From Cyrtodaria siliqua (Eukaryota > Mollusca > Bivalvia > Adapedonta > Hiatellidae), in NCBI GenBank assembly GCA_037043455.1, contig JAWPHD010005112.1:106527-170526 (forward strand): a stretch of 64,000 bases of DNA, read 5' to 3'. Position numbers and translations under genes: made by a program. Below the pieces are notes generated by a model, which saw only the letters and a program-made list of their open reading frames with translations, ran no database searches and was not told the DNA's origin. How positions within the stretch are numbered: position 1 is the stretch's first letter; each line of letters starts with the position of its first letter. Below, one piece after another: positions 1 through 64,000 of the stretch.

Positions 1-2
1 CT

Positions 3-488
3 TATTTACATCCAGGTTCTCATTCTTCCATTGATTTAACAATATGCGATCAAACACTCTTGATGGATTTTTCGTGGAGTGTTGGTGACGACCTATGTGG
101 AAGTGACCACTTCCCCTTATTTCTTGAAAATATCGGCCCTCCACTTCTCGAAAAAACGCAACGATGGAAACTTCGCAAAGCGGATTGGGATTCGTTTCAA
201 TCTCCTTGTGAGGAACAGTTAAAGCCTTCCGTTTTCGAGGATGTCGAAGACGCAACTGCTTTTTTTACCAAAACCCGTCATGATATAGCTGATCAAACTA
301 TTCCAAAAGCCTTGGCAAATCCAAAACGCCCACATAAACCACGGTACGATGATGACTGCAAAAAGGCAGTCAGCGATCGTAAAGCTGCATTGAATGCTTT
401 TAACTTGCGGCCAAATCTAGATACTTTTAGAGTTTTTCGTGCGAAAGCCCGTCGTACTATTAAGGATAGCAAGAGGAAATCCTGGTGA
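3..488 (+). pseudogene. C-terminal part of LINE APE-type endonuclease and linker
   Basis: An open frame runs from base 3 to a TGA at 486-488. It contains SIDLTI followed by WSV and GSDHFP. The last is the conserved SDH motif, whose His closes the active site of APE-like endonucleases in LINEs. The rest (RWKLRKADWD and a basic Lys/Arg-rich tail) resembles the linker between endonuclease and RT in I-like and Jockey-like ORF2 proteins. The beginning of the domain lies outside the window. The stop at 486 separates it from the RT part; the same frame reopens just downstream, so this is nonsense decay and not a separate gene. Confidence 0.8.
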
Positions 489-1760
489 TCTTATGTCATT
501 AGGCTGAACTCTCGTTCATCTCTTAAGAAGACGTGGGACATGGTCCGAAAAATAAACGGTCAAGGTAATTCTAGTTGTGTAAATCATCTTAAAACTGATA
601 ATGAGGATATTACTTCTGTCAAAGATATTACGAACACTTTGGCAGAAACTTTTTCTAAAAACTCTTCTTCTGAAAATTGTCAACCAAATTTTCTAAAAAA
701 TAAGAAACTAAAAGAACATAAGAAGCTGAATTTCAATTCTAAAAATTTGGAGAAATACAATAAACTGTTCACTCTCAAAGAACTTCGAGAATCCCTTAAA
801 AAGGCTCATGATACATCAGCTGGTCCTGATGATATCAATTATCAATTATTAAAACATTTACCTGGAACCTGTCTCTCTAGACTTCTTGATATATTTAATA
901 AGGTTTGGCTGACGGGAAACTTCCCCGATTCTTGGCGGGAAGCAATCGTTATTCCAGTCCCCAAACCCGGAAAGGATCATACGGACCCAATAAATTATCG
1001 CCCAATTGCTTTAACGAGTTGTTTATGTAAAACCATGGAACGAATGATTAATGAGAGACTCGTTTGGTACCTGGAGTCCAACAAACTGATAACAAAGTAT
1101 CAAAGTGGATTTCGTCGCCAACGAGGCACAACAGGCAATCTCATACGATTTGAATCGTTTATTAGGGAAGCTTTCATAAAAAAAGAACATCTAGTCGCTG
1201 TATTTTTTTACTTGGAGAAAGTTATGATACTGCATGGAAGTAAGGTATTATGAATGATCTTCATGACCTTGGTCTTGGAGGCCGATTACCCATTGTTATA
1301 GAGAAAGTCTTAGATGATAGACAGTTTTGTGTCCGAATGGGTTCAACCCTCTCTGACATTCATGAACAGGAGATGGGTGTGCCACAGGGCAGCATACTCT
1401 CTGTCACCCTTTTTAATATAAAAATTAATAGTATAGTTAAATGCATCAATCCGGGTGTGGATTGCTGTCTATATGTTCACGACTTTGTTATATGTTATCG
1501 TGCAAAAAACATGAACACTATTGAGAGACAACTTCAACAATGTCTCAATAAACTTCAGACCTGGTCTGATAAAAATGGTTTTAAATTTTCTAAATCTAAA
1601 ACTAATTGATTGTATGCATTTTTGTCAACTACGTAAACATCATGAAGACCCTCATCTAACACTGGATGGCTCACCAATACCAGTAGTTGATGAGACAAAA
1701 TTCCTTGGTCTTATTTTCTACCGTAAATTAACGTTTATACCACGCCTTAAATAATTAAAG
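489..1760 (+). pseudogene. LINE reverse transcriptase domain, frameshifted and catalytically dead
   Basis: Pieces in two frames (540-1253, 1250-1609, then back to the first frame to 1754) give classical RT blocks: AGPDDINYQLLKHLP, YRPIALTSCLCKTMERM, YQSGFRRQRGTTGNL, VPQGSILS and LDGSPIPVVDETKFLGL. In motif A the first catalytic Asp is replaced (FFYLEK where FFDLEK is usual) and a frameshift follows at about 1230. In motif C the usual YxDD reads YVHD near 1475. Both metal-binding sites are therefore damaged. A further frameshift near 1600 returns reading to the first frame. Assignment as RT is secure from motif order; the clade is less certain. Confidence 0.9.
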
Positions 1761-3162
1761 GCAAAGTGCCTTAAAGCTCTTAATTTACTTAAAGTTGTAG
1801 CAAACACTAACTGGGGAGCGGATCGTAAAGTCCTCTTGCAACTTTACAGATCTCTGATCAGATCCAAGCTGGATCGGCTCGATAGTATATGGATCGACTC
1901 GCAAGTCGTACTTGCAGATGCTCGACCCTATACATAATCAAGGATTACGACTCACCTTAGGTGCATTTCGTACGTCACCAGCTGAAAGTCTATATGTTGA
2001 AGCTAATGAACCATCACTGTCTCATAGACAGGACAAATAAGCTCTTCAATACGCCATTAAATTAAAGTATAGCCCTTCAAACCCAACTTTCGATAATGTT
2101 TTTAATCCAAGTTGTGAACCTCTTTTTGATCGAAAACCGAAGGCCATTCGATCATTTGGTCTTCGTATTAAACCAAAATTAAGAGACACTGAAATCGACC
2201 TAAATATGATTGTACAAAGTACCGCAAATTCCACCGTGGACTTTGGAAACACTTTGGAAACACCAACAATTATTTTTGATCTGTGTAATAGTAATTAATC
2301 CAGTACAGACCCTACTGTCTTTCAAAGCAAATTTAATGAAGTTAAATCGAAATACAGTAACTTTCAACATATATACACAGATGGTTCTAAAAATGGAGAT
2401 AAGGTAGCTGCAGCAGCTGTTATTCACAAACACAGCATAAAGAGCCGCCTGCCTGACAAGGCCTTTATCTTTTCAGCTGAACTTAAGGCAATTGAACTTG
2501 CCTTAAATTATATTCAGGAATCTGATGATGACCATGTTGTAATATTTTCTGATTCCCTTTCATCTCGTCAAGCACTAGGTAATATGAAACATGATAACCC
2601 AGTTGTGCTTCAACTTTTATAAAAGTACAATTCTCTTATAATTGATAATGTTATTACTTTCTGCTGGCTTCCAAGCCATGTAGGAATACGTGGTAATGAT
2701 AGAGCTGATAGTGCTGCTAAAGCAGCATTAGGTTTACATATATCTGATACCAAATTACCTTAAACTGATTTTAAAAGTTGTATTAACACATATATTCTTA
2801 ACTCTTGGCAAGCCTCTTGGGATTTGTCGGTTAACAATAAACTCCATTCAATTAAACCGTTACTCGGAGAATGGCGTTCTTCTAGTATACCCATTCGTCG
2901 AGAGGAAGTTGTCCTAGCCCGGTGCAGAATAGGGCATACACGTTATACTCATTCATATTTAGTACAAGGTGAGCAATTACCAGAATGTATACCCTGCTTT
3001 GCAACGTTAACGGTCAAACACATATTGCTGGAATATGTAGACTTTGATCCTATGCGGCAAAGGTACTACAATGTTAATACTATGACCGAGTTATTTAATA
3101 CTATAGATTTTAGTCTAGTTTTAGATTTCCTGAAGGAAGTCAGACTATATAAATCATTATAA
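1761..3162 (+). pseudogene. LINE connector, RNase H domain and C-terminal Cys/His region
   Basis: After the RT thumb region (about 1765-2280, several stops) one frame reads YTDGSKNGDK, FSAELKAIELAL, FSDSLSSRQAL and WLPSHVGIRGNDRAD. These hold the D, E, D and final H/D positions of RNase H. The RNase H part spans about 2365-2740. Stops at 2298 (TAA), 2620 and 2761 interrupt it. The C-terminal 112-residue stretch (2824-3162) contains CIPCFATLTVKHILLEY, a CxxC...H pattern in which the last Cys of the usual CCHC-like group appears as Tyr. It ends in TAA at 3160-3162. Confidence 0.88.
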
Positions 3163-3382
3163 TATGTTCTTGTATATATTTACTTTTTTTATATACCCGT
3201 TTTCGGGCATTTGTTGATTTACATATATAGTTTATATTACTACCATATCATCCCTTATTTTTTAATAGTTTTATCTTGATATATTTACATTATTTTTTAA
3301 TTAATCCTTCATTTCTTCATCTTTCGTCAGTTTTCTGCACACAATATGACCTATTTATGTGGCGACGTGCCGTAAAACACCA

Positions 3383-3402
3383 TTCATTCATTCATTCATT
3401 TA
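3383..3402 (+). repeat. LINE 3' tail, CATT microsatellite
   Basis: Four to five ATTC/CATT units directly follow the sequence ACGTGCCGTAAAACACCATT. The same ending, ACGTAAAACACCAT, is found in a SINE fragment at 55270-55475, which suggests the SINE was mobilised by this LINE type. Confidence 0.8.
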
Positions 3403-3403
3403 A

Positions 3404-4257
3404 CAACAATCACACGACGAGCTGTTCAGATTTTAAGGCAAATGATGATTGAGTCGCATCTATCCCCTTTAAATCCAGAACGTTGGTCTCAGGAAGAATG
3501 TGAATTGAATGTGGTGTTAAACTCTTCTGTGATTCCGTTTAAAAACCAAATGACATTCGTAGGTTGTCCTTTATTTTTACTATTAAGCAAGAGTTGTTGA
3601 TTGCTCTCTAATTCAATTCAATATCTTCTCAGTTATTATATGTCTAACATGTTATAACAATTATCTATCTCACAAAGGGGACTTGTCGGTAATTGAAATA
3701 AACCCACAGAATACGAATGTGTTTTCTGGAAAATGAACAAACATAATTAAATCAAGTAGTATGTTTAAGTGGAGACGAATTTGACATAACTGGGATCAAG
3801 CCACTTATCTCATCAAAGTTTGAACATAATGGATGGTTGTCAATCAGTGTGTCTACCATACTTAAAGCAAATGAACCCAAACGGTAATGCATGCATAATT
3901 GACCACAGAAACCAGCAAGCAAGCTCGTATTCACTTTCCGAAACATCTCGTTCAATAATAATAATTTGTCATACACATTCACTTACTTAATGCGTATATT
4001 ATAAACGTTGGATTCCGACATTTAAACATTGGTCAGTGGAATATGTATACTGCAGCAGCACACATTGTTAAACATTTCAGAAGATGTCACGATGGTGAAT
4101 TTAAATACTTTAATTAGTCAGGTTATTTAGAACCACCCCAGATGGCGAGAGGGATACATACACATCCATGAACTGTGGTCTAAGTTTATCATTGACTAGA
4201 TATCCATTGTTATTTAACACGCTCTTATGCTATACTCCGACACGCCCATTATTTTCT
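3404..4257. other. Non-coding stretch
   Basis: AT-rich sequence without recognisable coding, RNA or repeat structure. Short ORFs here have no motif and look like chance. Confidence 0.6.
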
Positions 4258-4447
4258 TAATAAATACTGAAAATGGGATCCCTTTGAAGCAACAAACACA
4301 AGCAAGAGATATAATTAGCAGACACTGTTTTATTGAGTATGTTCATGAGAGGTAATGTAAATAGCAACACCGCTTACGGCTTATGCGACATCTACTTTAA
4401 AGCCATACATACTAGGCGTGATGATCCCAAAGAACCAGTAAGTAATA
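4258..4447 (-). repeat. Hairpin repeat family D, copy 1
   Basis: Minus-strand copy of a dispersed repeat of roughly 200-260 bp. It carries the family landmarks: ACTGGTTCTTTGGGATC at its start, a CTCATGAACA core, an AATAAA-containing loop, and a GGATCCC...CAGTATTTATTA end. The stem arms of the AATAAA hairpin are partly eroded in this copy. Compare copies at 50030, 55731 and 37745. Confidence 0.7.
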
Positions 4448-6484
4448 ACATTACTGATTTGTAGTTGGTGGAAATATGTTATGGCCGCCGCGCAGCTCTA
4501 AACAAAAGCTACAAAGTCCTCATCCGACGGACATTCTAGAGGTTAAGGCAAATGTTTTTTCTAAGGACACACCGAAGAAATCCATTTGCGCATGCACCGT
4601 GAGGCTCAAAAGCATGACCTTAAGAATACGACTCCACCGTCTTTTCCACTTAACCACCAATGCCAAATCCTTCTTTCAAGCAAAATTATGCGATATTTGC
4701 CGTCTGATGTACATAACTACTTCGTTTGATTCGTCGCTTTTATTATTTGACGGTGTATGGTTTTATGGCTGACGTACATTAAACACTCTGTTGACTTCGT
4801 GCTTCTGCATGTTCTGGGTCTGACATTGAGTAGGATGCCATGCACTTTAAACTGACGCGTAAGCTTGATTAATAGCAACGCCTGTCTACTAAATCGAATT
4901 AACCTTCTTTTGCTATAGCAAAACAAATTGATAACAAATGTGCATTTGATTCGTGTCTATATTAGTGTTATTAAGTGTACTTGAACAAGTTGTCAAACTT
5001 TAAACGGATCTTGTGCGATTGATAAACTAACAACACGTTAGATAAATATATCGACTTTATGTCTAGCTTTGCTGTGAAAAAAATAAAATAAAGTAATATA
5101 TATTATGTAATATAGCAGTTTATAATAACACCTTTCAACACGTACGCTGCAACCCGTCATTTATCATTTTGATACTTTAATACAAGCACATTATCACATT
5201 GCTTTTTACTCATATTTGCTAAATTATATAGTTACCTATCCATTAATTAATCCTGCATTTAGTATTTTTTTAAAGAAATATAGACTTTTAAATACTCATA
5301 GGTGCATCATTAACAAGCAACGACATAGCTATAAAGCAGTTATATTACCACTCATGAAATATATCCCTAATTATCAGGTTTTACTTTCATTTATGCTATC
5401 CCTCTTTATATGTTTGCCTATGCATACATTTAGACAATCCAAAAGTTGTCATAACATACTCTGTTCTGTAATTACCTCGAATGTAATATGTTTACAGAAC
5501 TGGTAACGTATATAATTAGTTTTCAACATTTACTTGGACTGGACGTTTGTACGAGGTGAATGTAAAAGACACTCTAGACTAGAAATGGAAGGCGTGTGTA
5601 TCATGTATCCGAACGCGCCAATGTAACCGCAGCTTATATTGGGGGTCCTGTAAATTAACAAGACCCCAGTTGTCAATCATTTATCCATTTCAACCAATCA
5701 AACCAGAAATATACCTCCGACAAACAACAGCACGTGTACAAAGCACGTGCAACTATGTTATATTAACTATTGTCAATATACTCCGACATCAACAATAGGG
5801 AGGAGCTATCGAAATACTGGCGACATGGGAACTGGCAATGGCTACACTGATAACGATTATCCTTGTCTTGTGTGTTTACCACACTGAATAGTTACAATCT
5901 TACTCAGACTATCGACATCTACAGCGGATACATTTGTCAAGATATCTGTGAGTTTTTGTTTCCGAACGTACAATTAATTTATTTTATTGACCTACGCCCA
6001 TGCGGATTTACTTGCAAGTGATTTGAGAGGTGTGAATGCCAAAATATTGTTTTATATTCCTCTGTGGTATTTGCTGTTTGCCTGACTACACCGGAATTTA
6101 CGAATACGTATTAATTTCTCTTTATGTAAACTGTGTATTCTGTACCATACAATGTCAATATATTCTTAATAGTATCATGTGGACGGAATAAAGCCTCATA
6201 TTTTATCTTTATATCACGACAGAAGAATACTCTGCAGTTTGTATGCTGATGAGTTACACATCTAGACACACAATTTATTCTCACGTATACATGAACAAAA
6301 TGCAATCTTAACGCAAGCGATATCCGGAAAACTCCATCCTTAAATGGCTGTTGCTATATGTTGGCGTTCGTAAAGCACTTCTGTTCCAATCTTACCATAA
6401 ACAGTAGCAATGAAACACGGACTATCAAAGAATCACTAGAATGCTTTTAGCAATGCTAATCTTGAACAAAGAAAAGCTAATAAG
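4448..6484. other. Non-coding stretch
   Basis: No gene recognised. At 5690-5840 there are CCAAT-like motifs (AACCAATCAAA) and paired CACGTG E-boxes (AGCACGTGTACAAAGCACGTG). They precede a 17-codon frame at 5838-5891 that reads like a signal-peptide start but stops at once. This might be a promoter remnant; support is weak. Confidence 0.4.
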
Positions 6485-7800
6485 CTCAATAGGAAGAGTA
6501 GCATTGACAGAAGACAGTCCCTCCAACAAGTATTACAATGCAAAGGTGATTAAAAAAGTACATCATAAACACATTCAGTAAAAAAACACATAACAAACAT
6601 ATAAGGGTTGACAACGGGGGTACCGCCTTGGAACGGTTGTGTGGCAAAAGGGACCACAGGGAAGTTTAAACCGGTTCAAGGGTGCACCAAGCCTCACTCT
6701 TACCCTGTCATCATGCCTAAACAAAGGACAGTGTAAATAAACATAATTACCGCCGAGTTAACCCCTTACCTTTTTGAGAAAGCGTAGATAGGTGTAATAA
6801 GAAAAAATTGTTCATGCATATAATATATCAAAAAAATAAGTTAAACCTAAAAAGCTAATCTCATATGAACTCAATGACTTGTCTGAAGTCAGAGCATCAA
6901 TGGAAAAAACCGTAAAAGGCACGACAAACCGGACATACATCAGCCGGTTCCCGTTGCACAATCAAAGAGGAAAGCATAATTGTAAACTGTAGAAGGGTTT
7001 ACAATTAAGCATATAGTGCACCGTAAACTACTTCGGTCGTAACCTCTGTTTATAACTGTTCTAATAATTTTAATCAATAATTAATGACTATTTTCACGAC
7101 AGATAATCTTTCTTAGTTTGTAAATCACATCTCCATAAAAGACGGGGCGTGATAAACATTGTCGCAGAAGTGTTTTAAGATTGCCATTATATTTGTCGAG
7201 GAGATCAGTGTTACGATAATTAAACTTCAAAAAAGTCTTACGTAATTTATGGTCAATGTAACCCTGTTGGAGGAGTTTTCAGTAATGTTAAGATTACCAA
7301 GGCTATTGTCCTCAACAGGGCTACAAGCTAAATGACAAATTACCTGAGAAATGTACACGTCATAAGAAGCAGTATTGGGCACATCCCCATCTAAATGTGG
7401 ATAATTCACAATATCGAAATATGTAAGTTAAGAAACGGAGTGACAGAATCTGAAATGTTAGCTTTATTGAGTTTTAGTTCTGGAGGATAAATGTTAGGAT
7501 CCATAGAAGAAATGAAAGGATTATCCAAATTAAGTATATCATCCAGATAACGTGAGGTGTTATTAAAAGCGTCGATGACATTAGCCTTTGTAACTGGAGA
7601 AAGACCTAACATAGAGTCACGTTCGTAGCAATATACAAACAAAACCGCAACTAGGGATAAACAGTTAGTACCCATAAGAAAGCCAACGGTTTGCTTATAA
7701 ACGGTACGGCGGAACCTGACAAAATGTTGTCTGACAAGAATGATAGTGATTCACAAACTTGTCCGTAATGTGTAACCGTCGGAATCACTGTTGTCGAGTG
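6485..7800 (-). mobile_element. YLDD-type reverse-transcriptase element (family C), 5'-truncated copy
   Basis: On the minus strand the copy runs from an RT core (about 7790) through a C-terminal domain to a 3' UTR ending near 6485. The 3' part matches other copies at 27470-28245 and 34378-35385: a TACCGCCTTGGAACGGT block, GTTTAAACCGGTT, and an end rich in GTAGCATT. Elements with this RT are common in bivalve and cnidarian genomes. I suspect a Penelope-like or related lineage, but the clade cannot be fixed here. Frameshifts and stops show it is dead. Confidence 0.8.
6950..7790 (-). pseudogene. RT palm with YLDD motif and C-terminal domain (family C)
   Basis: The minus strand reads HFVRFRRTVYKQTVGFLMG, then TNCLSLVAVLFVYCYERD, then NTSRYLDDILNLDNP. 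YLDD is the RT motif C with both Asp residues present. LKLNKANISDSVTPFLNL follows, and after a frameshift at about 7407 comes NYPHLDGDVPNTASYDVYIS, matching the LDGDVP/SYGVYISQL block of the better copy at 34881-35384. An in-frame TGA lies near 7766. The N-terminal half of the RT, including motif A, is missing here but seen at 32361-32705. Confidence 0.85.
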
Positions 7801-8876
7801 TCTAATATAACACAATCTGACATCTACACAAAGAGAACGACCTTTTGTTTATCCCTAGGTCGTAAATACATAACATTATAATCATGCACATACACTTGGA
7901 GTCGTGTTAGTGAATGGGTCAAAGATGAATCTGTGCAGAGTTAATACTAAAATAAAAAGAGGAGATCATTATTATAACATAATAAAACGAGACCAAACAC
8001 TTCGACTGTCCATATTTAGTAAATACATACACACATATCCAAGCATTTTTGGTTGATTTATTGAATAAACCAAATACGAAACATGTGCAGCCATTCTTTG
8101 AAAACGTTCCAAAACTATCGAAATAACATGTTCTCCGTTCGGTGACACAAACTCATGTCGCAGACGACGGCATGATGCTGTTCTACAGAATATAAACTTT
8201 GAATAGCATGTTCAATCGTAGCAGGATTTATAAGAATTATTATATATATCTTTATCTAGGTAATTCTTTTCTACAAAGGTATGTTTACACGCCCTGGTGC
8301 AGATGCATCTATGCACGGCAAGCACTTAAATTATAAGAAAAAAAGAAAGAAAACAAGAACAAACTAAGCAAACTTTGAAATCGGCAATATTATTATGTCC
8401 ATGCTGCGTAGACGGCAGGCTTGCGCAGGTGATGACACGCTTGATGACAGAGGATTGTAACTTTTTAACATGATGAGTGTGATGGACACAACAAAAATGA
8501 AATTGTATTATCTCACTTTCTACCTGTTAAACAAATTTGCAATACAGTTTAACACAGTCTTGCTTATTAAATAAAAAAAAGTGTTGAGACTTTATTAATG
8601 TTTTCCAACATAGCAACAGCATTGATTTAAATGTTGAATGCTGACCAACATTTGCTATTAGTTACATAAACAAGTTAGCTTGACGTGATAATTGGCGTAA
8701 TTTACGACAGGCCCTTTACTCGGAAATGTTTCATGGATCTGTTAATGTATGGCTATCAGTCGGAGGTGAGATTCCGCCATGGAATATCGTTATATGTTGT
8801 ATACAGGAACGTTGAATGGCGTATTATTAAATAAAATGAGTTGAGATTTTTACTTTTTAAAGCATAAATTCATTAC
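7801..8876. other. Non-coding stretch
   Basis: AT-rich, no recognisable gene or repeat family. Confidence 0.6.
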
Positions 8877-9065
8877 CACCCAAATGTTTGATTTTGTTTG
8901 TTTTTGCATATATCTGTGTTGTTTTGTTTTATCAGCTAATCAATATGTTTCGCCACCCACCGCGCAATCATCCCACCACCTTATCATCACTATCACCCGA
9001 ATGTTTGTTTTTTGTTTGATTTTACATATGTCTGTGTTGTTTTGTTTTATCAAATCTACACCTAT
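8877..9065 (+). repeat. Tandem duplication, unit about 119 bp, 1.6 copies
   Basis: The block ACCCAAATGTTTGATTTTG...TCTGTGTTGTTTTGTTTTATCA at 8877 recurs at 8996 with a few changes. Direct local duplication. Confidence 0.75.
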
Positions 9066-9574
9066 ATCAATGATGCACCGCCGCCCTGTCCCCCATTGGT
9101 TCATTAATTTGGATATTAAAATTTTAATTTGAAGGCAATTATTTACATATAAAACAATTTAGATTAAATTCAGATACACATATGAAATATCAATAAAAAT
9201 ACTGAAATGAGGCCACAAAAGAAATTGACAGATACCCCCTCCTCCGAGTTGATTTCGACCACACATTTCTTTAAAATGATTTTGGATTAAAACTTATAAA
9301 AAAAATCACACCATGTCCCAAATTTTACTATAATTTGTATGAGATTCTACCAATAATTTTCTATCGGCCCGACTTTCTATACCATCCCGTCCCCCAACCC
9401 CACCCCCACATTGCTATAACCTTGTTTTCTGATGATATATACTTGCTATATATTTTATTACTCTCTGAAAAATCGAATAGTCGAGCTGAGTTGTTCTCCG
9501 ACAGCTCTTGTTATATATCACAGTAGCGTAGCCAGTGCAATGTAGCGCGGTAACTTCTACCCGTGCTTGCAATC
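9066..9574. other. Non-coding stretch
   Basis: AT-rich, no recognised feature. Confidence 0.5.
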
Positions 9575-10105
9575 AGAACCTTTATTCATTCCGATCTTCG
9601 AAGATCGCTGAGCACGATATATACAGATATCGAAGGTACATACTTTTGTCTTGGATTTCCTTACTCCTTACGGGTGGTTTGACTACTCCAGCCTTTAAAG
9701 GTTGTGAGTATTGTTTAATCCCTCTTAGGATGTATTGCCTGATTTTTAATTTAGGCTGTTAACTGCTACCGGTGATATGCAGGCTTCATTAGCTCTGATC
9801 CCAACCAAATTCAATTTTATTTCGGCCATTGTTTTCTCGTTTAGGGTAAAGCTTTTTGTTATAAATGGGACCATACACCGCTGGCCATGGACTGTTGTGA
9901 GAATACCGCATTGAAGGTTCCCTGGTTTCCGCCGTATGAATAGCGTCTTCGGATAACATACAATTCTGCTCTATTGACATGATAGCAAGAACTTTTCACT
10001 ACCGTTCATGAACAGTCTCAATCAAACCGAGACTGCAATATTTCTTTCTATTTAACGTGTTCGTCGATTTCTTAAGTTCTTCTGTCACACTTTTTGTCAT
10101 ACAAC
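9575..10105 (+). repeat. Hairpin repeat family A, copy 1 (longest)
   Basis: About 530 bp. It matches the copy at 57245-57762 almost end to end: GATCTTCGAAGATCGCTGAG, TTTGACTACTCCAGCC, ATACAGGCTTCAT, GGGACCATACACC, and the ending CATGAACAG + TCTC...GAGACTG + CAATATTTC...CATAC. The AATAAA-region hairpin is intact (CAGTCTC paired with GAGACTG around a CAAAC loop). No ORF is conserved between copies. Confidence 0.8.
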
Positions 10106-12682
10106 GATGGCATGTTGATAAGGAATTACGTTGTGTACTTGAAGTATATAATAAGTGTAAATTGAGTTTTAAATCTGAAGCATACATTGATACCTACCGT
10201 GTAACATTGATATTTTCCGTGTAATCTCAGACAATATTTAACAACATTCAGAATATCAGCACATACCTAGAACTGAAAGATATTGTCAATTACACACTAT
10301 TGATTTTGAAGATGCATACCATTTTATTTTGATGTGCCCTTGTTGCAAAAACAATAAATCCTTTCAAAAGAAACTTTGACCATATAACTTGATAATGATG
10401 ACACCATTATGTATAATTGCCCTAGAGTCAATTAATTACTAACTGTGTTATGTAACATATACCATATTTAAGAAGTAATCTCAAATCAGCTTACAACAAA
10501 TATCAAAGAACCAGGGGAAGTATACGTTACCGGAAAATGCTGGTTTTGATAGAAAACAGATTTAAAATTAGATTAAAATGAAAAATATCTGAAAATAACT
10601 TGTTTCAGTTATTTTGAGAAAAAAACAAAACACCTAAAACTGTAATAACCTAAAGTTATTTCAAAACTAATTTAACCAAGTTACACTCCTAACGGCATTT
10701 TATACGTCGTCATTTTAACCCATAAAGGCACGAGCGTGTCAACCCAAATTAAGCTTCTTTTTCAAACATGAACTCACAATTCAAATGCACGTTATTTCAT
10801 ATTAAGCGCGAAAACATTTATGCTGTTTCCTAGGCTGCCACAAATACGTCAACGGAATCAGAACTCCATGTTATCGAAATCTCTCCCATCTTTGGAGCGC
10901 CGGTACCATTTAAAAACTAAATCACTTGGAACTGTTGGCTTTGTTGAAGTTGTCCAACGTTTGTTTTGTTTTTCCCTAATTTCACACAAAACTTAACTCA
11001 AAACGTAATGTTACCACGGTATTCTGTTAATTAATTTGCTGTCATATTGTTTCGGGAAGCAGTTTAGTTAGTAATGATACTTGTTGTTTGTTAGGTTATT
11101 ATTATACCGTGACGGATATGACATGAACAATTAACGTGCACATTGTACAGTCGGCATAGGTGTGGTAGCATACGAAATGGCATAGATGTTCGCGAGTTTG
11201 ATATGAAAAAATGGGCATTTAAAATTTGAGTATTTTAAGCACAAACGGCTAAATGTGTCCCGCACCTCTCTCTCGTTAATGAGTTATTGTGACGACGTAT
11301 ACAATGCTTTTATATAAACTAATACCAACTGTCCCATAAGGAATACATCGATAAAGTATAGTGTGTGTAAACTATATTGTTAACTATTAAATAATAACGA
11401 TTATATAGCAAAAGTCTTTATCATCTTGTATACCGACATGTAGAGTAGTTGTAAACATTTCAAACCGTTGATATACCCTGCCACTTAACCTATGTTCGTG
11501 AGTGCACGTTAACATTATGATACAAGTGTGAGTGTCGATAACAGCCCGATATTAAGTTTAAGGATGTTTGTGGTTAATAAAATGATGATGTCGAACCCGA
11601 GATACGTTGCATGTATGTTAGTTCTTAATCACGTGCGATTTGTTTTGCATGAATCACATTTAATTTATTGATATAATCGGATCATGATCAAACTATACAT
11701 TAAATCGACAATATTATGGGGTAAACTGTATTAAAATATTGTCTTTTGCGTCGGTATATCAGTCGTGTAATGTAGGCAACTTTGTTATACAGCGACGCGT
11801 TTACGGTGCCGTTAAACACAATTTGCGACCGCTAACGAATAATATGCTGTCACAAAGGTCAACATTTCAATACGGGTTTACCTATTCTAAAGCATTTGAG
11901 TGTTTTTGATAGCTTTTCTCAAAAACGTTTCAAAAATAAAACTAGATGACGTCACGTTATTGACGGTTTAACGAATGACTGGATTTACGATGGCTTATGT
12001 ACTATTTAATAGTTTGTTGTTGTTATTTATTTATTTTTATGAAATTGTTGAACTTCAACAATCGGATTGCAGGATTTGTTTCAAGTGTGTTAGAACTAAG
12101 GTTTATTGAACTGAACGCGTTAGTTTATTTTACCGCATTACGTTGTCCCGCCTTAATTCCATTATTTTTATTTTAATGATTTTATAACGTATGCAAATTA
12201 ATACTCGGACCACGTAATGGTATTTCGGTTACTCGACTTGCAGTACACACTAAACATATGAAAACAATAAAAAATGCAGTTATGTAATGGATATCATTAT
12301 TTTTGTTATTTGGCTAGTCACGTCGATTATTTTTCAATTCTCAGGTACATTAATGGCTAGTAAGAAATAATATTTTTTTCCTGTTTGCATTCATTCTATT
12401 TCTATTTAAGTCTGATCATTTTAGAAACACGTTAAACCAAACAGTATACTTCATATAACATATTAGTAATTGTTAACTATATTGCACAACTTGTGTATAA
12501 AATACACATGTAAAATATTATATGCAAAGTAAGGTAGCAAAATTGAAAGTCTTTAAAAATACCATCTACTAACATGTTTACTAACATATTTAAAGACAAA
12601 CATATTGAATTAAAAACATGTATCATTGATATGGCTTATTACCACGTCAAGACTGTCGTTTGTCCCATTAAATAATATAATT
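10106..12682. other. Non-coding stretch
   Basis: AT-rich DNA with no ORF, RNA gene or clear repeat recognised on either strand. Confidence 0.6.
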
Positions 12683-12775
12683 AAAGTAGCTATCCCGGCC
12701 ACAACAGCTAAATGATACAACATATGTACACTGTTTCTTAACCTACTGACGACGAGGTTTATAAACTACTAGTAC
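12683..12775 (+). repeat. Relict of the sequence forming the 24.5-25.1 kb palindrome arms
   Basis: AAAGTAGCTAT, CAACAGC, CAACATAT and ACTGACGACG in this order match the palindrome arm at 24631-24705 at moderate identity. This shows the arm sequence belongs to a dispersed family. Confidence 0.6.
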
Positions 12776-12889
12776 CTTCGATAGATTATTATACATATTA
12801 ACATGCCATGCATTGACATATGTGTATTGAAATTGCATAAACGATTGAAATAAAATGTTGTATAATTAAAACAATAATTACGAATGGTG

Positions 12890-13115
12890 AATTTCACCAG
12901 AGATAACTCAGAATACCCATATTCGATTTAAATATATACATGTTTAGTACCACAGCTCCTTAATACGGTCTACAAGATCACATGATTGTTCGTTTACTCT
13001 ATGTTATCTATGTTATCTAAATCGCAACATTATGTAATTAGATTTTTTAATGCTCCTTCATTTTAGATACACTGCACATAGATTTCAATATACGCACGAC
13101 TTAAGAGAACAAAAC
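12890..13115 (+). promoter_or_regulatory. Conserved upstream region with GATA-like sites
   Basis: This block upstream of the first coding exon is conserved in the duplicate (about 53345-53635). Both copies keep AGAGATAACTCAG and TGTTATCTAAATCGCAACA; GATAA and its reverse TTATC fit GATA-factor sites. A TTTTAG just before ATACACTGCACATA could be the acceptor of a 5'-UTR intron, since homology between the copies resumes exactly there. Function is inferred from conservation only. Confidence 0.4.
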
Positions 13116-13182
13116 ATGGATCGATATTTTGGAGTTATTCTTTTACTTTCTTTAGCTGGTTCTGTCGCTGGCATTACAATTT
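13116..13182 (+). CDS. Exon 1 (signal peptide) of a small LDLa-transmembrane protein gene
   Basis: ATG at 13116 in the context AAAACATGG opens 22 codons reading MDRYFGVILLLSLAGSVAG followed by ITI. This is a typical eukaryotic signal peptide: short polar start, hydrophobic core, small residues before a likely cut after SVAG or nearby. The exon ends at 13182 in phase 1 at a strong donor (ATTT|GTAAGTAT). The next exon I can join is 30722-30960, which begins in phase 1 after an ATCCACAG acceptor, so the split codon becomes Cys. The intron would be 17,539 bp. A paralogous exon of identical length and phase lies at 53636-53702 and supports this as real coding sequence. No cDNA evidence is available. 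Confidence 0.7.
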
Positions 13183-13544
13183 GTAAGTATAAGTAGTTAT
13201 AATACTGGCTAAACAATATATCATATAGTAGTACGGAGCGCTACCAATGCGTTGTTTTGTTCGAATCAGGTGTATACCATGTCAAAACTGAAATATACCC
13301 ACTATATTTAAAGATTCGAATTTCACTTAATCACAAAGTTAAAAATGCCATCTATTGATGAAGTTATTATAAATGTAACATCGAAACCCTTTTTCACATT
13401 CATATCTAGGTTAATTACGCATTTTAACTGGAAATTACGGATGCGGTGTTCTAGCGATTTTAACGGGTAGAGAGGAGGGGTGGAACGGGTAATGTCTCAC
13501 CACACCAACCCCTACCGTTCAAATGAGAAAAAAAGACCAAACAA

Positions 13545-14440
13545 GAAATATCACTTAAGTGACCAATGCCCCCGATGTGTCCTTTGACCTCTAAGTATGA
13601 CCTTGATTTTATGCACGACACGTCGTTTGGCTGTGGTGAGTACTTGTGCCAAGTTATTTAAAAATCCGTCCAGGCATACAAAAGTTATTGACCGGACACG
13701 ATTTGACTTTTGACCTATAAGTGTGACCTTGACCTTGGGACCACATACCTGGATTTTGTGCGCAACACATCGTCTTGTTGTGGTGAGCACTTGTGCCAAG
13801 TGATTTGAAAATCCGTCCATGAATGCCAGAGTTATTGACCGGACACGATTTGACTTTTGACCTCCAAGTGTGACCTTGACCTTGAAGAACTGGGTCTTGC
13901 GCGCGACACATTGTCTTGTTATGGTGATCACTTGTGCCAAGTAATTTAAAAATCCCTGCAGGGTTGTGACGGTCCGGACACGAAAAAGTCAAGCAGTTAA
14001 TTTATAGTGATTTTGCAAGGAGAGAAGGTAAACAGCCTCATGATATCTTCTTAACTTGTTTTTTTTTAATAAAATAAATTGAAAACACATATTTTCTGCC
14101 ATTACGAGTTTACATACGATTGGATTTTATAATTTTCGTGAGGCTGGGTGGACTTGAAGAACAAATCTCTGGCAGCATGTCATGATTAATGGTTTTTTTC
14201 GTACTTTTTTTTTTTTTTTTGAGGGTCGGCGCCAAAACATAGGGACGGTCGGGTAACCAGAAACACTGGTATTTTTTTTCTGGCCTAATTAAAAATCCAT
14301 GCAGGGGTTTTGAAGGTACAGTCCGGACACGAACTGCAAAATGACGGATGGACGGACGGAATCCGGACAGACAGACGGACGGTGCGATTACTATATGCCC
14401 ACGAAACTTTTCGGAAACTTTTCGGGGGCATACAAAAAAC
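13545..14440 (-). mobile_element. Mollusc satellite-bearing element with about 145-bp tandem units
   Basis: Three diverged units share TTTGACCT, GTGTGACCTTGACCTT, CTTGTGCCAAGTNATTT and GTCCGGTCAATAACT-type sequence on one strand or the other. They are followed by a GGACGGACGG stretch and a terminal hairpin (GAAAAGTTTC arms, CCCGAAAAGTTTCC) at about 14395-14430. The duplicate region near 54040-54060 lacks the whole block, so this is a discrete insertion in copy 1 or a clean deletion in copy 2. Apparent ORFs of 112-134 codons on the minus strand are products of the repeats. Confidence 0.7.
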
Positions 14441-14909
14441 ACACAGCTAAAGTATGCCGGTGGATGAATTGCTACAAATTCATGTAATCTGGAATATTCA
14501 TAATACGTACACAAACATTAACTAACTATTCGTACTCTCCAAATTGCTAAATTACTGCACAACGCCAAACAGGAAAATACACATTCCTTATTAAAACTCC
14601 AGTTACATCGAGATTACAAATATATATTGAAATGATCTCGAACAATCTCACTCTCAGAAGTACAGAACTATTTAACTATTTTTAAGGTAATTGTTATAGG
14701 CGATGGACGTCTTGTATTGCCAGATGAGAAGGAAGAATTACAATGATATTGTTTTAGCGTTAGTTTTTTTTAGCCGAGTGTGACCAAACCCAGTTCGTTT
14801 TTTAGGTGAATTTTGGTACGATAGCGTTGGTTCTTTAATCTACACAATGACACATTTTTAATCATATGTGTTCATAACATTTTATGTCATTTCTCAGGAT
14901 ATGAATATA

Positions 14910-16910
14910 TAGAAAAATGTATCATACATAAGTAGAACCACCGCCATTTCGCAAGCACATTTGACCATTGATCCCAAATTTGACATTGACATTAAAAGTA
15001 CGGATCTGGAAATTGTACTAGACACATCTTCTAATCAATATTAACATTTTGTTTAGAATTTTATGAGAATCATTCAGCTGATTTTAAAGTTAAGTATCGA
15101 ACACAGAAAGTAACGGCCGAGCGGTATCATGATGGAATGACGGAAATGCGAATAATATATATTTCACGAACATATCAAAAGGCTACACACATTTTAGAAT
15201 GCACCAGTCAATTGTACATGTACTAAAAACTGATCCATAACAGACCATTCAAAACGGAAGTATTAGCGACGTGTCCGATCGGAAACGGACATAAAAACAA
15301 TAAACAAATACTGGTAAATCGAATACTGAAATAATTAAACGTACACACATGCATTGATTTATGAAACATATGTTTGCACGCAAGTTCTCGTTTCTGGTAT
15401 TAAAACAAGTTCGTATTCAAAAAGATGCCAATATCATTAAACCACTAGTTTTCGAGACCTTAATTCGCAATCGTGCGATGTGCACGACAGCGATTTAAGG
15501 TCTCAAAAACTAAAGGCCTGACCACAATGTGAACAGATTACAGTCAGATAGCATATATCAGGTAAGATCTAAACATATTTTGCAATGAACTAATGCGAAG
15601 ATTTTCTGGAAGATGGGAACAGTTTGCCTTAAAAAAATCGAACAAACGTTTTACATACCTCGAATATCACTGTGTTTGCAGTTAGGAAGGTGATTTGTAC
15701 AAATTATCAACTCCATAACGGACCGATTTCGCGGTCTTATCAGAAAACCGTACGTCAAACTCTGATTATCCGATGGACCCGTATAACATCCCGGGTGACA
15801 AACACTATCATCAGAAGAGAAATGTCTGTAGATGACATGGTTCCATGATATCAAGGTGGGACAGGTAGCTTATATATAAAGTTTTAATCAAACAGTTATA
15901 GGTGTACTCTTGTGGCTATGTCATCACATTTTGAATGTTAACGTTTGCACATTAACTTTTTGTTTTTTATAATTGCTAAGATACTTTTAAAATATGCAAT
16001 TAAGTTTATAATTAATTTTTGTTTAATACAGAATAACATCACTATTATGCTTAAACATCTGAGTGAACTTACCTCTTTCACGTTACATTATATGTATAAC
16101 ATTTAAGAATCAGTAATTCACAACCTTAAGGATTGTTTTGATAGATGACTGCAAGTATGTACCAACGTTCATGCCTTTGCTTGCATGTATAAGTTCAGAA
16201 AGCCTGACAAGAGGACACACGCATCGAACAGAAAGTGTTAGCATTCCTCAAATGAACTGCAACATCACTATTATTTAAATTGTCTGATATATTGCACAAA
16301 GGGCCTTATATATTCAAAAGGATTCTAGATAAGGGAAATGAGGTCGTTTCTGATCTGCATTTTATAACTTTAAATCATTTTAGGTGAATGCATTATTTTA
16401 ATGCTTATTATCATTAAGACATTTGGATTATGTATCACACATAAACACACGCTTGAATAGATAACATTTCTAACACAAACAAAACACAGAGTCCAATTAA
16501 ATGTTGTTTTAATGCTTTTTAATAGCTATTTATGTCTATTTTAACGATTATTTTGTAGCAGTTTGAATTGCCCCAATCACAAAAATCATAAATGAAGAAT
16601 TCTGTAGAAGAAATTGAAAAGTACTATATGCGTTTGCACGAAGCATGTTTGTGTCAATACTCAAATTAAAACATCGAAGAAGAAGCGTGAGGGTAATACC
16701 TTGACTACTGTACTGACCAGTAACCATGGCAAGTATATGTGTAAGAATCGGTACAGTTGTTACAAAGGCACATTCCTTATACAGGTTGTGATATTTTTCG
16801 CATTTTATTATAGTCATAACCTAAGTTTGGAACGGTTAGTAAGCATCATTCCTATTTTAAGCACACAGAAACAGTGCAAATGTAATGCCAGTTTATTGTC
16901 ATTGACAGGG
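14910..16910. other. About 2-kb segment present only in duplication copy 1
   Basis: Lies between two blocks collinear with copy 2, where only about 40 bp separate them. It contains a 75-bp imperfect hairpin (15448-15515) and otherwise no recognised gene. It is either a composite insertion in copy 1 or a deletion in copy 2. Confidence 0.55.
15448..15515. repeat. Short palindromic MITE-like hairpin
   Basis: TAGTTTTCGAGACCTTAATT on the left pairs with AATTTAAGGTCTC-type sequence on the right (GATTTAAGGTCTCAAAAACT), with a loop around GTGCGATGTGCACGAC. Confidence 0.65.
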
Positions 16911-17461
16911 GTAGTAATGACAAAGACTACCATACAGGGGTACTGCCTTAAACTGTCCCTAATTGATATCAATATGTGTATTTTAAAAGAAAAACTAAAA
17001 CTGAATGAAAATGAATGTTATTTAACGGCTCATCAACACAATATGTGCCACTACGATATGTCCAGAGAGAGGAGAGTGTTACGTAAGAACCGGGAAACTA
17101 CCCTAATCTAAATAAATATATTAACATGGTTATTTTACTTGCTCAAAGGATAGACTCCGATACACGATACCGCATAGTTTACGTCCCCATGAGATGTACG
17201 CGTCTACCTGACTGTGTATTAAGAGGTTACGTGTTTTGCCCAATAACACACCGACGAAACTCAGGAGCACCGGTGAGGCTTCAAACAGTGTTTTCCGGAT
17301 TATCCACTGTGCCACAGGCTGTATACAACCAAGGAGAGTGACTGCGTTGAAATATATACAACTAAAATGTTAAGACTTCTTATTTCAATCCAAATGTTAT
17401 ATTCAAGAAGCTGGTTCACAACAGTTCTTTTCTAGCAAACTTCGAATTACGTTTGTGTATA

Positions 17462-17640
17462 TACGTACTGAAAAGAGGATGCCTTGGAAGCAACAAATAC
17501 AAACAAGTGATACAAGTAGAAGACGCGGTTCATGAACAGTCTCAATAAAATCGAGACTGCAATATTTCGTATGTGTCGTGCTAGACCATTTCCAAAGTTC
17601 CATTATCATACTCTTTTTTATTGAGTCTGTTTACAACGAC
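17462..17640. repeat. Chimeric D/A hairpin repeat
   Basis: The first part (ACTGAAAAGAGG...CAAGTGATACAAGTAGAAGACGCGG) is the minus-strand 3' end of family D. It switches at the hairpin, without a gap, to the plus-strand end of family A (TTCATGAACAGTCTC...GAGACTGCAATATTTCG...CATACTC). The corresponding place in duplication copy 2 (55731-55876) is a normal D element, so the switch took place in copy 1. Confidence 0.7.
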
Positions 17641-17749
17641 GTTTAAATGTATTCTTTTATTAAGTGTATTCGTTTACTATTTTTCCTAGAATGTGTTGTT
17701 AAATAGTTCCTTTCGGTGTGATGTATTTTCATTTACAACGTCTTGTCAG

Positions 17750-18110
17750 CGACAGACTTGGTAGAGAATCATCCGTTTATAATAGATGCAAGATATTAGA
17801 CGTCTAGATCTCGTAGTTTCAGAAAAGACTGTTGTAAAAGATATTAGAATATAACTCTATATGTAAAGTATGTGACATCTGCGGTGTGCCCAAATATGAC
17901 CCAAAGATCGCCATATTAACATATTTGGTAGAGAACGTTCACCTTATTCTACATGCAAACAAAATGTTAGACGTTTCAGGAAAAAGGAGTGCTCTGTATA
18001 ACTCTATGTAAATATATGGCTCCTGGAGCGAGACCAAATATGACCCCAGGGTCACCATTTTTAATTTGTATTTAGCGAACCACACGCTTATGTCACATGC
18101 AACATATGCA
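17750..18110 (+). repeat. Diverged tandem repeat, unit about 165 bp
   Basis: TTGGTAGAGAA...ATGCAA...TATTAGACGT and CAAATATGACCC recur at 17758, 17928 and 18070. Typical degenerate bivalve tandem repeat. Confidence 0.55.
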
Positions 18111-18424
18111 ATAATTTAAAAACATATCTAGCCATTTCAGTTTCAGAGATTTTTTCCTTTTTAAGAAATCTGGTTTTTATTTAAACGATAGAGATGACTT
18201 TAAAAACATAAACATATTCTACCATATGCACTGCTATCATGTCCTATTTGTTTCTCTACAATGTACTCCATAACATGTGCCAGTAATAATTTGCCACCTG
18301 AGATGGTAGCAAAATATTGTCTGGATCATGGCCTATTTGGGATATTTGCGCCAAATCACTGTGCAAAGTAACGCACTGCTTAAGCAATTGCCAGAGGTGG
18401 AGAGAAGGGTTGCACCTCATTTCT

Positions 18425-18530
18425 AGTGGTTGATCTATTTACAGTTCGTAACCATGCTTGCCTCTTTGATTGTGCGATGACGGGATAACATGTGGACCCT
18501 ATGATGCCATCTTCCTAAATCCTGAAAGGA
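18425..18530 (+). mobile_element. Family C fragment (C-terminal end of ORF)
   Basis: GTTCGTAACCATGCTTGCCT, CTTTGATTGTGCGATGAC and GTGGACCCTATGATGCC match the end of the C ORF at 27655-27740 and, on the other strand, 34881-34965. Confidence 0.75.
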
Positions 18531-18539
18531 CGCATTTTT

Positions 18540-19215
18540 GGCGGATTTATTATGTTCATTAAATGTTTAAATAAACAATCATTTTCCGGACAAGTTCTCC
18601 AGAACTCCTGCCTGGATTTCAAGCAACACTTGTTCAGCAGGGCATGATTAATAGCAAACGTAGTTGTGCATATCGCCGTCGTCGTGTTCCAGTTAAATTA
18701 TTGTTGATGTTGAGTTATGCACCGTCAACACTTTTAATACACAAACTTGTTCCAGACTAGTTTCCCTGAATACCTAGCCGGATGTCAAAAAGAACTTGGT
18801 AGGAATTATCAGTACCAAACCTATATGTGCGTATCGTTGTCCTTTTCCAATGAAAAGATTGTTGGCGGATTTGTTGCCGTTTAAATGTTTTAATACAAAA
18901 ACGTTGTCCGGAATAGTTTTACTGAACCCCTTCCAGACTTCAACCAAACTTAGTAGAGATGATCAGCACATATCGCCTCGGTGTTCCGGTCAAATGATGT
19001 TTAGTTGAGTTATGACCCCTTATACATAAACTTTGTCCGAACTACTTCTCCTGAAACCCTAACTAAAATTCAACTAATCTTGCTCCTCTTCATGTTCCTG
19101 ATGAATGCTTTGTTTGCCTTTTAAACGTCTATATATACAAACGTCGTCCTGGTGAACTCCCGAACCTCTTGCCGGATGACAGTCAAACTTGATAGAAATT
19201 ATCAGTAGTTGCACA
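18540..19215 (+). repeat. Degenerate tandem array, unit about 155-165 bp, about four units
   Basis: Repeats of a block with TTGTCCGGA, TTCTCCTGAA, GCCGGATNNCA, AACTTGGTAGNAATNATCAGTA and CATATCGCCGTCG. Units are strongly diverged. Similar blocks are widespread in bivalve genomes. Confidence 0.6.
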
Positions 19216-19864
19216 TATCATCGTCGAGTTACGGTCGCCTGCATGTACACTGAGATCATCAGCAAACATTTAGCATATGATCATTGTTTCAGTATGAAAT
19301 TGTTTTATATAAAACATGATACATAGCATGATACATGTATAAGTACTGAATAAAACAATGGTGGTAGACACATTTTGCTAAACAAAAATAACAACACTTA
19401 AGTTGATGTTTAGTTCGATGCGTGATTTTGGTTGAAGGTTGTCTATGAATGCTTTCCTTTTCGACTTTGATGTTTGTTAAAAAGTTAATGTCATTCTGTA
19501 TGTTTCATGTTGTCATATTGCATAGTAAATTATTTTACTTGCTGCTCTTTTCTATGTTTTCACACATAATTATAATTATGTGTGTTCCTGATTGCATTGC
19601 CATCTTGGCATTCTGACGGGAAAGGCCATTGTTGGTGTTGGAAGAATTTGTGGACAGACCCCTGTACTTGTATAGGAAATAAACCAATATAATATTTTTA
19701 ACATGAATGATTGTTTGCCTACAGATTACATGAATCATATGTGTGGCTTCAACAAAGTGTTCGAAAACGCGACTATTCGACTCCGCCTGACGTCAAAAAG
19801 TAGTTATAGACCAAATATGAACTGCCTGTTGACTCTCACCACGACAAGTAACAGCAAATTGATG
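19211..19864. other. Non-coding stretch with one perfect palindrome
   Basis: No gene recognised. A perfect palindrome (ACACATAATTA with its mirror, 22 bp) sits at about 19562-19585. Confidence 0.5.
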
Positions 19865-20030
19865 CTTTATTTTATGGTACATACATGTTTACCATTTTGT
19901 GTTTGTGATGTCGTTGGCTTGTATTATTACTTTTGCCTTCTTGTTTGTCTGTTTGCATGTTTGTTTCTGTGTTTTGTGGTTGACTTTCCTCCTTGAATGC
20001 TACTTTCCCTGTCCGATCTTTTTATAATTC
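19865..20030 (+). mobile_element. Solo 3' end of family C element
   Basis: ACCATTTTGTGTTTGTGATG, TTGTGGTTGACTTTCCTCC and TTGAATGCTACTTTCCCTG with GTCCGATCTTTTTATA match the 3' UTR of the C elements at 28100-28245 and, reversed, 34395-34520. Confidence 0.75.
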
Positions 20031-20084
20031 TTAGTACATATAGAGTAGTTTAATGTTCATAATATACCATAATAATTGTATTAT

Positions 20085-20640
20085 TACTTACATCTTTATA
20101 TAATCCACCATAACACTATGATCACGATAGATCGGGAAAATGAGATAATAATTATAGGGTCCTAAGGAACGAGCGCAATGGCATCGTAGGTCCACACTGT
20201 ACTGCAAACAAGGACTTGACAATACAATGAAAGAGACAAAAAACAACAGAAAGGGTGGTGAAGACAGGGTTACCGACTTGGAACGGTCAGTAGGCAATGA
20301 GGCCTACTGGTTAGCTTGAATCGATTTTATATGCGCACAATCCTCGCTATTATCCTGTCTTCAAGTCCCAAATAGACAAGGCGGTGTAAACAAAACAACA
20401 TCCCATCAAAAGGAATTCTCTAACAATAAAGTCCACATCCTGAGAAACTAACTAAAGAAACACATACAAAATAATAAACATATCAGGATGTATCCAGAAT
20501 CGTACTGAACAGCCATAGTAGTTGCAGCTAAAGAGAAAACCAATATAGGGTAAGACCAGAAAACCAGAGGGACGAAAGCTCATGCACCCACCTGCCTTAG
20601 TTGGGGTTTCAGTGGGAAGGTGTATTTCAGACGAAAATGA
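20085..20640 (-). mobile_element. 3'-UTR copy of a diverged family C subfamily (B)
   Basis: GGGTTACCGACTTGGAACGG, GGCCTACTGGTTAGCTT, CTCGCTATTATCCTGTCTTC and GACAAGGCGGTGTAAACAAA align block by block with the C-element 3' UTR at 34500-34660. A second copy lies at 44645-45180, interrupted by a family A insertion. Confidence 0.65.
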
Positions 20641-21114
20641 GGTGCATCCGGGTGGACCCTATTAGGAATAATTTGAACATTTGGTACAACGAATTGTCCA
20701 TCATGTATCGATGATGCCTTTCATTATAAGAAACTATTTACGAAAATACATGTTTATTTATTCCAATATATTTCTCCGTCTGTGTTATTCATCAACATAT
20801 ATGCTTTATAAACATGATAAAAGATAAAACTAAATATGTAACAAGAGCAATACAAACAATTCCATGTGTAATATATTTGTTTATGTTTTGCCTTAAACAT
20901 TTAAAACATGTAATACCTTTCTTTATAATTTTCTCTTCCAATCAGCATTATATTCCTTTGCTATACGGTTATATTCATATCATGCAAAGTATACGTCATA
21001 TATTGTTAGGACGTTGACATCGAACATTCAACAACGTGCAGTGATGATTATTTAGACGTCCTGGACGGTAATAAAGTAGGATACCCTTACGTTGCAGGTA
21101 ACCGAAATTCAATA
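20641..21114. other. Non-coding stretch
   Basis: No recognised feature. Confidence 0.5.
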
Positions 21115-21412
21115 ATGGTTTCATAAGTTTGGCTTTATAAACTTTGCTCCTAACTAAATTCTATTTTGTTTATTTCGCCATAGTTTCATCTTTCAGGGCA
21201 AAGCATTTCTCGGGATGGCTCAAATGTTCGTACTATTGACATTTCATATATTGAGGTCCGCTCAACCCGGGGCTAGAGAACATAACAAGCAAATTTCACA
21301 ACTGTTTATGAACAGTCTCTATAAAACCGTGACTGCAATATATTTGTATTTGTACTGTGTTCGGCGATATCCATTTTTTTTTTAAAAAATAATCTTCCAT
21401 ACTCGTTTCGTT
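21115..21412 (+). repeat. Family A copy, 5'-truncated
   Basis: TTTCATAAGTTTGGCTTTAT...CTAACTAAATTCTATTTTG, TCTCGGGATGGCT, CTCAACCCGGGGCTAGAG and GAACAGTCTC...GTGACTGCAATA are in the family order. One stem pair of the AATAAA hairpin is broken (GAG to GTG). Confidence 0.75.
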
Positions 21413-21881
21413 CAAATCATATATACAAGTACATCTTTTCCAAGCAATCTTTCTTATTTGTGTTCATCACCATGTATCTTAAAATGACAATATGCGGCAT
21501 TATTTATTCTAATGTTCATATGACATATGTTTCTACTGTTAGCCTTCTTGATTCGAGACCTGACTGCAATATATTTCAAATAGAGATAACCATTTTACGT
21601 GTGGCGCACACTGTGGGTCTGTGATTAGCATATCGTTATGGGGTGTTACTTTCTGATTGGAAATGAGAAACATGCTAAGTTGTATGTTCTATCCAGGACG
21701 CGAATGCCACACGTATGCCTACGGCTTAATATGTCGGGTAATATGTTGTATGTATGTCACCGTTCGGGTTCTATCTCTTTCTATTCCATATTACCCTGGG
21801 TTCGATATATCAGGACAGAGATGGTTTTCAATATAGTGTTTTTTTCTACGGACCGATGCGTCAAACAACGCCAAACTCCAT
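21413..21881. other. Non-coding stretch
   Basis: No recognised feature. Confidence 0.5.
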
Positions 21882-22300
21882 CTGTGAATATATAAATATC
21901 CAAATATAAATATTACATAAATATTTATCGTCGAGTACAAAGTACAACAACGTGTAACTCTATTGAAGCCTTGGCAAAATGCCCTCTATTACATGAATTA
22001 AACAATAACAATAACAAAAACCAGGGTAAGCACATATGTAAATATATGTCAACACATGTCAACAACACAGATTATGTTTTACACAGACAATGGCCTTGTA
22101 GTCCCATTTGTTTAAACATCGAATATAAGCGTTTACAACATCACATATTTAATGGAAAGGTGACACATCTTATAACAAACAATACTAATTAAATAGACAT
22201 ACCTGTGAATATATAAATATCCAAATATAAATATTACATAAATATTTATCGTCGAGTACAAAGTACAACAACGTGTAACTCTATTGAAGCATCGGCAAAA
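21882..22300 (+). repeat. Nearly identical 100-bp direct repeats 321 bp apart
   Basis: CTGTGAATATATAAATATCC through CTCTATTGAAGC and GGCAAAATGC occurs at 21882 and 22203 with only about two differences, enclosing about 220 bp without coding. It may be a local duplication or a tiny LTR-like pair. Confidence 0.8.
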
Positions 22301-23700
22301 TGCACTGACGCATAGCGGTGAACGCATGCACGTGTACCATTAGTATGTTAGTATGTTAGTAAAAGATGGTCAAAGGGAGACTATAAACATAACCCATTAC
22401 TTATACGGACCCGATGTTAAGGATTTATTTATGTGGCATAAGGAACAACATACATGTATTTTGTAAATATACTTATTTCGACCCACATCAAAAACATAGC
22501 ATAACGAAAGGCTTATTGAGCCGGTCACATGTATCATAACGGTATTCCATGGTAACAGAGCTATGTAACACTGTCATTGCATTAATTAAGTGAGAGTATG
22601 TTACTAGAAATACTATTTCCAGGTGATTTAAAATATTTAAATTACATTTTTGAATTACAGGTATTAAAGGAAGGTTGTGCGGTAAATATATGGATAAATA
22701 TGTTTACGTTACCAGCAACGATGCAATGCTATTACACTTTGCAAGTAATGAAAGCTCTGATAACAGTGGGTTTGATATGGTCATCACCACCTATCATACA
22801 GGTATTTAGGTCTTAAATACACGATACTTTAATAATCAACAATGGAACAAATATGTTTTGGTTGTTCCACATATGTATTTATGTGTGCCTTACCAAACTA
22901 CACACATGTCAACAGCATGCATTAAACTTTATTCCAGTCAAACACATGTTGTATCATGGATAATCTATCTTTATTCTAACAGATGAACTTAAACTGGTTT
23001 TCAAGATGTATTCGAACAATAAATACATCATATGTAGACTTACACTCCGACATACTCATTTGTTTTTATATTTTGCATGATTTGTTTGTGTTTTTTTTAA
23101 CCCAATCATTTTTCTTATCAATATTTCACTCTTCATTTGTTTACATTTGCTTTTTTTCTTCAATTACTCAAACATAGCGTTAATTGTAGAGTTTCAAATA
23201 TAATTTTCAAATGACGTTTTTTTTTGTTTTGAGTTTTGTTTTGAGTTTATTATTACTTCGCAACATTTTGATCAATTAAATCAAACAAGTCGCACTTTTA
23301 TTTACGTTGCTATCGATGTTTATAGTTTTTTTCTGTTCGAAAACTCTTTTACCTGACGATATGTATGCTTTCGTATTTTGTACGTGAACAAATTACAGGA
23401 TATAAATACAGACTAGATTACAGTACCTACATGTATTAATTATAATTATTTCAACACGTTTTAAGAAGTAAACATAAACAAGAAACCCGTCTATGATATG
23501 TTTGTTTTGTCCAACGTAAATTTGTTCTGAATATGATCTAATCAAGTTTTGCATCATGAATCATGAGCATATTCTACGCACAAGTGACGAGTACGGAAAA
23601 GTCTGACAATATAATTAACCAAACATTCTGAAGATAGAGGTCGGCAATATTTTAAATGCAGTACCTATATTTATGTTTATGTTTATATTTATTTTTCATT
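22301..23700. other. Non-coding stretch
   Basis: AT-rich, T-runs, no gene recognised. Confidence 0.55.
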
Positions 23701-23765
23701 GAACTTTTTTTTCTTATATATATACATACATTATATATATATATATATATGTATATATATTATTT
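23700..23765. repeat. TA-rich microsatellite
   Basis: Runs of TATATATA with interruptions. Confidence 0.85.
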
Positions 23766-23914
23766 AAAAACAATTTAATACGTATAAAACAAAATCTTTT
23801 GCGTTTGTTTGCTCTTTTATTATCATAAATTACGCAGAAACGTAGCTTATCTAAAGCTCTGGATGACAAAGATACGTTTAAAGTTTCAATCCATTACGTA
23901 AGCTGTTTCTGTGA

Positions 23915-24012
23915 TATAAGCTTACATACAAAAAGTTAACATACTTTTTTAAAGGGACAATGTATAAGCTTACATACAGAATGTTATCATACTTTTTTAA
24001 AGGGACAATGTC
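23915..24012 (+). repeat. 45-bp tandem duplication
   Basis: ATAAGCTTACATACA...GTTANCATACTTTTTTAAAG and GGACAATGT appear twice in succession. Confidence 0.85.
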
Positions 24013-24471
24013 CGTAACTTTTAAATTATAAAATGCAAACTAATTACATTGACAAACATTATAAACTAACCATTATTGAATATTCACTAAATAAAAACAA
24101 GATTGTTTGAAGAAAACTGCAAATGTTGAGGGACCATATTGCTTACAAAAAATAATAAAACTTAATCCTGAAAAATGCATTTCAGTTGCATATGTAATGT
24201 ACATGTACAATAAACTAGGCCCAATAAAATAATCAATTATTTTTATTGAAAAGTCTGATGGAGAAAACTCGACAACTCACAACTAGTATACTCTATGTAT
24301 TTAACATGATTAAAAAACTGAACCTGAACATATTTTAGCAAAAAAAATTCTGGACCTGATACACTTTGCCTTATCAGGCTTTTTAAATGAAAATAATTAA
24401 AATTTAGGATGTGATAGCCATAGGCAAGGATTAAGAGTCTGTGGCTACGCGTATGCATTTCTGTTAGTTAC

Positions 24472-24753
24472 TTAGACTACTGAAATGGTGTGTTTGTATT
24501 GTACATGTATGTAACAAAGGCCCGTAATGGGTCGTTTACCAACTGAAAATTTGAACCTAACAATAAAGATTTCTGAATATATCAAGAATGCCTGCATAAA
24601 CATGCGCCGTATTTCAATACACTAAACCTTAAAGTAGCTATGCCGTCAACAACAGCCACATTTTGCAACATATACACACGTTTCTAAACCAACTGACGAC
24701 GCGGTATATATATATATATCATGTATATAACGGCATAAATACAGTTGCTAGAG

Positions 24754-24799
<46 letters not shown>

Positions 24800-25114
24800 C
24801 TCTAGCAACTGTATTTATATATATATATATATAAAAACTCTAGCAACTGTATTTATGCCGTTATATACATGATATATATATATATACCGCGTCGTCAGTT
24901 GGTTTAGAAACGTGTGTATATGTTGCAAAATGTGGCTGTTGTTGACGGCATAGCTACTTTAAGGTTTAGTGTATTGAAATACGGCGCATGTTTATGCAGG
25001 CATTCTTGATATATTCAGAAATCTTTATTGTTAGGTTCAAATTTTCAGTTGGTAAACGACCCATTACGGGCCTTTGTTACATACATGTACAATACAAACA
25101 CACCATTTCAGTAG

Positions 25115-25119
<5 letters not shown>
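24472..25119. repeat. Perfect 648-bp palindrome with 288-bp arms
   Basis: Bases 24472-24759 are the reverse complement of 24832-25119 by reading, including internal TA runs of equal length. The ends are TTAGACTACTGAAATGG and CCATTTCAGTAGTCTAA. The spacer (24760-24831) is TA repeats plus an extra inverted copy of CTCTAGCAACTGTATTTAT. Arm sequence has a relict relative at 12683-12775. It could be a foldback transposon, a recent inverted duplication or a read/assembly fold-back. Confidence 0.9.
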
Positions 25120-25158
<39 letters not shown>

Positions 25159-25275
25159 GAGAGAATTAAATTCAGAATAACGAACTTTCTGTAATGTGGG
25201 ATCCCACGTTATATATATATATAAGAAGAAGAGGTTTACGGTATATAGTTATATATATATAAGAAGAAGAGGTAT
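25118..25275. repeat. TA microsatellite with duplicated AGAAGAAGAGGT block
   Basis: (TA)n at 25118-25155. Then two copies of TTATATATATATAAGAAGAA + GAGGT at about 25210 and 25248. Confidence 0.75.
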
Positions 25276-25850
25276 ATATATACCGTGTGTTGCAGCTAGC
25301 TTTTTTAAGCTGTGAATTGATACACTTGATTTCTGTGTATCTCGTCATAGCTAGGCGCCCTGTCGTAGTTCATCGGAAGGTTGTCTGTCCTGGTAGTTCA
25401 CAAATGTTTTTCTCTATATATATTTCTGCCATGTGAACGTGAATCTCTTACGAGATCCCAATTTATAAAGTTGCCGTAGTGAGTTGAAATTCTCTCCCTT
25501 TATTATATTTACTGAATTCACAGTATCCCCAAGATCCGGCACCTTTCATTGTCACTGTCTCAATATAGCTGTGTGTGGTTGAACGCTTAAATGTAGCCCA
25601 CTCATATGAGCTATAATTGTATGTATGTATGCGTCTATATGTTAACTGTGCCTCCAGACGAACGTGTTATGATGTAGAGATACAGTTCATCAACGTGTGT
25701 TGCAGCTACCTTTTTTAACGAGTGAATTCATACGCTTGATTTCTGTGTATCTCGTCATAGCTAGGCACCCTGCCGTAGTTCGTCGGAAGGTTGTCTGTCT
25801 TTGGTAGTTCACACATGTTTCTCTCTCTCTCTCTACATATATATATATAT
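25276..25850 (-). repeat. 418-bp satellite, inverted portion (about 1.3 units)
   Basis: TGTGTTGCAGCTA...CTTTTT, CATAGCTAGGC...CCCTG...CGTAGTTCGTCGG and ATCCGGCACCTTTCATTGTC run in the opposite sense to the array at 25855-27300. The unit restarts at about 25695. Confidence 0.85.
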
Positions 25851-25854
25851 ATAT

Positions 25855-27300
25855 AGGGAAAAGTATTTGCGAACAACCAAGGACATACAAGCTTCGGACG
25901 AACTACGGCAGGGCGCCTAGCTATTATGAAAGACAAAGAAATAAAACGTATGCATTCACTTCCTAAAAAGGATAGCTGCATCACACGCTGATAAACTGTA
26001 TCTCTATATCATAACCCACTCGTCTGGAGGCACAATTAACACGCATTCATACATACATACAATTATAGCTATTATGAGTGGGATCGCATTTAAGGATTCA
26101 ACCACAAACACGATATATTTTTAGACAGTGACATTGAAAGGTGCCGGATCACTATGATACTTTGAATTCAGTAAATTTTATAATATTAAAGGGAGATAAT
26201 TGGAACTCACAACGGCAACTTTCGAAATTCGGGATCTAAGAGATTCACGTTCACAAAGCAGAATTATATATAGGGAGAAGTATTTGCGAACAACCAAGTA
26301 CAGACAACCTTCGGACGAACTACGGCAGGGCGCCTAGCTATGATGAAAGACACATAAATCAAACGTGTGCATTCACTTCCTCAAAAGGATAGCTGCAACA
26401 CACGCTGATAAACTGTATCTCTACATCATAACCCACTCGTCTGGAGTCACAATTAACATATACATGCATACATACATACAACTCTATAGCTATTATGAGT
26501 GGGATGACATTAAAGGATTCAAACACACACACGCTATATTTTTAGACAGTGACAATGAAAGGTGCCGAATCACTAGGATACTAAATTCAGTAAATGGTAT
26601 ATATTAAAGGGAGATAGCTGGAACTCAAAACGGCAACTTTCGAAATTCGGGATCTAAGAGATTCACGTTCACAAAGCAGGATTATATATTGGGAGAAGTA
26701 TTTGCGAACAAACAAGTACAGACAACCTTCGGACGAACTACGGCAGTGCGCCTAGCTATGATGAAAAACACATAAATCAAACGTATGCATTCACTTCCTA
26801 AAAGGATAGATGCAACACACGCTGATAAACTGTAAATCTACATCTTAACCCAATCGTCTGGAGTCACAATTAACATATACACGCATCCATACATACAACT
26901 CTATAGCTATTATGAGTGGGATCACATTAAAGAATTCAACCACACACACGCTATATTTTTAGACAGTGATAATGAAAGGTGCCAGATGATCGCTACGATA
27001 CTAAATTCAGTAAATGGTATATATTAAAGGGAGATAACTGGACCTCACAACGGCAACTTTAGAAAGTAGGGATTTAAGAGATTCAAGTTCACAAAGCAGA
27101 ATTGCATATAGGGAGAAGTATGTGCGAACAACCAATGACAGACAACATTCGGACGAACTACAGCAGGGCGCCTAGCTATGATGAAAGGCACAGAAATCAA
27201 ACGTATGCATTCCCTTTCTACAAAGAATAGCTGCAACACACGCTGATAAACTATATCCCTACATCGTAACCCACTCGTCTGGGAGCACAATTAGCGGATA
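25855..27300 (+). repeat. 418-bp satellite array, about 3.5 units
   Basis: Units begin with GGGAGAAGTATTTGCGAACA at 25855, 26272, 26690 and 27110, i.e. periods of 417, 418 and 420 bp. Each unit holds GACGAACTACGGCAGGGCGC, CCACTCGTCTGGAG, ATACATACATACAA, GAAAGGTGCCGGATCAC and TTAAAGGGAGATAA. ORFs of 66-89 codons here are not conserved between units. Confidence 0.9.
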
Positions 27301-27469
27301 CACACGTACATACATACATTCACCAGATCCTAGTGATCTTCACCAGATCCTAGTGATCCGGCACCTTTCATTGTCATTGTCTAAAAATAAAGCGTATGTG
27401 TGGTTGAATCCTTAAATGTGATCCCACTCATAATAGCTATAATTGTTTGTATTTATGCGTAACTCGTAA
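27300..27469 (-). repeat. Partial satellite unit in reverse sense, with 21-bp tandem duplication
   Basis: TTCACCAGATCCTAGTGATC occurs twice at about 27319-27360. It is followed by CCGGCACCTTTCATTGTCA and CCCACTCATAATAGCTATAA in the inverted sense of the array. Confidence 0.8.
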
Positions 27470-28245
27470 CTCGGATCTTCTTTCCAAATATAAAAGCAAT
27501 TTAAGAACTCTTCTGCGACAAGGACTATCACAACGTGACTTCGATGGTGATGTGATTTACTTTCATACTATCTTTAGTAAACTTGTTTAAAAGGTTTGTC
27601 AAAAGAGGTAATGACCCTATCATTTTGCAACGCACTGCATGCTTGGTGGTGGACCCTTTTACAATTCGCCACTATGCTTTCCTCTTTAATTGTGCGATGA
27701 CCGTTCAGGCTGTGGACCCTATGGCGGCGTCTACCTAAAGTCCAAAATGACGGTAACGTTTGATGTTTGTTTGCAATCTTGTCTTGTCTTGCATTCAATG
27801 GTTTATTCTCTTGTTGCTCTGGCTTATGCCAAGTCATGGAGTACCTTCTTTGTGGCTTTCTGTGCTATCGTTTTTGTGTATTTATATATGCATAAGTATC
27901 TTTGTGTTTTACTTATATTGCCTGCTATTGTTGCCTTGTTGGTTAGAGAATAGTTCATGGCGAAGATTTCTGTATTTACACTGTCCCGTTTTATTGGGAT
28001 TAAGTAGAGTAAGTATGAGGTTTGATGCACCCTAGAACCTGGTTTATACCCCCAGCGGCCATTTTTGCCACTGACCGTTCCAAGGCAGTAGCCCTATTGT
28101 CAACCATTTTGTGTTTGTGATGTCATTTTTGGTATTTTATTCATCTTTAATGTTGGTCTTTGTTTCTGTGTGTGTTTGTGGTCGACTGTCTTCCTTGAAT
28201 GCTACTTTTCCTGTTCGATTTTTATATCTAAATCTATAAACAGAA
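27470..28245 (+). mobile_element. Family C element, 5'-truncated, + strand
   Basis: Starts inside the ORF at a frame reading RNPDLLSKYKSN-like sequence (TTCCAAATATAAAAGCAATT) and LLRQGLSQRDFDGDVIY. It continues through ILQRTACLVVDPFTIRHYAF and ends with the C 3' UTR (GACCGTTCCAAGGCAGTAGC reversed relative to other copies, then CTTGAATGCTACTTTTCCTG). Stops and frameshifts are present. It abuts the satellite array. Confidence 0.8.
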
Positions 28246-28557
28246 AAAAAAACGGCTTTAACCAGCGAGGTAACCAGCGAGGCCAAACCCCAAAACAGGA
28301 ACGTCGATTCAAGAGTTACCAACGCATAATTTATTTGATGCATTTGCAGTCATGAGTAGTTTAAGAACTTGAGAATGAAACTTTACTTTTAATTGACACA
28401 TATAAATTAGTATATGACCAGAACACCTGGCTAGATAAACGGTTTTGTTGTGTAATTTTGCGTTATTTGTTAGTTTCTTTCACTACCACATATATGTGCA
28501 TAAATTCACCTAATAGAAGAATATCTCGTCAATTTTTATATTAGACAGTTTTATATG

Positions 28558-29133
28558 ACTCCGTGTTTTTGCAGACATATTTTTCTTGAATGTTTGCCTT
28601 TTGAAATATCGGTCGCTGTTTCGTTCCGTATTTGGAATCCGCACACCACGTACATAAATGAACAACTTTAAACAGAAATTGTCAGGTACATGTATGTGAC
28701 TAGGGCAGGGTTATATCTTTCTACCGATACTGGGCACAATCAATTTTGATTATCACTGCAGCCTCGTTTCCGAAAAAGAATTAACGGGCTTGATGTATCA
28801 CTGATTTAATAACACAGAAGTTCAGATAGATCTTGAACGCGCACTGGGTATAGCTCTCCCTGAACACTGAACCGACAACTTTACATCCCCTCCGTAGGAT
28901 AACCTACATTCACAGTACCTTGCCAAAGTAAAATACTGCGGGTGTGTGTTTGAAAAATCCGATACCTGACTCCACCTGGAATCAAACATGTGATTTCTTT
29001 AACGAGAGTCAAGTATGCTAACAACTCGGCGACCGCAGGGTTAAGTTTCCAAATACGGAACGAAAAAGCAACAGCTATTTCGAAAGATAAACATTGAGGA
29101 AACATATGTCTGGGCAATCTGCTGAAACACGGA
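28558..29133. repeat. Foldback element with about 85-bp inverted ends
   Basis: ACTCCGTGTTTTTGCAGACA...GTTTCGTTCCGTATTTGGAA at 28558-28640 recurs in reverse complement at 29044-29133 at moderate identity. A SINE-like sequence lies between the arms. Confidence 0.65.
28870..29042 (-). mobile_element. tRNA-derived SINE-like sequence
   Basis: Minus strand carries an A-box-like GGTCGCCGAGTTGTTAGC and a B-box-like TGTTTGATTCCAGG about 40 bp apart, as in tRNA-derived SINEs, then an unrelated body ending near 28870. Confidence 0.55.
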
Positions 29134-30721
29134 GTAATACACCAATGTCCTATAATTGTACTGTACTGGTCGGGGACACTTTCCGTCACTTATGTAAACA
29201 TAAACTAATTTTTCAGACAAATATATGCATCCTGACAATGTTTACCCTCCTTTATATCAGGTTACCACTTTTTGAAATGTTGAGACTCCAAAGAATTGTG
29301 TCTTATATAAATTATAGAAGTGGCACTTGACGTTTTTATAAATAGACTAAAACTGAAATCTTGTTGTTTACAATCCCAATGTCCGTCATGTTTTTTATCT
29401 AGTGATCGATATTACAGTAAACTGTTATGAATTAAAAACATGTTTGCAAGTCTATACAACAGTTTCATTCTAAAATTGTGTGTTTGCATTGTTTGAACCG
29501 GAAAGCTATGACGTCAGGCTCTTCCGGTACATGTAATTCATTACTGTTATAAAACGCCTCATACATTTATACAAAATGTGCTTGATGTTTCAGTATATAG
29601 AGCGTTGTATGTTCATATATGAGTGGGGGGACAAATTTACGCTTCAGTGTGCACTATATACTGTATATGATATCTCGAATTAAGTCAAACATAATCTCAG
29701 TACATAGAGCGTTGTAATGATTTCCATACACAGTAATAGTTAACTAAAACTATATATTCATGAATAATAACGCTCATGTCATATGAACGTTGGAATGAAA
29801 ATAAAAGGTCACCAGCAAGGTTTCTGAGATATCTTAATATGATGCATATACTACACTTTGTAAGATTTCTTATAATTTCAGTACAACCTAAATTACACAA
29901 AAAACAAGACCTTTAGTAACAAAAATCAAATCGAATTACATTAATTTTATTCAAGCTCAAAATAAATACACTGCTCAAAAAACTTTATCGACAAGCAGTC
30001 CGCTTGTCGATTTTCCATATGGTTACGTGTTAAATGCACCCTTTTGACGGCCCGGCATTTCCAAAATGCCTTTCTGTACAAAACCGTTTTTTTAATATCA
30101 AATGCTTATCAAGACATTAAACGTTTGTTGCAAATCAGAATAACTGTCCCTCCTATCCTGAGAAGTGTCATGGACAAAATTTGTAAATTTTCATTTTCTC
30201 CAAAAAGTCACTTTTTGTCCCTGCAAGTCTGCAACTAAAACGAAGCATGTGGATTTCTGTCTTTTGCCATTAATTCATTTTAAGACATGAATGCTAGAAT
30301 ATCAAACAAAGACATGTATTCTATTTCCATACCAGAATTGTATAGACCTTCTGAAATAATCTGTATTTAACAGCCGCCGTTTTTTTTTTGCCGCGTCGGT
30401 TTTTGGCAAAAACAGCTAAACCAATAAATCTCTCTGTGATCTGTATCAAAATACTGAAACTATACTACGTTTAGTATGTTTAGTGAATCAATATATAACT
30501 TCATTTTCTAAATAAATCGATTCATAATAATGGAATCCAGTGAAACATAGATACATGTTTGAAAACATATGTTACTTATGTACATGGTCGCTCATGTACA
30601 AGTGTGCACGAATAAGATGCGCATCTATAACTGTAGAAATGACCGTAAATATTATTTTAGCTTATCTCATACTATTTTGTTTTACTTCACTTTTTAATTG
30701 TCTTTATGTGATCATCCACAG
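29134..30721. other. Intronic sequence before exon 2
   Basis: No coding seen. It contains a direct repeat of ATAGAGCGTTGTA (29598, 29705) and a perfect 10-bp hairpin ATCGACAAGC/GCTTGTCGAT at about 29988-30012, next to CACTGCTCAAAAAACTTTAT. Confidence 0.5.
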
Positions 30722-30960
30722 GTCGGTGTTACGTCTCAGAGTACGAGTGCGACAACGGACGATGTATCTCTAACAACCTGACCTGTAATGGATATAACCC
30801 GTGTGGAGACTATTCCGACTGTCCGTCGGAAGTGCATGCACGGGGTTTGAAGGACGGGGCGATAGCCGGTATTGTGGTAGCGGCTGTCTTATTCGTTTTC
30901 TTTGTCATAGCAGGCACTATTAAATTAAGTAAAAGACGACAACGACAACGAAGTAATAAT
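30722..30960 (+). CDS. Exon 2: LDL-receptor class A module plus transmembrane helix
   Basis: Acceptor ATCCACAG|GTCGG and donor AATAAT|GTAAGT bound a 239-bp exon, phase 1 in and phase 0 out. With exon 1 the split codon is Cys23. Residues 25-56 read CYVSEYECDNGRCISNN then LTCNGYNPCGDYSDC: six Cys with 6, 4, 6, 5 and 5 residues between, an LDLa pattern with a short last loop and the acidic D52, S54 and D55 that normally help bind calcium. Residues 68-89 (GAIAGIVVAAVLFVFFVIAG) form one membrane helix, followed by the basic stop-transfer KLSKRRQRQR. The product should be a type I surface protein with one extracellular LDLa module. Small signal peptide-Cys module-TM proteins (for example CYYR1-like) are expanded in molluscs; a specific orthologue is not claimed. 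Confidence 0.85.
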
Positions 30961-31220
30961 GTAAGTGTACTATGTACGAAACAGTTAATGTAAATACAAA
31001 CTACATACACGTAATGAAAAATGTACTAGTAAGTATAATGTAGTTATTTTGTATTAACATGATTGGTGTACTAATAAATGAAATAAGCGTATTTACTATC
31101 TATTAGAAATTACTATTTGATGTATACATGCATACTAAACCATGCAAAACATAAATCAGTAACATAAACGAGTAATGATTGAGTATAACCCTACTCATCT
31201 GTGCAATCCCTTACAGAAAA

Positions 31221-31490
31221 TAAATTTAGTGTCACATATAAACCGCTTATACTAGACATAGGCCAGTAACATATAAGTAACTTATATTGATTTTAAATGC
31301 AAATGAGATATAAGTCTTATACCTCACGTATAGCCAGCCACTTATATGGTAAGCACTATGCCATTTATAAGTGACTTATATGCGACTTATACGTGATTTA
31401 TAATGTTGCTTATAAGTGGCCTAAATGTAAAACGTTTACGTGACATATATGTAACTTATAAGTAACATATATGACATATATCCACTAGTA
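31221..31490. repeat. Cluster of ACTTATAAGT palindromic motifs
   Basis: About a dozen full or half copies of ACTTATAAGT (CTTATA, TATAAGT, CTTATAAGT) lie within 270 bp with irregular spacing. This resembles subterminal repeats of a DNA transposon, but I found no convincing terminal inverted repeat or target duplication. Confidence 0.6.
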
Positions 31491-32360
31491 GGTCCAATTG
31501 AATCCAAAATAATGATAACAAGGGGAAATGAAACATCATAACATACAAAAGGGTTTATTAATTTTAATATATTAGTATATTATCAGCTGATCTAAACAAA
31601 AAAACATCAATATAGCAGTCATATTATATTTTCCAATGCTTTCTTGTTGGCTTCCTTAGTTCTATTTCTCTTTCTGGCTTTCTGTCACTCTGAAAATATT
31701 AAATAATGAATAAATAATAAAAGTCAAAAAGATGTATTAATGACTGGAATTAGCTGGTTCTTTAACATACCTTTGAGGATAGACAGAATATATCCTAATT
31801 CTGCGAATTAATTATAAAAATCTAACAATGTTATTTAACTGACTTGTTTAATATCATATCTGTCATAGTACGCACTAGATCCGTGCCTTAATTCCTCAAA
31901 CATGATGTTTGCTCTTTGGAACCATTTAACATATGTAGAAACCTAGTTAATATGATCAGTAAAACCTATTTAATATGATCAGTCGAGCATAAAGAGGATT
32001 TGTTTTTGTAATACAATAACAGGTACATATAGAAATAAGCATAATGTACTTACCAGCCATTAACCCCATAGTATATGTCTTCTGTTGACACCAGCATCCT
32101 AAGCAGATTTGGTTTCACCATTCAAAATATTTATAATTACAACCAAATCCTTTCCTCATTTCAAAATGATAAAACGTATTTTACTAAATCCTTCAATCAA
32201 TTCACAAAATGAGTTTGTCGCAGTTATTAATGTTTATTCCTTTAAGCCGTTTGACATTAAAATGTCAAAGCATAAATTCAACTTCTATCCCAGTTGAGAA
32301 TGCGTCTGACTAAATTCAAATCCTGTTCTCAAAATCAGGCATTTCCGTTGAAAGGTCATC
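31491..32360. other. Non-coding stretch with weak minus-strand exon-like signals
   Basis: Minus strand shows a few good splice-like sites (for example GGCTG|GTAAGTAC at about 32052) and a 35-codon open frame near 31865-31965. Phases do not join consistently, so no gene is called. Confidence 0.4.
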
Positions 32361-32705
32361 TGGATTCCTAAATTAAATAAAAATCCGTATAAGGCTCGCT
32401 TTATTTCTAATTCTAGTGCCTGCACCACAACAAACATCTCCAAACTTTTAACTTCTTGTCTTACTGCCGTTAAAGATCACGTTAAACTATATTGTGATAA
32501 AACTTATGAAAACTCTGGGATTAATTTATTTTGGTATATAAAAAATTCAGGAGACGTTCTTGATAACATTTTCAAAAAAGGTCAAGTTTCATCAATAAGT
32601 ACTTATGACTTCTCTACACTATATACAACCTTACCACATCATCTTATTAAAGACAAGCTAATCTCTCTTATTCTCTCGGCAGGTGTTTTACGTTTTCTAA
32701 GCTAG
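32361..32705 (+). pseudogene. N-terminal RT fragment of family C (motif A region)
   Basis: A clean 114-codon frame without ATG runs from TGG at 32361 to TAG at 32703-32705. It reads WIPKLNKNPYKARFISNSSA, LLTSCLTAVKDHVKLYC, GINLFWYIKNSGDVLD and STYDFSTLYTTLPHHLIKDK. The F-S-T-L-Y-T-T-L-P-H block with its Asp is RT motif A of the same element type whose motif C (YLDD) is seen at 7406-7675. No other family C copy in the window covers this part. It is a fragment: no 5' end, and frame lost after 32705. Confidence 0.8.
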
Positions 32706-34377
32706 TTAGCTAACGGTATTTCAGGTCCTCTCAACATATAAATCCATTTTCTCTCTGCATGTAGTTACACTTGAGTAACGTCTTTGTCGTTACATGTTAA
32801 AGCACTTCTTAACTCTCATTACGCTGTACATGGTGGCTATTGCGTAATGATCAGATGGGTAAAGCTCTTCTGGCGTTAATAGGTATCAAAATCATCCCAC
32901 ATGTGATTTATTATATAAATTGAACATTCACGAGAGTGTGGTGGTAAGAATGCTCACCCTGGAGATATGGTTATCGCCCGAGACGAAGTGGCAAAATAAG
33001 GTAAATGTTTCATTACGGATTTCACTTTGCCGGATTTTCTTTTTTCAAAAGGTTGCTATGACAGGTATATCATTGGATTGATACACTTTTACAAGTATTG
33101 ATAGTGATCTTAAAGTAGCTATAATTAAAAAGCAGAGCCATTATCAAGATCACACATGATCACGATTTTTAGGTCTGGAAACGTCCCCTATGCATATGAA
33201 GAAAACAGGTAACTTAATGTATTTTATAATGCTGTAATCATGGCCACTTGAGTTGTGATTTTAGAGAGTTATAACTGGTTACAACTGCGATAAGCATCTT
33301 ATGTGTTAACTGTTATTCCATATATTCCTTTACAGGCATAGTGTTTTGTAAACCAGTACATGTAGTAAATGTTTCATGTAGCATGTGGTTACCATATTAC
33401 AATATTGCATTAGTGTTGTATGCTCACTCGATAAGTTATATCTTATACATATTCTATGTTAAACATAGTGTTAAATTAAATTCATATGTAAAAATAAAAT
33501 GAAAACATATTTATTCAATGACGAGGAATACACGTTTTGAAATATGAATTCTGCATGCTTAATTTGAGGATATGTCCGTAAAACATCCTGAATTTAGCAT
33601 AGAAACTAAACCATTAAAGCTTAAAACATATGTAGTCGCATTAACGATTGAGGCTAAAGTAGACAGCATTCAGGAACAGTGATTCTGTATTTTCGTTCCG
33701 ATATGAGAGCATTTAAACAATACCACAACTAGTAATCAGGTAACAGTAACAATAATATATGTATTCCCGACAATGCATACTTTATAACATGAACAGATAA
33801 ACAATTATATAAAGTGAAATATAAGTATTGGTATTATATGTAATAATTATGCAATAAACATTATAAACAACACATATTTATAAGATAGAATGAATAAACG
33901 AACGAATGAACGAATGTACATGATCTCATACAGGACGATTGAAAAATGAATTAACGTGATTTAAAATGTACTTATAGCATGTATAGTAACTATGATTATT
34001 TTACATATTATTCTAAGGTACTTTCAGTAATCCATTTTGCCACTGAAGTATTTCATTATTATTAACAAATATCTACATGATTTACGACCAAATCAAAATT
34101 AGTTAACTGTTGCTAACTCTAACACTAACTTGTCAACACCATAACATGTTCTTTGAAATTCAATATATATTGATACAAACTCACAATACTCTATATTATA
34201 CCTAATGGACACGATATTTAAAGATAAGTTACTGTCATAGCATCTTAAATTTAACAACTCCTGACATGTTCTGTTAATATTCAGCCAGTAAACGTATATG
34301 TTTAATCATATATTCCACTCCATATTACATGTATAACAATCTTTAAACATTACAATTTAATATATCTTTATTACAAA
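32706..34377. other. Non-coding stretch (intron 2 region)
   Basis: AT-rich; a small GAAC/GAAT microsatellite at about 33893-33917; no gene recognised. Confidence 0.55.
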
Positions 34378-35400
34378 GAAATACAAAAAGATCGGACAGG
34401 GAAAGTAGCATTCAAGGAGGACAGTCAACCACAAAACACAGAAACAAACACGCAAACAGACAAACAAGAAGGCAAAGGCAATATTAAATGCAAAAGACAA
34501 CACAAACACAAAAGGGTTGTCAATAGGGCTACCGCCTTGGAACGGTCAGTGGCAAAGTAGGCCACGGGGGGTTTAAACCGGTTCTATGGTGCACCAAACC
34601 TCACACTTACCCTACTGTCATCCCATTCAAACAGGACAGTGTAAATAAAGAAATCCCCGCCATGATCTAATCTCTAACCAACAAGGCAGCATCAATAGGC
34701 AATATAAGTAAAACACAAATATGCTCGTGTAAATATGATAAAAAAAAAACAATAGCCTAGAAAGCCACAATGAAGGTACTCAATGACTTGGCAGAAGCCA
34801 GAGCAGTAAGAGAATAAATCATTAAGGGCACGACAAGAAAGATCATGGACAAACATCAAACGCCACCGTCCCAATTGGCTTTAGGTAGGCGTCATCATAG
34901 GGTCCATAGCCTGTCCGGTCATCGTACAATTAAAGAGGAAAGCATAGTGGCGAACTGTATAAGGGTCCACCACCAAGCATGCAGTACGTTGCAAAATGAT
35001 AGGGTCATAACCTCTTTTGATAAACTTGTTAACAAGTTTAACAAAGATAGTGTGAAAGTGATCATGACCAAGAATCTTACGAAGTTTATAAATCACATCA
35101 CCATAGAAGTCAGGTTGTGATAGTCCTTGTCGCAGAAGAGTCCTTAAATTACTCTTATATTTAGAAAGAAGATCAGGGTTACGATAATAAAATTTTGCAA
35201 AGGTTTTACGAAGTTTATGGTAACGGTAACCCTGACTGAGTAACTGTTTAGTTATACAAAGATTACGAAAATTAAAGTCCTCAACACGAGTACAAGCTCT
35301 AGAAAAACGAATGAGTTGAGACAGATACACCCCATAAGAAGTTGCTCGGGGAACATCCCCAAAATCAACCTTATCGAACCTCAATATAAAATAACGAGTT
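34378..35400 (-). mobile_element. Family C element, 3' half, best-preserved copy
   Basis: Minus strand carries an open 167-codon C-terminal domain followed by the complete 3' UTR, ending at about 34378 (GATCGGACAGGGAAAGTAGC on the + strand). The 5' end is truncated at about 35400. It lies inside intron 2 of the LDLa-TM gene in antisense. Confidence 0.85.
34881..35384 (-). pseudogene. C-terminal domain of family C RT protein (open, 167 codons)
   Basis: Reads from ATG at 35384: MRFDKVDFGDVPRATSYG, VYLSQLIRFSRACTRVEDFN, LSQGYRYHKLRKTFAKFYY, RNPDLLSKYKSNLRTLLRQG, FYGDVIYKLRKILG and ILQRTACLVVDPYTVRHYAF. This stretch follows the RT palm in this element type and is rich in Lys, Arg and Tyr. It contains no GIY-YIG or integrase motif that I recognise. 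The ATG is probably internal, since the family protein extends upstream in other copies. It is open but not an independent gene. Confidence 0.8.
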
Positions 35401-35539
35401 CATATGATCACATTTAAATTTGTTTACACCTGGGTTGTATAACATCATTTTATATTGCATTTTCATCCACTGAGCTTACATATTTAATAATATCCTGCCA
35501 TCCATATTAAATGAAACACATTTTTGACAAGTGTTAAAG

Positions 35540-35640
35540 ATGTCAAATTACTCAATAAAAGCGAGTCTGTTAATTTTATCTCTTGTTTGTTTTTGTTGCC
35601 TTATACTTATTTCCAAGGGATCCCTTTTTCATTATTGATT
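35540..35640 (+). repeat. Family D fragment (3' half)
   Basis: ACTCAATAAAAGCGAGTCTG, TTATCTCTTGTTTG and CCAAGGGATCCCTTTTTCAT match the D 3' half. The 5' stem arm is eroded. Confidence 0.7.
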
Positions 35641-35714
35641 GACATTCACACTAGCTTTTGTTTAGTGTTGTGTGGCGGCCGTAAAATGTTGCCCCTATTG
35701 CAAATCAGTAGTGT

Positions 35715-35805
35715 TATTACTTACTGAAACTTCGGGGTCATCAAGCCCAATCTTTTGGCTTGAAGTAGAATATCGTTTAAGCCGGTGTTAGAAAGGAATT
35801 AGTTT
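35715..35805 (+). repeat. Family D fragment (5' half)
   Basis: GGGGTCATCAAGCCCAA, TTTTGGCTTGAAGTAGAAT and CGTTTAAGCCGGTGTTAG match the start of D at 50042-50105. A CAAGCC/GGCTTG stem is kept. Confidence 0.7.
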
Positions 35806-35870
35806 AATAACGATTTATAATCGATGTTCAAATCAGCTATAACATCTTACAAGTTCTCATGTATTTCCAG

Positions 35871-35939
35871 GTCGGTGGTCACATACAAAAACAGAACGAG
35901 TCATCACCGTTGCATGGATACATGGGACCGCATGAATAA
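35871..35939 (+). CDS. Probable last exon: short cytoplasmic tail
   Basis: A good acceptor (TTCTCATGTATTTCCAG) precedes 35871. In phase 0, matching the end of exon 2, it reads VGGHIQKQNESSPLHGYMGP then HE and TAA (35937-35939). This would finish a 124-residue protein with a 35-residue cytoplasmic tail after the membrane helix. After the stop the same frame continues for 26 codons with a Pro/Tyr/Gln-rich composition (VFPSRTWPTATGHQYPSTHQ) before another TAA, so the first stop could be a recent nonsense change. AATAAA at 35935 and 36168 could serve polyadenylation. The alternative is that exon 2 is terminal, reading through the donor for about 10 codons. Confidence 0.45.
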   Translation, partial: VGGHIQKQNESSPLHGYMGPHE

Positions 35940-37314
35940 ATCAGCGTGTTTCCCAGCAGAACTTGGCCTACCGCCACGGGACATCAGTATCCATCGACAC
36001 ATCAGTTTCCCCAAGTTTAATTTATTGATATTGCTATCATACGATATTGAACAACATCATCATCACGTTTATTTATAAGGCATTGTCTCATATCGAGCTC
36101 AATTCATAAAACGCCACTAGAATGACAATGGAAACAATTCCAACATATGAAAATATTCAATTTCAAATGAATAAATCATGCACAAAATGTGATTGAAACA
36201 GTTAATATTTTTGAAACCACAAGGAAAGACAACTCTAAACTTAAATAGTATTGGAATTGTCGGGCACGTTTATGACACAGATTTCGTAACCACTCATAGA
36301 CTGATATAGCTTATATGTTACAATTTAATTGAAACTTATAGTATTATACACATATAAAAGTACCTGTGCATGTTACCTTACAACATATCATGTTTATCTT
36401 GCATTCAATGTTTACATGTTTATCTTAAATTCACTAGATGCAACACATTACACAGGGGGTATACGCACATGATTGTTGAAACAAGATGGTTACTTAAATA
36501 CGTGTATCAATGATTGCTGCAATTATCTATAATGTATTCCTACATTTCACTTTGTTATCTAGATTTGAAGAGTGTTCAAATTGAATGTAAGCTTAGAAGA
36601 GGAAATAGCACTAAAGTAATATTTAACGAGGAAAACATGTTAAGTCACTATATAGGTATACTTTAATACTTTTATATACAATTGTCATGACAGGATTTAG
36701 ATTTTAGGACTCGTTATATTATTTAATATATTGACGACACGTTTCATTCATACTAGTTAATGTAGCTTCTGTTTGTTTTATATTAATACAAAAACTAAGT
36801 GTCATCTAATAAACACATAAATGAACAGTTACACGTATTACATGTAGTCGTCAAACGAATATACACATTAAAACGCAATCAAAACTACTATGAAAATAGC
36901 TATGTGTTAGAAATCTACGCTATTAATTTGAATTACCTACTTGAATTCCATCGGTTGCTGTATCAATATATACTTAAAAGAACAAGAAACTCATAATGGG
37001 TATTTTCGCTATACAGTATATGTTTAATATGCTACTGCTAATCAAATGGTACAGGGCGACATTATGCCTGTCCTTTCAGAAAGAAGGTTCGTCCTTGAAT
37101 GCTGCTTTCCCTGTCCGATATTGTTATCTTTGTTTAAACAGCACCGAACACACTAATGGTTACCCCTTTAAAGTTTTATTCTCGACAGAATGCGCATTGG
37201 ACTCAAGCAGGTGAGCAAACGTAACTGACATGGCTTGACTTTTTCAAGAGAAACTTCAACATTTATAAATTTCGTATAACATAGCATATTTTGATTAAAA
37301 GGTCTACTATATGA
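35940..37314. other. Non-coding stretch, probable 3' flank
   Basis: No gene. A tiny family C 3'-end fragment (TCCTTGAATGCTGCTTTCCC) lies at 37090-37125. Confidence 0.5.
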
Positions 37315-37710
37315 CAGAGTTGCCCTTTCGTAATTAGTTGTAGCCCCTTTTTGTTCAGAACACGTTGAGATGTATCTGTAATGTTACGTGGAATTAGGTA
37401 TATATGATACTGTAGTATAGGCACATTTTGGGTATTCGTTTCGTTTTCGTTTCAGTATATTTTAATCTGTGACAGAAAACAGTACTGAGATAGATATAGC
37501 CTCTATGTATTCGTGTAATTACTTGCTGATTGCTTTACTAGCGTGATATTGGTGGTCTGCCTTCCATGAGATTTCTACTTGTATATTTACTTTGCCTTTC
37601 TCTAACTAGCTGTAGACTTTTTTACGGAACACATTACAATATACTTTGGGAATATTACGAATCATTTAGCATATACTATAGTGTATTATAGGTATATGTG
37701 CCATTATGCT
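37315..37710 (+). repeat. Diverged direct repeats of about 110 bp, 280 bp apart
   Basis: TTGCCCTTTCGTAATTAGTTGTAG...GGTATATATGATACTGTAGTATAGG at 37319 recurs as TTGCCTTTCTCTAACTAGCTGTAG...CATATACTATAGTGTATTATAGG at 37598. Confidence 0.6.
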
Positions 37711-37744
37711 TTTTCTATTACATGTGTATGCATGGGCTGAATAT

Positions 37745-38140
37745 TAAAATGACGTCTTGCTATAAAGTAGAATATCGCTTTAACCGGTGCTTGGTGGCGT
37801 GAGAGATATGGCAGTAGACATTATCTCTAATGAACAGACTCAATAATAATAATAATAATAATAGTAGCAGTCTTTATTTACAGAGGGCAACACATTTAAT
37901 TATAAACTAATCTTCCATGAGGCCCTCTATTGTATACAAATTTGCAAATGACAATTGACAGAACAAATAAAATAAAGCAGTAATCAATAAAGGCAAAATT
38001 GTTTTTAAAAACTAAACCTTCAAACTTTGCAAACACGTTAACTCACATACACTCATTTACCGTAATAAAGCGCAGTCTGCTACTTTTATCTCTTGTTTGT
38101 GTTTGTTGCTTCCAATGGATCCCTTTTATGTATTATTAAT
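37745..38140 (+). repeat. Family D copy with an insertion in the hairpin loop
   Basis: Left half 37745-37842 (AAGTAGAATATCGC, GCGTGAGAGATA and TATCTCTAATGAACAGACTC) and right half 38062-38140 (AATAAAGCGCAGTCTGC, TTATCTCTTGTTTGTG) flank about 200 bp of foreign sequence that begins with AAT repeats. The first hairpin of the family has the arms AGAGATA/TATCTCT here. Confidence 0.75.
37842..37866 (+). repeat. AAT microsatellite
   Basis: Seven AAT units at the junction of the insertion in the D element. Confidence 0.9.
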
Positions 38141-38255
38141 ATGTTAACATATATGTTCAATCGCACTATAATAATTTCTGATACAATCATGTACCACGCA
38201 ATCATAACGTCCTTTCCAATCGATTGTTTTTCAAGAACCCACACTACTGGAGACG

Positions 38256-38660
38256 ATGCTCATTAAATGGCCATTACTTACCCATGACCTCAATGCCATT
38301 ACAATTCCCATTAATAATGTAGTTTTTAATGGAAGTTGTTACTATATATTTCATATAAGTGGCCCCTTTAGTTATTGCACTTTTAATGGCTGTAATATTA
38401 ATGGCATCCAACAATGTAATGCCCATTATTTAAAATAATTGTCATTACTGAATACTAAGGACCCCATTATTATGACAGTTATTAAACTCATTTTGACATT
38501 ACAATTTTGGGATATTTTGTAATAGTTAAAATAATGGTCATTACTAGACTGATAATAATGGTTATTATTGAGCAACATCTCTTGTGAATAGTGGCCATTA
38601 CTTTCAAATCAAAGTGATCATTAATTTAAATACTGTTCGCATTGATAAAAGTAAGGGCCA
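38256..38660. repeat. Left subterminal cluster of CCATTA/TAATGG motifs
   Basis: AATGGCCATTA, TGCCATTACAA, CCCATTAATAATG, TTAATGGC, TGCCCATTATT, GGTCATTAC and GGCCATTAC recur irregularly on both strands. Confidence 0.8.
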
Positions 38661-39234
38661 TTATTATTTACTTGTACACATGATAGATGGGTGTTACCTA
38701 GCTACCGTTCATAAGGATAGCCTTTTGTATTTATTTGCCAGTAGAGCTAAACATGGAGGTACATATACAGCACCGTACAGCATATATGTACATTTTGTGT
38801 ACTTTAAGCTTTAATATGGTCATTTTTCAGATAACTGGAAAAGTGATTACAATACACTGAACCTTTGATGTCATGTGAGCTTTCAAAAAACATGTGTAGA
38901 GTACATGCATAGCATTTAAACGTTCATGGAATGAAAATATCTTTATAAATATAGAAATATGAAGAAATACAAAACACTTAAACTGTTATTCAGAGAGTTA
39001 AAATACAAAATTTAAAGAAACTGATCATGAATGCCCAGGATGAATCAGGACAGACGACCAAACAACTTCTCTAATGGTTTATAGACAGATTTATTGCAAA
39101 CAACAAGAGGACCCATATTGCCTTATTGGCTGGAATAATATGGACATAATCAGATAAAATGTTTTCACTAGATCATTTGAGCGGAATCTAGTTGGTTCAA
39201 ATTTATGTCAAAGTGGTTATTAAAATAAACATTC

Positions 39235-39745
39235 CCAGTAAATTTTGTAAAGATCAGATGAAAAATTAAGGAGCTAGTGTTCACAGAGCAAAAATAAAGC
39301 ATGTTTTCAATAGTCAAGTTTATTATATACCATCTGTGCTCAGGTTTGGTGAAGATCAGATGCAACATTGAGGTTCTCAAGCATTAACAAGGCAAACTAA
39401 GGCATTTTCTTTCTTTAAATCAGTTGCAAGGACTATATAACTTGTGTGTTATATTTTTTATGATACATGTATTATGTGGTTTTGGAACTTCACTTTGCAT
39501 TAATATAAAGATTCTGACCAAATTTAGTCAAGCTGAGATGAGATTTTTCATGAAACATGGTCCATAACTCTACAGTGTTTCTTAACCGATATGTAGTGGT
39601 TTTCAAACGTGTTAGGGCTTTCATCAATACAAAGGCCCCGACCAAGTTTGATTAAGATTAGATGCAATATGAATGTACTTGAGTGCTAACAACAACAAAT
39701 AACAGACGGATGCACAGATAACGGACAGCATATCATGACATAAGC
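39235..39745 (+). repeat. Degenerate tandem repeat, unit about 150 bp
   Basis: GTAAAGATCAGATGAAAAAT, GTGAAGATCAGATGCAACAT, AAGCTGAGATGAGATTTTTC and TAAGATTAGATGCAATATGA mark about four diverged units, each with a GCTAACAA-like end. Typical of bivalve dispersed tandem repeats. Confidence 0.6.
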
Positions 39746-41467
39746 CGGTCGAGTAAAACAGTATAAACTAGTTTTATTATAAAGAAGGGGTAACAAATAA
39801 TAATTGCTTTTATTACCAGGTACTAGATATAATATCATAAGGTTACTTTCTGAAATACAGCTGTATTAATTATTGACCATACGATTTATGACAGAGGACA
39901 ACCGATTTCAAACTGTGAATAGCAAATAGGCAAATTACTTTAATCGGCCGGAAAAGGAACTTCCGGGATTCTGACATTTTTTTTTTGTTACTTCTAATCT
40001 TCACATGCGGTTACAGATCTTGATAATAGTACTACGTTTCCAATGATGCAATACCCCTAGTGGACTATTTTTGATGATTGAATATGAAATTCACCTCATT
40101 ACGTGTCAATAAAGATAATCCATGGATATATGAAGCACTATAATGAATATATATAGCAATATTGAAACAATATATGCCACAAGATTGTTGTAACCTATAC
40201 ATGGAGAGAAAAAAACAACGCCTGTTTTTTGTATGTCAGGGTATAGAAGTATACTGTCAAACATTTCTGTGCTGCGAGAAAAGTGACTATGCTGTTTGGC
40301 CAATGTAAAACCAAATAAATAAACTAAACTAGGGTATAATGCACACGCTTACATTACAGAAAGGATAGACAGAAGAAGATATAGTGTTGTATTATATGTA
40401 TACATGTAAGTCATATTTATTTACATCTACTTGAACACGTCTTTTCACTAATGTAATGCAAGCCTGTGCTACTATCTGCCTAAATTGGTTACTCGGATAG
40501 TTTAATTTTTAAGCTGAAGTGACATGGAGTCTTCGTTTTTTGAATGTGTTTACCATAAGAGATGCAACACTGAAATTATTCGCGAAAACACATGATAATG
40601 TAGAGCACCGCGATTGAAACAATAAATTATGCACAGGTAAATGCAAAGTTATATCAAATACATATTAAATTACCGTTCACTGAAAGAATCTCGCATCTCC
40701 ATGCAGAAGTCAGTTGGCATCGGGATCTAAAGACTGAGTCATGTCGTCCCATATCCTATTTTCATCTCGGACCTGCCTTCATCGGACTATTTCCATTTTA
40801 CAAGTGAACTGATTTGAAATTATTGCCACTGTGCCATTTCATAAAAGCGTACTGAATGTGAGCCATATATTATTTTTTTGTGTTGAAACAGAAAAAATGT
40901 CAAACAATCTCTTCGATTCAGATGTTTTCAAAATGATCAGCTGTTCTCGCGTTGCGCCTCTCGCTAGGCAAGATTAGAGAATCAAAGTACTTGAATTACT
41001 GTGAGTATGTTGACGTTAAAATTAAGAGGACATTTAAAGCGAGAAAATGAGAAGATGACACTTTAAAATGGACCACCTGAAATGATAACAAACACTCCTT
41101 CAAATCAGGGCACAGCAGGAGCAATTTGGAGTTATTGTCCTTTGTTATTTTATTTCATGCATTTAATGTCAGTTAATGATACTCTACTTCCAATTTTCTC
41201 TTTAAGTAGTGAGTTTTCATTCGGCGAGCATTCATCGGTTCTACTTTAATTTCTTGTTGTATTGATTAAAACAAACCTTGGTGATGACACATTAAAGCAA
41301 TTATATATAATGAAGTAATTAATTGCGACCTTCATTTGTTGTATACAAGTCTTAACAGATCACGGTCACCATTAAGTAAACTTAAGGTGATAAGTCCCAC
41401 CATTGTAGTGTAAGCATTATCCCTAAACAATAGTTACCATTTTCAATGATATGGTATTCGTGTAGGT

Positions 41468-41580
41468 AAGACCATGTTCCTGTATGGTCAACACTGTTCT
41501 GATACTGACATCAGTCAAGAGCATGGTCTTCGTGTAGGAAGATCCCTTTTCTGTACGGTCAACAGTGTTTTGATTCAACT
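41468..41580 (+). repeat. Short tandem duplication
   Basis: GTGTAGGTAAGACCATGTTCCTGTATGGTCAACACTGTT-like sequence appears twice (41460 and 41534) with changes. Confidence 0.65.
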
Positions 41581-42636
41581 CCAAGTTTTAATCTTTGATT
41601 ACATAGAAAACTTCCGGCGACTACTCCTCAAAGGTTTCAAAGACTTCTTCTCGGATTTTCCTAAATCTTCAGTGCTCGCAAAGTAGGATAGACTGACGCC
41701 CGGGGCTCTTCGAAATCCATTCCGGGTCTCATTTTGCAGACAAGAAGCCCGTCGGGCCTGTCTACAAAACAATCCCCAAGATCTATTTTACTTGATCTCA
41801 AGATCCCCAATACTCCCATGTGTATTGTGAACTGTGAAAACACTTGCAATAAAGTAATTAAAATGTGTGTGAGGTATGAATATTTTGCCCGGCTTCGTTT
41901 CGGCAATTTGTGACAACAGAGATCGACAATTATTGACATAAAATTACATTATCCTGCTATTAGGGTTGTGTTGTCTTTCCTCTTTTGATAAGAAATACCA
42001 TTTATGACATTCAAAACACATTAATGCACGAAAAAGGTTCGTAATTGATGGTATTTAGATTGAATGTTCGCGAAATGTCCGGGCCGTAAAAGTGCGGTGT
42101 CATCATAGTAGTTCGGATGGTACATAATTATTTCGGATTTGTTTTTTTGTTTTGTTTTTTTGTTTTTTTACATAATCGAATAAGAAAAACATTCCATTCA
42201 TTATTTAATCCATCATTATTTATTTTATCAATGTGTAAGGTGTAAGGAGTTCCTGGAATCCTATTTTTAAATGAATTCTAGTCTAGGCTCCCAATTCTTT
42301 AACTTTGCATGACAAAATGAAACATATAGTTAGAGGAGGCCCTGATAGTCTAATAAAATCTGATTAAAAATTTGGCTCCAAGTTCGGCTCCAGTTTGACC
42401 AAGTCGGCTCTGATTATTATTGTTTGGCAAAAGTGCTAGTACTCTCTTTTGCATCGGTTATATATTCTATTCTAACCTATTTGAAACGAAGTGGTAAATA
42501 AGTCCGCTGAGTAGGGAGCATAAAGCGGTAGAAAAATAAAATATAGTCAGAGGAGGTTCTGAGTTTGATTAATACATACGTAACAAATGTGTGCTATAAA
42601 AGTGAATAAAGACACATTTCCACTAAGAAAAAAATG

Positions 42637-42700
42637 GACTTTTCCATTTTAAATCAGGGCCTGTCCATTTTAAATCAGGGCCTGTCCATTTTCAGAAGCA
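42637..42700 (+). repeat. 21-bp minisatellite, about 2.5 copies
   Basis: CCATTTTAAATCAGGGCCTGT is repeated exactly, then a partial unit. Confidence 0.9.
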
Positions 42701-42786
42701 AGATGCCCTAATTTTATGTAAACACTGATCTTAACAAGAACATGGTGTCTCTTTCTCTCTCTCTTTCAATTGTTTTTGAAAGGTGT

Positions 42787-42864
<78 letters not shown>
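42787..42864 (+). repeat. (CT)n(AT)n microsatellite
   Basis: CT repeats from about 42788 to 42840 pass into AT repeats up to 42864. Confidence 0.95.
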
Positions 42865-42869
<5 letters not shown>

Positions 42870-42870
<1 letters not shown>

Positions 42871-43330
42871 GATACTTAAAAATAATAAAATTAATGTAAT
42901 GCCCATGATCTTCATATTGAGCTTTACTGATATTTTATTTCTTATTAATTTGCTACAAGAAATTCAGATAATGGCCAGTCATTTTTATTTTAATGGTCAC
43001 GCTAAAAAAAGTTAAAACAATTAATGGTCATCTTATTATTACAATTAATGGGCATTATTTCAATTGAAACATAAACTAATGGGGCATTACTTTGTTAATG
43101 TCTCAAAGTTAATACCACAAGTTCTAAATATCTTTTTATTGGGATAAATAATGGTTCAATTACCTATTAATGACCAATAATTTAATATTATTGACCATTA
43201 TTTCTTTATTAATGGTACAGAACAGCGTTGCCATTAAATATTCAAAACAATAATTAAAGGCTATATTTCATGGGTTTGGTGATTTTAATGGCATTTTCAT
43301 GGTATTTTCATGGCATTTTTATGGTTTTGA
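42870..43330. repeat. Right subterminal cluster of TAATGG/CCATTA motifs
   Basis: TTAATGGTCAT, TTAATGGGCATTAT, TAATGGGGCATTAC, TTATTGACCATTA and ATGGCATTTTCATGG repeats mirror those at the left end of the CACTA-like element. Confidence 0.8.
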
Positions 43331-43342
43331 TTTGCAGTAGTG

Positions 43343-43802
43343 CCACATGTGTTCTATTGTCTTTATCAAAATATCCCGATGTATTTTGTTTGTTTCGTCA
43401 TTTCTTAAGAAAGAAGTAGTCATTGGTTTATGTTGGGTTTATTCATTGCAATGTACATTCTATCCTACTTATGTGAATATATGGATATTATATACAGGAT
43501 AGGTAGTGGACAATTTCACAAGGTTCACTTAATGTAGAATTTTCATATAAATGCACAGATTATGCTTCTTAGTATGACGTACACGATTTGTTTACTGGCC
43601 GTGGCATTTATAATCGAGTATATGACTATCTGAGGAGACGACCTGAGAACAGAAGAAGGAGGCAGTGCGGGTACAGATATTTGCATTGTATCTGATGAAT
43701 TTTCCCCATTTAAATTGATAGTATTTCAGTTGTTATTAAAATGTGTTAAATTACCGCAAACAGTGTTTTTTGGTCAAACGTGCATTGTCTTTTAATGTAA
43801 AA
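43343..43802. other. Non-coding stretch
   Basis: No recognised feature. Confidence 0.5.
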
Positions 43803-44131
43803 AAGAGTATGATAATGGACCTTTGGAAACGGCCGAGCACGACACATACGAAATATTGCAGTCTCGGTTTGATTGAGCAGTAGTGAAATATGCTAGCTAC
43901 CGCTCACGCCCTCTAGCCCCGGGTTGAGCAGAACTCAATATTAATAAAATCAACAGTACAAAATTTAAACCATCCCGAAGATGGCATGCATATGGTGGTG
44001 GACATGGACTATCTTTCTTCCTCATGTCGTACGGCAGTATCTAATAAAAGTAAATGCCCCGATGCGAAATAAACATAATGGAATTTAGTTGGGAGCAGCG
44101 GTTATGAAGCCTGCCTATCACAAGTAACAGT
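43803..44131 (-). repeat. Family A copy, minus strand
   Basis: Contains GAGTATGATAATGGACC, CGGCCGAGCACGACACATAC, ATTGCAGTCTCGG, CCCCGGGTTGAGCAGAACTC and CATCCCGAAGATGGCATGCA. The first hairpin is GAGCGGTAG/CTACTGCTC here, a compensated variant of GAACGGTAG/CTACCGTTC. The 5' arm of the second hairpin is deleted. Confidence 0.8.
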
Positions 44132-44644
44132 CAAAATATTCAGTCTTTAGTACTGTAGCAATGTATTACAATTTATTAATACGTTAACAGTCGACCTGCT
44201 CAAATTACTAGATTGTCTCATTTAATCGTGGCAAATCGTTCAGCTATCAAGCCTTATAGTGGTCTCAAACACAGACTGCTTCCGTTCTGCCTATGCAACT
44301 TTTTAAACCAAGAAACATATGTTTCTCTCTTGCCAGTAAATGGTAAGATTTCAAGATTTCAACAATTATTTGACCATTTTGAATATCTACCAGGGCGCTT
44401 AAGTTAAATTAAATATACAGATTTATAGATTACTAAATGATTGCCCATTCCTTGTACAATTTGCGCGATTTGCCGTGTTATCGTTCCAGATAATTCATAA
44501 CGAGTTTCATTTAGTGAGCTTAAAATCATTAATATCACATGGCATACCAGTCAAATGTCGAAACTATAATACAGATAAAGTAGTATATAAACACTCATGT
44601 CTGACAGACTGCAGAGCCTAAACGACAATTACAGTTGTGTATTG
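44132..44644. other. Non-coding stretch
   Basis: No recognised feature. Confidence 0.5.
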
Positions 44645-45180
44645 ATAATGAAAACAAATATAAATCCCAGCATCCAAACGCAATGGCACCGTAAGTCCGC
44701 ACATCCGCACAAACAAATAACATGATAATTATTAAATATACAAGATAAGAACAACACACAACTTAAATAATGGTGAAGACAGGGTTACCAACTTAGTAGT
44801 AAATATGGCAGTAAATATGGCATGTCCACCTCTATATGGATGCCATCTTCGGGATGGTTAAAATTCTGCACTATTGATTTTATTTATGAATATTGAGTTC
44901 TGCTCAACCCGGGGCTATGGGGCGTGAACGGTAGCAAGCACATTTCACTACCGTTCATGAACAGTCTCTATCAAAATGTGTTCGGCCATTTCCAAAGGTC
45001 CGCTTTCATACTCTTTTAGAACGGTCAGTAGCAATATGGCCTACTTGTTAGCTTAAACCGGTGCTTTGTGAATACCACCTCGCTATTATCCTGACTTCAG
45101 TGTCCAAATTGACAAGACCGTGTACATAAAAGGTCACCCCACCAAGAGGAAATAGCTAACAACAAAGTCCACATCCAGAG
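44645..45180 (-). mobile_element. Family C subfamily (B) 3'-UTR copy interrupted by a family A insertion
   Basis: 44645-44787 ends GGGTTACCAACTTAG. The block resumes at about 45018 with AACGGTCAGTAGCAATATGG and CTCGCTATTATCCTGACTTC, as in the uninterrupted copy at 20085-20640 (ACCGACTTGGAACGGTCAG). The break is filled by a family A sequence. Confidence 0.7.
44788..45017 (+). repeat. Family A element nested in the B copy
   Basis: GATGCCATCTTCGGGATGG, CTCAACCCGGGGCTATGG, hairpin arms TGAACGGTAG/CTACCGTTCA, CATGAACAGTCTC, then the end TTTCCAAAGGTCC...CATACTCTTTTAG. TTAG lies at both junctions and may be a short target duplication. The 3' arm of the second hairpin is deleted. Confidence 0.75.
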
Positions 45181-45879
45181 AAATTTATCAAATGATGTAC
45201 ATATATGTTGTAAAAATATATAAAAACAAAACATAATTAAACAAGTATAGAGTTCGTGTTGTACTCTTTTGAAAGACGATTGACGCCGACGTCATTACTC
45301 GGCCCCACCTCAATTCCATTATGTGATTGGAAATATTATATCAGCTGGATTTTATATCGAATATTTCAAACAAAAAAATAAACAAGTTTAAAAACATTTT
45401 GAACTAAAAAATGCGATAATATATTTAAAAGTATCTATTAATTGTTTTAATTATACGATATGCAAATATTTTAAGCCGAAATTAAGGTTTCATTTAATAC
45501 CCCAGCCAACCCTGATTTCGTTTCTAGGAGAAGGTATTGGATGGAGTATAAAAATAAATACTCGAACCACGTATTTTTGGAATAAATATACATAATACAT
45601 TCATTTCCGAACAATGAAATACCAAAACCTGTATCGCTAGACGAGTTTTCTATTATATATCACAATAGTATTAAAAATGTCGTTTATCCAACAGATATGG
45701 CAAGTCCACTTGAGGTGATACATGTACACATTTCGAAAACACGTTATTCGAGTTATCTCCCGTATCAGTATTTATTAAATTTCCTTTCATCTACAGTGTG
45801 AAATGAATACGATATTATCATGTTTTGACGCGCATACGATTGCATACCGTTATGTGAAAGAAATACTTCCACAAGACAA
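45181..45879. other. Non-coding stretch
   Basis: No recognised feature. Confidence 0.5.
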
Positions 45880-46200
45880 GACAAGATTGCAGATAAACAT
45901 CAAACGTTACCGTGTGTTTGGGCTGTAGGTAGACGTCATCATAGGGTCCATATCCTGTCCGCTCATCGCACAATTAAATAGGAAACTATAGTGGCGTCCA
46001 CCACTAAGCCTGCAGTGCTTTGTAAAATGATAGGGTCATAACCTCTTTTAATTAATAAACCTTTTAACAAATCTAACAAAGATAATATGAAAGTGATCAT
46101 GACCAAGGATCGTACGAATTTTGTAAATCACATCACCATCGAAATCAGGTTGTGATAGTCCTTGTCACAGAAGAGTTCTTAAAATACATTTATATATGGT
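45880..46200 (-). mobile_element. Family C fragment, end of ORF, minus strand
   Basis: GTAGACGTCATCATAGGGTC, GCTCATCGCACAATTAAATA, CCACCACTAAGCCTGCAGTG and CATCACCATCGAAATCAGGT match 34880-35115 closely. Confidence 0.8.
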
Positions 46201-46427
46201 GGTATATTTCTGCCACTAGATACTATTATCACGATTATTTCTAGATAGTAGCATGAATTGTTCGATATAATAATGAATTTTCACGAAAATCTTATACAAT
46301 TTGTTAGATAAAATCATATAATTGTCATTAACTTATGATGTTAAATGCTACGATAATGCCAACTACTGCCACCATGATAGTTTCTTATCACGAATAGTTT
46401 GATACCCGTATCCGGTTGGGGTAAAAC

Positions 46428-47621
46428 CCAGATAGCATGCATATGTTGGGCCTACGTAGGAAGATGATCGGTTGGTTGGCGTTGGCTTGTCAGTGTTGGC
46501 TCAATGTTGGACCACTTGAGTGAATATGCTCACTTGATGGGTTAAAACATAATGCATATTCATACATTGGGCCGACATTGTGGCACTATATCACGTTTTT
46601 GTGTATTTTGAGTCATTGTCTACAAGTACTTGCTTTCCCAGCTAGCATTATAACCTTGGTTCGGCAACAATAGCCCAAAGTAGTATTGTCAAGCAGCCTC
46701 AAAGATGTCACGACGGTTGCCAATAACGTTTAGAAATAGTTAACTCACCGTTGGCTCAACGTTGAACTAACGTTTCAAATTACTAACGTTGTTACCACAC
46801 CCTTGAGCATAAACTACGTCATTATCTTTATTTAATTATTCATTCTCTTTTGATGACATTCATTTTATTTTTATAAATGTCTTAACTCTTTTATTATATA
46901 TAAATATAACTAATCAGTGAATATCAATATAAACATAGTAAATATATAAATATAAAGAAACAGTTTTAAAGTTATAATTGTATACACATATCACGATATG
47001 TGAAAACAATTCCAGTCCAAACATAATGCCGAGTCAACGTGGGATTCTACCCAGAGGCTCATATGGTAGAGGGACTATCAACCTTAGAAATAATCATCGA
47101 TAATTAAAAATTGTTCTTTGTGAAGCAGAACAAGGTTGCTACATTTCCACCATGCAGCTAATGTCCATCTTTAGAAAGTGGATTACATCACTTTTAACGA
47201 AGCCTGAGAAGCAAAATAAATTAAACTATAAAACTACTGTTTATACAAAAAACGTTGGGGCGATGGTCTAACGTTGTAGACAACTTTACATTATTTCCAC
47301 ACACTATTGGCCCAACAATACACCAACATGTTGGGCGACTGTGGAAAAGATGAACAGAATCAAATGGGCCCAACGTAAAAGACCAACATAGGGCCAGTTG
47401 TGTTAGCCCAACCATTTTCCACCATCAAATCTCAGTTGGTTTGATGTTGACCCATTTTTCCACTATTATCAAGAAGCATTGGCCCAACACTAAGCCAACA
47501 TGTTGGGCCACTATGGAAATGATGAGCAGAATCAAATGGGCCCAACGTAAAAGACCAACACAGGGCCAACGAAAGTGATGATATTGGTTTAATGTTGGCC
47601 CAACATATGCATGCTATCTGG
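46428..47621. mobile_element. TIR element with GTTGGCCCAAC-rich interior
   Basis: Termini CCAGATAGCATGCATATGTT (46428) and the reverse complement AACATATGCATGCTATCTGG (ending 47621) match over about 25 bp, to GGGCC/GGCCC. The interior is rich in GTTGGCCCAAC/CAACGTTGG words and has two units of about 177 bp (47300-47400 and 47480-47580, sharing ATCAAATGGGCCCAACGTAA). No transposase ORF. A target duplication is not evident. Confidence 0.75.
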
Positions 47622-47877
47622 TACAGTCCGAACTATAACGAAAACTATCGGTGCTCGGAGATTATGATGGCTAATAGTGTCTATAAAAGTGATTATTGAT
47701 ATGTATAATATTGTTCATATTATTTCTGATAAAATGAATGTAATTATATTAAATCTAAAAATAAACATAGGATGTTAAAATATATATAAACAATCTGTAT
47801 TGTACAAAACATCAACGTGGTGACAGAAGTGGGCAGTATCTATATATTTTTTATTTTTTCCTTATCTGTAATTTATT

Positions 47878-48485
47878 ATTGGGAAGGCACCAACGGACAA
47901 ACAAATAAGAAAATATTATCATTTATTAAATTGTATGGCAAATATTGGGCGTGGCTCCAAATAGCGGGCTGCCGGCACCACATACATATTAAATGGCAGC
48001 CCTAAACACCTATAACAAAAGAGGGCATGGCCCATAAGCCTGATACCCTTAAAGAATCCCCAAATTGGCTTAAACAAGAGATGAAGCCCCAAAAGCCTCA
48101 AACAAAAGCAGTCATGACCCAACAGCCGTATACCCTTAGTGAAGCCTCAAAGGGCTTTAATAAATTGTTTATTCAAAACTCTAATGCTAATGTAAAATGT
48201 TTCTTCATTTAATCACTTGAACGTTATTTCTTTTGTAATGTTTACAATAATGTGCACTTCCGAACTAGGCATGATGCACCAACAATAAGCCCCAAAAGGC
48301 TTTAATGGTCATGCTGTAATCCCGACCCTGAGGAACAGTGGTCAGTATTACATTGAATTTACTAATTATAACATTGCTAATTGTCATTAAATTTGATTTC
48401 ACTAAATTGAAGGATTCGCTGGTGCACGACCAACAACAAGTCCCAAAGGCTTAATATTTCATGTTGTAATCCTCACCCTGGGAAG
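47878..48485 (+). repeat. Long-period tandem repeat, unit copy 1
   Basis: GGGAAGGCACCAACGGACAA, ATTGTATGGCAAATATTGGG, GCATGGCCCATAAGCCTGAT, AGATGAAGCCCCAAAAG and CATGATGCACCAACAATAAG occur in this order, and again at 49100-49905. Confidence 0.8.
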
Positions 48486-48534
48486 CAGTGGTCAAGTTTA
48501 CATTGAAATTTACTAAGTCCGAAATTGTTAATTT

Positions 48535-48720
48535 TCGGCCTATCTTCTGGGGCCGCACCGATCTCATAGTATATCGTTCCGCTTCTGGAGCCGCACCGAT
48601 TATCGATCTTCTGGTACATCATTCTCCTGTCAACTCAGCGCCGACACCGTTCAACAGGTATATCGTTCTGCTTCTGGATCTGCACCGATTACTGAGCCTC
48701 CGGTTTATCGTTGTGTTTTC
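48535..48720 (+). repeat. Minisatellite of CCGCACCGAT/TATCGTTCNGCTTCTGG units
   Basis: GCACCGAT is followed by TATCGTTC(C/T)GCTTCTGGA three times with variants. The 121-codon ORF across it has no recognisable domain. Confidence 0.65.
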
Positions 48721-49099
48721 GAATCCACGCTTGTTTTGTAACATGGACGTTCCTGAAATGATATGCGAAAACAGCAGTATTTTTGTCTTAACGGAGAATT
48801 TACAATTGTGGCCAACAACAAAAACGAAACGGATGGAATGTGTTGAATTGTAGTGGATCAACTGATTTAACGAGAATGACAAAAATCAACTCACTAAAAA
48901 AGAAAAGTTGAGGTGGGTGGGGAATAATCAGTTTTATACTCAAATGAAAAAGTACCTGACCTCATGTGTCCTTCAGCAGGATAAAAGGAAGTAGATAGAC
49001 AGCGCGTGCGCAATTAAACGGAAATACCATAGAAGATCTAGCTTACGAAACATTTGGTTCCTCCCACTAAGTATGGCTATAACTATTAATAACCCTTAT

Positions 49100-49905
49100 T
49101 ACTGGGAAGGCACCAATGGACAAACACAAAAGAAAACATTATCATTTATTAAATTGTATGGCAAATATTGGGCGCGGCTCCAAATAGCGGACTGCCGGCA
49201 ACACATACATATTAAATGGCAACCCTAAACATGTATAACAAAAGATTGCATGGCCGATAATCCTGATACCCTTACAGAAGCCCCAAATAGGCTTAAACAA
49301 GAGATGAAACCCCAAAATGCTCAAACAAAAGCGGGCATGACCCAACAGCCGTATACCTTTAGTGAAGCCTCAAAAGGCTTTAATAAATTGTTTATTCAAA
49401 CTCTAATGCTAATGTAAAATGTGTCTTCATTGAATCACTTGAACGTTATTTGTTTGTAATGTTTACAATAATGTACATGACCGCACTAGCCCTAAACATG
49501 TATAACAAAAGAGGGCATGGCCCATAAGCCTGATACACTTACTGAAGCCCCAAATAGGCTTAAACAAGAGATGAAGCCCCAAAAGGCTCAAGTCCCAACA
49601 GCCGTATACCTTTAGTGAAGCCTCAAAGGGCTTTAATACATTGTTTATTCAAAACACTAATGCTAATGTAAAATGTGTCTTCATTTAATCACTTCAACGT
49701 TATTTGTTTTGTAATGTGTTCAATAATGTGCACGACAGAACTAGGCATGATGCACCAACAATAAGCCCCAAAAGGCTTTAATTGTCATGCTGTAATCCCA
49801 ACCCTGGGAAACTGTGGTCAGTATTACATTGAAATTTACTTATAACATTGCTAATCGTCATTAAATTTGATTTCACTGAATTGAAGCATTCGCTGACGGC
49901 CATAT
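49100..49905 (+). repeat. Long-period tandem repeat, unit copies 2 and 3
   Basis: Copy 2 (49100-49490) repeats the whole left part of copy 1 about 1,220 bp downstream. Copy 3 (49491-49905) restarts at CTAAACATGTATAACAAAAG with a deletion and keeps AAGCCCCAAAAGGCTTTAAT and CATGCTGTAATCCCAACCCT. Confidence 0.8.
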
Positions 49906-50029
49906 GACAGCGATCAAAGGAAATTTTGATACTGCCACAGCCAAAAGAAAATGATGTTGGCAAAAGCGAATCCCTCACTGCCAAAGAAAAGAGGATATGT
50001 CATTGTATGAATATGTAACTTGCGTTTTT

Positions 50030-50225
50030 TACTGGTCCTTAGGGACCAACGAGCCCAATTTGGGTGGCTTTGAAGTAGAATACCGCTTAAGCCGGTGCTA
50101 GGGGGCGTGAGAAGTGTTGCTTCTTTCATTACTTCTCATGAACAGACTCAATAAAACCGAGTCTGCTGCTTTATTTTCTTAATTGTGTTTGATGCTCTCA
50201 AAGGATCAGCTTTATCAGTGTTTAT
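50030..50225 (+). repeat. Family D copy, best preserved
   Basis: TACTGGTCCTTAGGGACCA (hairpin GGTCC/GGACC), AGCCCAATTTGGGTGG (hairpin CCCAA/TTGGG), AAGTAGAATACCGCTTAAGC, then hairpin TGAGAAGT/ACTTCTCA, CATGAA, hairpin CAGACTC/GAGTCTG with AATAAAACC in the loop, and the 3' end GGATCAGCTTTATCAGTGTT. Confidence 0.8.
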
Positions 50226-50690
50226 TGCATACAGTACCTTAATATTTAAAACCCAGTCTGGTTTCTTTCCTGGTCACTCAACAGTTTTCCAACTAATTGA
50301 TATGCATTATCAAATATGCAAAGCGATTGACGAAAACAAATTTGCATGTGACTGTTGTATAGTATTTGTTGACATATCAAAAGCTTTCGATCGTTTTCGA
50401 TCGATTTTTAAACTGCGACAACATGGCATCTCAGGCACCCTTATTCATTGAATAAATAATTATATAACTGATCGTAAACAATGAGTTTTCGTCGGTTCTT
50501 CTTTTTCTGAAATAAAAACTCGATATTCCGGCGTACTCCAAGGCTCCGTTCTAGTTGATATAAACGGCTCAGCCGATTCATTGCTTACTACGGCAAGACT
50601 ATTTGATGATGACGGTTCTACTGAGGAGATGACTAATGGCGTGATTGAAATTATTTTAATCACTTTCTGATTCATGTCTGATTATTATTT
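50226..50690 (+). pseudogene. Fragment of a second LINE reverse transcriptase (CR1/Jockey-like)
   Basis: Reads TQSGFFPGHSTVFQLIDMH, then IVFVDISKAFDR (motif A with its Asp), FKLRQHGISGTL, after a stop (TGA at 50480) GVLQGSVL, and then directly ADSLLTTARLFDDDGS. Normally PLLFLIYIND stands between QGSVLG and the DD box, so about 8-10 codons are deleted. The motif C position reads FDDD. It abuts the D element on the left and is unrelated to the RNase H-bearing LINE at 1-3403. Confidence 0.85.
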
Positions 50691-50738
50691 TATGTTACAT
50701 TTACTCTTAAGTTTGTATTTGTATTGTATTCAATGTAT

Positions 50739-51019
50739 TGATTGAATTGATTGAATTGATTGAATTGAATTTTATAGTCCCACCAACAGCTAAGGTCATA
50801 TGGCGACTTTCCAGCTTCCACTGTTGGAGGAAGACCCCAGGTGCCCCTCCGGGCAATTTTCGTGCACGGCGTACCTGGGTAGAACCACCGACGTTCCGCA
50901 AGCCAGCTGGATAGCTTCCTCACATACAGATTCCTAGGCCCCTGAGGGATCGAACCTACAGCGGTGAGGGGCAAGTGATTTCAAGTCAGAGACGTTAACC
51001 ACTCGGCCACGGACGCCCC
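50739..51019 (-). mobile_element. Full-length tRNA-derived SINE with 13-bp target duplication
   Basis: On the minus strand it starts GGGGCGTCCGTGGCCGAGTG (A box TGGCCGAGTGG), has the B box GGTTCGATCCC about 50 bp later, a body with GTGGTTCTACCCAGG, and a tail of ATTGAATTG-type repeats (TTCAATCAA on the minus strand) with no poly(A). The head resembles a Ser/Leu-type tRNA. GTATTCAATGTAT flanks it exactly on both sides (50726-50738 and 51020-51032), so the insertion is fairly young. Related tRNA-SINEs are abundant in molluscs. Confidence 0.93.
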
Positions 51020-51032
51020 GTATTCAATGTAT

Positions 51033-51876
51033 AATAATAGGATTAACGACAGGATGTTCGAACAAAGTTTATTGACATTTTGACTAAATGCACAGTGTGC
51101 GACGGACCAATCAGACTGGTGGATTGAAAGACCAATCAAATGTAAGCTTTTTAGTTCTTCAACGTTTTTGACGTTATATTTAATAAGAAAGACATGATCA
51201 AATGTAGATAATAGCTTACTTACCTGATTATTAAAATTCCATTTGAATATGTTTATCCGTTAACAAAACAACGCCAGATATATCCGTTCCTCTCACAAAT
51301 TGGCATATAGTCCAAGTCTAACTGAATAAGCCAATTTATAAAATTCAAATAATCTAAACACACCTATGATCAGTTATAAAGAGTTATCTGCACATTTAAA
51401 GTTGAGCTCTTTATAACAAGTGAAGAATTGTACATGTTAGGACATGTATTGTGCTTAGTTTCTGACTTAACTTCGGATTAAACAGTCGCATATAAACGGT
51501 TTATATGGGAACTGGTGAGATTATTGATCTAAAGGATTAAACTACTGAGTAGCGGATATATTGTTAACAAAAGTACAGTACATTATAGCCATATGTTAAC
51601 ATTCAAAAGGATTAAATTCAAAAGTACAGTACATTATAGGAATATGTTCAACGAGTCATAACGAGTCATAACATCTTTATGATTAGAGTTTTTAGAGTTT
51701 TAAAAGATCTACGTATTTTTTATGATTTTCAGTAAAGCAGAATTAAAAAACTGCTAATTAATGTTTTACATAGTTCTTATTGTAATACATAGCATATAAA
51801 AATCGACATTTATAACAACCGTATAAGGACTGTAATTTTAACACACTAACAACAACTACAGCTTGTGAAATAAAAT
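51033..51876. other. Non-coding stretch
   Basis: No gene. A short duplication of AAAAGTACAGTACATTATAG occurs at about 51569 and 51619. Confidence 0.5.
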
Positions 51877-51879
51877 ATG

Positions 51880-52430
51880 TTTAAACCGACTACAGCACTA
51901 TCAAACCCAACAACAACAGCACAAACCAACACCACCACCAACAATAACACCGCCACCACCACAAACAACAACAACAACAACAACACCCAAACTACAAATA
52001 ACAATACTAACACCAGCAACAACAACAATAATAACAACAACAACAAACACTACCACCACCACCACCACCACCTCGACTACCACAACCACCACCATCATCG
52101 ACCCACCAATACCACCATCACCATCAAAACCACCACCACCAACAACAACACCACCATACACACACTACAACCACCCATCACCACCAACAGTAGCAATACT
52201 ACTACCTCCAATAACAACAACAACTAAACCATCATCAAACACTACCACCTCCACCTCCACCACCACCATCCCCTCAACATCACCACCACCAACAACAAAA
52301 ACACCAACAATAATCTCATCACCACCAACAACACCACCACCACAACACCATCAACAATAATACTACCACCACCAACAACAACTAACCACAACACGACCAA
52401 CAACAGCATCAGCAACAAAATCAAAACTAT
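51880..52430 (+). repeat. AAC/ACC low-complexity tract (left half of a mirrored region)
   Basis: Almost only A and C on the + strand. The right part (52300-52430) is an imperfect reverse complement of 52450-52620, for example ACTACCACCACCAACAACAA opposite TTGTTGTTGGTGGTGGTAGT. Long Asn/Thr/His ORFs are composition artefacts. Confidence 0.9.
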
Positions 52431-52440
52431 AACATGCTAT

Positions 52441-53055
52441 TTCATTTATGAAATATTAAGTCTGTTGTTATTTTGTTGGTGTTGTTGGTGATGTTGTTGT
52501 TGATCGTGCTGTGGTTAGTTGTTGTTGGTGGTGGTAGTATTGTTGTTGATTGTGTTGATGAAGTTATGGTGGTGTTGGTGTTTGTGGTGGTGATGAGATT
52601 GTTGTTAGTGTTGTTGTTATTGTTGTTGGTTGTGGTGGTGGTGGTGGTGGTGGTGGAGGTGGTGGTGGTGGTGGTAGAGTTTGTTGTTGGTGGTGTTGTT
52701 GTTATTTTTGGTGGTGGTGGTAGTATTACTGTTGTTGGTGGTAATGAGTGGTTTTTTTTGTGTATGGTGGTGGTGTTGTTTTTGGTGGTGGTAGAGGTGG
52801 TAGTGGTGGTGGAGGTGGTGGTGTTAGTGTTTGTTTGGTGGTGGTGGTAGTGGTGGTGGTAGTGTTTGTTGTTGGTGGTGTTGTTGTTATTTTTGATGGT
52901 GGAGGTACTATTACTGTTGTTGGTGGTAATGAGTGGTGGTGTATGTGTATGGTGGTGTTGTTGTTGGTGGTGGTGGTATTGGTGGTAGTGGTGGTGGTGT
53001 TGGTGGTGTTATTGTTGGCGGTATTATTGTTGGTGGTGTTAGTGATGTTGTTATG
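52441..53055 (+). repeat. GTT/GGT low-complexity tract (right half of a mirrored region)
   Basis: Almost only G and T on the + strand. It contains a duplicated block of about 175 bp (TTGGTGGTGTTGTTGTTATT at 52686 and 52872, each followed by GTTGGTGGTAATGAGTGG). Val/Gly ORFs are artefacts. Confidence 0.9.
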
Positions 53056-53635
53056 AACACACTCAATTTACAATTTAATACAAACAGGTATATAATACAC
53101 CGTCGGAAAATCACAAGGAGTAGACCGAATGTATAAACCAGTTCGCGAACTCTGTGTTATACATCTACATTTTAGGTAAAGTGCTAATTGACTAGACAAA
53201 TCACAGAGCTGACTTGTTTCATCCTTTAATAACACACACAAGCTGAGTTTTTCTATCAACATGTATATTGTTTATTGTATATATATATATCGCCTTACTA
53301 AAATAGAATATTATACATATTAACATATCAATAAAACACTAATTACAAATGGTGAAGATCACCAGAGATAACTCAGAAAATCCATATTAGATTTAAATAT
53401 ACACGTGATTAGTAGCACAACTCCTTAATACGGCCTACACAATCTCATGACTGTTCGTTTACTCTATGTTATCTAAATCGCAACATTATGCAGTTGGATA
53501 GTTGATTGCTCCTTATCAACAGCTCTGATACAATCGCGACTGAATATACAATTATTATAGTAATTACTAAAAACGTTGGATTTTAGATACACTGTACATA
53601 TATTTCAAAACATGCACGACTGAAGGGAGCACAAT

Positions 53636-53702
53636 ATGGATCAATTTATTGGAGTTGTTTTTTTACCTTTTTTAGCTGGCCATGTCACTGGCATTACAAA
53701 TT
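53636..53702 (+). CDS. Exon 1 of a second, paralogous LDLa-TM-like gene
   Basis: ATG at 53636 (ACAATATGG) opens 22 codons reading MDQFIGVVFLPFLAGHVTG then ITN, ending at 53702 in phase 1 at the donor AATT|GTAAGTAT. Length, phase and the frame MD-F-GV--L--LAG-V-GIT match exon 1 at 13116-13182, and the open frame has survived amino acid change (Pro in the hydrophobic core, Ala to Thr near the cleavage site). The Pro in the core could weaken the signal peptide. I see no LDLa exon between here and 64000. With a 17.5-kb intron in the first copy, the partner exon would lie outside the window; or this is a 5' remnant only. Confidence 0.6.
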
Positions 53703-54789
53703 GTAAGTATAGTTAGATATAATACTGGTTCAACAATACTTTAAATAGTAGTACGAAGCGCTACCAATGTGTTTTTGTGTTCGTATCATATGTACAACAT
53801 TTCAAAACTGAAATATACCCACTATATTTAAAAGGTTCAAATGTCACGTTATTAAAACGTTAAAAAAGTCATATACTGATGAAGTCATTATACATGTAAC
53901 ATCTGATAGAACCATTTTCACATTCATACTATGTTAATTACGCATTTAACTAGAAACTATGCATGTGGAGTAGTAGCGACTTTAAGGATAGAGTGGAGGT
54001 GGTATCAAGGGTTCGGACTCACCACGACGACCCTACCGTTCAAAAGAGATTTAAACAAAAAGAAAGAAAACAAAAGTTGATGTCAAGTATCCTGTCGGTG
54101 GATGCATTGCTACAGATTCATATGATAACTTATCGACGAATCTGGAATAATCATAATGCGTACACAAACAGTAACTGTGTATATATGTTGATATCATCAC
54201 TGCCATACACACATTCATTTGATTCACGGACCGTTATCCGTCAATTTATTTCAAACAAGTTGATTCTAATTCTATTTTCTTACACCCCAACTAGCTAAAT
54301 TACTAAACAACTCCAACAGGAAAACACACATTCCTCATTAAACCTCCAGTTACATCGAGATTAAAAATATATATTGAATTGATCTCGAAAGATCTCAATC
54401 TCAGATGTACACAACTACTTAACTATTTTTAAAGTAAATGTTATAGCAGATGGACGCCTTGTATTGCCAGATGAGAATCAATGAGAAGGAAGAATTACAA
54501 TGATATTAGTTTAGCTTTAGTCTGTTTCGACGAGTGTGACCAAACCCAGTTCGTTGTTTAGTTGAAGTTTGGTACGATAGCGATGGTTCCTTAATCTACA
54601 CAATGACACATGTTTAATCATATGTGTGCATGACATTTTATGTAATTTCTCTACATACGAGTATATAGCGTTGTAATTGTTAAAATAATGTCGACCGTAC
54701 AGGGGTACTGCCTTAAACTGTCCATAATTGATATCAATATGAGTATTTTAAAGGAAAAATTAAAGCGGAATGAAAGGAATTTTGTTTAA

Positions 54790-55190
54790 TGACTCTTCAG
54801 CACCTTATGTGTTATTATTACCTGATCTCCTATATAAATGCTATATCGTCATTTCTTGCTAATTCACTAAGGAAAAGACTGTTCCCGGTGAAAACGAACT
54901 GTTACCGGGCTTTAGTTTCGACTGTTTCCCTCACGTGCTGGAATTTCGTTTGCGTGACGTCATGTTGCTTTTTTCACCATAGGTTCCCATTATAGAACAA
55001 TTTTTCATTTTCACTGTTTCGTACAATAACATTAATCAGGTAATAAAACAGTTATCACATGTGTGTTTGGGGAACAGTCAAAACGGTTTTCCCTTGGTGT
55101 CGGGGGATGTCAGTGTTCACACTGCCATCCCCTCCACCTCCTGAAAACAGTTTTGACTGTTCCCCAAACACACCTGTGATAACTGTATAC
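54790..55190. repeat. Insertion in duplication copy 2, with a 143-bp palindrome
   Basis: ACAGTTATCACATGTGTGTT...GGGGAACAGTCAAAAC at 55044 mirrors GTTTTGACTGTTCCCC...ACACCTGTGATAACTGT ending 55186, with an inner GGGGATG/CATCCCC stem. Copy 1 lacks it. A related CTGTTCCC/GGGAAACAGTC pair lies just upstream (54875-54930). Confidence 0.75.
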
Positions 55191-55269
55191 TAATACAAGG
55201 CCAGAGAGAAGAGAGTGATACATAGAAACGGGGAACCTACCTTTATCTTAATAAGTATATACTAATATG

Positions 55270-55475
55270 TTTTTTTGAATTTCTCGAAGGATGGGTACCA
55301 CCCAGTTTACGTCACCAATGAGAGTGAGGAAGTGTCGATTCTTACGGATGGCGAGAGGTGTACAGTACTGGTTCTACCCAGGAAAAGTGAATGGTCTGCC
55401 TCCACCACAAAAAATCGACCGTCATATATAACCTTGCATCTGTTGAAAATGACGTAAAACACCATACAAACAAAC
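55270..55475 (+). mobile_element. SINE fragment (head missing) sharing its 3' end with the LINE at 1-3403
   Basis: GAGTGAGGAAGTGTCGAT, TGTACAGTACTGGTTCTACC, TGCCTCCACCACAAAAAATC and the end ATGACGTAAAACACCAT + ACAAACAAAC match 63245-63425. Copy 1 of the duplication has an empty site here. The last bases ACGTAAAACACCAT resemble the LINE 3' end at 3370-3384. Confidence 0.8.
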
Positions 55476-55730
55476 CATGAGATGTACGCGTAAACCTGTG
55501 TATTAATAGGGAAAGTGTCTTGCCCAGTAACACACCGACGAAACTCAGTGGCGCCGGTGAGACTTCAAGCAGTGTTTCTACAGGCTGTATACACCAAAGG
55601 AGATTGACTGCGTTGACATATATACAACTAAAATGTTAAGACTTCGTTATTTCAGTCAAAATGTTATATCCAAGAAGCTAACAGTCATTCATTTCTAGCA
55701 ACATTGGCTGAATATTAAGTTCATGTATAT

Positions 55731-55871
55731 ATAAATACTGAAAAGGGGGTCCCTTGGAAGCAACAAACACAAGCAAGAGATACAAGTAGCAGACTCGGTT
55801 GTATTGAGTCTGTTCATGAGAGGTAATGTGAAGTGAAACACCGTTCACGCCTCCTAGCACCGGCTTAAGCG

Positions 55872-55876
<5 letters not shown>
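55731..55876 (-). repeat. Family D copy, minus strand
   Basis: AAATACTGAAAAGGGGGTCC, AGCAACAAACACAAGCAAGA, stem arms CAGACTC/GAGTCTG, CATGAGAGGTAATG and AGCACCGGCTTAAGC. It ends in a CT microsatellite where the family would continue. Confidence 0.85.

Positions 55877-55908
<32 letters not shown>
55877..55908 (+). repeat. (CT)16 microsatellite
   Basis: Uninterrupted CT repeats. Confidence 0.95.
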
Positions 55909-56039
55909 CTGGTGTGTATGTGTGCTCGTGCATTACTATCTGACTGAGGACCTCCGTATGAAAACACACCAACCGTCCGAGGACTTCTCAAACGTCCGAG
56001 GACTTTTTACGGGTCCTCGGAAGAAAACTAGTTTTGATT

Positions 56040-56236
56040 AGTTAAAAATCGTTGTAGGTATCACGTGACCAATTTTCGGGTAAGACCTCGTTTGATAGGC
56101 GAAATGAGAAGTGTGTGTAGAGGGTGAACACAGTTTACGCTTTCCGATAAACACACATTATTTCGGACTTCCGGTTTTAGAGAAGAAGTTTGTGTCGAGG
56201 TCATTTCCACTGAGGTGCCATTTCCGACGAGGTAGG
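56040..56236 (+). promoter_or_regulatory. Possible promoter and non-coding first exon
   Basis: ATCACGTGACC (E-box) at 56059 and GACTTCCGGTTTTAG (ETS/GABP-type ACTTCCGG) at 56165 precede a donor-like GACGAG|GTAGGT at 56231. The block is less AT-rich than its surroundings. Which gene it would serve is unknown; the exon candidate at 58493 lies downstream on the same strand. Confidence 0.3.
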
Positions 56237-56254
56237 TTTCCATTAAAAGTCGTT

Positions 56255-56600
56255 TAAACAGTAGTTTTGAATAAATGATAGGATATATAATGCAGTATGT
56301 GTTTTAATAAAACAAGAATTACAGTATAGATCTAGATTGATCATTACATTTTAAATGCCAAGTGAATTGTGGGAGGGGTATTGAATTTAAAATACAGGAA
56401 ATGTTTGAACTCTGAGTTTTAGACAGCAGTTTTGAGTATACGATAGGATATTTGTTTTGAATAAACTAGAATAACAGTATAGATTGATCTTTGAATTCAA
56501 AATGTAAATGCAAAGTAAATTTTAGCTCGAAATTGTGGAAGGAGTATTGAATTTGAAACACAGAAAATGCTTGAACTCTCGGTTCAGAGAGAACTTGGAA
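56255..56600 (+). repeat. Tandem duplication, unit about 180 bp, two copies
   Basis: AGTAGTTTTGAATAAATGATAGGATAT...GAATTGTGGGAGGGGTATTGAATTTAAAATACAGGAAATG appears again from 56430 as CAGCAGTTTTGAGTATACGATAGGATAT...GTATTGAATTTGAAACACAGAAAATG. Confidence 0.8.
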
Positions 56601-57244
56601 GAATTTTGACATTTTCAGTTCAGATGCCGAGATGTTTATGAATTTATATGTGTGGATGAATTACGTGGTGTTTACTTTATTACAAATATATTGACAATTT
56701 CAAGCCAATTTTCAAATTTTGATTGAACACAATGTAAGCCTTCAAACTTGAGTAGCAGAAGAATTTATTTCCTCAAAATTAATGACGATATACTCTGAGT
56801 ACAACTAACGTTATACATATAATAATTTAATAAATAATAATAGTTCGGTAACTAACGCAATTGAACCTGCACTTATCTGCTCAAGGAACCTCATTGGTAG
56901 AGCAATTTAAGGTACCTAAATCCATGGTCGGGAAACAAGAATTGTGACATTTAAGCACAAATGATACTCACGGTTTGCACTGCAAATGACAGCCATTTCT
57001 GATATGAAAAAAATCCGGAAAACATGGAAATGATGTATGAATCGATCTGGAATTACTTCTATCATATAAGCGCATTAAAATGCTGTTTTTAGCGATACAT
57101 TTACTTTCTCTCACGTTTAAATTGTTGAGATCATTCGGGAAGTTTGGTTAAGTTAAGCATTGAAAGAAATCGCGAATGCCAACAATTGGGTAGCAAAAAT
57201 CGTATATTATTGTCGGTTATTTGAATAGTTTAGTTTATTTCATT
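56601..57244. other. Non-coding stretch
   Basis: No recognised feature. Confidence 0.5.
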
Positions 57245-57762
57245 CAGGACTGTTATTCATTCGATCTTTGGAGATCGCTGAGCCCAATACTTATATTTAG
57301 TTATCGGTGGTACATTTTCAATATCATTTGTTTTCTTACTTAATTTTCGATTCGGTTGTTCCACTACTCCGGCCGATAGAAGGCTCTGGGTATTGTTTAA
57401 CCACTCATAGGATATGCTGTCTGCTTTTTACTTGTCTTTTGGCTGTTACTTGTGATATACAGGCTTCATAACCGCTGCTCCCAACTAAATTCCATTTTGT
57501 TTATTTTGCTCTTCGGGGCATAGTATTTTGTTAGATATTGGGACCATACACCACTGTACATGGGGGAGGAAAATCTCTATGTTCACAGCCTATGCATGCC
57601 ATCTTCGGGATGGTTAAAATTATGTACTGATTTTATGAATATTGAGTTCTGCTCAACCCGGGGCTAGAAGGCATAAATCAAACCGAGACTGCAATATTCT
57701 GTATGTGTCGTGTTCGGCCGTTTCCAAAGGTCGATTATCATACATCATACTCTTTTATTATA
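57245..57762 (+). repeat. Family A copy, nearly full length
   Basis: Matches 9575-10105 from GATCTTTGGAGATCGCTGAG through TGATATACAGGCTTCATAAC, GGGACCATACACCACTG, GCCATCTTCGGGATGG, CTCAACCCGGGGCTAG and GAGACTGCAATATTC. The hairpin region is internally deleted (GAAGGCATAAATCAAACCGA), removing the first hairpin and the 5' arm of the second. Confidence 0.8.
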
Positions 57763-58282
57763 AATTTACGAGTGGCATCAACTAGAAAACAAGCACTATT
57801 ATGATATCACGTTGGCTGTTGTAAATCTATACCATTTATTTCTTCGAAAACAAATCATATCAGTGATTCATTTTAATGTTCCCCAAGGAAACCCGTGGAA
57901 TATAGCTTCGGCGCTGTCCATGGATACGTCTGTCCGTTCGTAAGTTACTATCTTTGTGCGTGTCTTTCGCATGTATGGATGGATTTTAAACGGACACACA
58001 ATCTGGACGTTTTTAGCAAACATTAAAGGAACACACGGCAATCTTGAAGTGTTTTGAATGGGTGTTACGATTTATATATCCAGTATCTTTTTTACTTTGA
58101 CCCTTGTAACGTTTAAATAAATCAAATTTAAGTATTCACTATTACATCTTATCAGAGTTCCAGATAAGTTGAGTATTTGCGTCAATAAAATGGTAGAAAA
58201 AGCAATATAAATACAAAACCATGCGTATCATAACGCAAAATAAATGTTTGATACGCAATTCCTCGCAAACTGCTTGCATATT
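57763..58282. other. Non-coding stretch
   Basis: No recognised feature. Confidence 0.5.
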
Positions 58283-58374
58283 TGGAATTTTTCATTTCTA
58301 ATCGATCGCATATTGGCTCAGAGTTCTCACAATATCTCTAAACAAAATCAAATATAGGTAAAATACCGAAACTG

Positions 58375-58483
58375 CCGAGTGAACAGACTGGTTCCAAAAT
58401 TCAGTTTTAATTGTGCGCAATTTACTAATTTTTGCCTGCACCCTTTTTATATCATGTAGGCGCTCGGCATCTAAATCAAGCAT
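58375..58483 (-). CDS. Candidate divergent coding exon, unknown product
   Basis: ATG at 58483 on the minus strand reads MLDLDAERLHDIKRVQAKIS then KLRTIKTEFWNQSVHS. It is charged and helix-prone, coiled-coil-like, before becoming hydrophobic and less protein-like past 58370 (possible donor nearby). Its start is only 9 bp from the + strand ATG at 58493, so at most one of the two may be real. No family recognised. Confidence 0.25.
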
Positions 58484-58492
58484 CGGTTAAAA

Positions 58493-58729
58493 ATGTCTGC
58501 AAATGTAAACAAACGGAAAAAAAAAACACTGCAAAAAACACAAATAAATATAATTAGTAACTGTTTTTTCCACAGTAAGTCAACAGAGGCAAAACAAATT
58601 TCAAAAATAACCTTAGATGACATACTATTCAATGTTGTCCAAGATTCACAAAGCATTGTTCAGGATATTTTATCTGATGTGTTGGAAAACGTTGATCGTA
58701 AAACGCAACAAACGCACTCTGGGAACCGT
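58493..58729 (+). CDS. Candidate first coding exon, unknown product
   Basis: ATG at 58493 (upstream in-frame TAA) gives 79 codons up to an excellent donor, AACCGT|GTAAGT at 58730, phase 0. The peptide begins MSANVNKRKKKTLQKTQINI, a strongly basic N-terminus that could be nuclear. It continues with an acidic, hydrophobic-periodic stretch ITLDDILFNVVQDSQSIVQD and ILSDVLENVDRKTQQ that should form an amphipathic helix. The frame runs on 38 more codons past the donor without a motif. I do not recognise the family and could not find a convincing second exon before 64000. It could also be a chance ORF. Confidence 0.4.
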
Positions 58730-58849
58730 GTAAGTAAAAATACCATAACTGACTCGAACGTGAGTACCATGTTTGATTATGTGTTTTCTTTGTTGTTGGT
58801 TAATTTTACAAGGAAATACCCAATTGAAAACATCCGGGTAGGGTAAAAA

Positions 58850-59425
58850 TACCCAATTGAAAAATAAATGATGAGGTAAAAAAATTCCAATGTCCAAATC
58901 CTTATCTGGAGCTCTGGACTCTTATTATAATATAAGTTTTTATATATTATTGGGGCAGTAATATAAAATATTAGAAACATGCAAAAACAAATGAATTAAT
59001 ACCAGGGTCCGACAAATCACATGCCCGGAGCCCGCGGGCTACCAAAAGTCGTTGTCCGGACTACCATAAATTTCATTCGTGAACCTGACGTGCTACTACA
59101 AATTTCCTTTTGCAGTAGCCCAGTCAAAATCAGATTTTACCCTAAAATACTATTTTCACAGCTGACTAATCAAGATAAGATTAGAAAGTCACGCGCTAAT
59201 AACCAAGTTAACCAGGTGTTAAAACAACACGAGCAATGCATCGGCAGTGTTACTGCAGGTCTCAATTTTTTAGGGATCATCCTTGACCCCCAATGGAATA
59301 AACTGGGGGTTATTTTATATATATAGTGGTCATATTTTTTGGACATGCATTTTGATGAATATACCATGTCAGATCTATAGATATGCGTTATAAGTTGATT
59401 AGTAAACGTCTACTTGACCTCAGAC
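58850..59425. other. Unassigned stretch with a GC-richer block at 59010-59100
   Basis: CCAGGGTCCGACAAATCACATGCC... opens a 101-codon frame (59021-59326) with no recognisable domain; it may be retroposed or repeat sequence. Confidence 0.4.
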
Positions 59426-59792
59426 TAGTGTTGGTAATCGGTTGAAAATTCATGATCGATTATCAGAAATTTCAACCAACCGATGATCGATCATTCATCA
59501 ATTAAACATGGCTTCCATAAAAGACACAAGTTTAAGCCTTTTTCAGACTATAATGAAGAAAATAAACACATTTCAAGTATGTTCTGGTCATTACATTAAT
59601 GAATGAAACTGGCCAAGCATTTATTTTAAGTAAAAATTAAAACTCCTTTTAATTTCTTGTATATTTTAGTACAAGAAAATGAAATAAGCCATTATTTTAC
59701 AACCAAGTAAAGCCGATCAGGAAAAATTGTAATCGATTAATCAGATCAAATGCGTAACTGATCGATCAAATCGATTAATAGGAACAGCACTA
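59426..59792. mobile_element. hAT-like MITE, 367 bp
   Basis: TAGTGTTGGTAATCGG at the left and the inverted GGAACAGCACTA at the right, flanked by CCTCAGAC (59418-59425) and CCTCTGAC (59793-59800), an 8-bp target duplication with one mismatch. Subterminal ATCGATTA words occur near both ends. No ORF. Confidence 0.75.
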
Positions 59793-60034
59793 CCTCTGAC
59801 AAAACATCACATGTCAGAAACATGATCACTAAAACGTCCCCTTACATGTCAGATGCATTATTAGTTTAGACATTTTAATTGTTGTGTTTAAATTATTTGT
59901 ATCAAGAACAAACATGACAAAGGAATGAAGGAAAAAGAAGTTAACCAACGTTGTTTCATTTTGGGTTCGTATGCATTTAGTGGCCGTATCATGATCATCT
60001 ACGCGATTTTATTAAATACAATACTTTGCTTTTG

Positions 60035-60500
60035 TTAGCTCCACTCTGATCAGAGATCAGCAGAGCTTATGTCGTGTGCAGTGTCCGTCGTCTGTCCGAG
60101 AGCCATTTTAGTAGCCTGTACAGAAGGAAAGGGTCATTTTCCAACAAGGGGCATGGCCCCCTGTTTTTTGTGCTCAAATGATAGCAAAGAGCTAGAAGAC
60201 CATAATCCATACAGTTTTAAAAAAAAGGCCCCCTCTGTAGGCAGCCCAAGTTCATTAGACACAATTTGTCCACATACTTGGACAAAAAATAGAGGGTCTT
60301 TTTCTGAAAGAAGGGGCCATTTTCCTTCATTATGGTCCCTTTAAACATGGCCCTTCGCAAGGTAGCTCCTTGCTGTATTCCGTTTGTCTGTCTGTCCGTC
60401 CGCCCGTAAAAATTTTTTGTAGCGAATACTCCTCTGAAACTACATGACATATTTTCACGAAACTTTACAGAAATTATGCCCATGAAGTCTAGTTGATCCC
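60035..60500 (+). repeat. Bivalve-type GTCCGTCGTCTGTCCG dispersed repeat
   Basis: Starts TTAGCTCCACTCTGATCAGA...GCAGAGCTTATGTCGTG and GTGTCCGTCGTCTGTCCGAG; further on CCGTTTGTCTGTCTGTCCG + TCCGCCCGT and CTCCTCTGAAACTACATGAC + ATATTTTCACGAAACTTTACAG. This pattern is widespread in bivalve genomes. Confidence 0.65.
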
Positions 60501-60789
60501 AATCTCATTAAAAACAGATACAAAATATTCGCTCCACTACTTTCCGCTATTTAGATCTAGATGATCCGGACAGCAGTTTCACTAATGCAAACATTTGACG
60601 CGAAGCGTCGTTTATAAATAAGATTGTGTGTGAGATTATACGTATTTCATTGATAAAGTATGTGATTTCATGTATATCATGTACATGCTAGTGCATTATT
60701 CCAAAATCAGTTTAAAAAATGCAGCGATGTTCGAGTCACAATCCAGTGTCATTAGTTTTCGCGATTCCAAAAGAACTAAGTTCAGGGTT

Positions 60790-61158
60790 CAGTGTTTTTT
60801 TTCTCTATTTTGGGAACATAGCCCATGGCGTTGGAATTGGGAATTTTAGCGCGATTTTTCATAAAATTGGGAATTGTAGCGCGATTTTTAATAAAATTCG
60901 GAAAAATATAAAGTAAAGCTTTCCTTTCATAATTATATCTTTAATACTGTTTTTTGTACACAAAGATAAACAGAAGCATTTATAAGCTTTTGAACCCCAA
61001 TCATTGGATTGGGACACTAAAAAAAAAAAAAAAAAATTTTTTTTTTTTTTTTTTTTTAAATTGGGAAGTTTTTCCTCTTAATTGGGAAAAAAAGGTATGT
61101 TTTGGCATTGGGAATATGACCGAATTTCGGCTATAAAAACAGCCAAAAAAAAACACTG
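60790..61158. mobile_element. hAT-like MITE family F, copy 1
   Basis: CAGTGTTTTTTT (60790) and AAAAAAACACTG (ending 61158) are inverted termini. The interior has GGGAATTTTAGCGCGATTTTTCAT-like and TTGGGAAT words, a poly(A)/poly(T) palindrome at 61020-61058, and GGCTATAAAAACAGCC near the right end. It matches 62816-63113. An 8-bp target duplication is not evident. Confidence 0.6.
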
Positions 61159-61252
61159 GCGGTTATAAACTTTTGTCAGTGTTATATATCCTTACCAGTA
61201 CTGCTTAAACAATCAAATGGAAGACCCAATGTATGCTACATGCTGTCTTTTT

Positions 61253-61690
61253 TAGCTCTACTGGCCAAATGCCAGGAGGGCTTATGCGATCACTTTTCCT
61301 CCGTCGTCCGTCTGGCCGTCTGTCTGTCTGTTAGCAATTTTATAAAATCGACATCTCCTCTAAAACCACTTGAAGGATTTTAATAAAACTTCATCACAAT
61401 GTTACTTGGGAGGGCCCCTCTCAGATTTGTGTTTTTCCAAGATGGCCGCCATGGCTAAAACTAGGTCAAATTTAAGGAAATTTCAATCGACATCTCTTCC
61501 GAAACCACTTATTCCAATTTACTGTCTGAAATATCATATACATGTTCCTTGGGTTGGCCTCTATCAAGTTTGTGTTTTTCGTTATCGTCGAATAATCAAA
61601 ACTGATGCAATAGTAATAACAAGTTTGCAATTAATCAAAATTAACAATTGTTTATAGCGAGGCGACGCGCACGCAAGCGAGCTCTACGGT
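61253..61690 (+). repeat. Bivalve-type TTTTAGCTCTACTGGCCAAA dispersed repeat
   Basis: TTTTTAGCTCTACTGGCCAA, AGGAGGGCTTATGCGATCAC, CCGTCGTCCGTCTGGCCGTC, then two units of ATCGACATCTCNTC(C/T)NAAACCACTT, TTCCTTGGGTTGGCCTCT, and the end GAGGCGACGCGCACGCAAGC. A common repeat form in bivalves; the unit here is partial. Confidence 0.7.
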
Positions 61691-62452
61691 AATGCGAGTA
61701 GCTAGTCCTCCAGTTGGCCGGTTACCAGACTTCATTGTTAATGGGACGTCATTAGGTAAACAACCGTCTGGCAATTTAAAAAATAATGGTGATTATTACC
61801 AGCCGAGATTCAAGGTAACAGTACTTATACCTAAACTTTAAAAGCTACTGCAGTATCGATTTTTCTAAAATACAATGTTTAAATGAACCGCATCGCACTT
61901 TAGTGATATAGATAGATGTTACGGTAAAGTCGGTGGGTGGGGAAATTTAACCACTGCAGTCTGCTGTTGCCAAGTTTCCAAGAAATGTGCACGTTTTTAT
62001 TTAGATCTCAGATGTTGAATGGTGCTAAAGATTCAATTCTTTTATTAAGTTCTGAAAAATGGTTCGGCTTAGGAACGGGTGGGGTGGGTGCCAATAATCT
62101 GAGATTTGCGGGGTGCGGGGGAGAGGGAGTGATCAGAGTATGTTAAAAGAGGCTCATTTGGGGCAGAGTATGTTTGGCTCCCACTCCATCCCCTGCCTCC
62201 CCACATTTTTGGTATTCCTTGGGTTTTAAGGTAGTGGTTGGAAAATTTACCATAAAATGCAAAGGGAATGGAAAAAATTTATCATGAATCTATTTATTGT
62301 AAGTTACCATTCACTACCACCGTTCACATCCCAATATTTACATTTCTATTGCATTGACCTTAAATGAAACACGTTTAAATGCTGCATTTAAACCGTAAGT
62401 TGCTATAAAAACGCGTGCAAGGTTGGCAACGTCACTGTTACCAAGTACATAA
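61691..62452. other. Non-coding stretch
   Basis: No recognised gene; a short G-rich patch (GGGTGGGGTGGGTG) near 62080. Confidence 0.5.
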
Positions 62453-62606
62453 AAGGATTAAATTCAATATTTCGATATTTTTACGGGTGTTGAAAAACAT
62501 AAGCTAGTTTAAATTTAGCGAGAAGTGTCTCGGACTTAACACACTTTAAACTAGCCTAATATTTTGCATAGCCTGTCCAAAGATCTAAATATTGAATTAA
62601 ATCCTT
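62453..62606. repeat. 154-bp foldback MITE
   Basis: AAGGATTAAATTCAATATTT at the left and AAATATTGAATTAAATCCTT at the right, with an inner CTAGTTTAAA/TTTAAACTAG stem. Confidence 0.75.
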
Positions 62607-62815
62607 AAAAAATCAATTCTTCAATGGATTCATCTAGTTTTTCATTTGCCTGACTCCAGTACATGCTTGTTAACATCCCTCTGCCAGGAAATATTTTCCT
62701 TTTTGAAGTGTTAAACAGTAGCTTGTTGAACATTTTTTTAATGGCGTATCAACACATTATCTATTAGGTTATTTACTATTTAGAGCCGCCCCAGACAGAA
62801 AAGAAGGATATATAG

Positions 62816-63113
62816 CAGTGCTTTTTTTCTACATTTTGGGAATTTTAGCGCGATTTTTCATGAAATTGGGGAAAAAACAGTCAAATATTTATTTCATAAT
62901 TGTATCTTTCATACTGTTTACAGTATAACAAGATCAACAGAGGCATTTAAAAGCATTTCATATTCAATATGTGTCACATTTTTACTACTTTACAGTGTTC
63001 TTTCTTTTTCTTCTTTCCATTGGGAATTTTCTTCTCAAAATTCGGGGGGAAATATATGTTTTGTCTTTGGGAATGGGACCCAATAATGGCTATAAAAACA
63101 GCCAAAAAAAGCC
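62816..63113. mobile_element. hAT-like MITE family F, copy 2
   Basis: CAGTGCTTTTTTTCTAC start, GGGAATTTTAGCGCGATTTT, TTCATAATTGTATCTTTCAT, TTTGGGAATGGGACC, GGCTATAAAAACAGCCAAAA and AAAGC end, parallel to 60790-61158. Confidence 0.6.
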
Positions 63114-63177
63114 CTTTATAATAGGAATCGTATAACCTTCAATACACGGGACTGTCCACTTTATGTCCGGCACATCC

Positions 63178-63425
63178 TTGGCCGGGATAGTAAAGAGGTT
63201 GCGTCTAAAACTTTCTCGTCTCTCACAGCTACGGGTTTGAATCCCACTGTAAGCTTGACTTGTCAAGTGAGAAAATGTCGATAATCACGGACGGCTGGAG
63301 CTATACAGTACTGGTTCTACCCAAGAAAAAAAATGGGTCTGCTTCTACCACAAAAAAAATAGACCATCACATATAGCCTAACATGTGCTAAAAATGACGT
63401 AAACATAACACAACATTCAAACAGT
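63178..63425 (+). mobile_element. tRNA-derived SINE
   Basis: A-box-like GGCCGGGATAGTAAAGAGG, B box ACGGGTTTGAATCCCAC, then GTGAGAAAATGTCGATAATC, ACAGTACTGGTTCTACCCAA and the end AAATGACGTAAACATAACAC. The body is shared with 55270-55475, and the TGGTTCTACCCA core with the SINE at 50739-51019. Confidence 0.8.
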
Positions 63426-64000
63426 TTAGGTCCACATCAAAAAGACAAAGCAAAGAAATTAAACGCTTTCCAATGGGCACATTGATACACTCAGTGGTGC
63501 AAGTAATATCTCTAGATTCAAAGTCTACCATGCTTTGTCACAACCATTTCAGAAATTAAGAGGGTTAAGACAAATGCTATCAATAGTGTTTCCTGAATCA
63601 GTTATAAAACTGTGTTTTGAAAATATGTGTTTTTGTTGTTGTTGTTTTTAATATCTTTTATATTTTCAGTGCCATTACTGCCTAGTTAAGCTGCACCCTT
63701 AGATGTGACCTGAATGTTCAAGAATGTCCAAGAAAAGAATATAGTATGTGTCAGTCTTCCATTGTTTGTGGTTGTTTATGACTGCATTCTGCTTATGTAG
63801 AACTCAGCATTAATAACCTGCAACGGATGGCTTGAACTTGCAACCAAACTAAAAAGGACTGGATGTACATGAACCATTAATGAGTCGCAGTTATCTGTGG
63901 TTGATGGATACAATAGTGGGAATAAGTGATGTACCAAACAATCAATTGTGGCCACCGATCAATTATTTAGTAATTGATATTAAGTTATGACATTCCACAA
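63426..64000. other. Non-coding stretch
   Basis: No recognised gene. A pyrimidine tract before TTTTCAGTGCCATTACTG near 63668 looks like a splice acceptor, but no frame follows it. Confidence 0.4.

Follow-up and report, generated by a model that had tools for sequence, protein, structure and literature searches.

Stem-loops near the ends of mobile elements are known from more than one system. SINE/LINE pairs share a 3' tail with a stem-loop, and the LTR of lentiviruses carries TAR and a poly(A) hairpin whose loop contains AATAAA. In bivalves, a mobile element named biv-TRIM has been described (Satovic et al. 2019, PMC6934838); by its authors' account, few other TRIM elements are on record for animals. 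According to the main-text sections of that paper, biv-TRIM is spread across bivalves and is composed of a "terminal direct repeat" (TDR) of 202–218 bp and an inner domain of 77–80 bp. Complete TDR-inner domain-TDR copies, solo TDRs and arrays are reported there, together with a polypurine tract, and the inner domain is noted to resemble tRNA over short stretches. For Ruditapes philippinarum the paper gives 27,489 biv-TRIM loci. The authors could identify no primer-binding site unambiguously and found no autonomous partner (PMC6934838). Animal non-LTR retrozymes offer a further comparison: they are described as small non-coding units of ~150–450 bp, often in tandem, with molluscs among their hosts (PMC7229834).

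Identity of the two repeat families

We analysed a stretch of 64,000 nt from the bivalve Cyrtodaria siliqua (hereafter, the window), in which two repeat families, A and D, had been noticed. Judged by its sequence, family D is biv-TRIM. The published TDR R primer matches the D copy at 50029..50230 (+; D50) at 20 of 20 bases (50083-50102, minus strand) and the D copy at 55721..55878 (-; D55) with one mismatch (55853-55872). The TDR F primer has a sole match, 17 of 20 bases (three mismatches), at 35666-35685 (-) within the copy D35 (35545..35794, +). For each of these three matches, 0 were expected from shuffles. As printed, the two primers read on one and the same strand of D. The inner-domain segment TGATCCCAAAGGAC was found in its expected place at 4422-4435 in the longest D copy (D4; 4257..4511, -), with 13 of 14 bases, and at 50035-50048 in D50, with two mismatches; at three mismatches the segment is not rare (6 matches vs 3.8 expected). 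D also resembles the published element in approximate unit length, in its tandem forms and in insertions inside the TDR (PMC6934838, main-text sections).

None of the six D loci in the window is a complete TDR-inner domain-TDR copy. D4 has a head, the inner-domain motif, both hairpins in degenerate form and a tail. In D35 the tail precedes the head, with a tail-head junction that represents either a tandem junction or a permuted monomer. One locus is split into a 5' part with hairpin 1 (37755..37846, +), broken in the loop of hairpin 2, and a 3' part with the tail (38058..38139, +), which follows an insertion of ~218 nt with an (ATA)n end. The copy D17 (17455..17530, -) is a tail half; it lies in a segmental duplication and is paralogous to the 55.8k copy.

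Family A, also non-coding, is longer than D and has the ~135-nt module of D at its end. The original prediction that no named element has this arrangement fails for D, given the exact TDR R primer site. For family A no name was found in the searches made, and a protein search with its translation gave no relative. A search of the literature with the hairpin letters gave no specific match, the matches listed being to a short non-specific term only. Pattern scans of viral and prokaryotic genome contigs gave nothing, or matches judged to be chance. Two matches (L001, L002) were rejected since the rest of the module was absent, and four others (L003-L006) were attributed to chance, as we estimate that ~7 would be expected given the length of the pattern and the size of the collection.

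A shared module with two hairpins

The module common to A and D contains two adjacent stem-loops, and its homology between the families is evident from cross-hits with E values of 6e-16 and 3e-9 in sequence comparison. Both hairpins fall within the TDR of biv-TRIM. The presence of the pair of stem-loops in both families, as originally predicted, was borne out by the copies in the window. The arms of hairpin 2 in A, CAGTCTC/GAGACTG, were found at 10013-10035 in the longest A copy (A10; 9567..10095, +) and within 17534-17559 in A17 (17528..17617, +), a copy of only hairpin 2 and the tail that interrupts the hairpin-2 loop of D17. The corresponding arms in D, CAGACTC/GAGTCTG, were found at 50143..50165 (+) in D50, enclosing the loop AATAAAACC, and within 55790-55815 (-) in D55. 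The predicted AATAAA in the loop was seen in D50 and D4. The 26-nt core of hairpin 2 has six matches in the window at up to three mismatches, compared with 0 in 100 dinucleotide shuffles.

Hairpin 1 had been predicted to vary in sequence and stay paired. It forms 10 of 10 pairs both at 44923-44959, in the A copy A44 (44796..45017, +), and at 50106..50140 (+) in D50, where its arms are CGTGAGAAGT and ACTTCTCATG. At 37.8k it is paired apart from one mismatch, and the copies at 55.8k and 4.3k have two mismatches each. The hairpin at 43890 was rejected as evidence for covariation because a deletion built it: in this A copy (43801..44136, -) a loss of 12 nt fuses hairpins 1 and 2, and the resulting GAGC/GCTC pair borrows the CTC of hairpin 2. 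Nor does hairpin 2 still accompany hairpin 1 everywhere. At 44.9k its 3' half was lost by a deletion beginning in the loop, and at 37.8k it was lost by the ~218-nt insertion in the loop. The further upstream hairpins predicted for D, GGTCC/GGACC and CCCAA/TTGGG, are perfect in D50 only, as judged by eye. Among the other A copies, the 5' arm of hairpin 1 is partly deleted in A10 and in a degenerate copy (21131..21373, +), and A57 (57238..57743, +) lacks hairpin 1 as well as the 5' arm of hairpin 2 owing to an internal deletion.

To what extent do the arms of one copy match each other better than those of other copies? In the window, the arms of hairpin 1 paired at 9.0 of 10 positions with their own partner and at 8.3 of 10 when swapped (five copies, omitting the A copies at 10.0k and 21.3k with their partly deleted 5' arm). 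For hairpin 2, the values were 6.5 of 7 and 5.9 of 7, respectively (six copies). Own arms are thus barely better than swapped arms, and the covariation within the window is weak.

Hairpin 1 pairing is kept by compensatory changes

The claim of covariation became strong only once ORF translations of D-like copies in ENA assemblies were added. An alignment-based protein search gave 245 matches at E up to 1, the best 120 of which were used; a single-sequence search gave only P0001 at E<=0.01. Bases were read at the second codon positions of the translated ORFs, where serine is ambiguous; either reading of serine was allowed in a permissive count. The 120 proteins yielded 118 segments (eight proteins gave none), 11 of which were dropped for register, leaving 107 segments and 87 distinct 14-mers.

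By the permissive count, pair 6 of hairpin 1 was paired in 77 of the 87 distinct sequences (shuffle mean, 68%) and pair 9 in 79 of the 87 (shuffle mean, 60%), values reached by 0 of 1000 shuffles in both cases; as the subfamilies are large and related, such sequence counts overstate the number of events. With serine excluded, the fractions were 37/41 for pair 6 and 51/56 for pair 9. Two cross-paired controls were paired in 45/87 and 36/87 sequences, below their own shuffle means, and for eight other control pairs the observed value was reached by at least 130 of 1000 shuffles. The unambiguous pair types were G-C, C-G and A-T at pair 6, and G-C, A-T and one C-G (Thr/Cys) at pair 9.

Parsimony on a tree built on few columns, with serine given its pairing reading in test pairs and controls alike, placed eight double changes to a standard pair at pair 6 and eight at pair 9 (controls: three and two). 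Single changes to non-pairs numbered nine and eight (controls: 18 and 15), and so pairing is not always kept. Hairpin 2 changed as well: in P0055 and P0099, whose bodies are D-type, the switch in this hairpin is that of A (Thr to Ser with Val to Asp). In conclusion, the base pairing of hairpin 1 has been kept across subfamilies through compensatory changes. The prediction that the structure itself is selected is supported by these other genomes far more strongly than the window alone could have done.

Copy ends and explanations for the module

Local alignments and inspection by eye placed the 3' edge at a common position, just past the tail of the module, in four independent D loci and four of six A copies. 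Five distinct 5' edges were found among the six A copies, that of A10 being common to A57 (57238). Family A ends in CTCTTTT, not poly(A). A tail was recognised in 50 of the 120 listed proteins, taking the first match only to a pattern written after the sequences were viewed; 27 of these continue into other sequence at the edge, six run on into a further unit, and 17 stop within four residues. Among the 27, P0002 has another module directly after the edge. In nine of the ORFs scored as ending there, the four residues that come next are identical (IQKF); hence common sequence runs past the edge in that subfamily. A SINE-like fixed 3' edge with a variable 5' edge is present, with D35, whose 3' edge is not the common one, P0002 and the nine IQKF ORFs as exceptions. 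Such 3'-anchored, 5'-truncated copies favour an RNA intermediate.

A paralogue of the A44 flanks (20174..20483, +) lacks the A insert, with the junction at 20278/20279. Comparison with this empty site limits the target duplication to at most 3 nt for this one A insertion. No empty site was found for D, and the duplication of 4-6 bp at LTR ends typical of LTR or TRIM elements was not found.

Rather than an LTR, we favour an RNA signal at the 3' end that serves reverse transcription in trans. The module would form the 3' domain of an RNA, and a reverse transcriptase of LINE or Penelope type, supplied in trans, would recognise it, copy from the 3' end and often halt early. Families A and D, with their unrelated 5' bodies, would share the module through a shared enzyme, like SINEs with LINE tails. 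The tandem arrays of biv-TRIM and its published TDR-inner-TDR form would be partial tandem multimers and not an LTR element. We give this reading, with D as biv-TRIM and A as a second family, a probability of about one half.

The likeness to SINE/LINE pairs comprises unrelated 5' bodies, a common structured 3' module, a fixed 3' edge and 5' truncation. The differences are that neither a LINE sharing the module as its 3' tail nor a tRNA was found in the window, that the single target duplication that could be measured is short, and that A ends in CTCTTTT. Such an end, together with a duplication of at most 3 nt, is odd for most SINEs mobilised by LINEs. Also against the favoured reading are that an autonomous partner with the module was not seen in the window, and that the main-text sections of PMC6934838 report complete TDR-inner-TDR copies with a polypurine tract. 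Pol III boxes are inconsistent: A10 has weak matches to the A and B boxes with two mismatches, D50 has one weak A box only (consensus, up to two mismatches), and both boxes are absent from A57, D4 and D35.

A broader proposal, less likely than not, takes the hairpin pair as the mark of a superfamily of animal retroelements not described before. Its members, A and biv-TRIM at the least, would have unrelated 5' bodies, share a structured RNA 3' domain, be mobilised by a reverse transcriptase and be able to form tandem arrays via multimeric or circular RNA; biv-TRIM would then have been misfiled as an LTR element.

If biv-TRIM were instead a miniature LTR retrotransposon, its hairpins could act in transcription, polyadenylation or strand transfer. 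The sizes of TDR and inner domain, the solo TDRs and the arrays in the main-text sections of PMC6934838 agree with this, as does AATAAA in the hairpin-2 loop of D50 and D4. However, the recurrent 3' edges of D fall inside the TDR and not at its ends, and A has the module but showed no terminal repeat in its window copies. Moreover, by the printed primers and motif, AATAAA lies on the other strand relative to the orientation used in the paper, and the main text, which offers neither a clear primer-binding site nor a partner element, does not contain the term "target site" (PMC6934838). We consider this explanation unlikely.

Hairpins acting as DNA (single-stranded or cruciform), such as a rolling-circle or recombinase signal, would suit the breaks at hairpin 2 in several copies (17530, 37846, 44975 and 57676), the short target duplication in the one measured case, and an only modest wobble excess (nine unambiguous G.T/T.G vs four A.C/C.A cells on this strand). 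Yet endonucleases could plausibly also nick the T-run that faces the loop, which would account for the loop insertions, and a shared 3' edge combined with graded truncation on the 5' side is better explained by reverse transcription. Pair 2 of hairpin 1 is G.T in all five copies compared, which would read C.A on the opposite strand; in A10, a sixth copy with a deleted arm, it is A-T. A DNA signal is quite improbable.

We likewise regard as quite improbable a self-processing RNA in the style of animal retrozymes, in which a tandem transcript gives monomers, then circles, which are reverse transcribed. Unit size and tandem arrays resemble the 150-450 bp repeats of these elements (PMC7229834), and tandem or joined units were seen by eye in eight listed ORF translations (P0002, P0003, P0008, P0041, P0054, P0073, P0076 and P0088), besides the tail-head junction in D35. 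Animal retrozymes, however, carry a hammerhead ribozyme, and the comparison with known ribozymes suggested by the original prediction gave nothing matching: at the Rfam gathering threshold the whole window had a SECIS_1 match only, and D50 and A57 had nothing relevant at E up to 5. Finally, a short protein has next to no probability, for although 112 of the 120 listed ORFs contain its HEQTQ frame and an upstream arm, second-codon changes (Gly to Asp with Thr to Ile; Ala/Gly against Arg/Ser) track base pairing and not residue chemistry, and the AATAAA loop puts a stop in frame in D50 and D4.

The main-text sections of PMC6934838 describe hairpins for the inner domain only; the pair in the TDR with its covariation, the module shared with A and the 3'-anchored edges are new relative to them. 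The analysis is also a case of base pairing shown from translated ORFs alone. As a structural probe, the hairpin pair should reveal related families missed by sequence searches. Going by its hairpins and copy ends, biv-TRIM may sit in the wrong class. An RNA domain that covaries and sits at a fixed 3' edge offers a concrete, testable alternative for this element, and the question becomes which reverse transcriptase binds it.

The hairpin pair and the identity of family D

The two adjacent stem-loops described in the original prediction are present in both repeat families. In the window, where we counted six A and six D loci, the hairpin-2 core was found six times at three or fewer mismatches, versus none in 100 shuffles. 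Since each family's profile picks up copies of the other (E 6e-16 and 3e-9), the module holding both hairpins, about 135 nt long, is homologous; upstream of it, BLAST returned no match between A and D. Within the window, hairpin 1 forms 9.0 of 10 pairs with its own arms versus 8.3 with swapped arms, and hairpin 2 forms 6.5 of 7 versus 5.9. Covariation from the window copies alone is thin, and the example of a covarying hairpin at 43890 proved to be a fusion created by a 12-nt deletion.

The original prediction knew of no named element with this arrangement. Our searches gave no name for A, but D is the known element biv-TRIM. The published TDR R primer (TDR, terminal direct repeat) has an exact match in D50 and one with a single mismatch in D55 (copies are named by position in kb), TDR F matches D35 at three mismatches, and the inner-domain motif lies at its expected place in D4 (one mismatch) and D50 (two). 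Hairpins 1 and 2 are both inside the TDR. These matches make it very probable that the window comes from a bivalve. biv-TRIM was reported from eleven bivalve species, with TDRs of 202–218 bp, an inner domain of 77–80 bp, and tandem and solo forms; its authors identified neither a clear primer-binding site nor a partner element (PMC6934838). In the literature searched, mostly as listings, neither the hairpin pair nor its covariation nor family A turned up; the name biv-TRIM appears in two of the papers.

Covariation of hairpin 1

The D copy at 55.8k is by chance without stop codons. Its translation matched one protein as a query; a profile search gave 245 proteins (E threshold 1), and the 120 listed were used. 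A segment with both arm regions was cut from 112 of these 120 (118 segments in total), and 107 of the 118 were kept for register, yielding 87 distinct 14-mers. The arms were taken at a single fixed spacing, so two residue pairs reveal, through their second codon positions, stem base pairs 6 and 9.

Among the matches listed, pair 6 was standard in 77/87 distinct 14-mers and pair 9 in 79/87; in each case, none of 1000 shuffles was as high. With serine left out, the values in these matches were 37/41 and 51/56. Cross-paired controls on all 87 14-mers reached 45/87 and 36/87, both under their own shuffle means. Pair 6 occurs as G-C (Arg/Ser; Arg/Pro), C-G (Ala/Gly), and A-T (Asp/Val), and pair 9 as G-C (Gly/Thr), A-T (Asp/Ile), and, once, C-G (Thr/Cys); Thr/Ser at pair 9 is C-G only if the serine codon is AGY. 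Exceptions occur among the listed matches, such as Lys/Ser at pair 6 (n = 5). On a tree built from the remaining columns, parsimony gave each of the two pairs eight double changes to a standard pair (controls, 3 and 2), and single changes to a non-pair numbered 9 and 8 (controls, 18 and 15). Two translations, P0055 and P0099, have hairpin 2 in the T-A form on a D-type body.

Wobble pairs are in only modest excess (9 wobble cells versus 4 mirror-image mismatches, unambiguous cells), so the hairpins may pair at the DNA level. No ribozyme was detected with Rfam in the window (gathering threshold) or in D50 and A57 (E up to 5), but the module may contain a new one.

Neighboring repeats and further D-like proteins

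D17 and D55 lie within a segmental duplication (12861–17530 and 53326–55800; roughly 78–90% identity, collinear in blocks). One D copy has ~218 nt inserted into its hairpin-2 loop (37846–38064); the insert starts with (ATA)n, has a possible AATA target duplication, and resembles a reversed LINE or SINE 3' end. A LINE reverse transcriptase fragment (50247–50451; RVT_1, E 3e-4, under the curated cut-off) adjoins the 3' edge of D50, and a broken LINE at 489–3162 has reverse transcriptase and RNase H domains. The ORFs at 7406–7750, 32352–32705, and 34881–35399, which had no Pfam match, look like Penelope-type reverse transcriptase pieces; a SECIS_1 match at 34846–34906 overlaps the last and may be chance. 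At 25766–27318, a ~417-bp unit absent from the Tandem Repeats Finder output occurs four times, three copies being 69–89% like the reference copy.

Among the D-like proteins, P0100, P0104, and P0115 form a subfamily with its own upstream sequence (MAPKS..LDLI..NQY), possibly a third body joined to the module. P0014 and P0020 have the same unrelated sequence directly after the 3' edge, and P0003 has four tandem 25-residue units, each limited to hairpin 2 and a portion of the tail.

Copy edges and a possible shared enzyme

Among D copies, those at 4.3k, 38.1k, 50.2k, and 55.7k (the last duplicated at 17.5k) have about the same end point and differ in their 5' edges. Likewise, four of six A copies end in CATACTCTTTT, and the six have five different 5' edges. 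Among the matches listed, 50 translations had a recognized tail: 27 leave the element at this edge, 6 enter the next unit, and 17 stop within four residues. Nine of these 17 have four further residues in common, and thus shared sequence runs on past the edge in that subfamily. For the A copy at 44.8k, an insert-free paralogue at 20279 shows that the target duplication is at most 3 nt. Another A copy, cut down to hairpin 2 and tail, lies inside a D copy, in the loop of its hairpin 2.

Copies that share a 3' edge but have graded 5' edges are characteristic of reverse transcription starting at the 3' end, and unrelated bodies with only the 3' end in common suggest one enzyme serving both A and D. 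Against this proposal, no partner enzyme and no poly(A) were found, target duplication was almost nil in the one measured case, and the copies examined had no consistent Pol III promoter. The polypurine tract and complete copies described for biv-TRIM (PMC6934838) also oppose it. Under the shared-enzyme proposal, we infer that the hairpin pair would be the recognition domain of the reverse-transcribing enzyme, and the published TDR-inner-TDR form would then be a partial tandem multimer.
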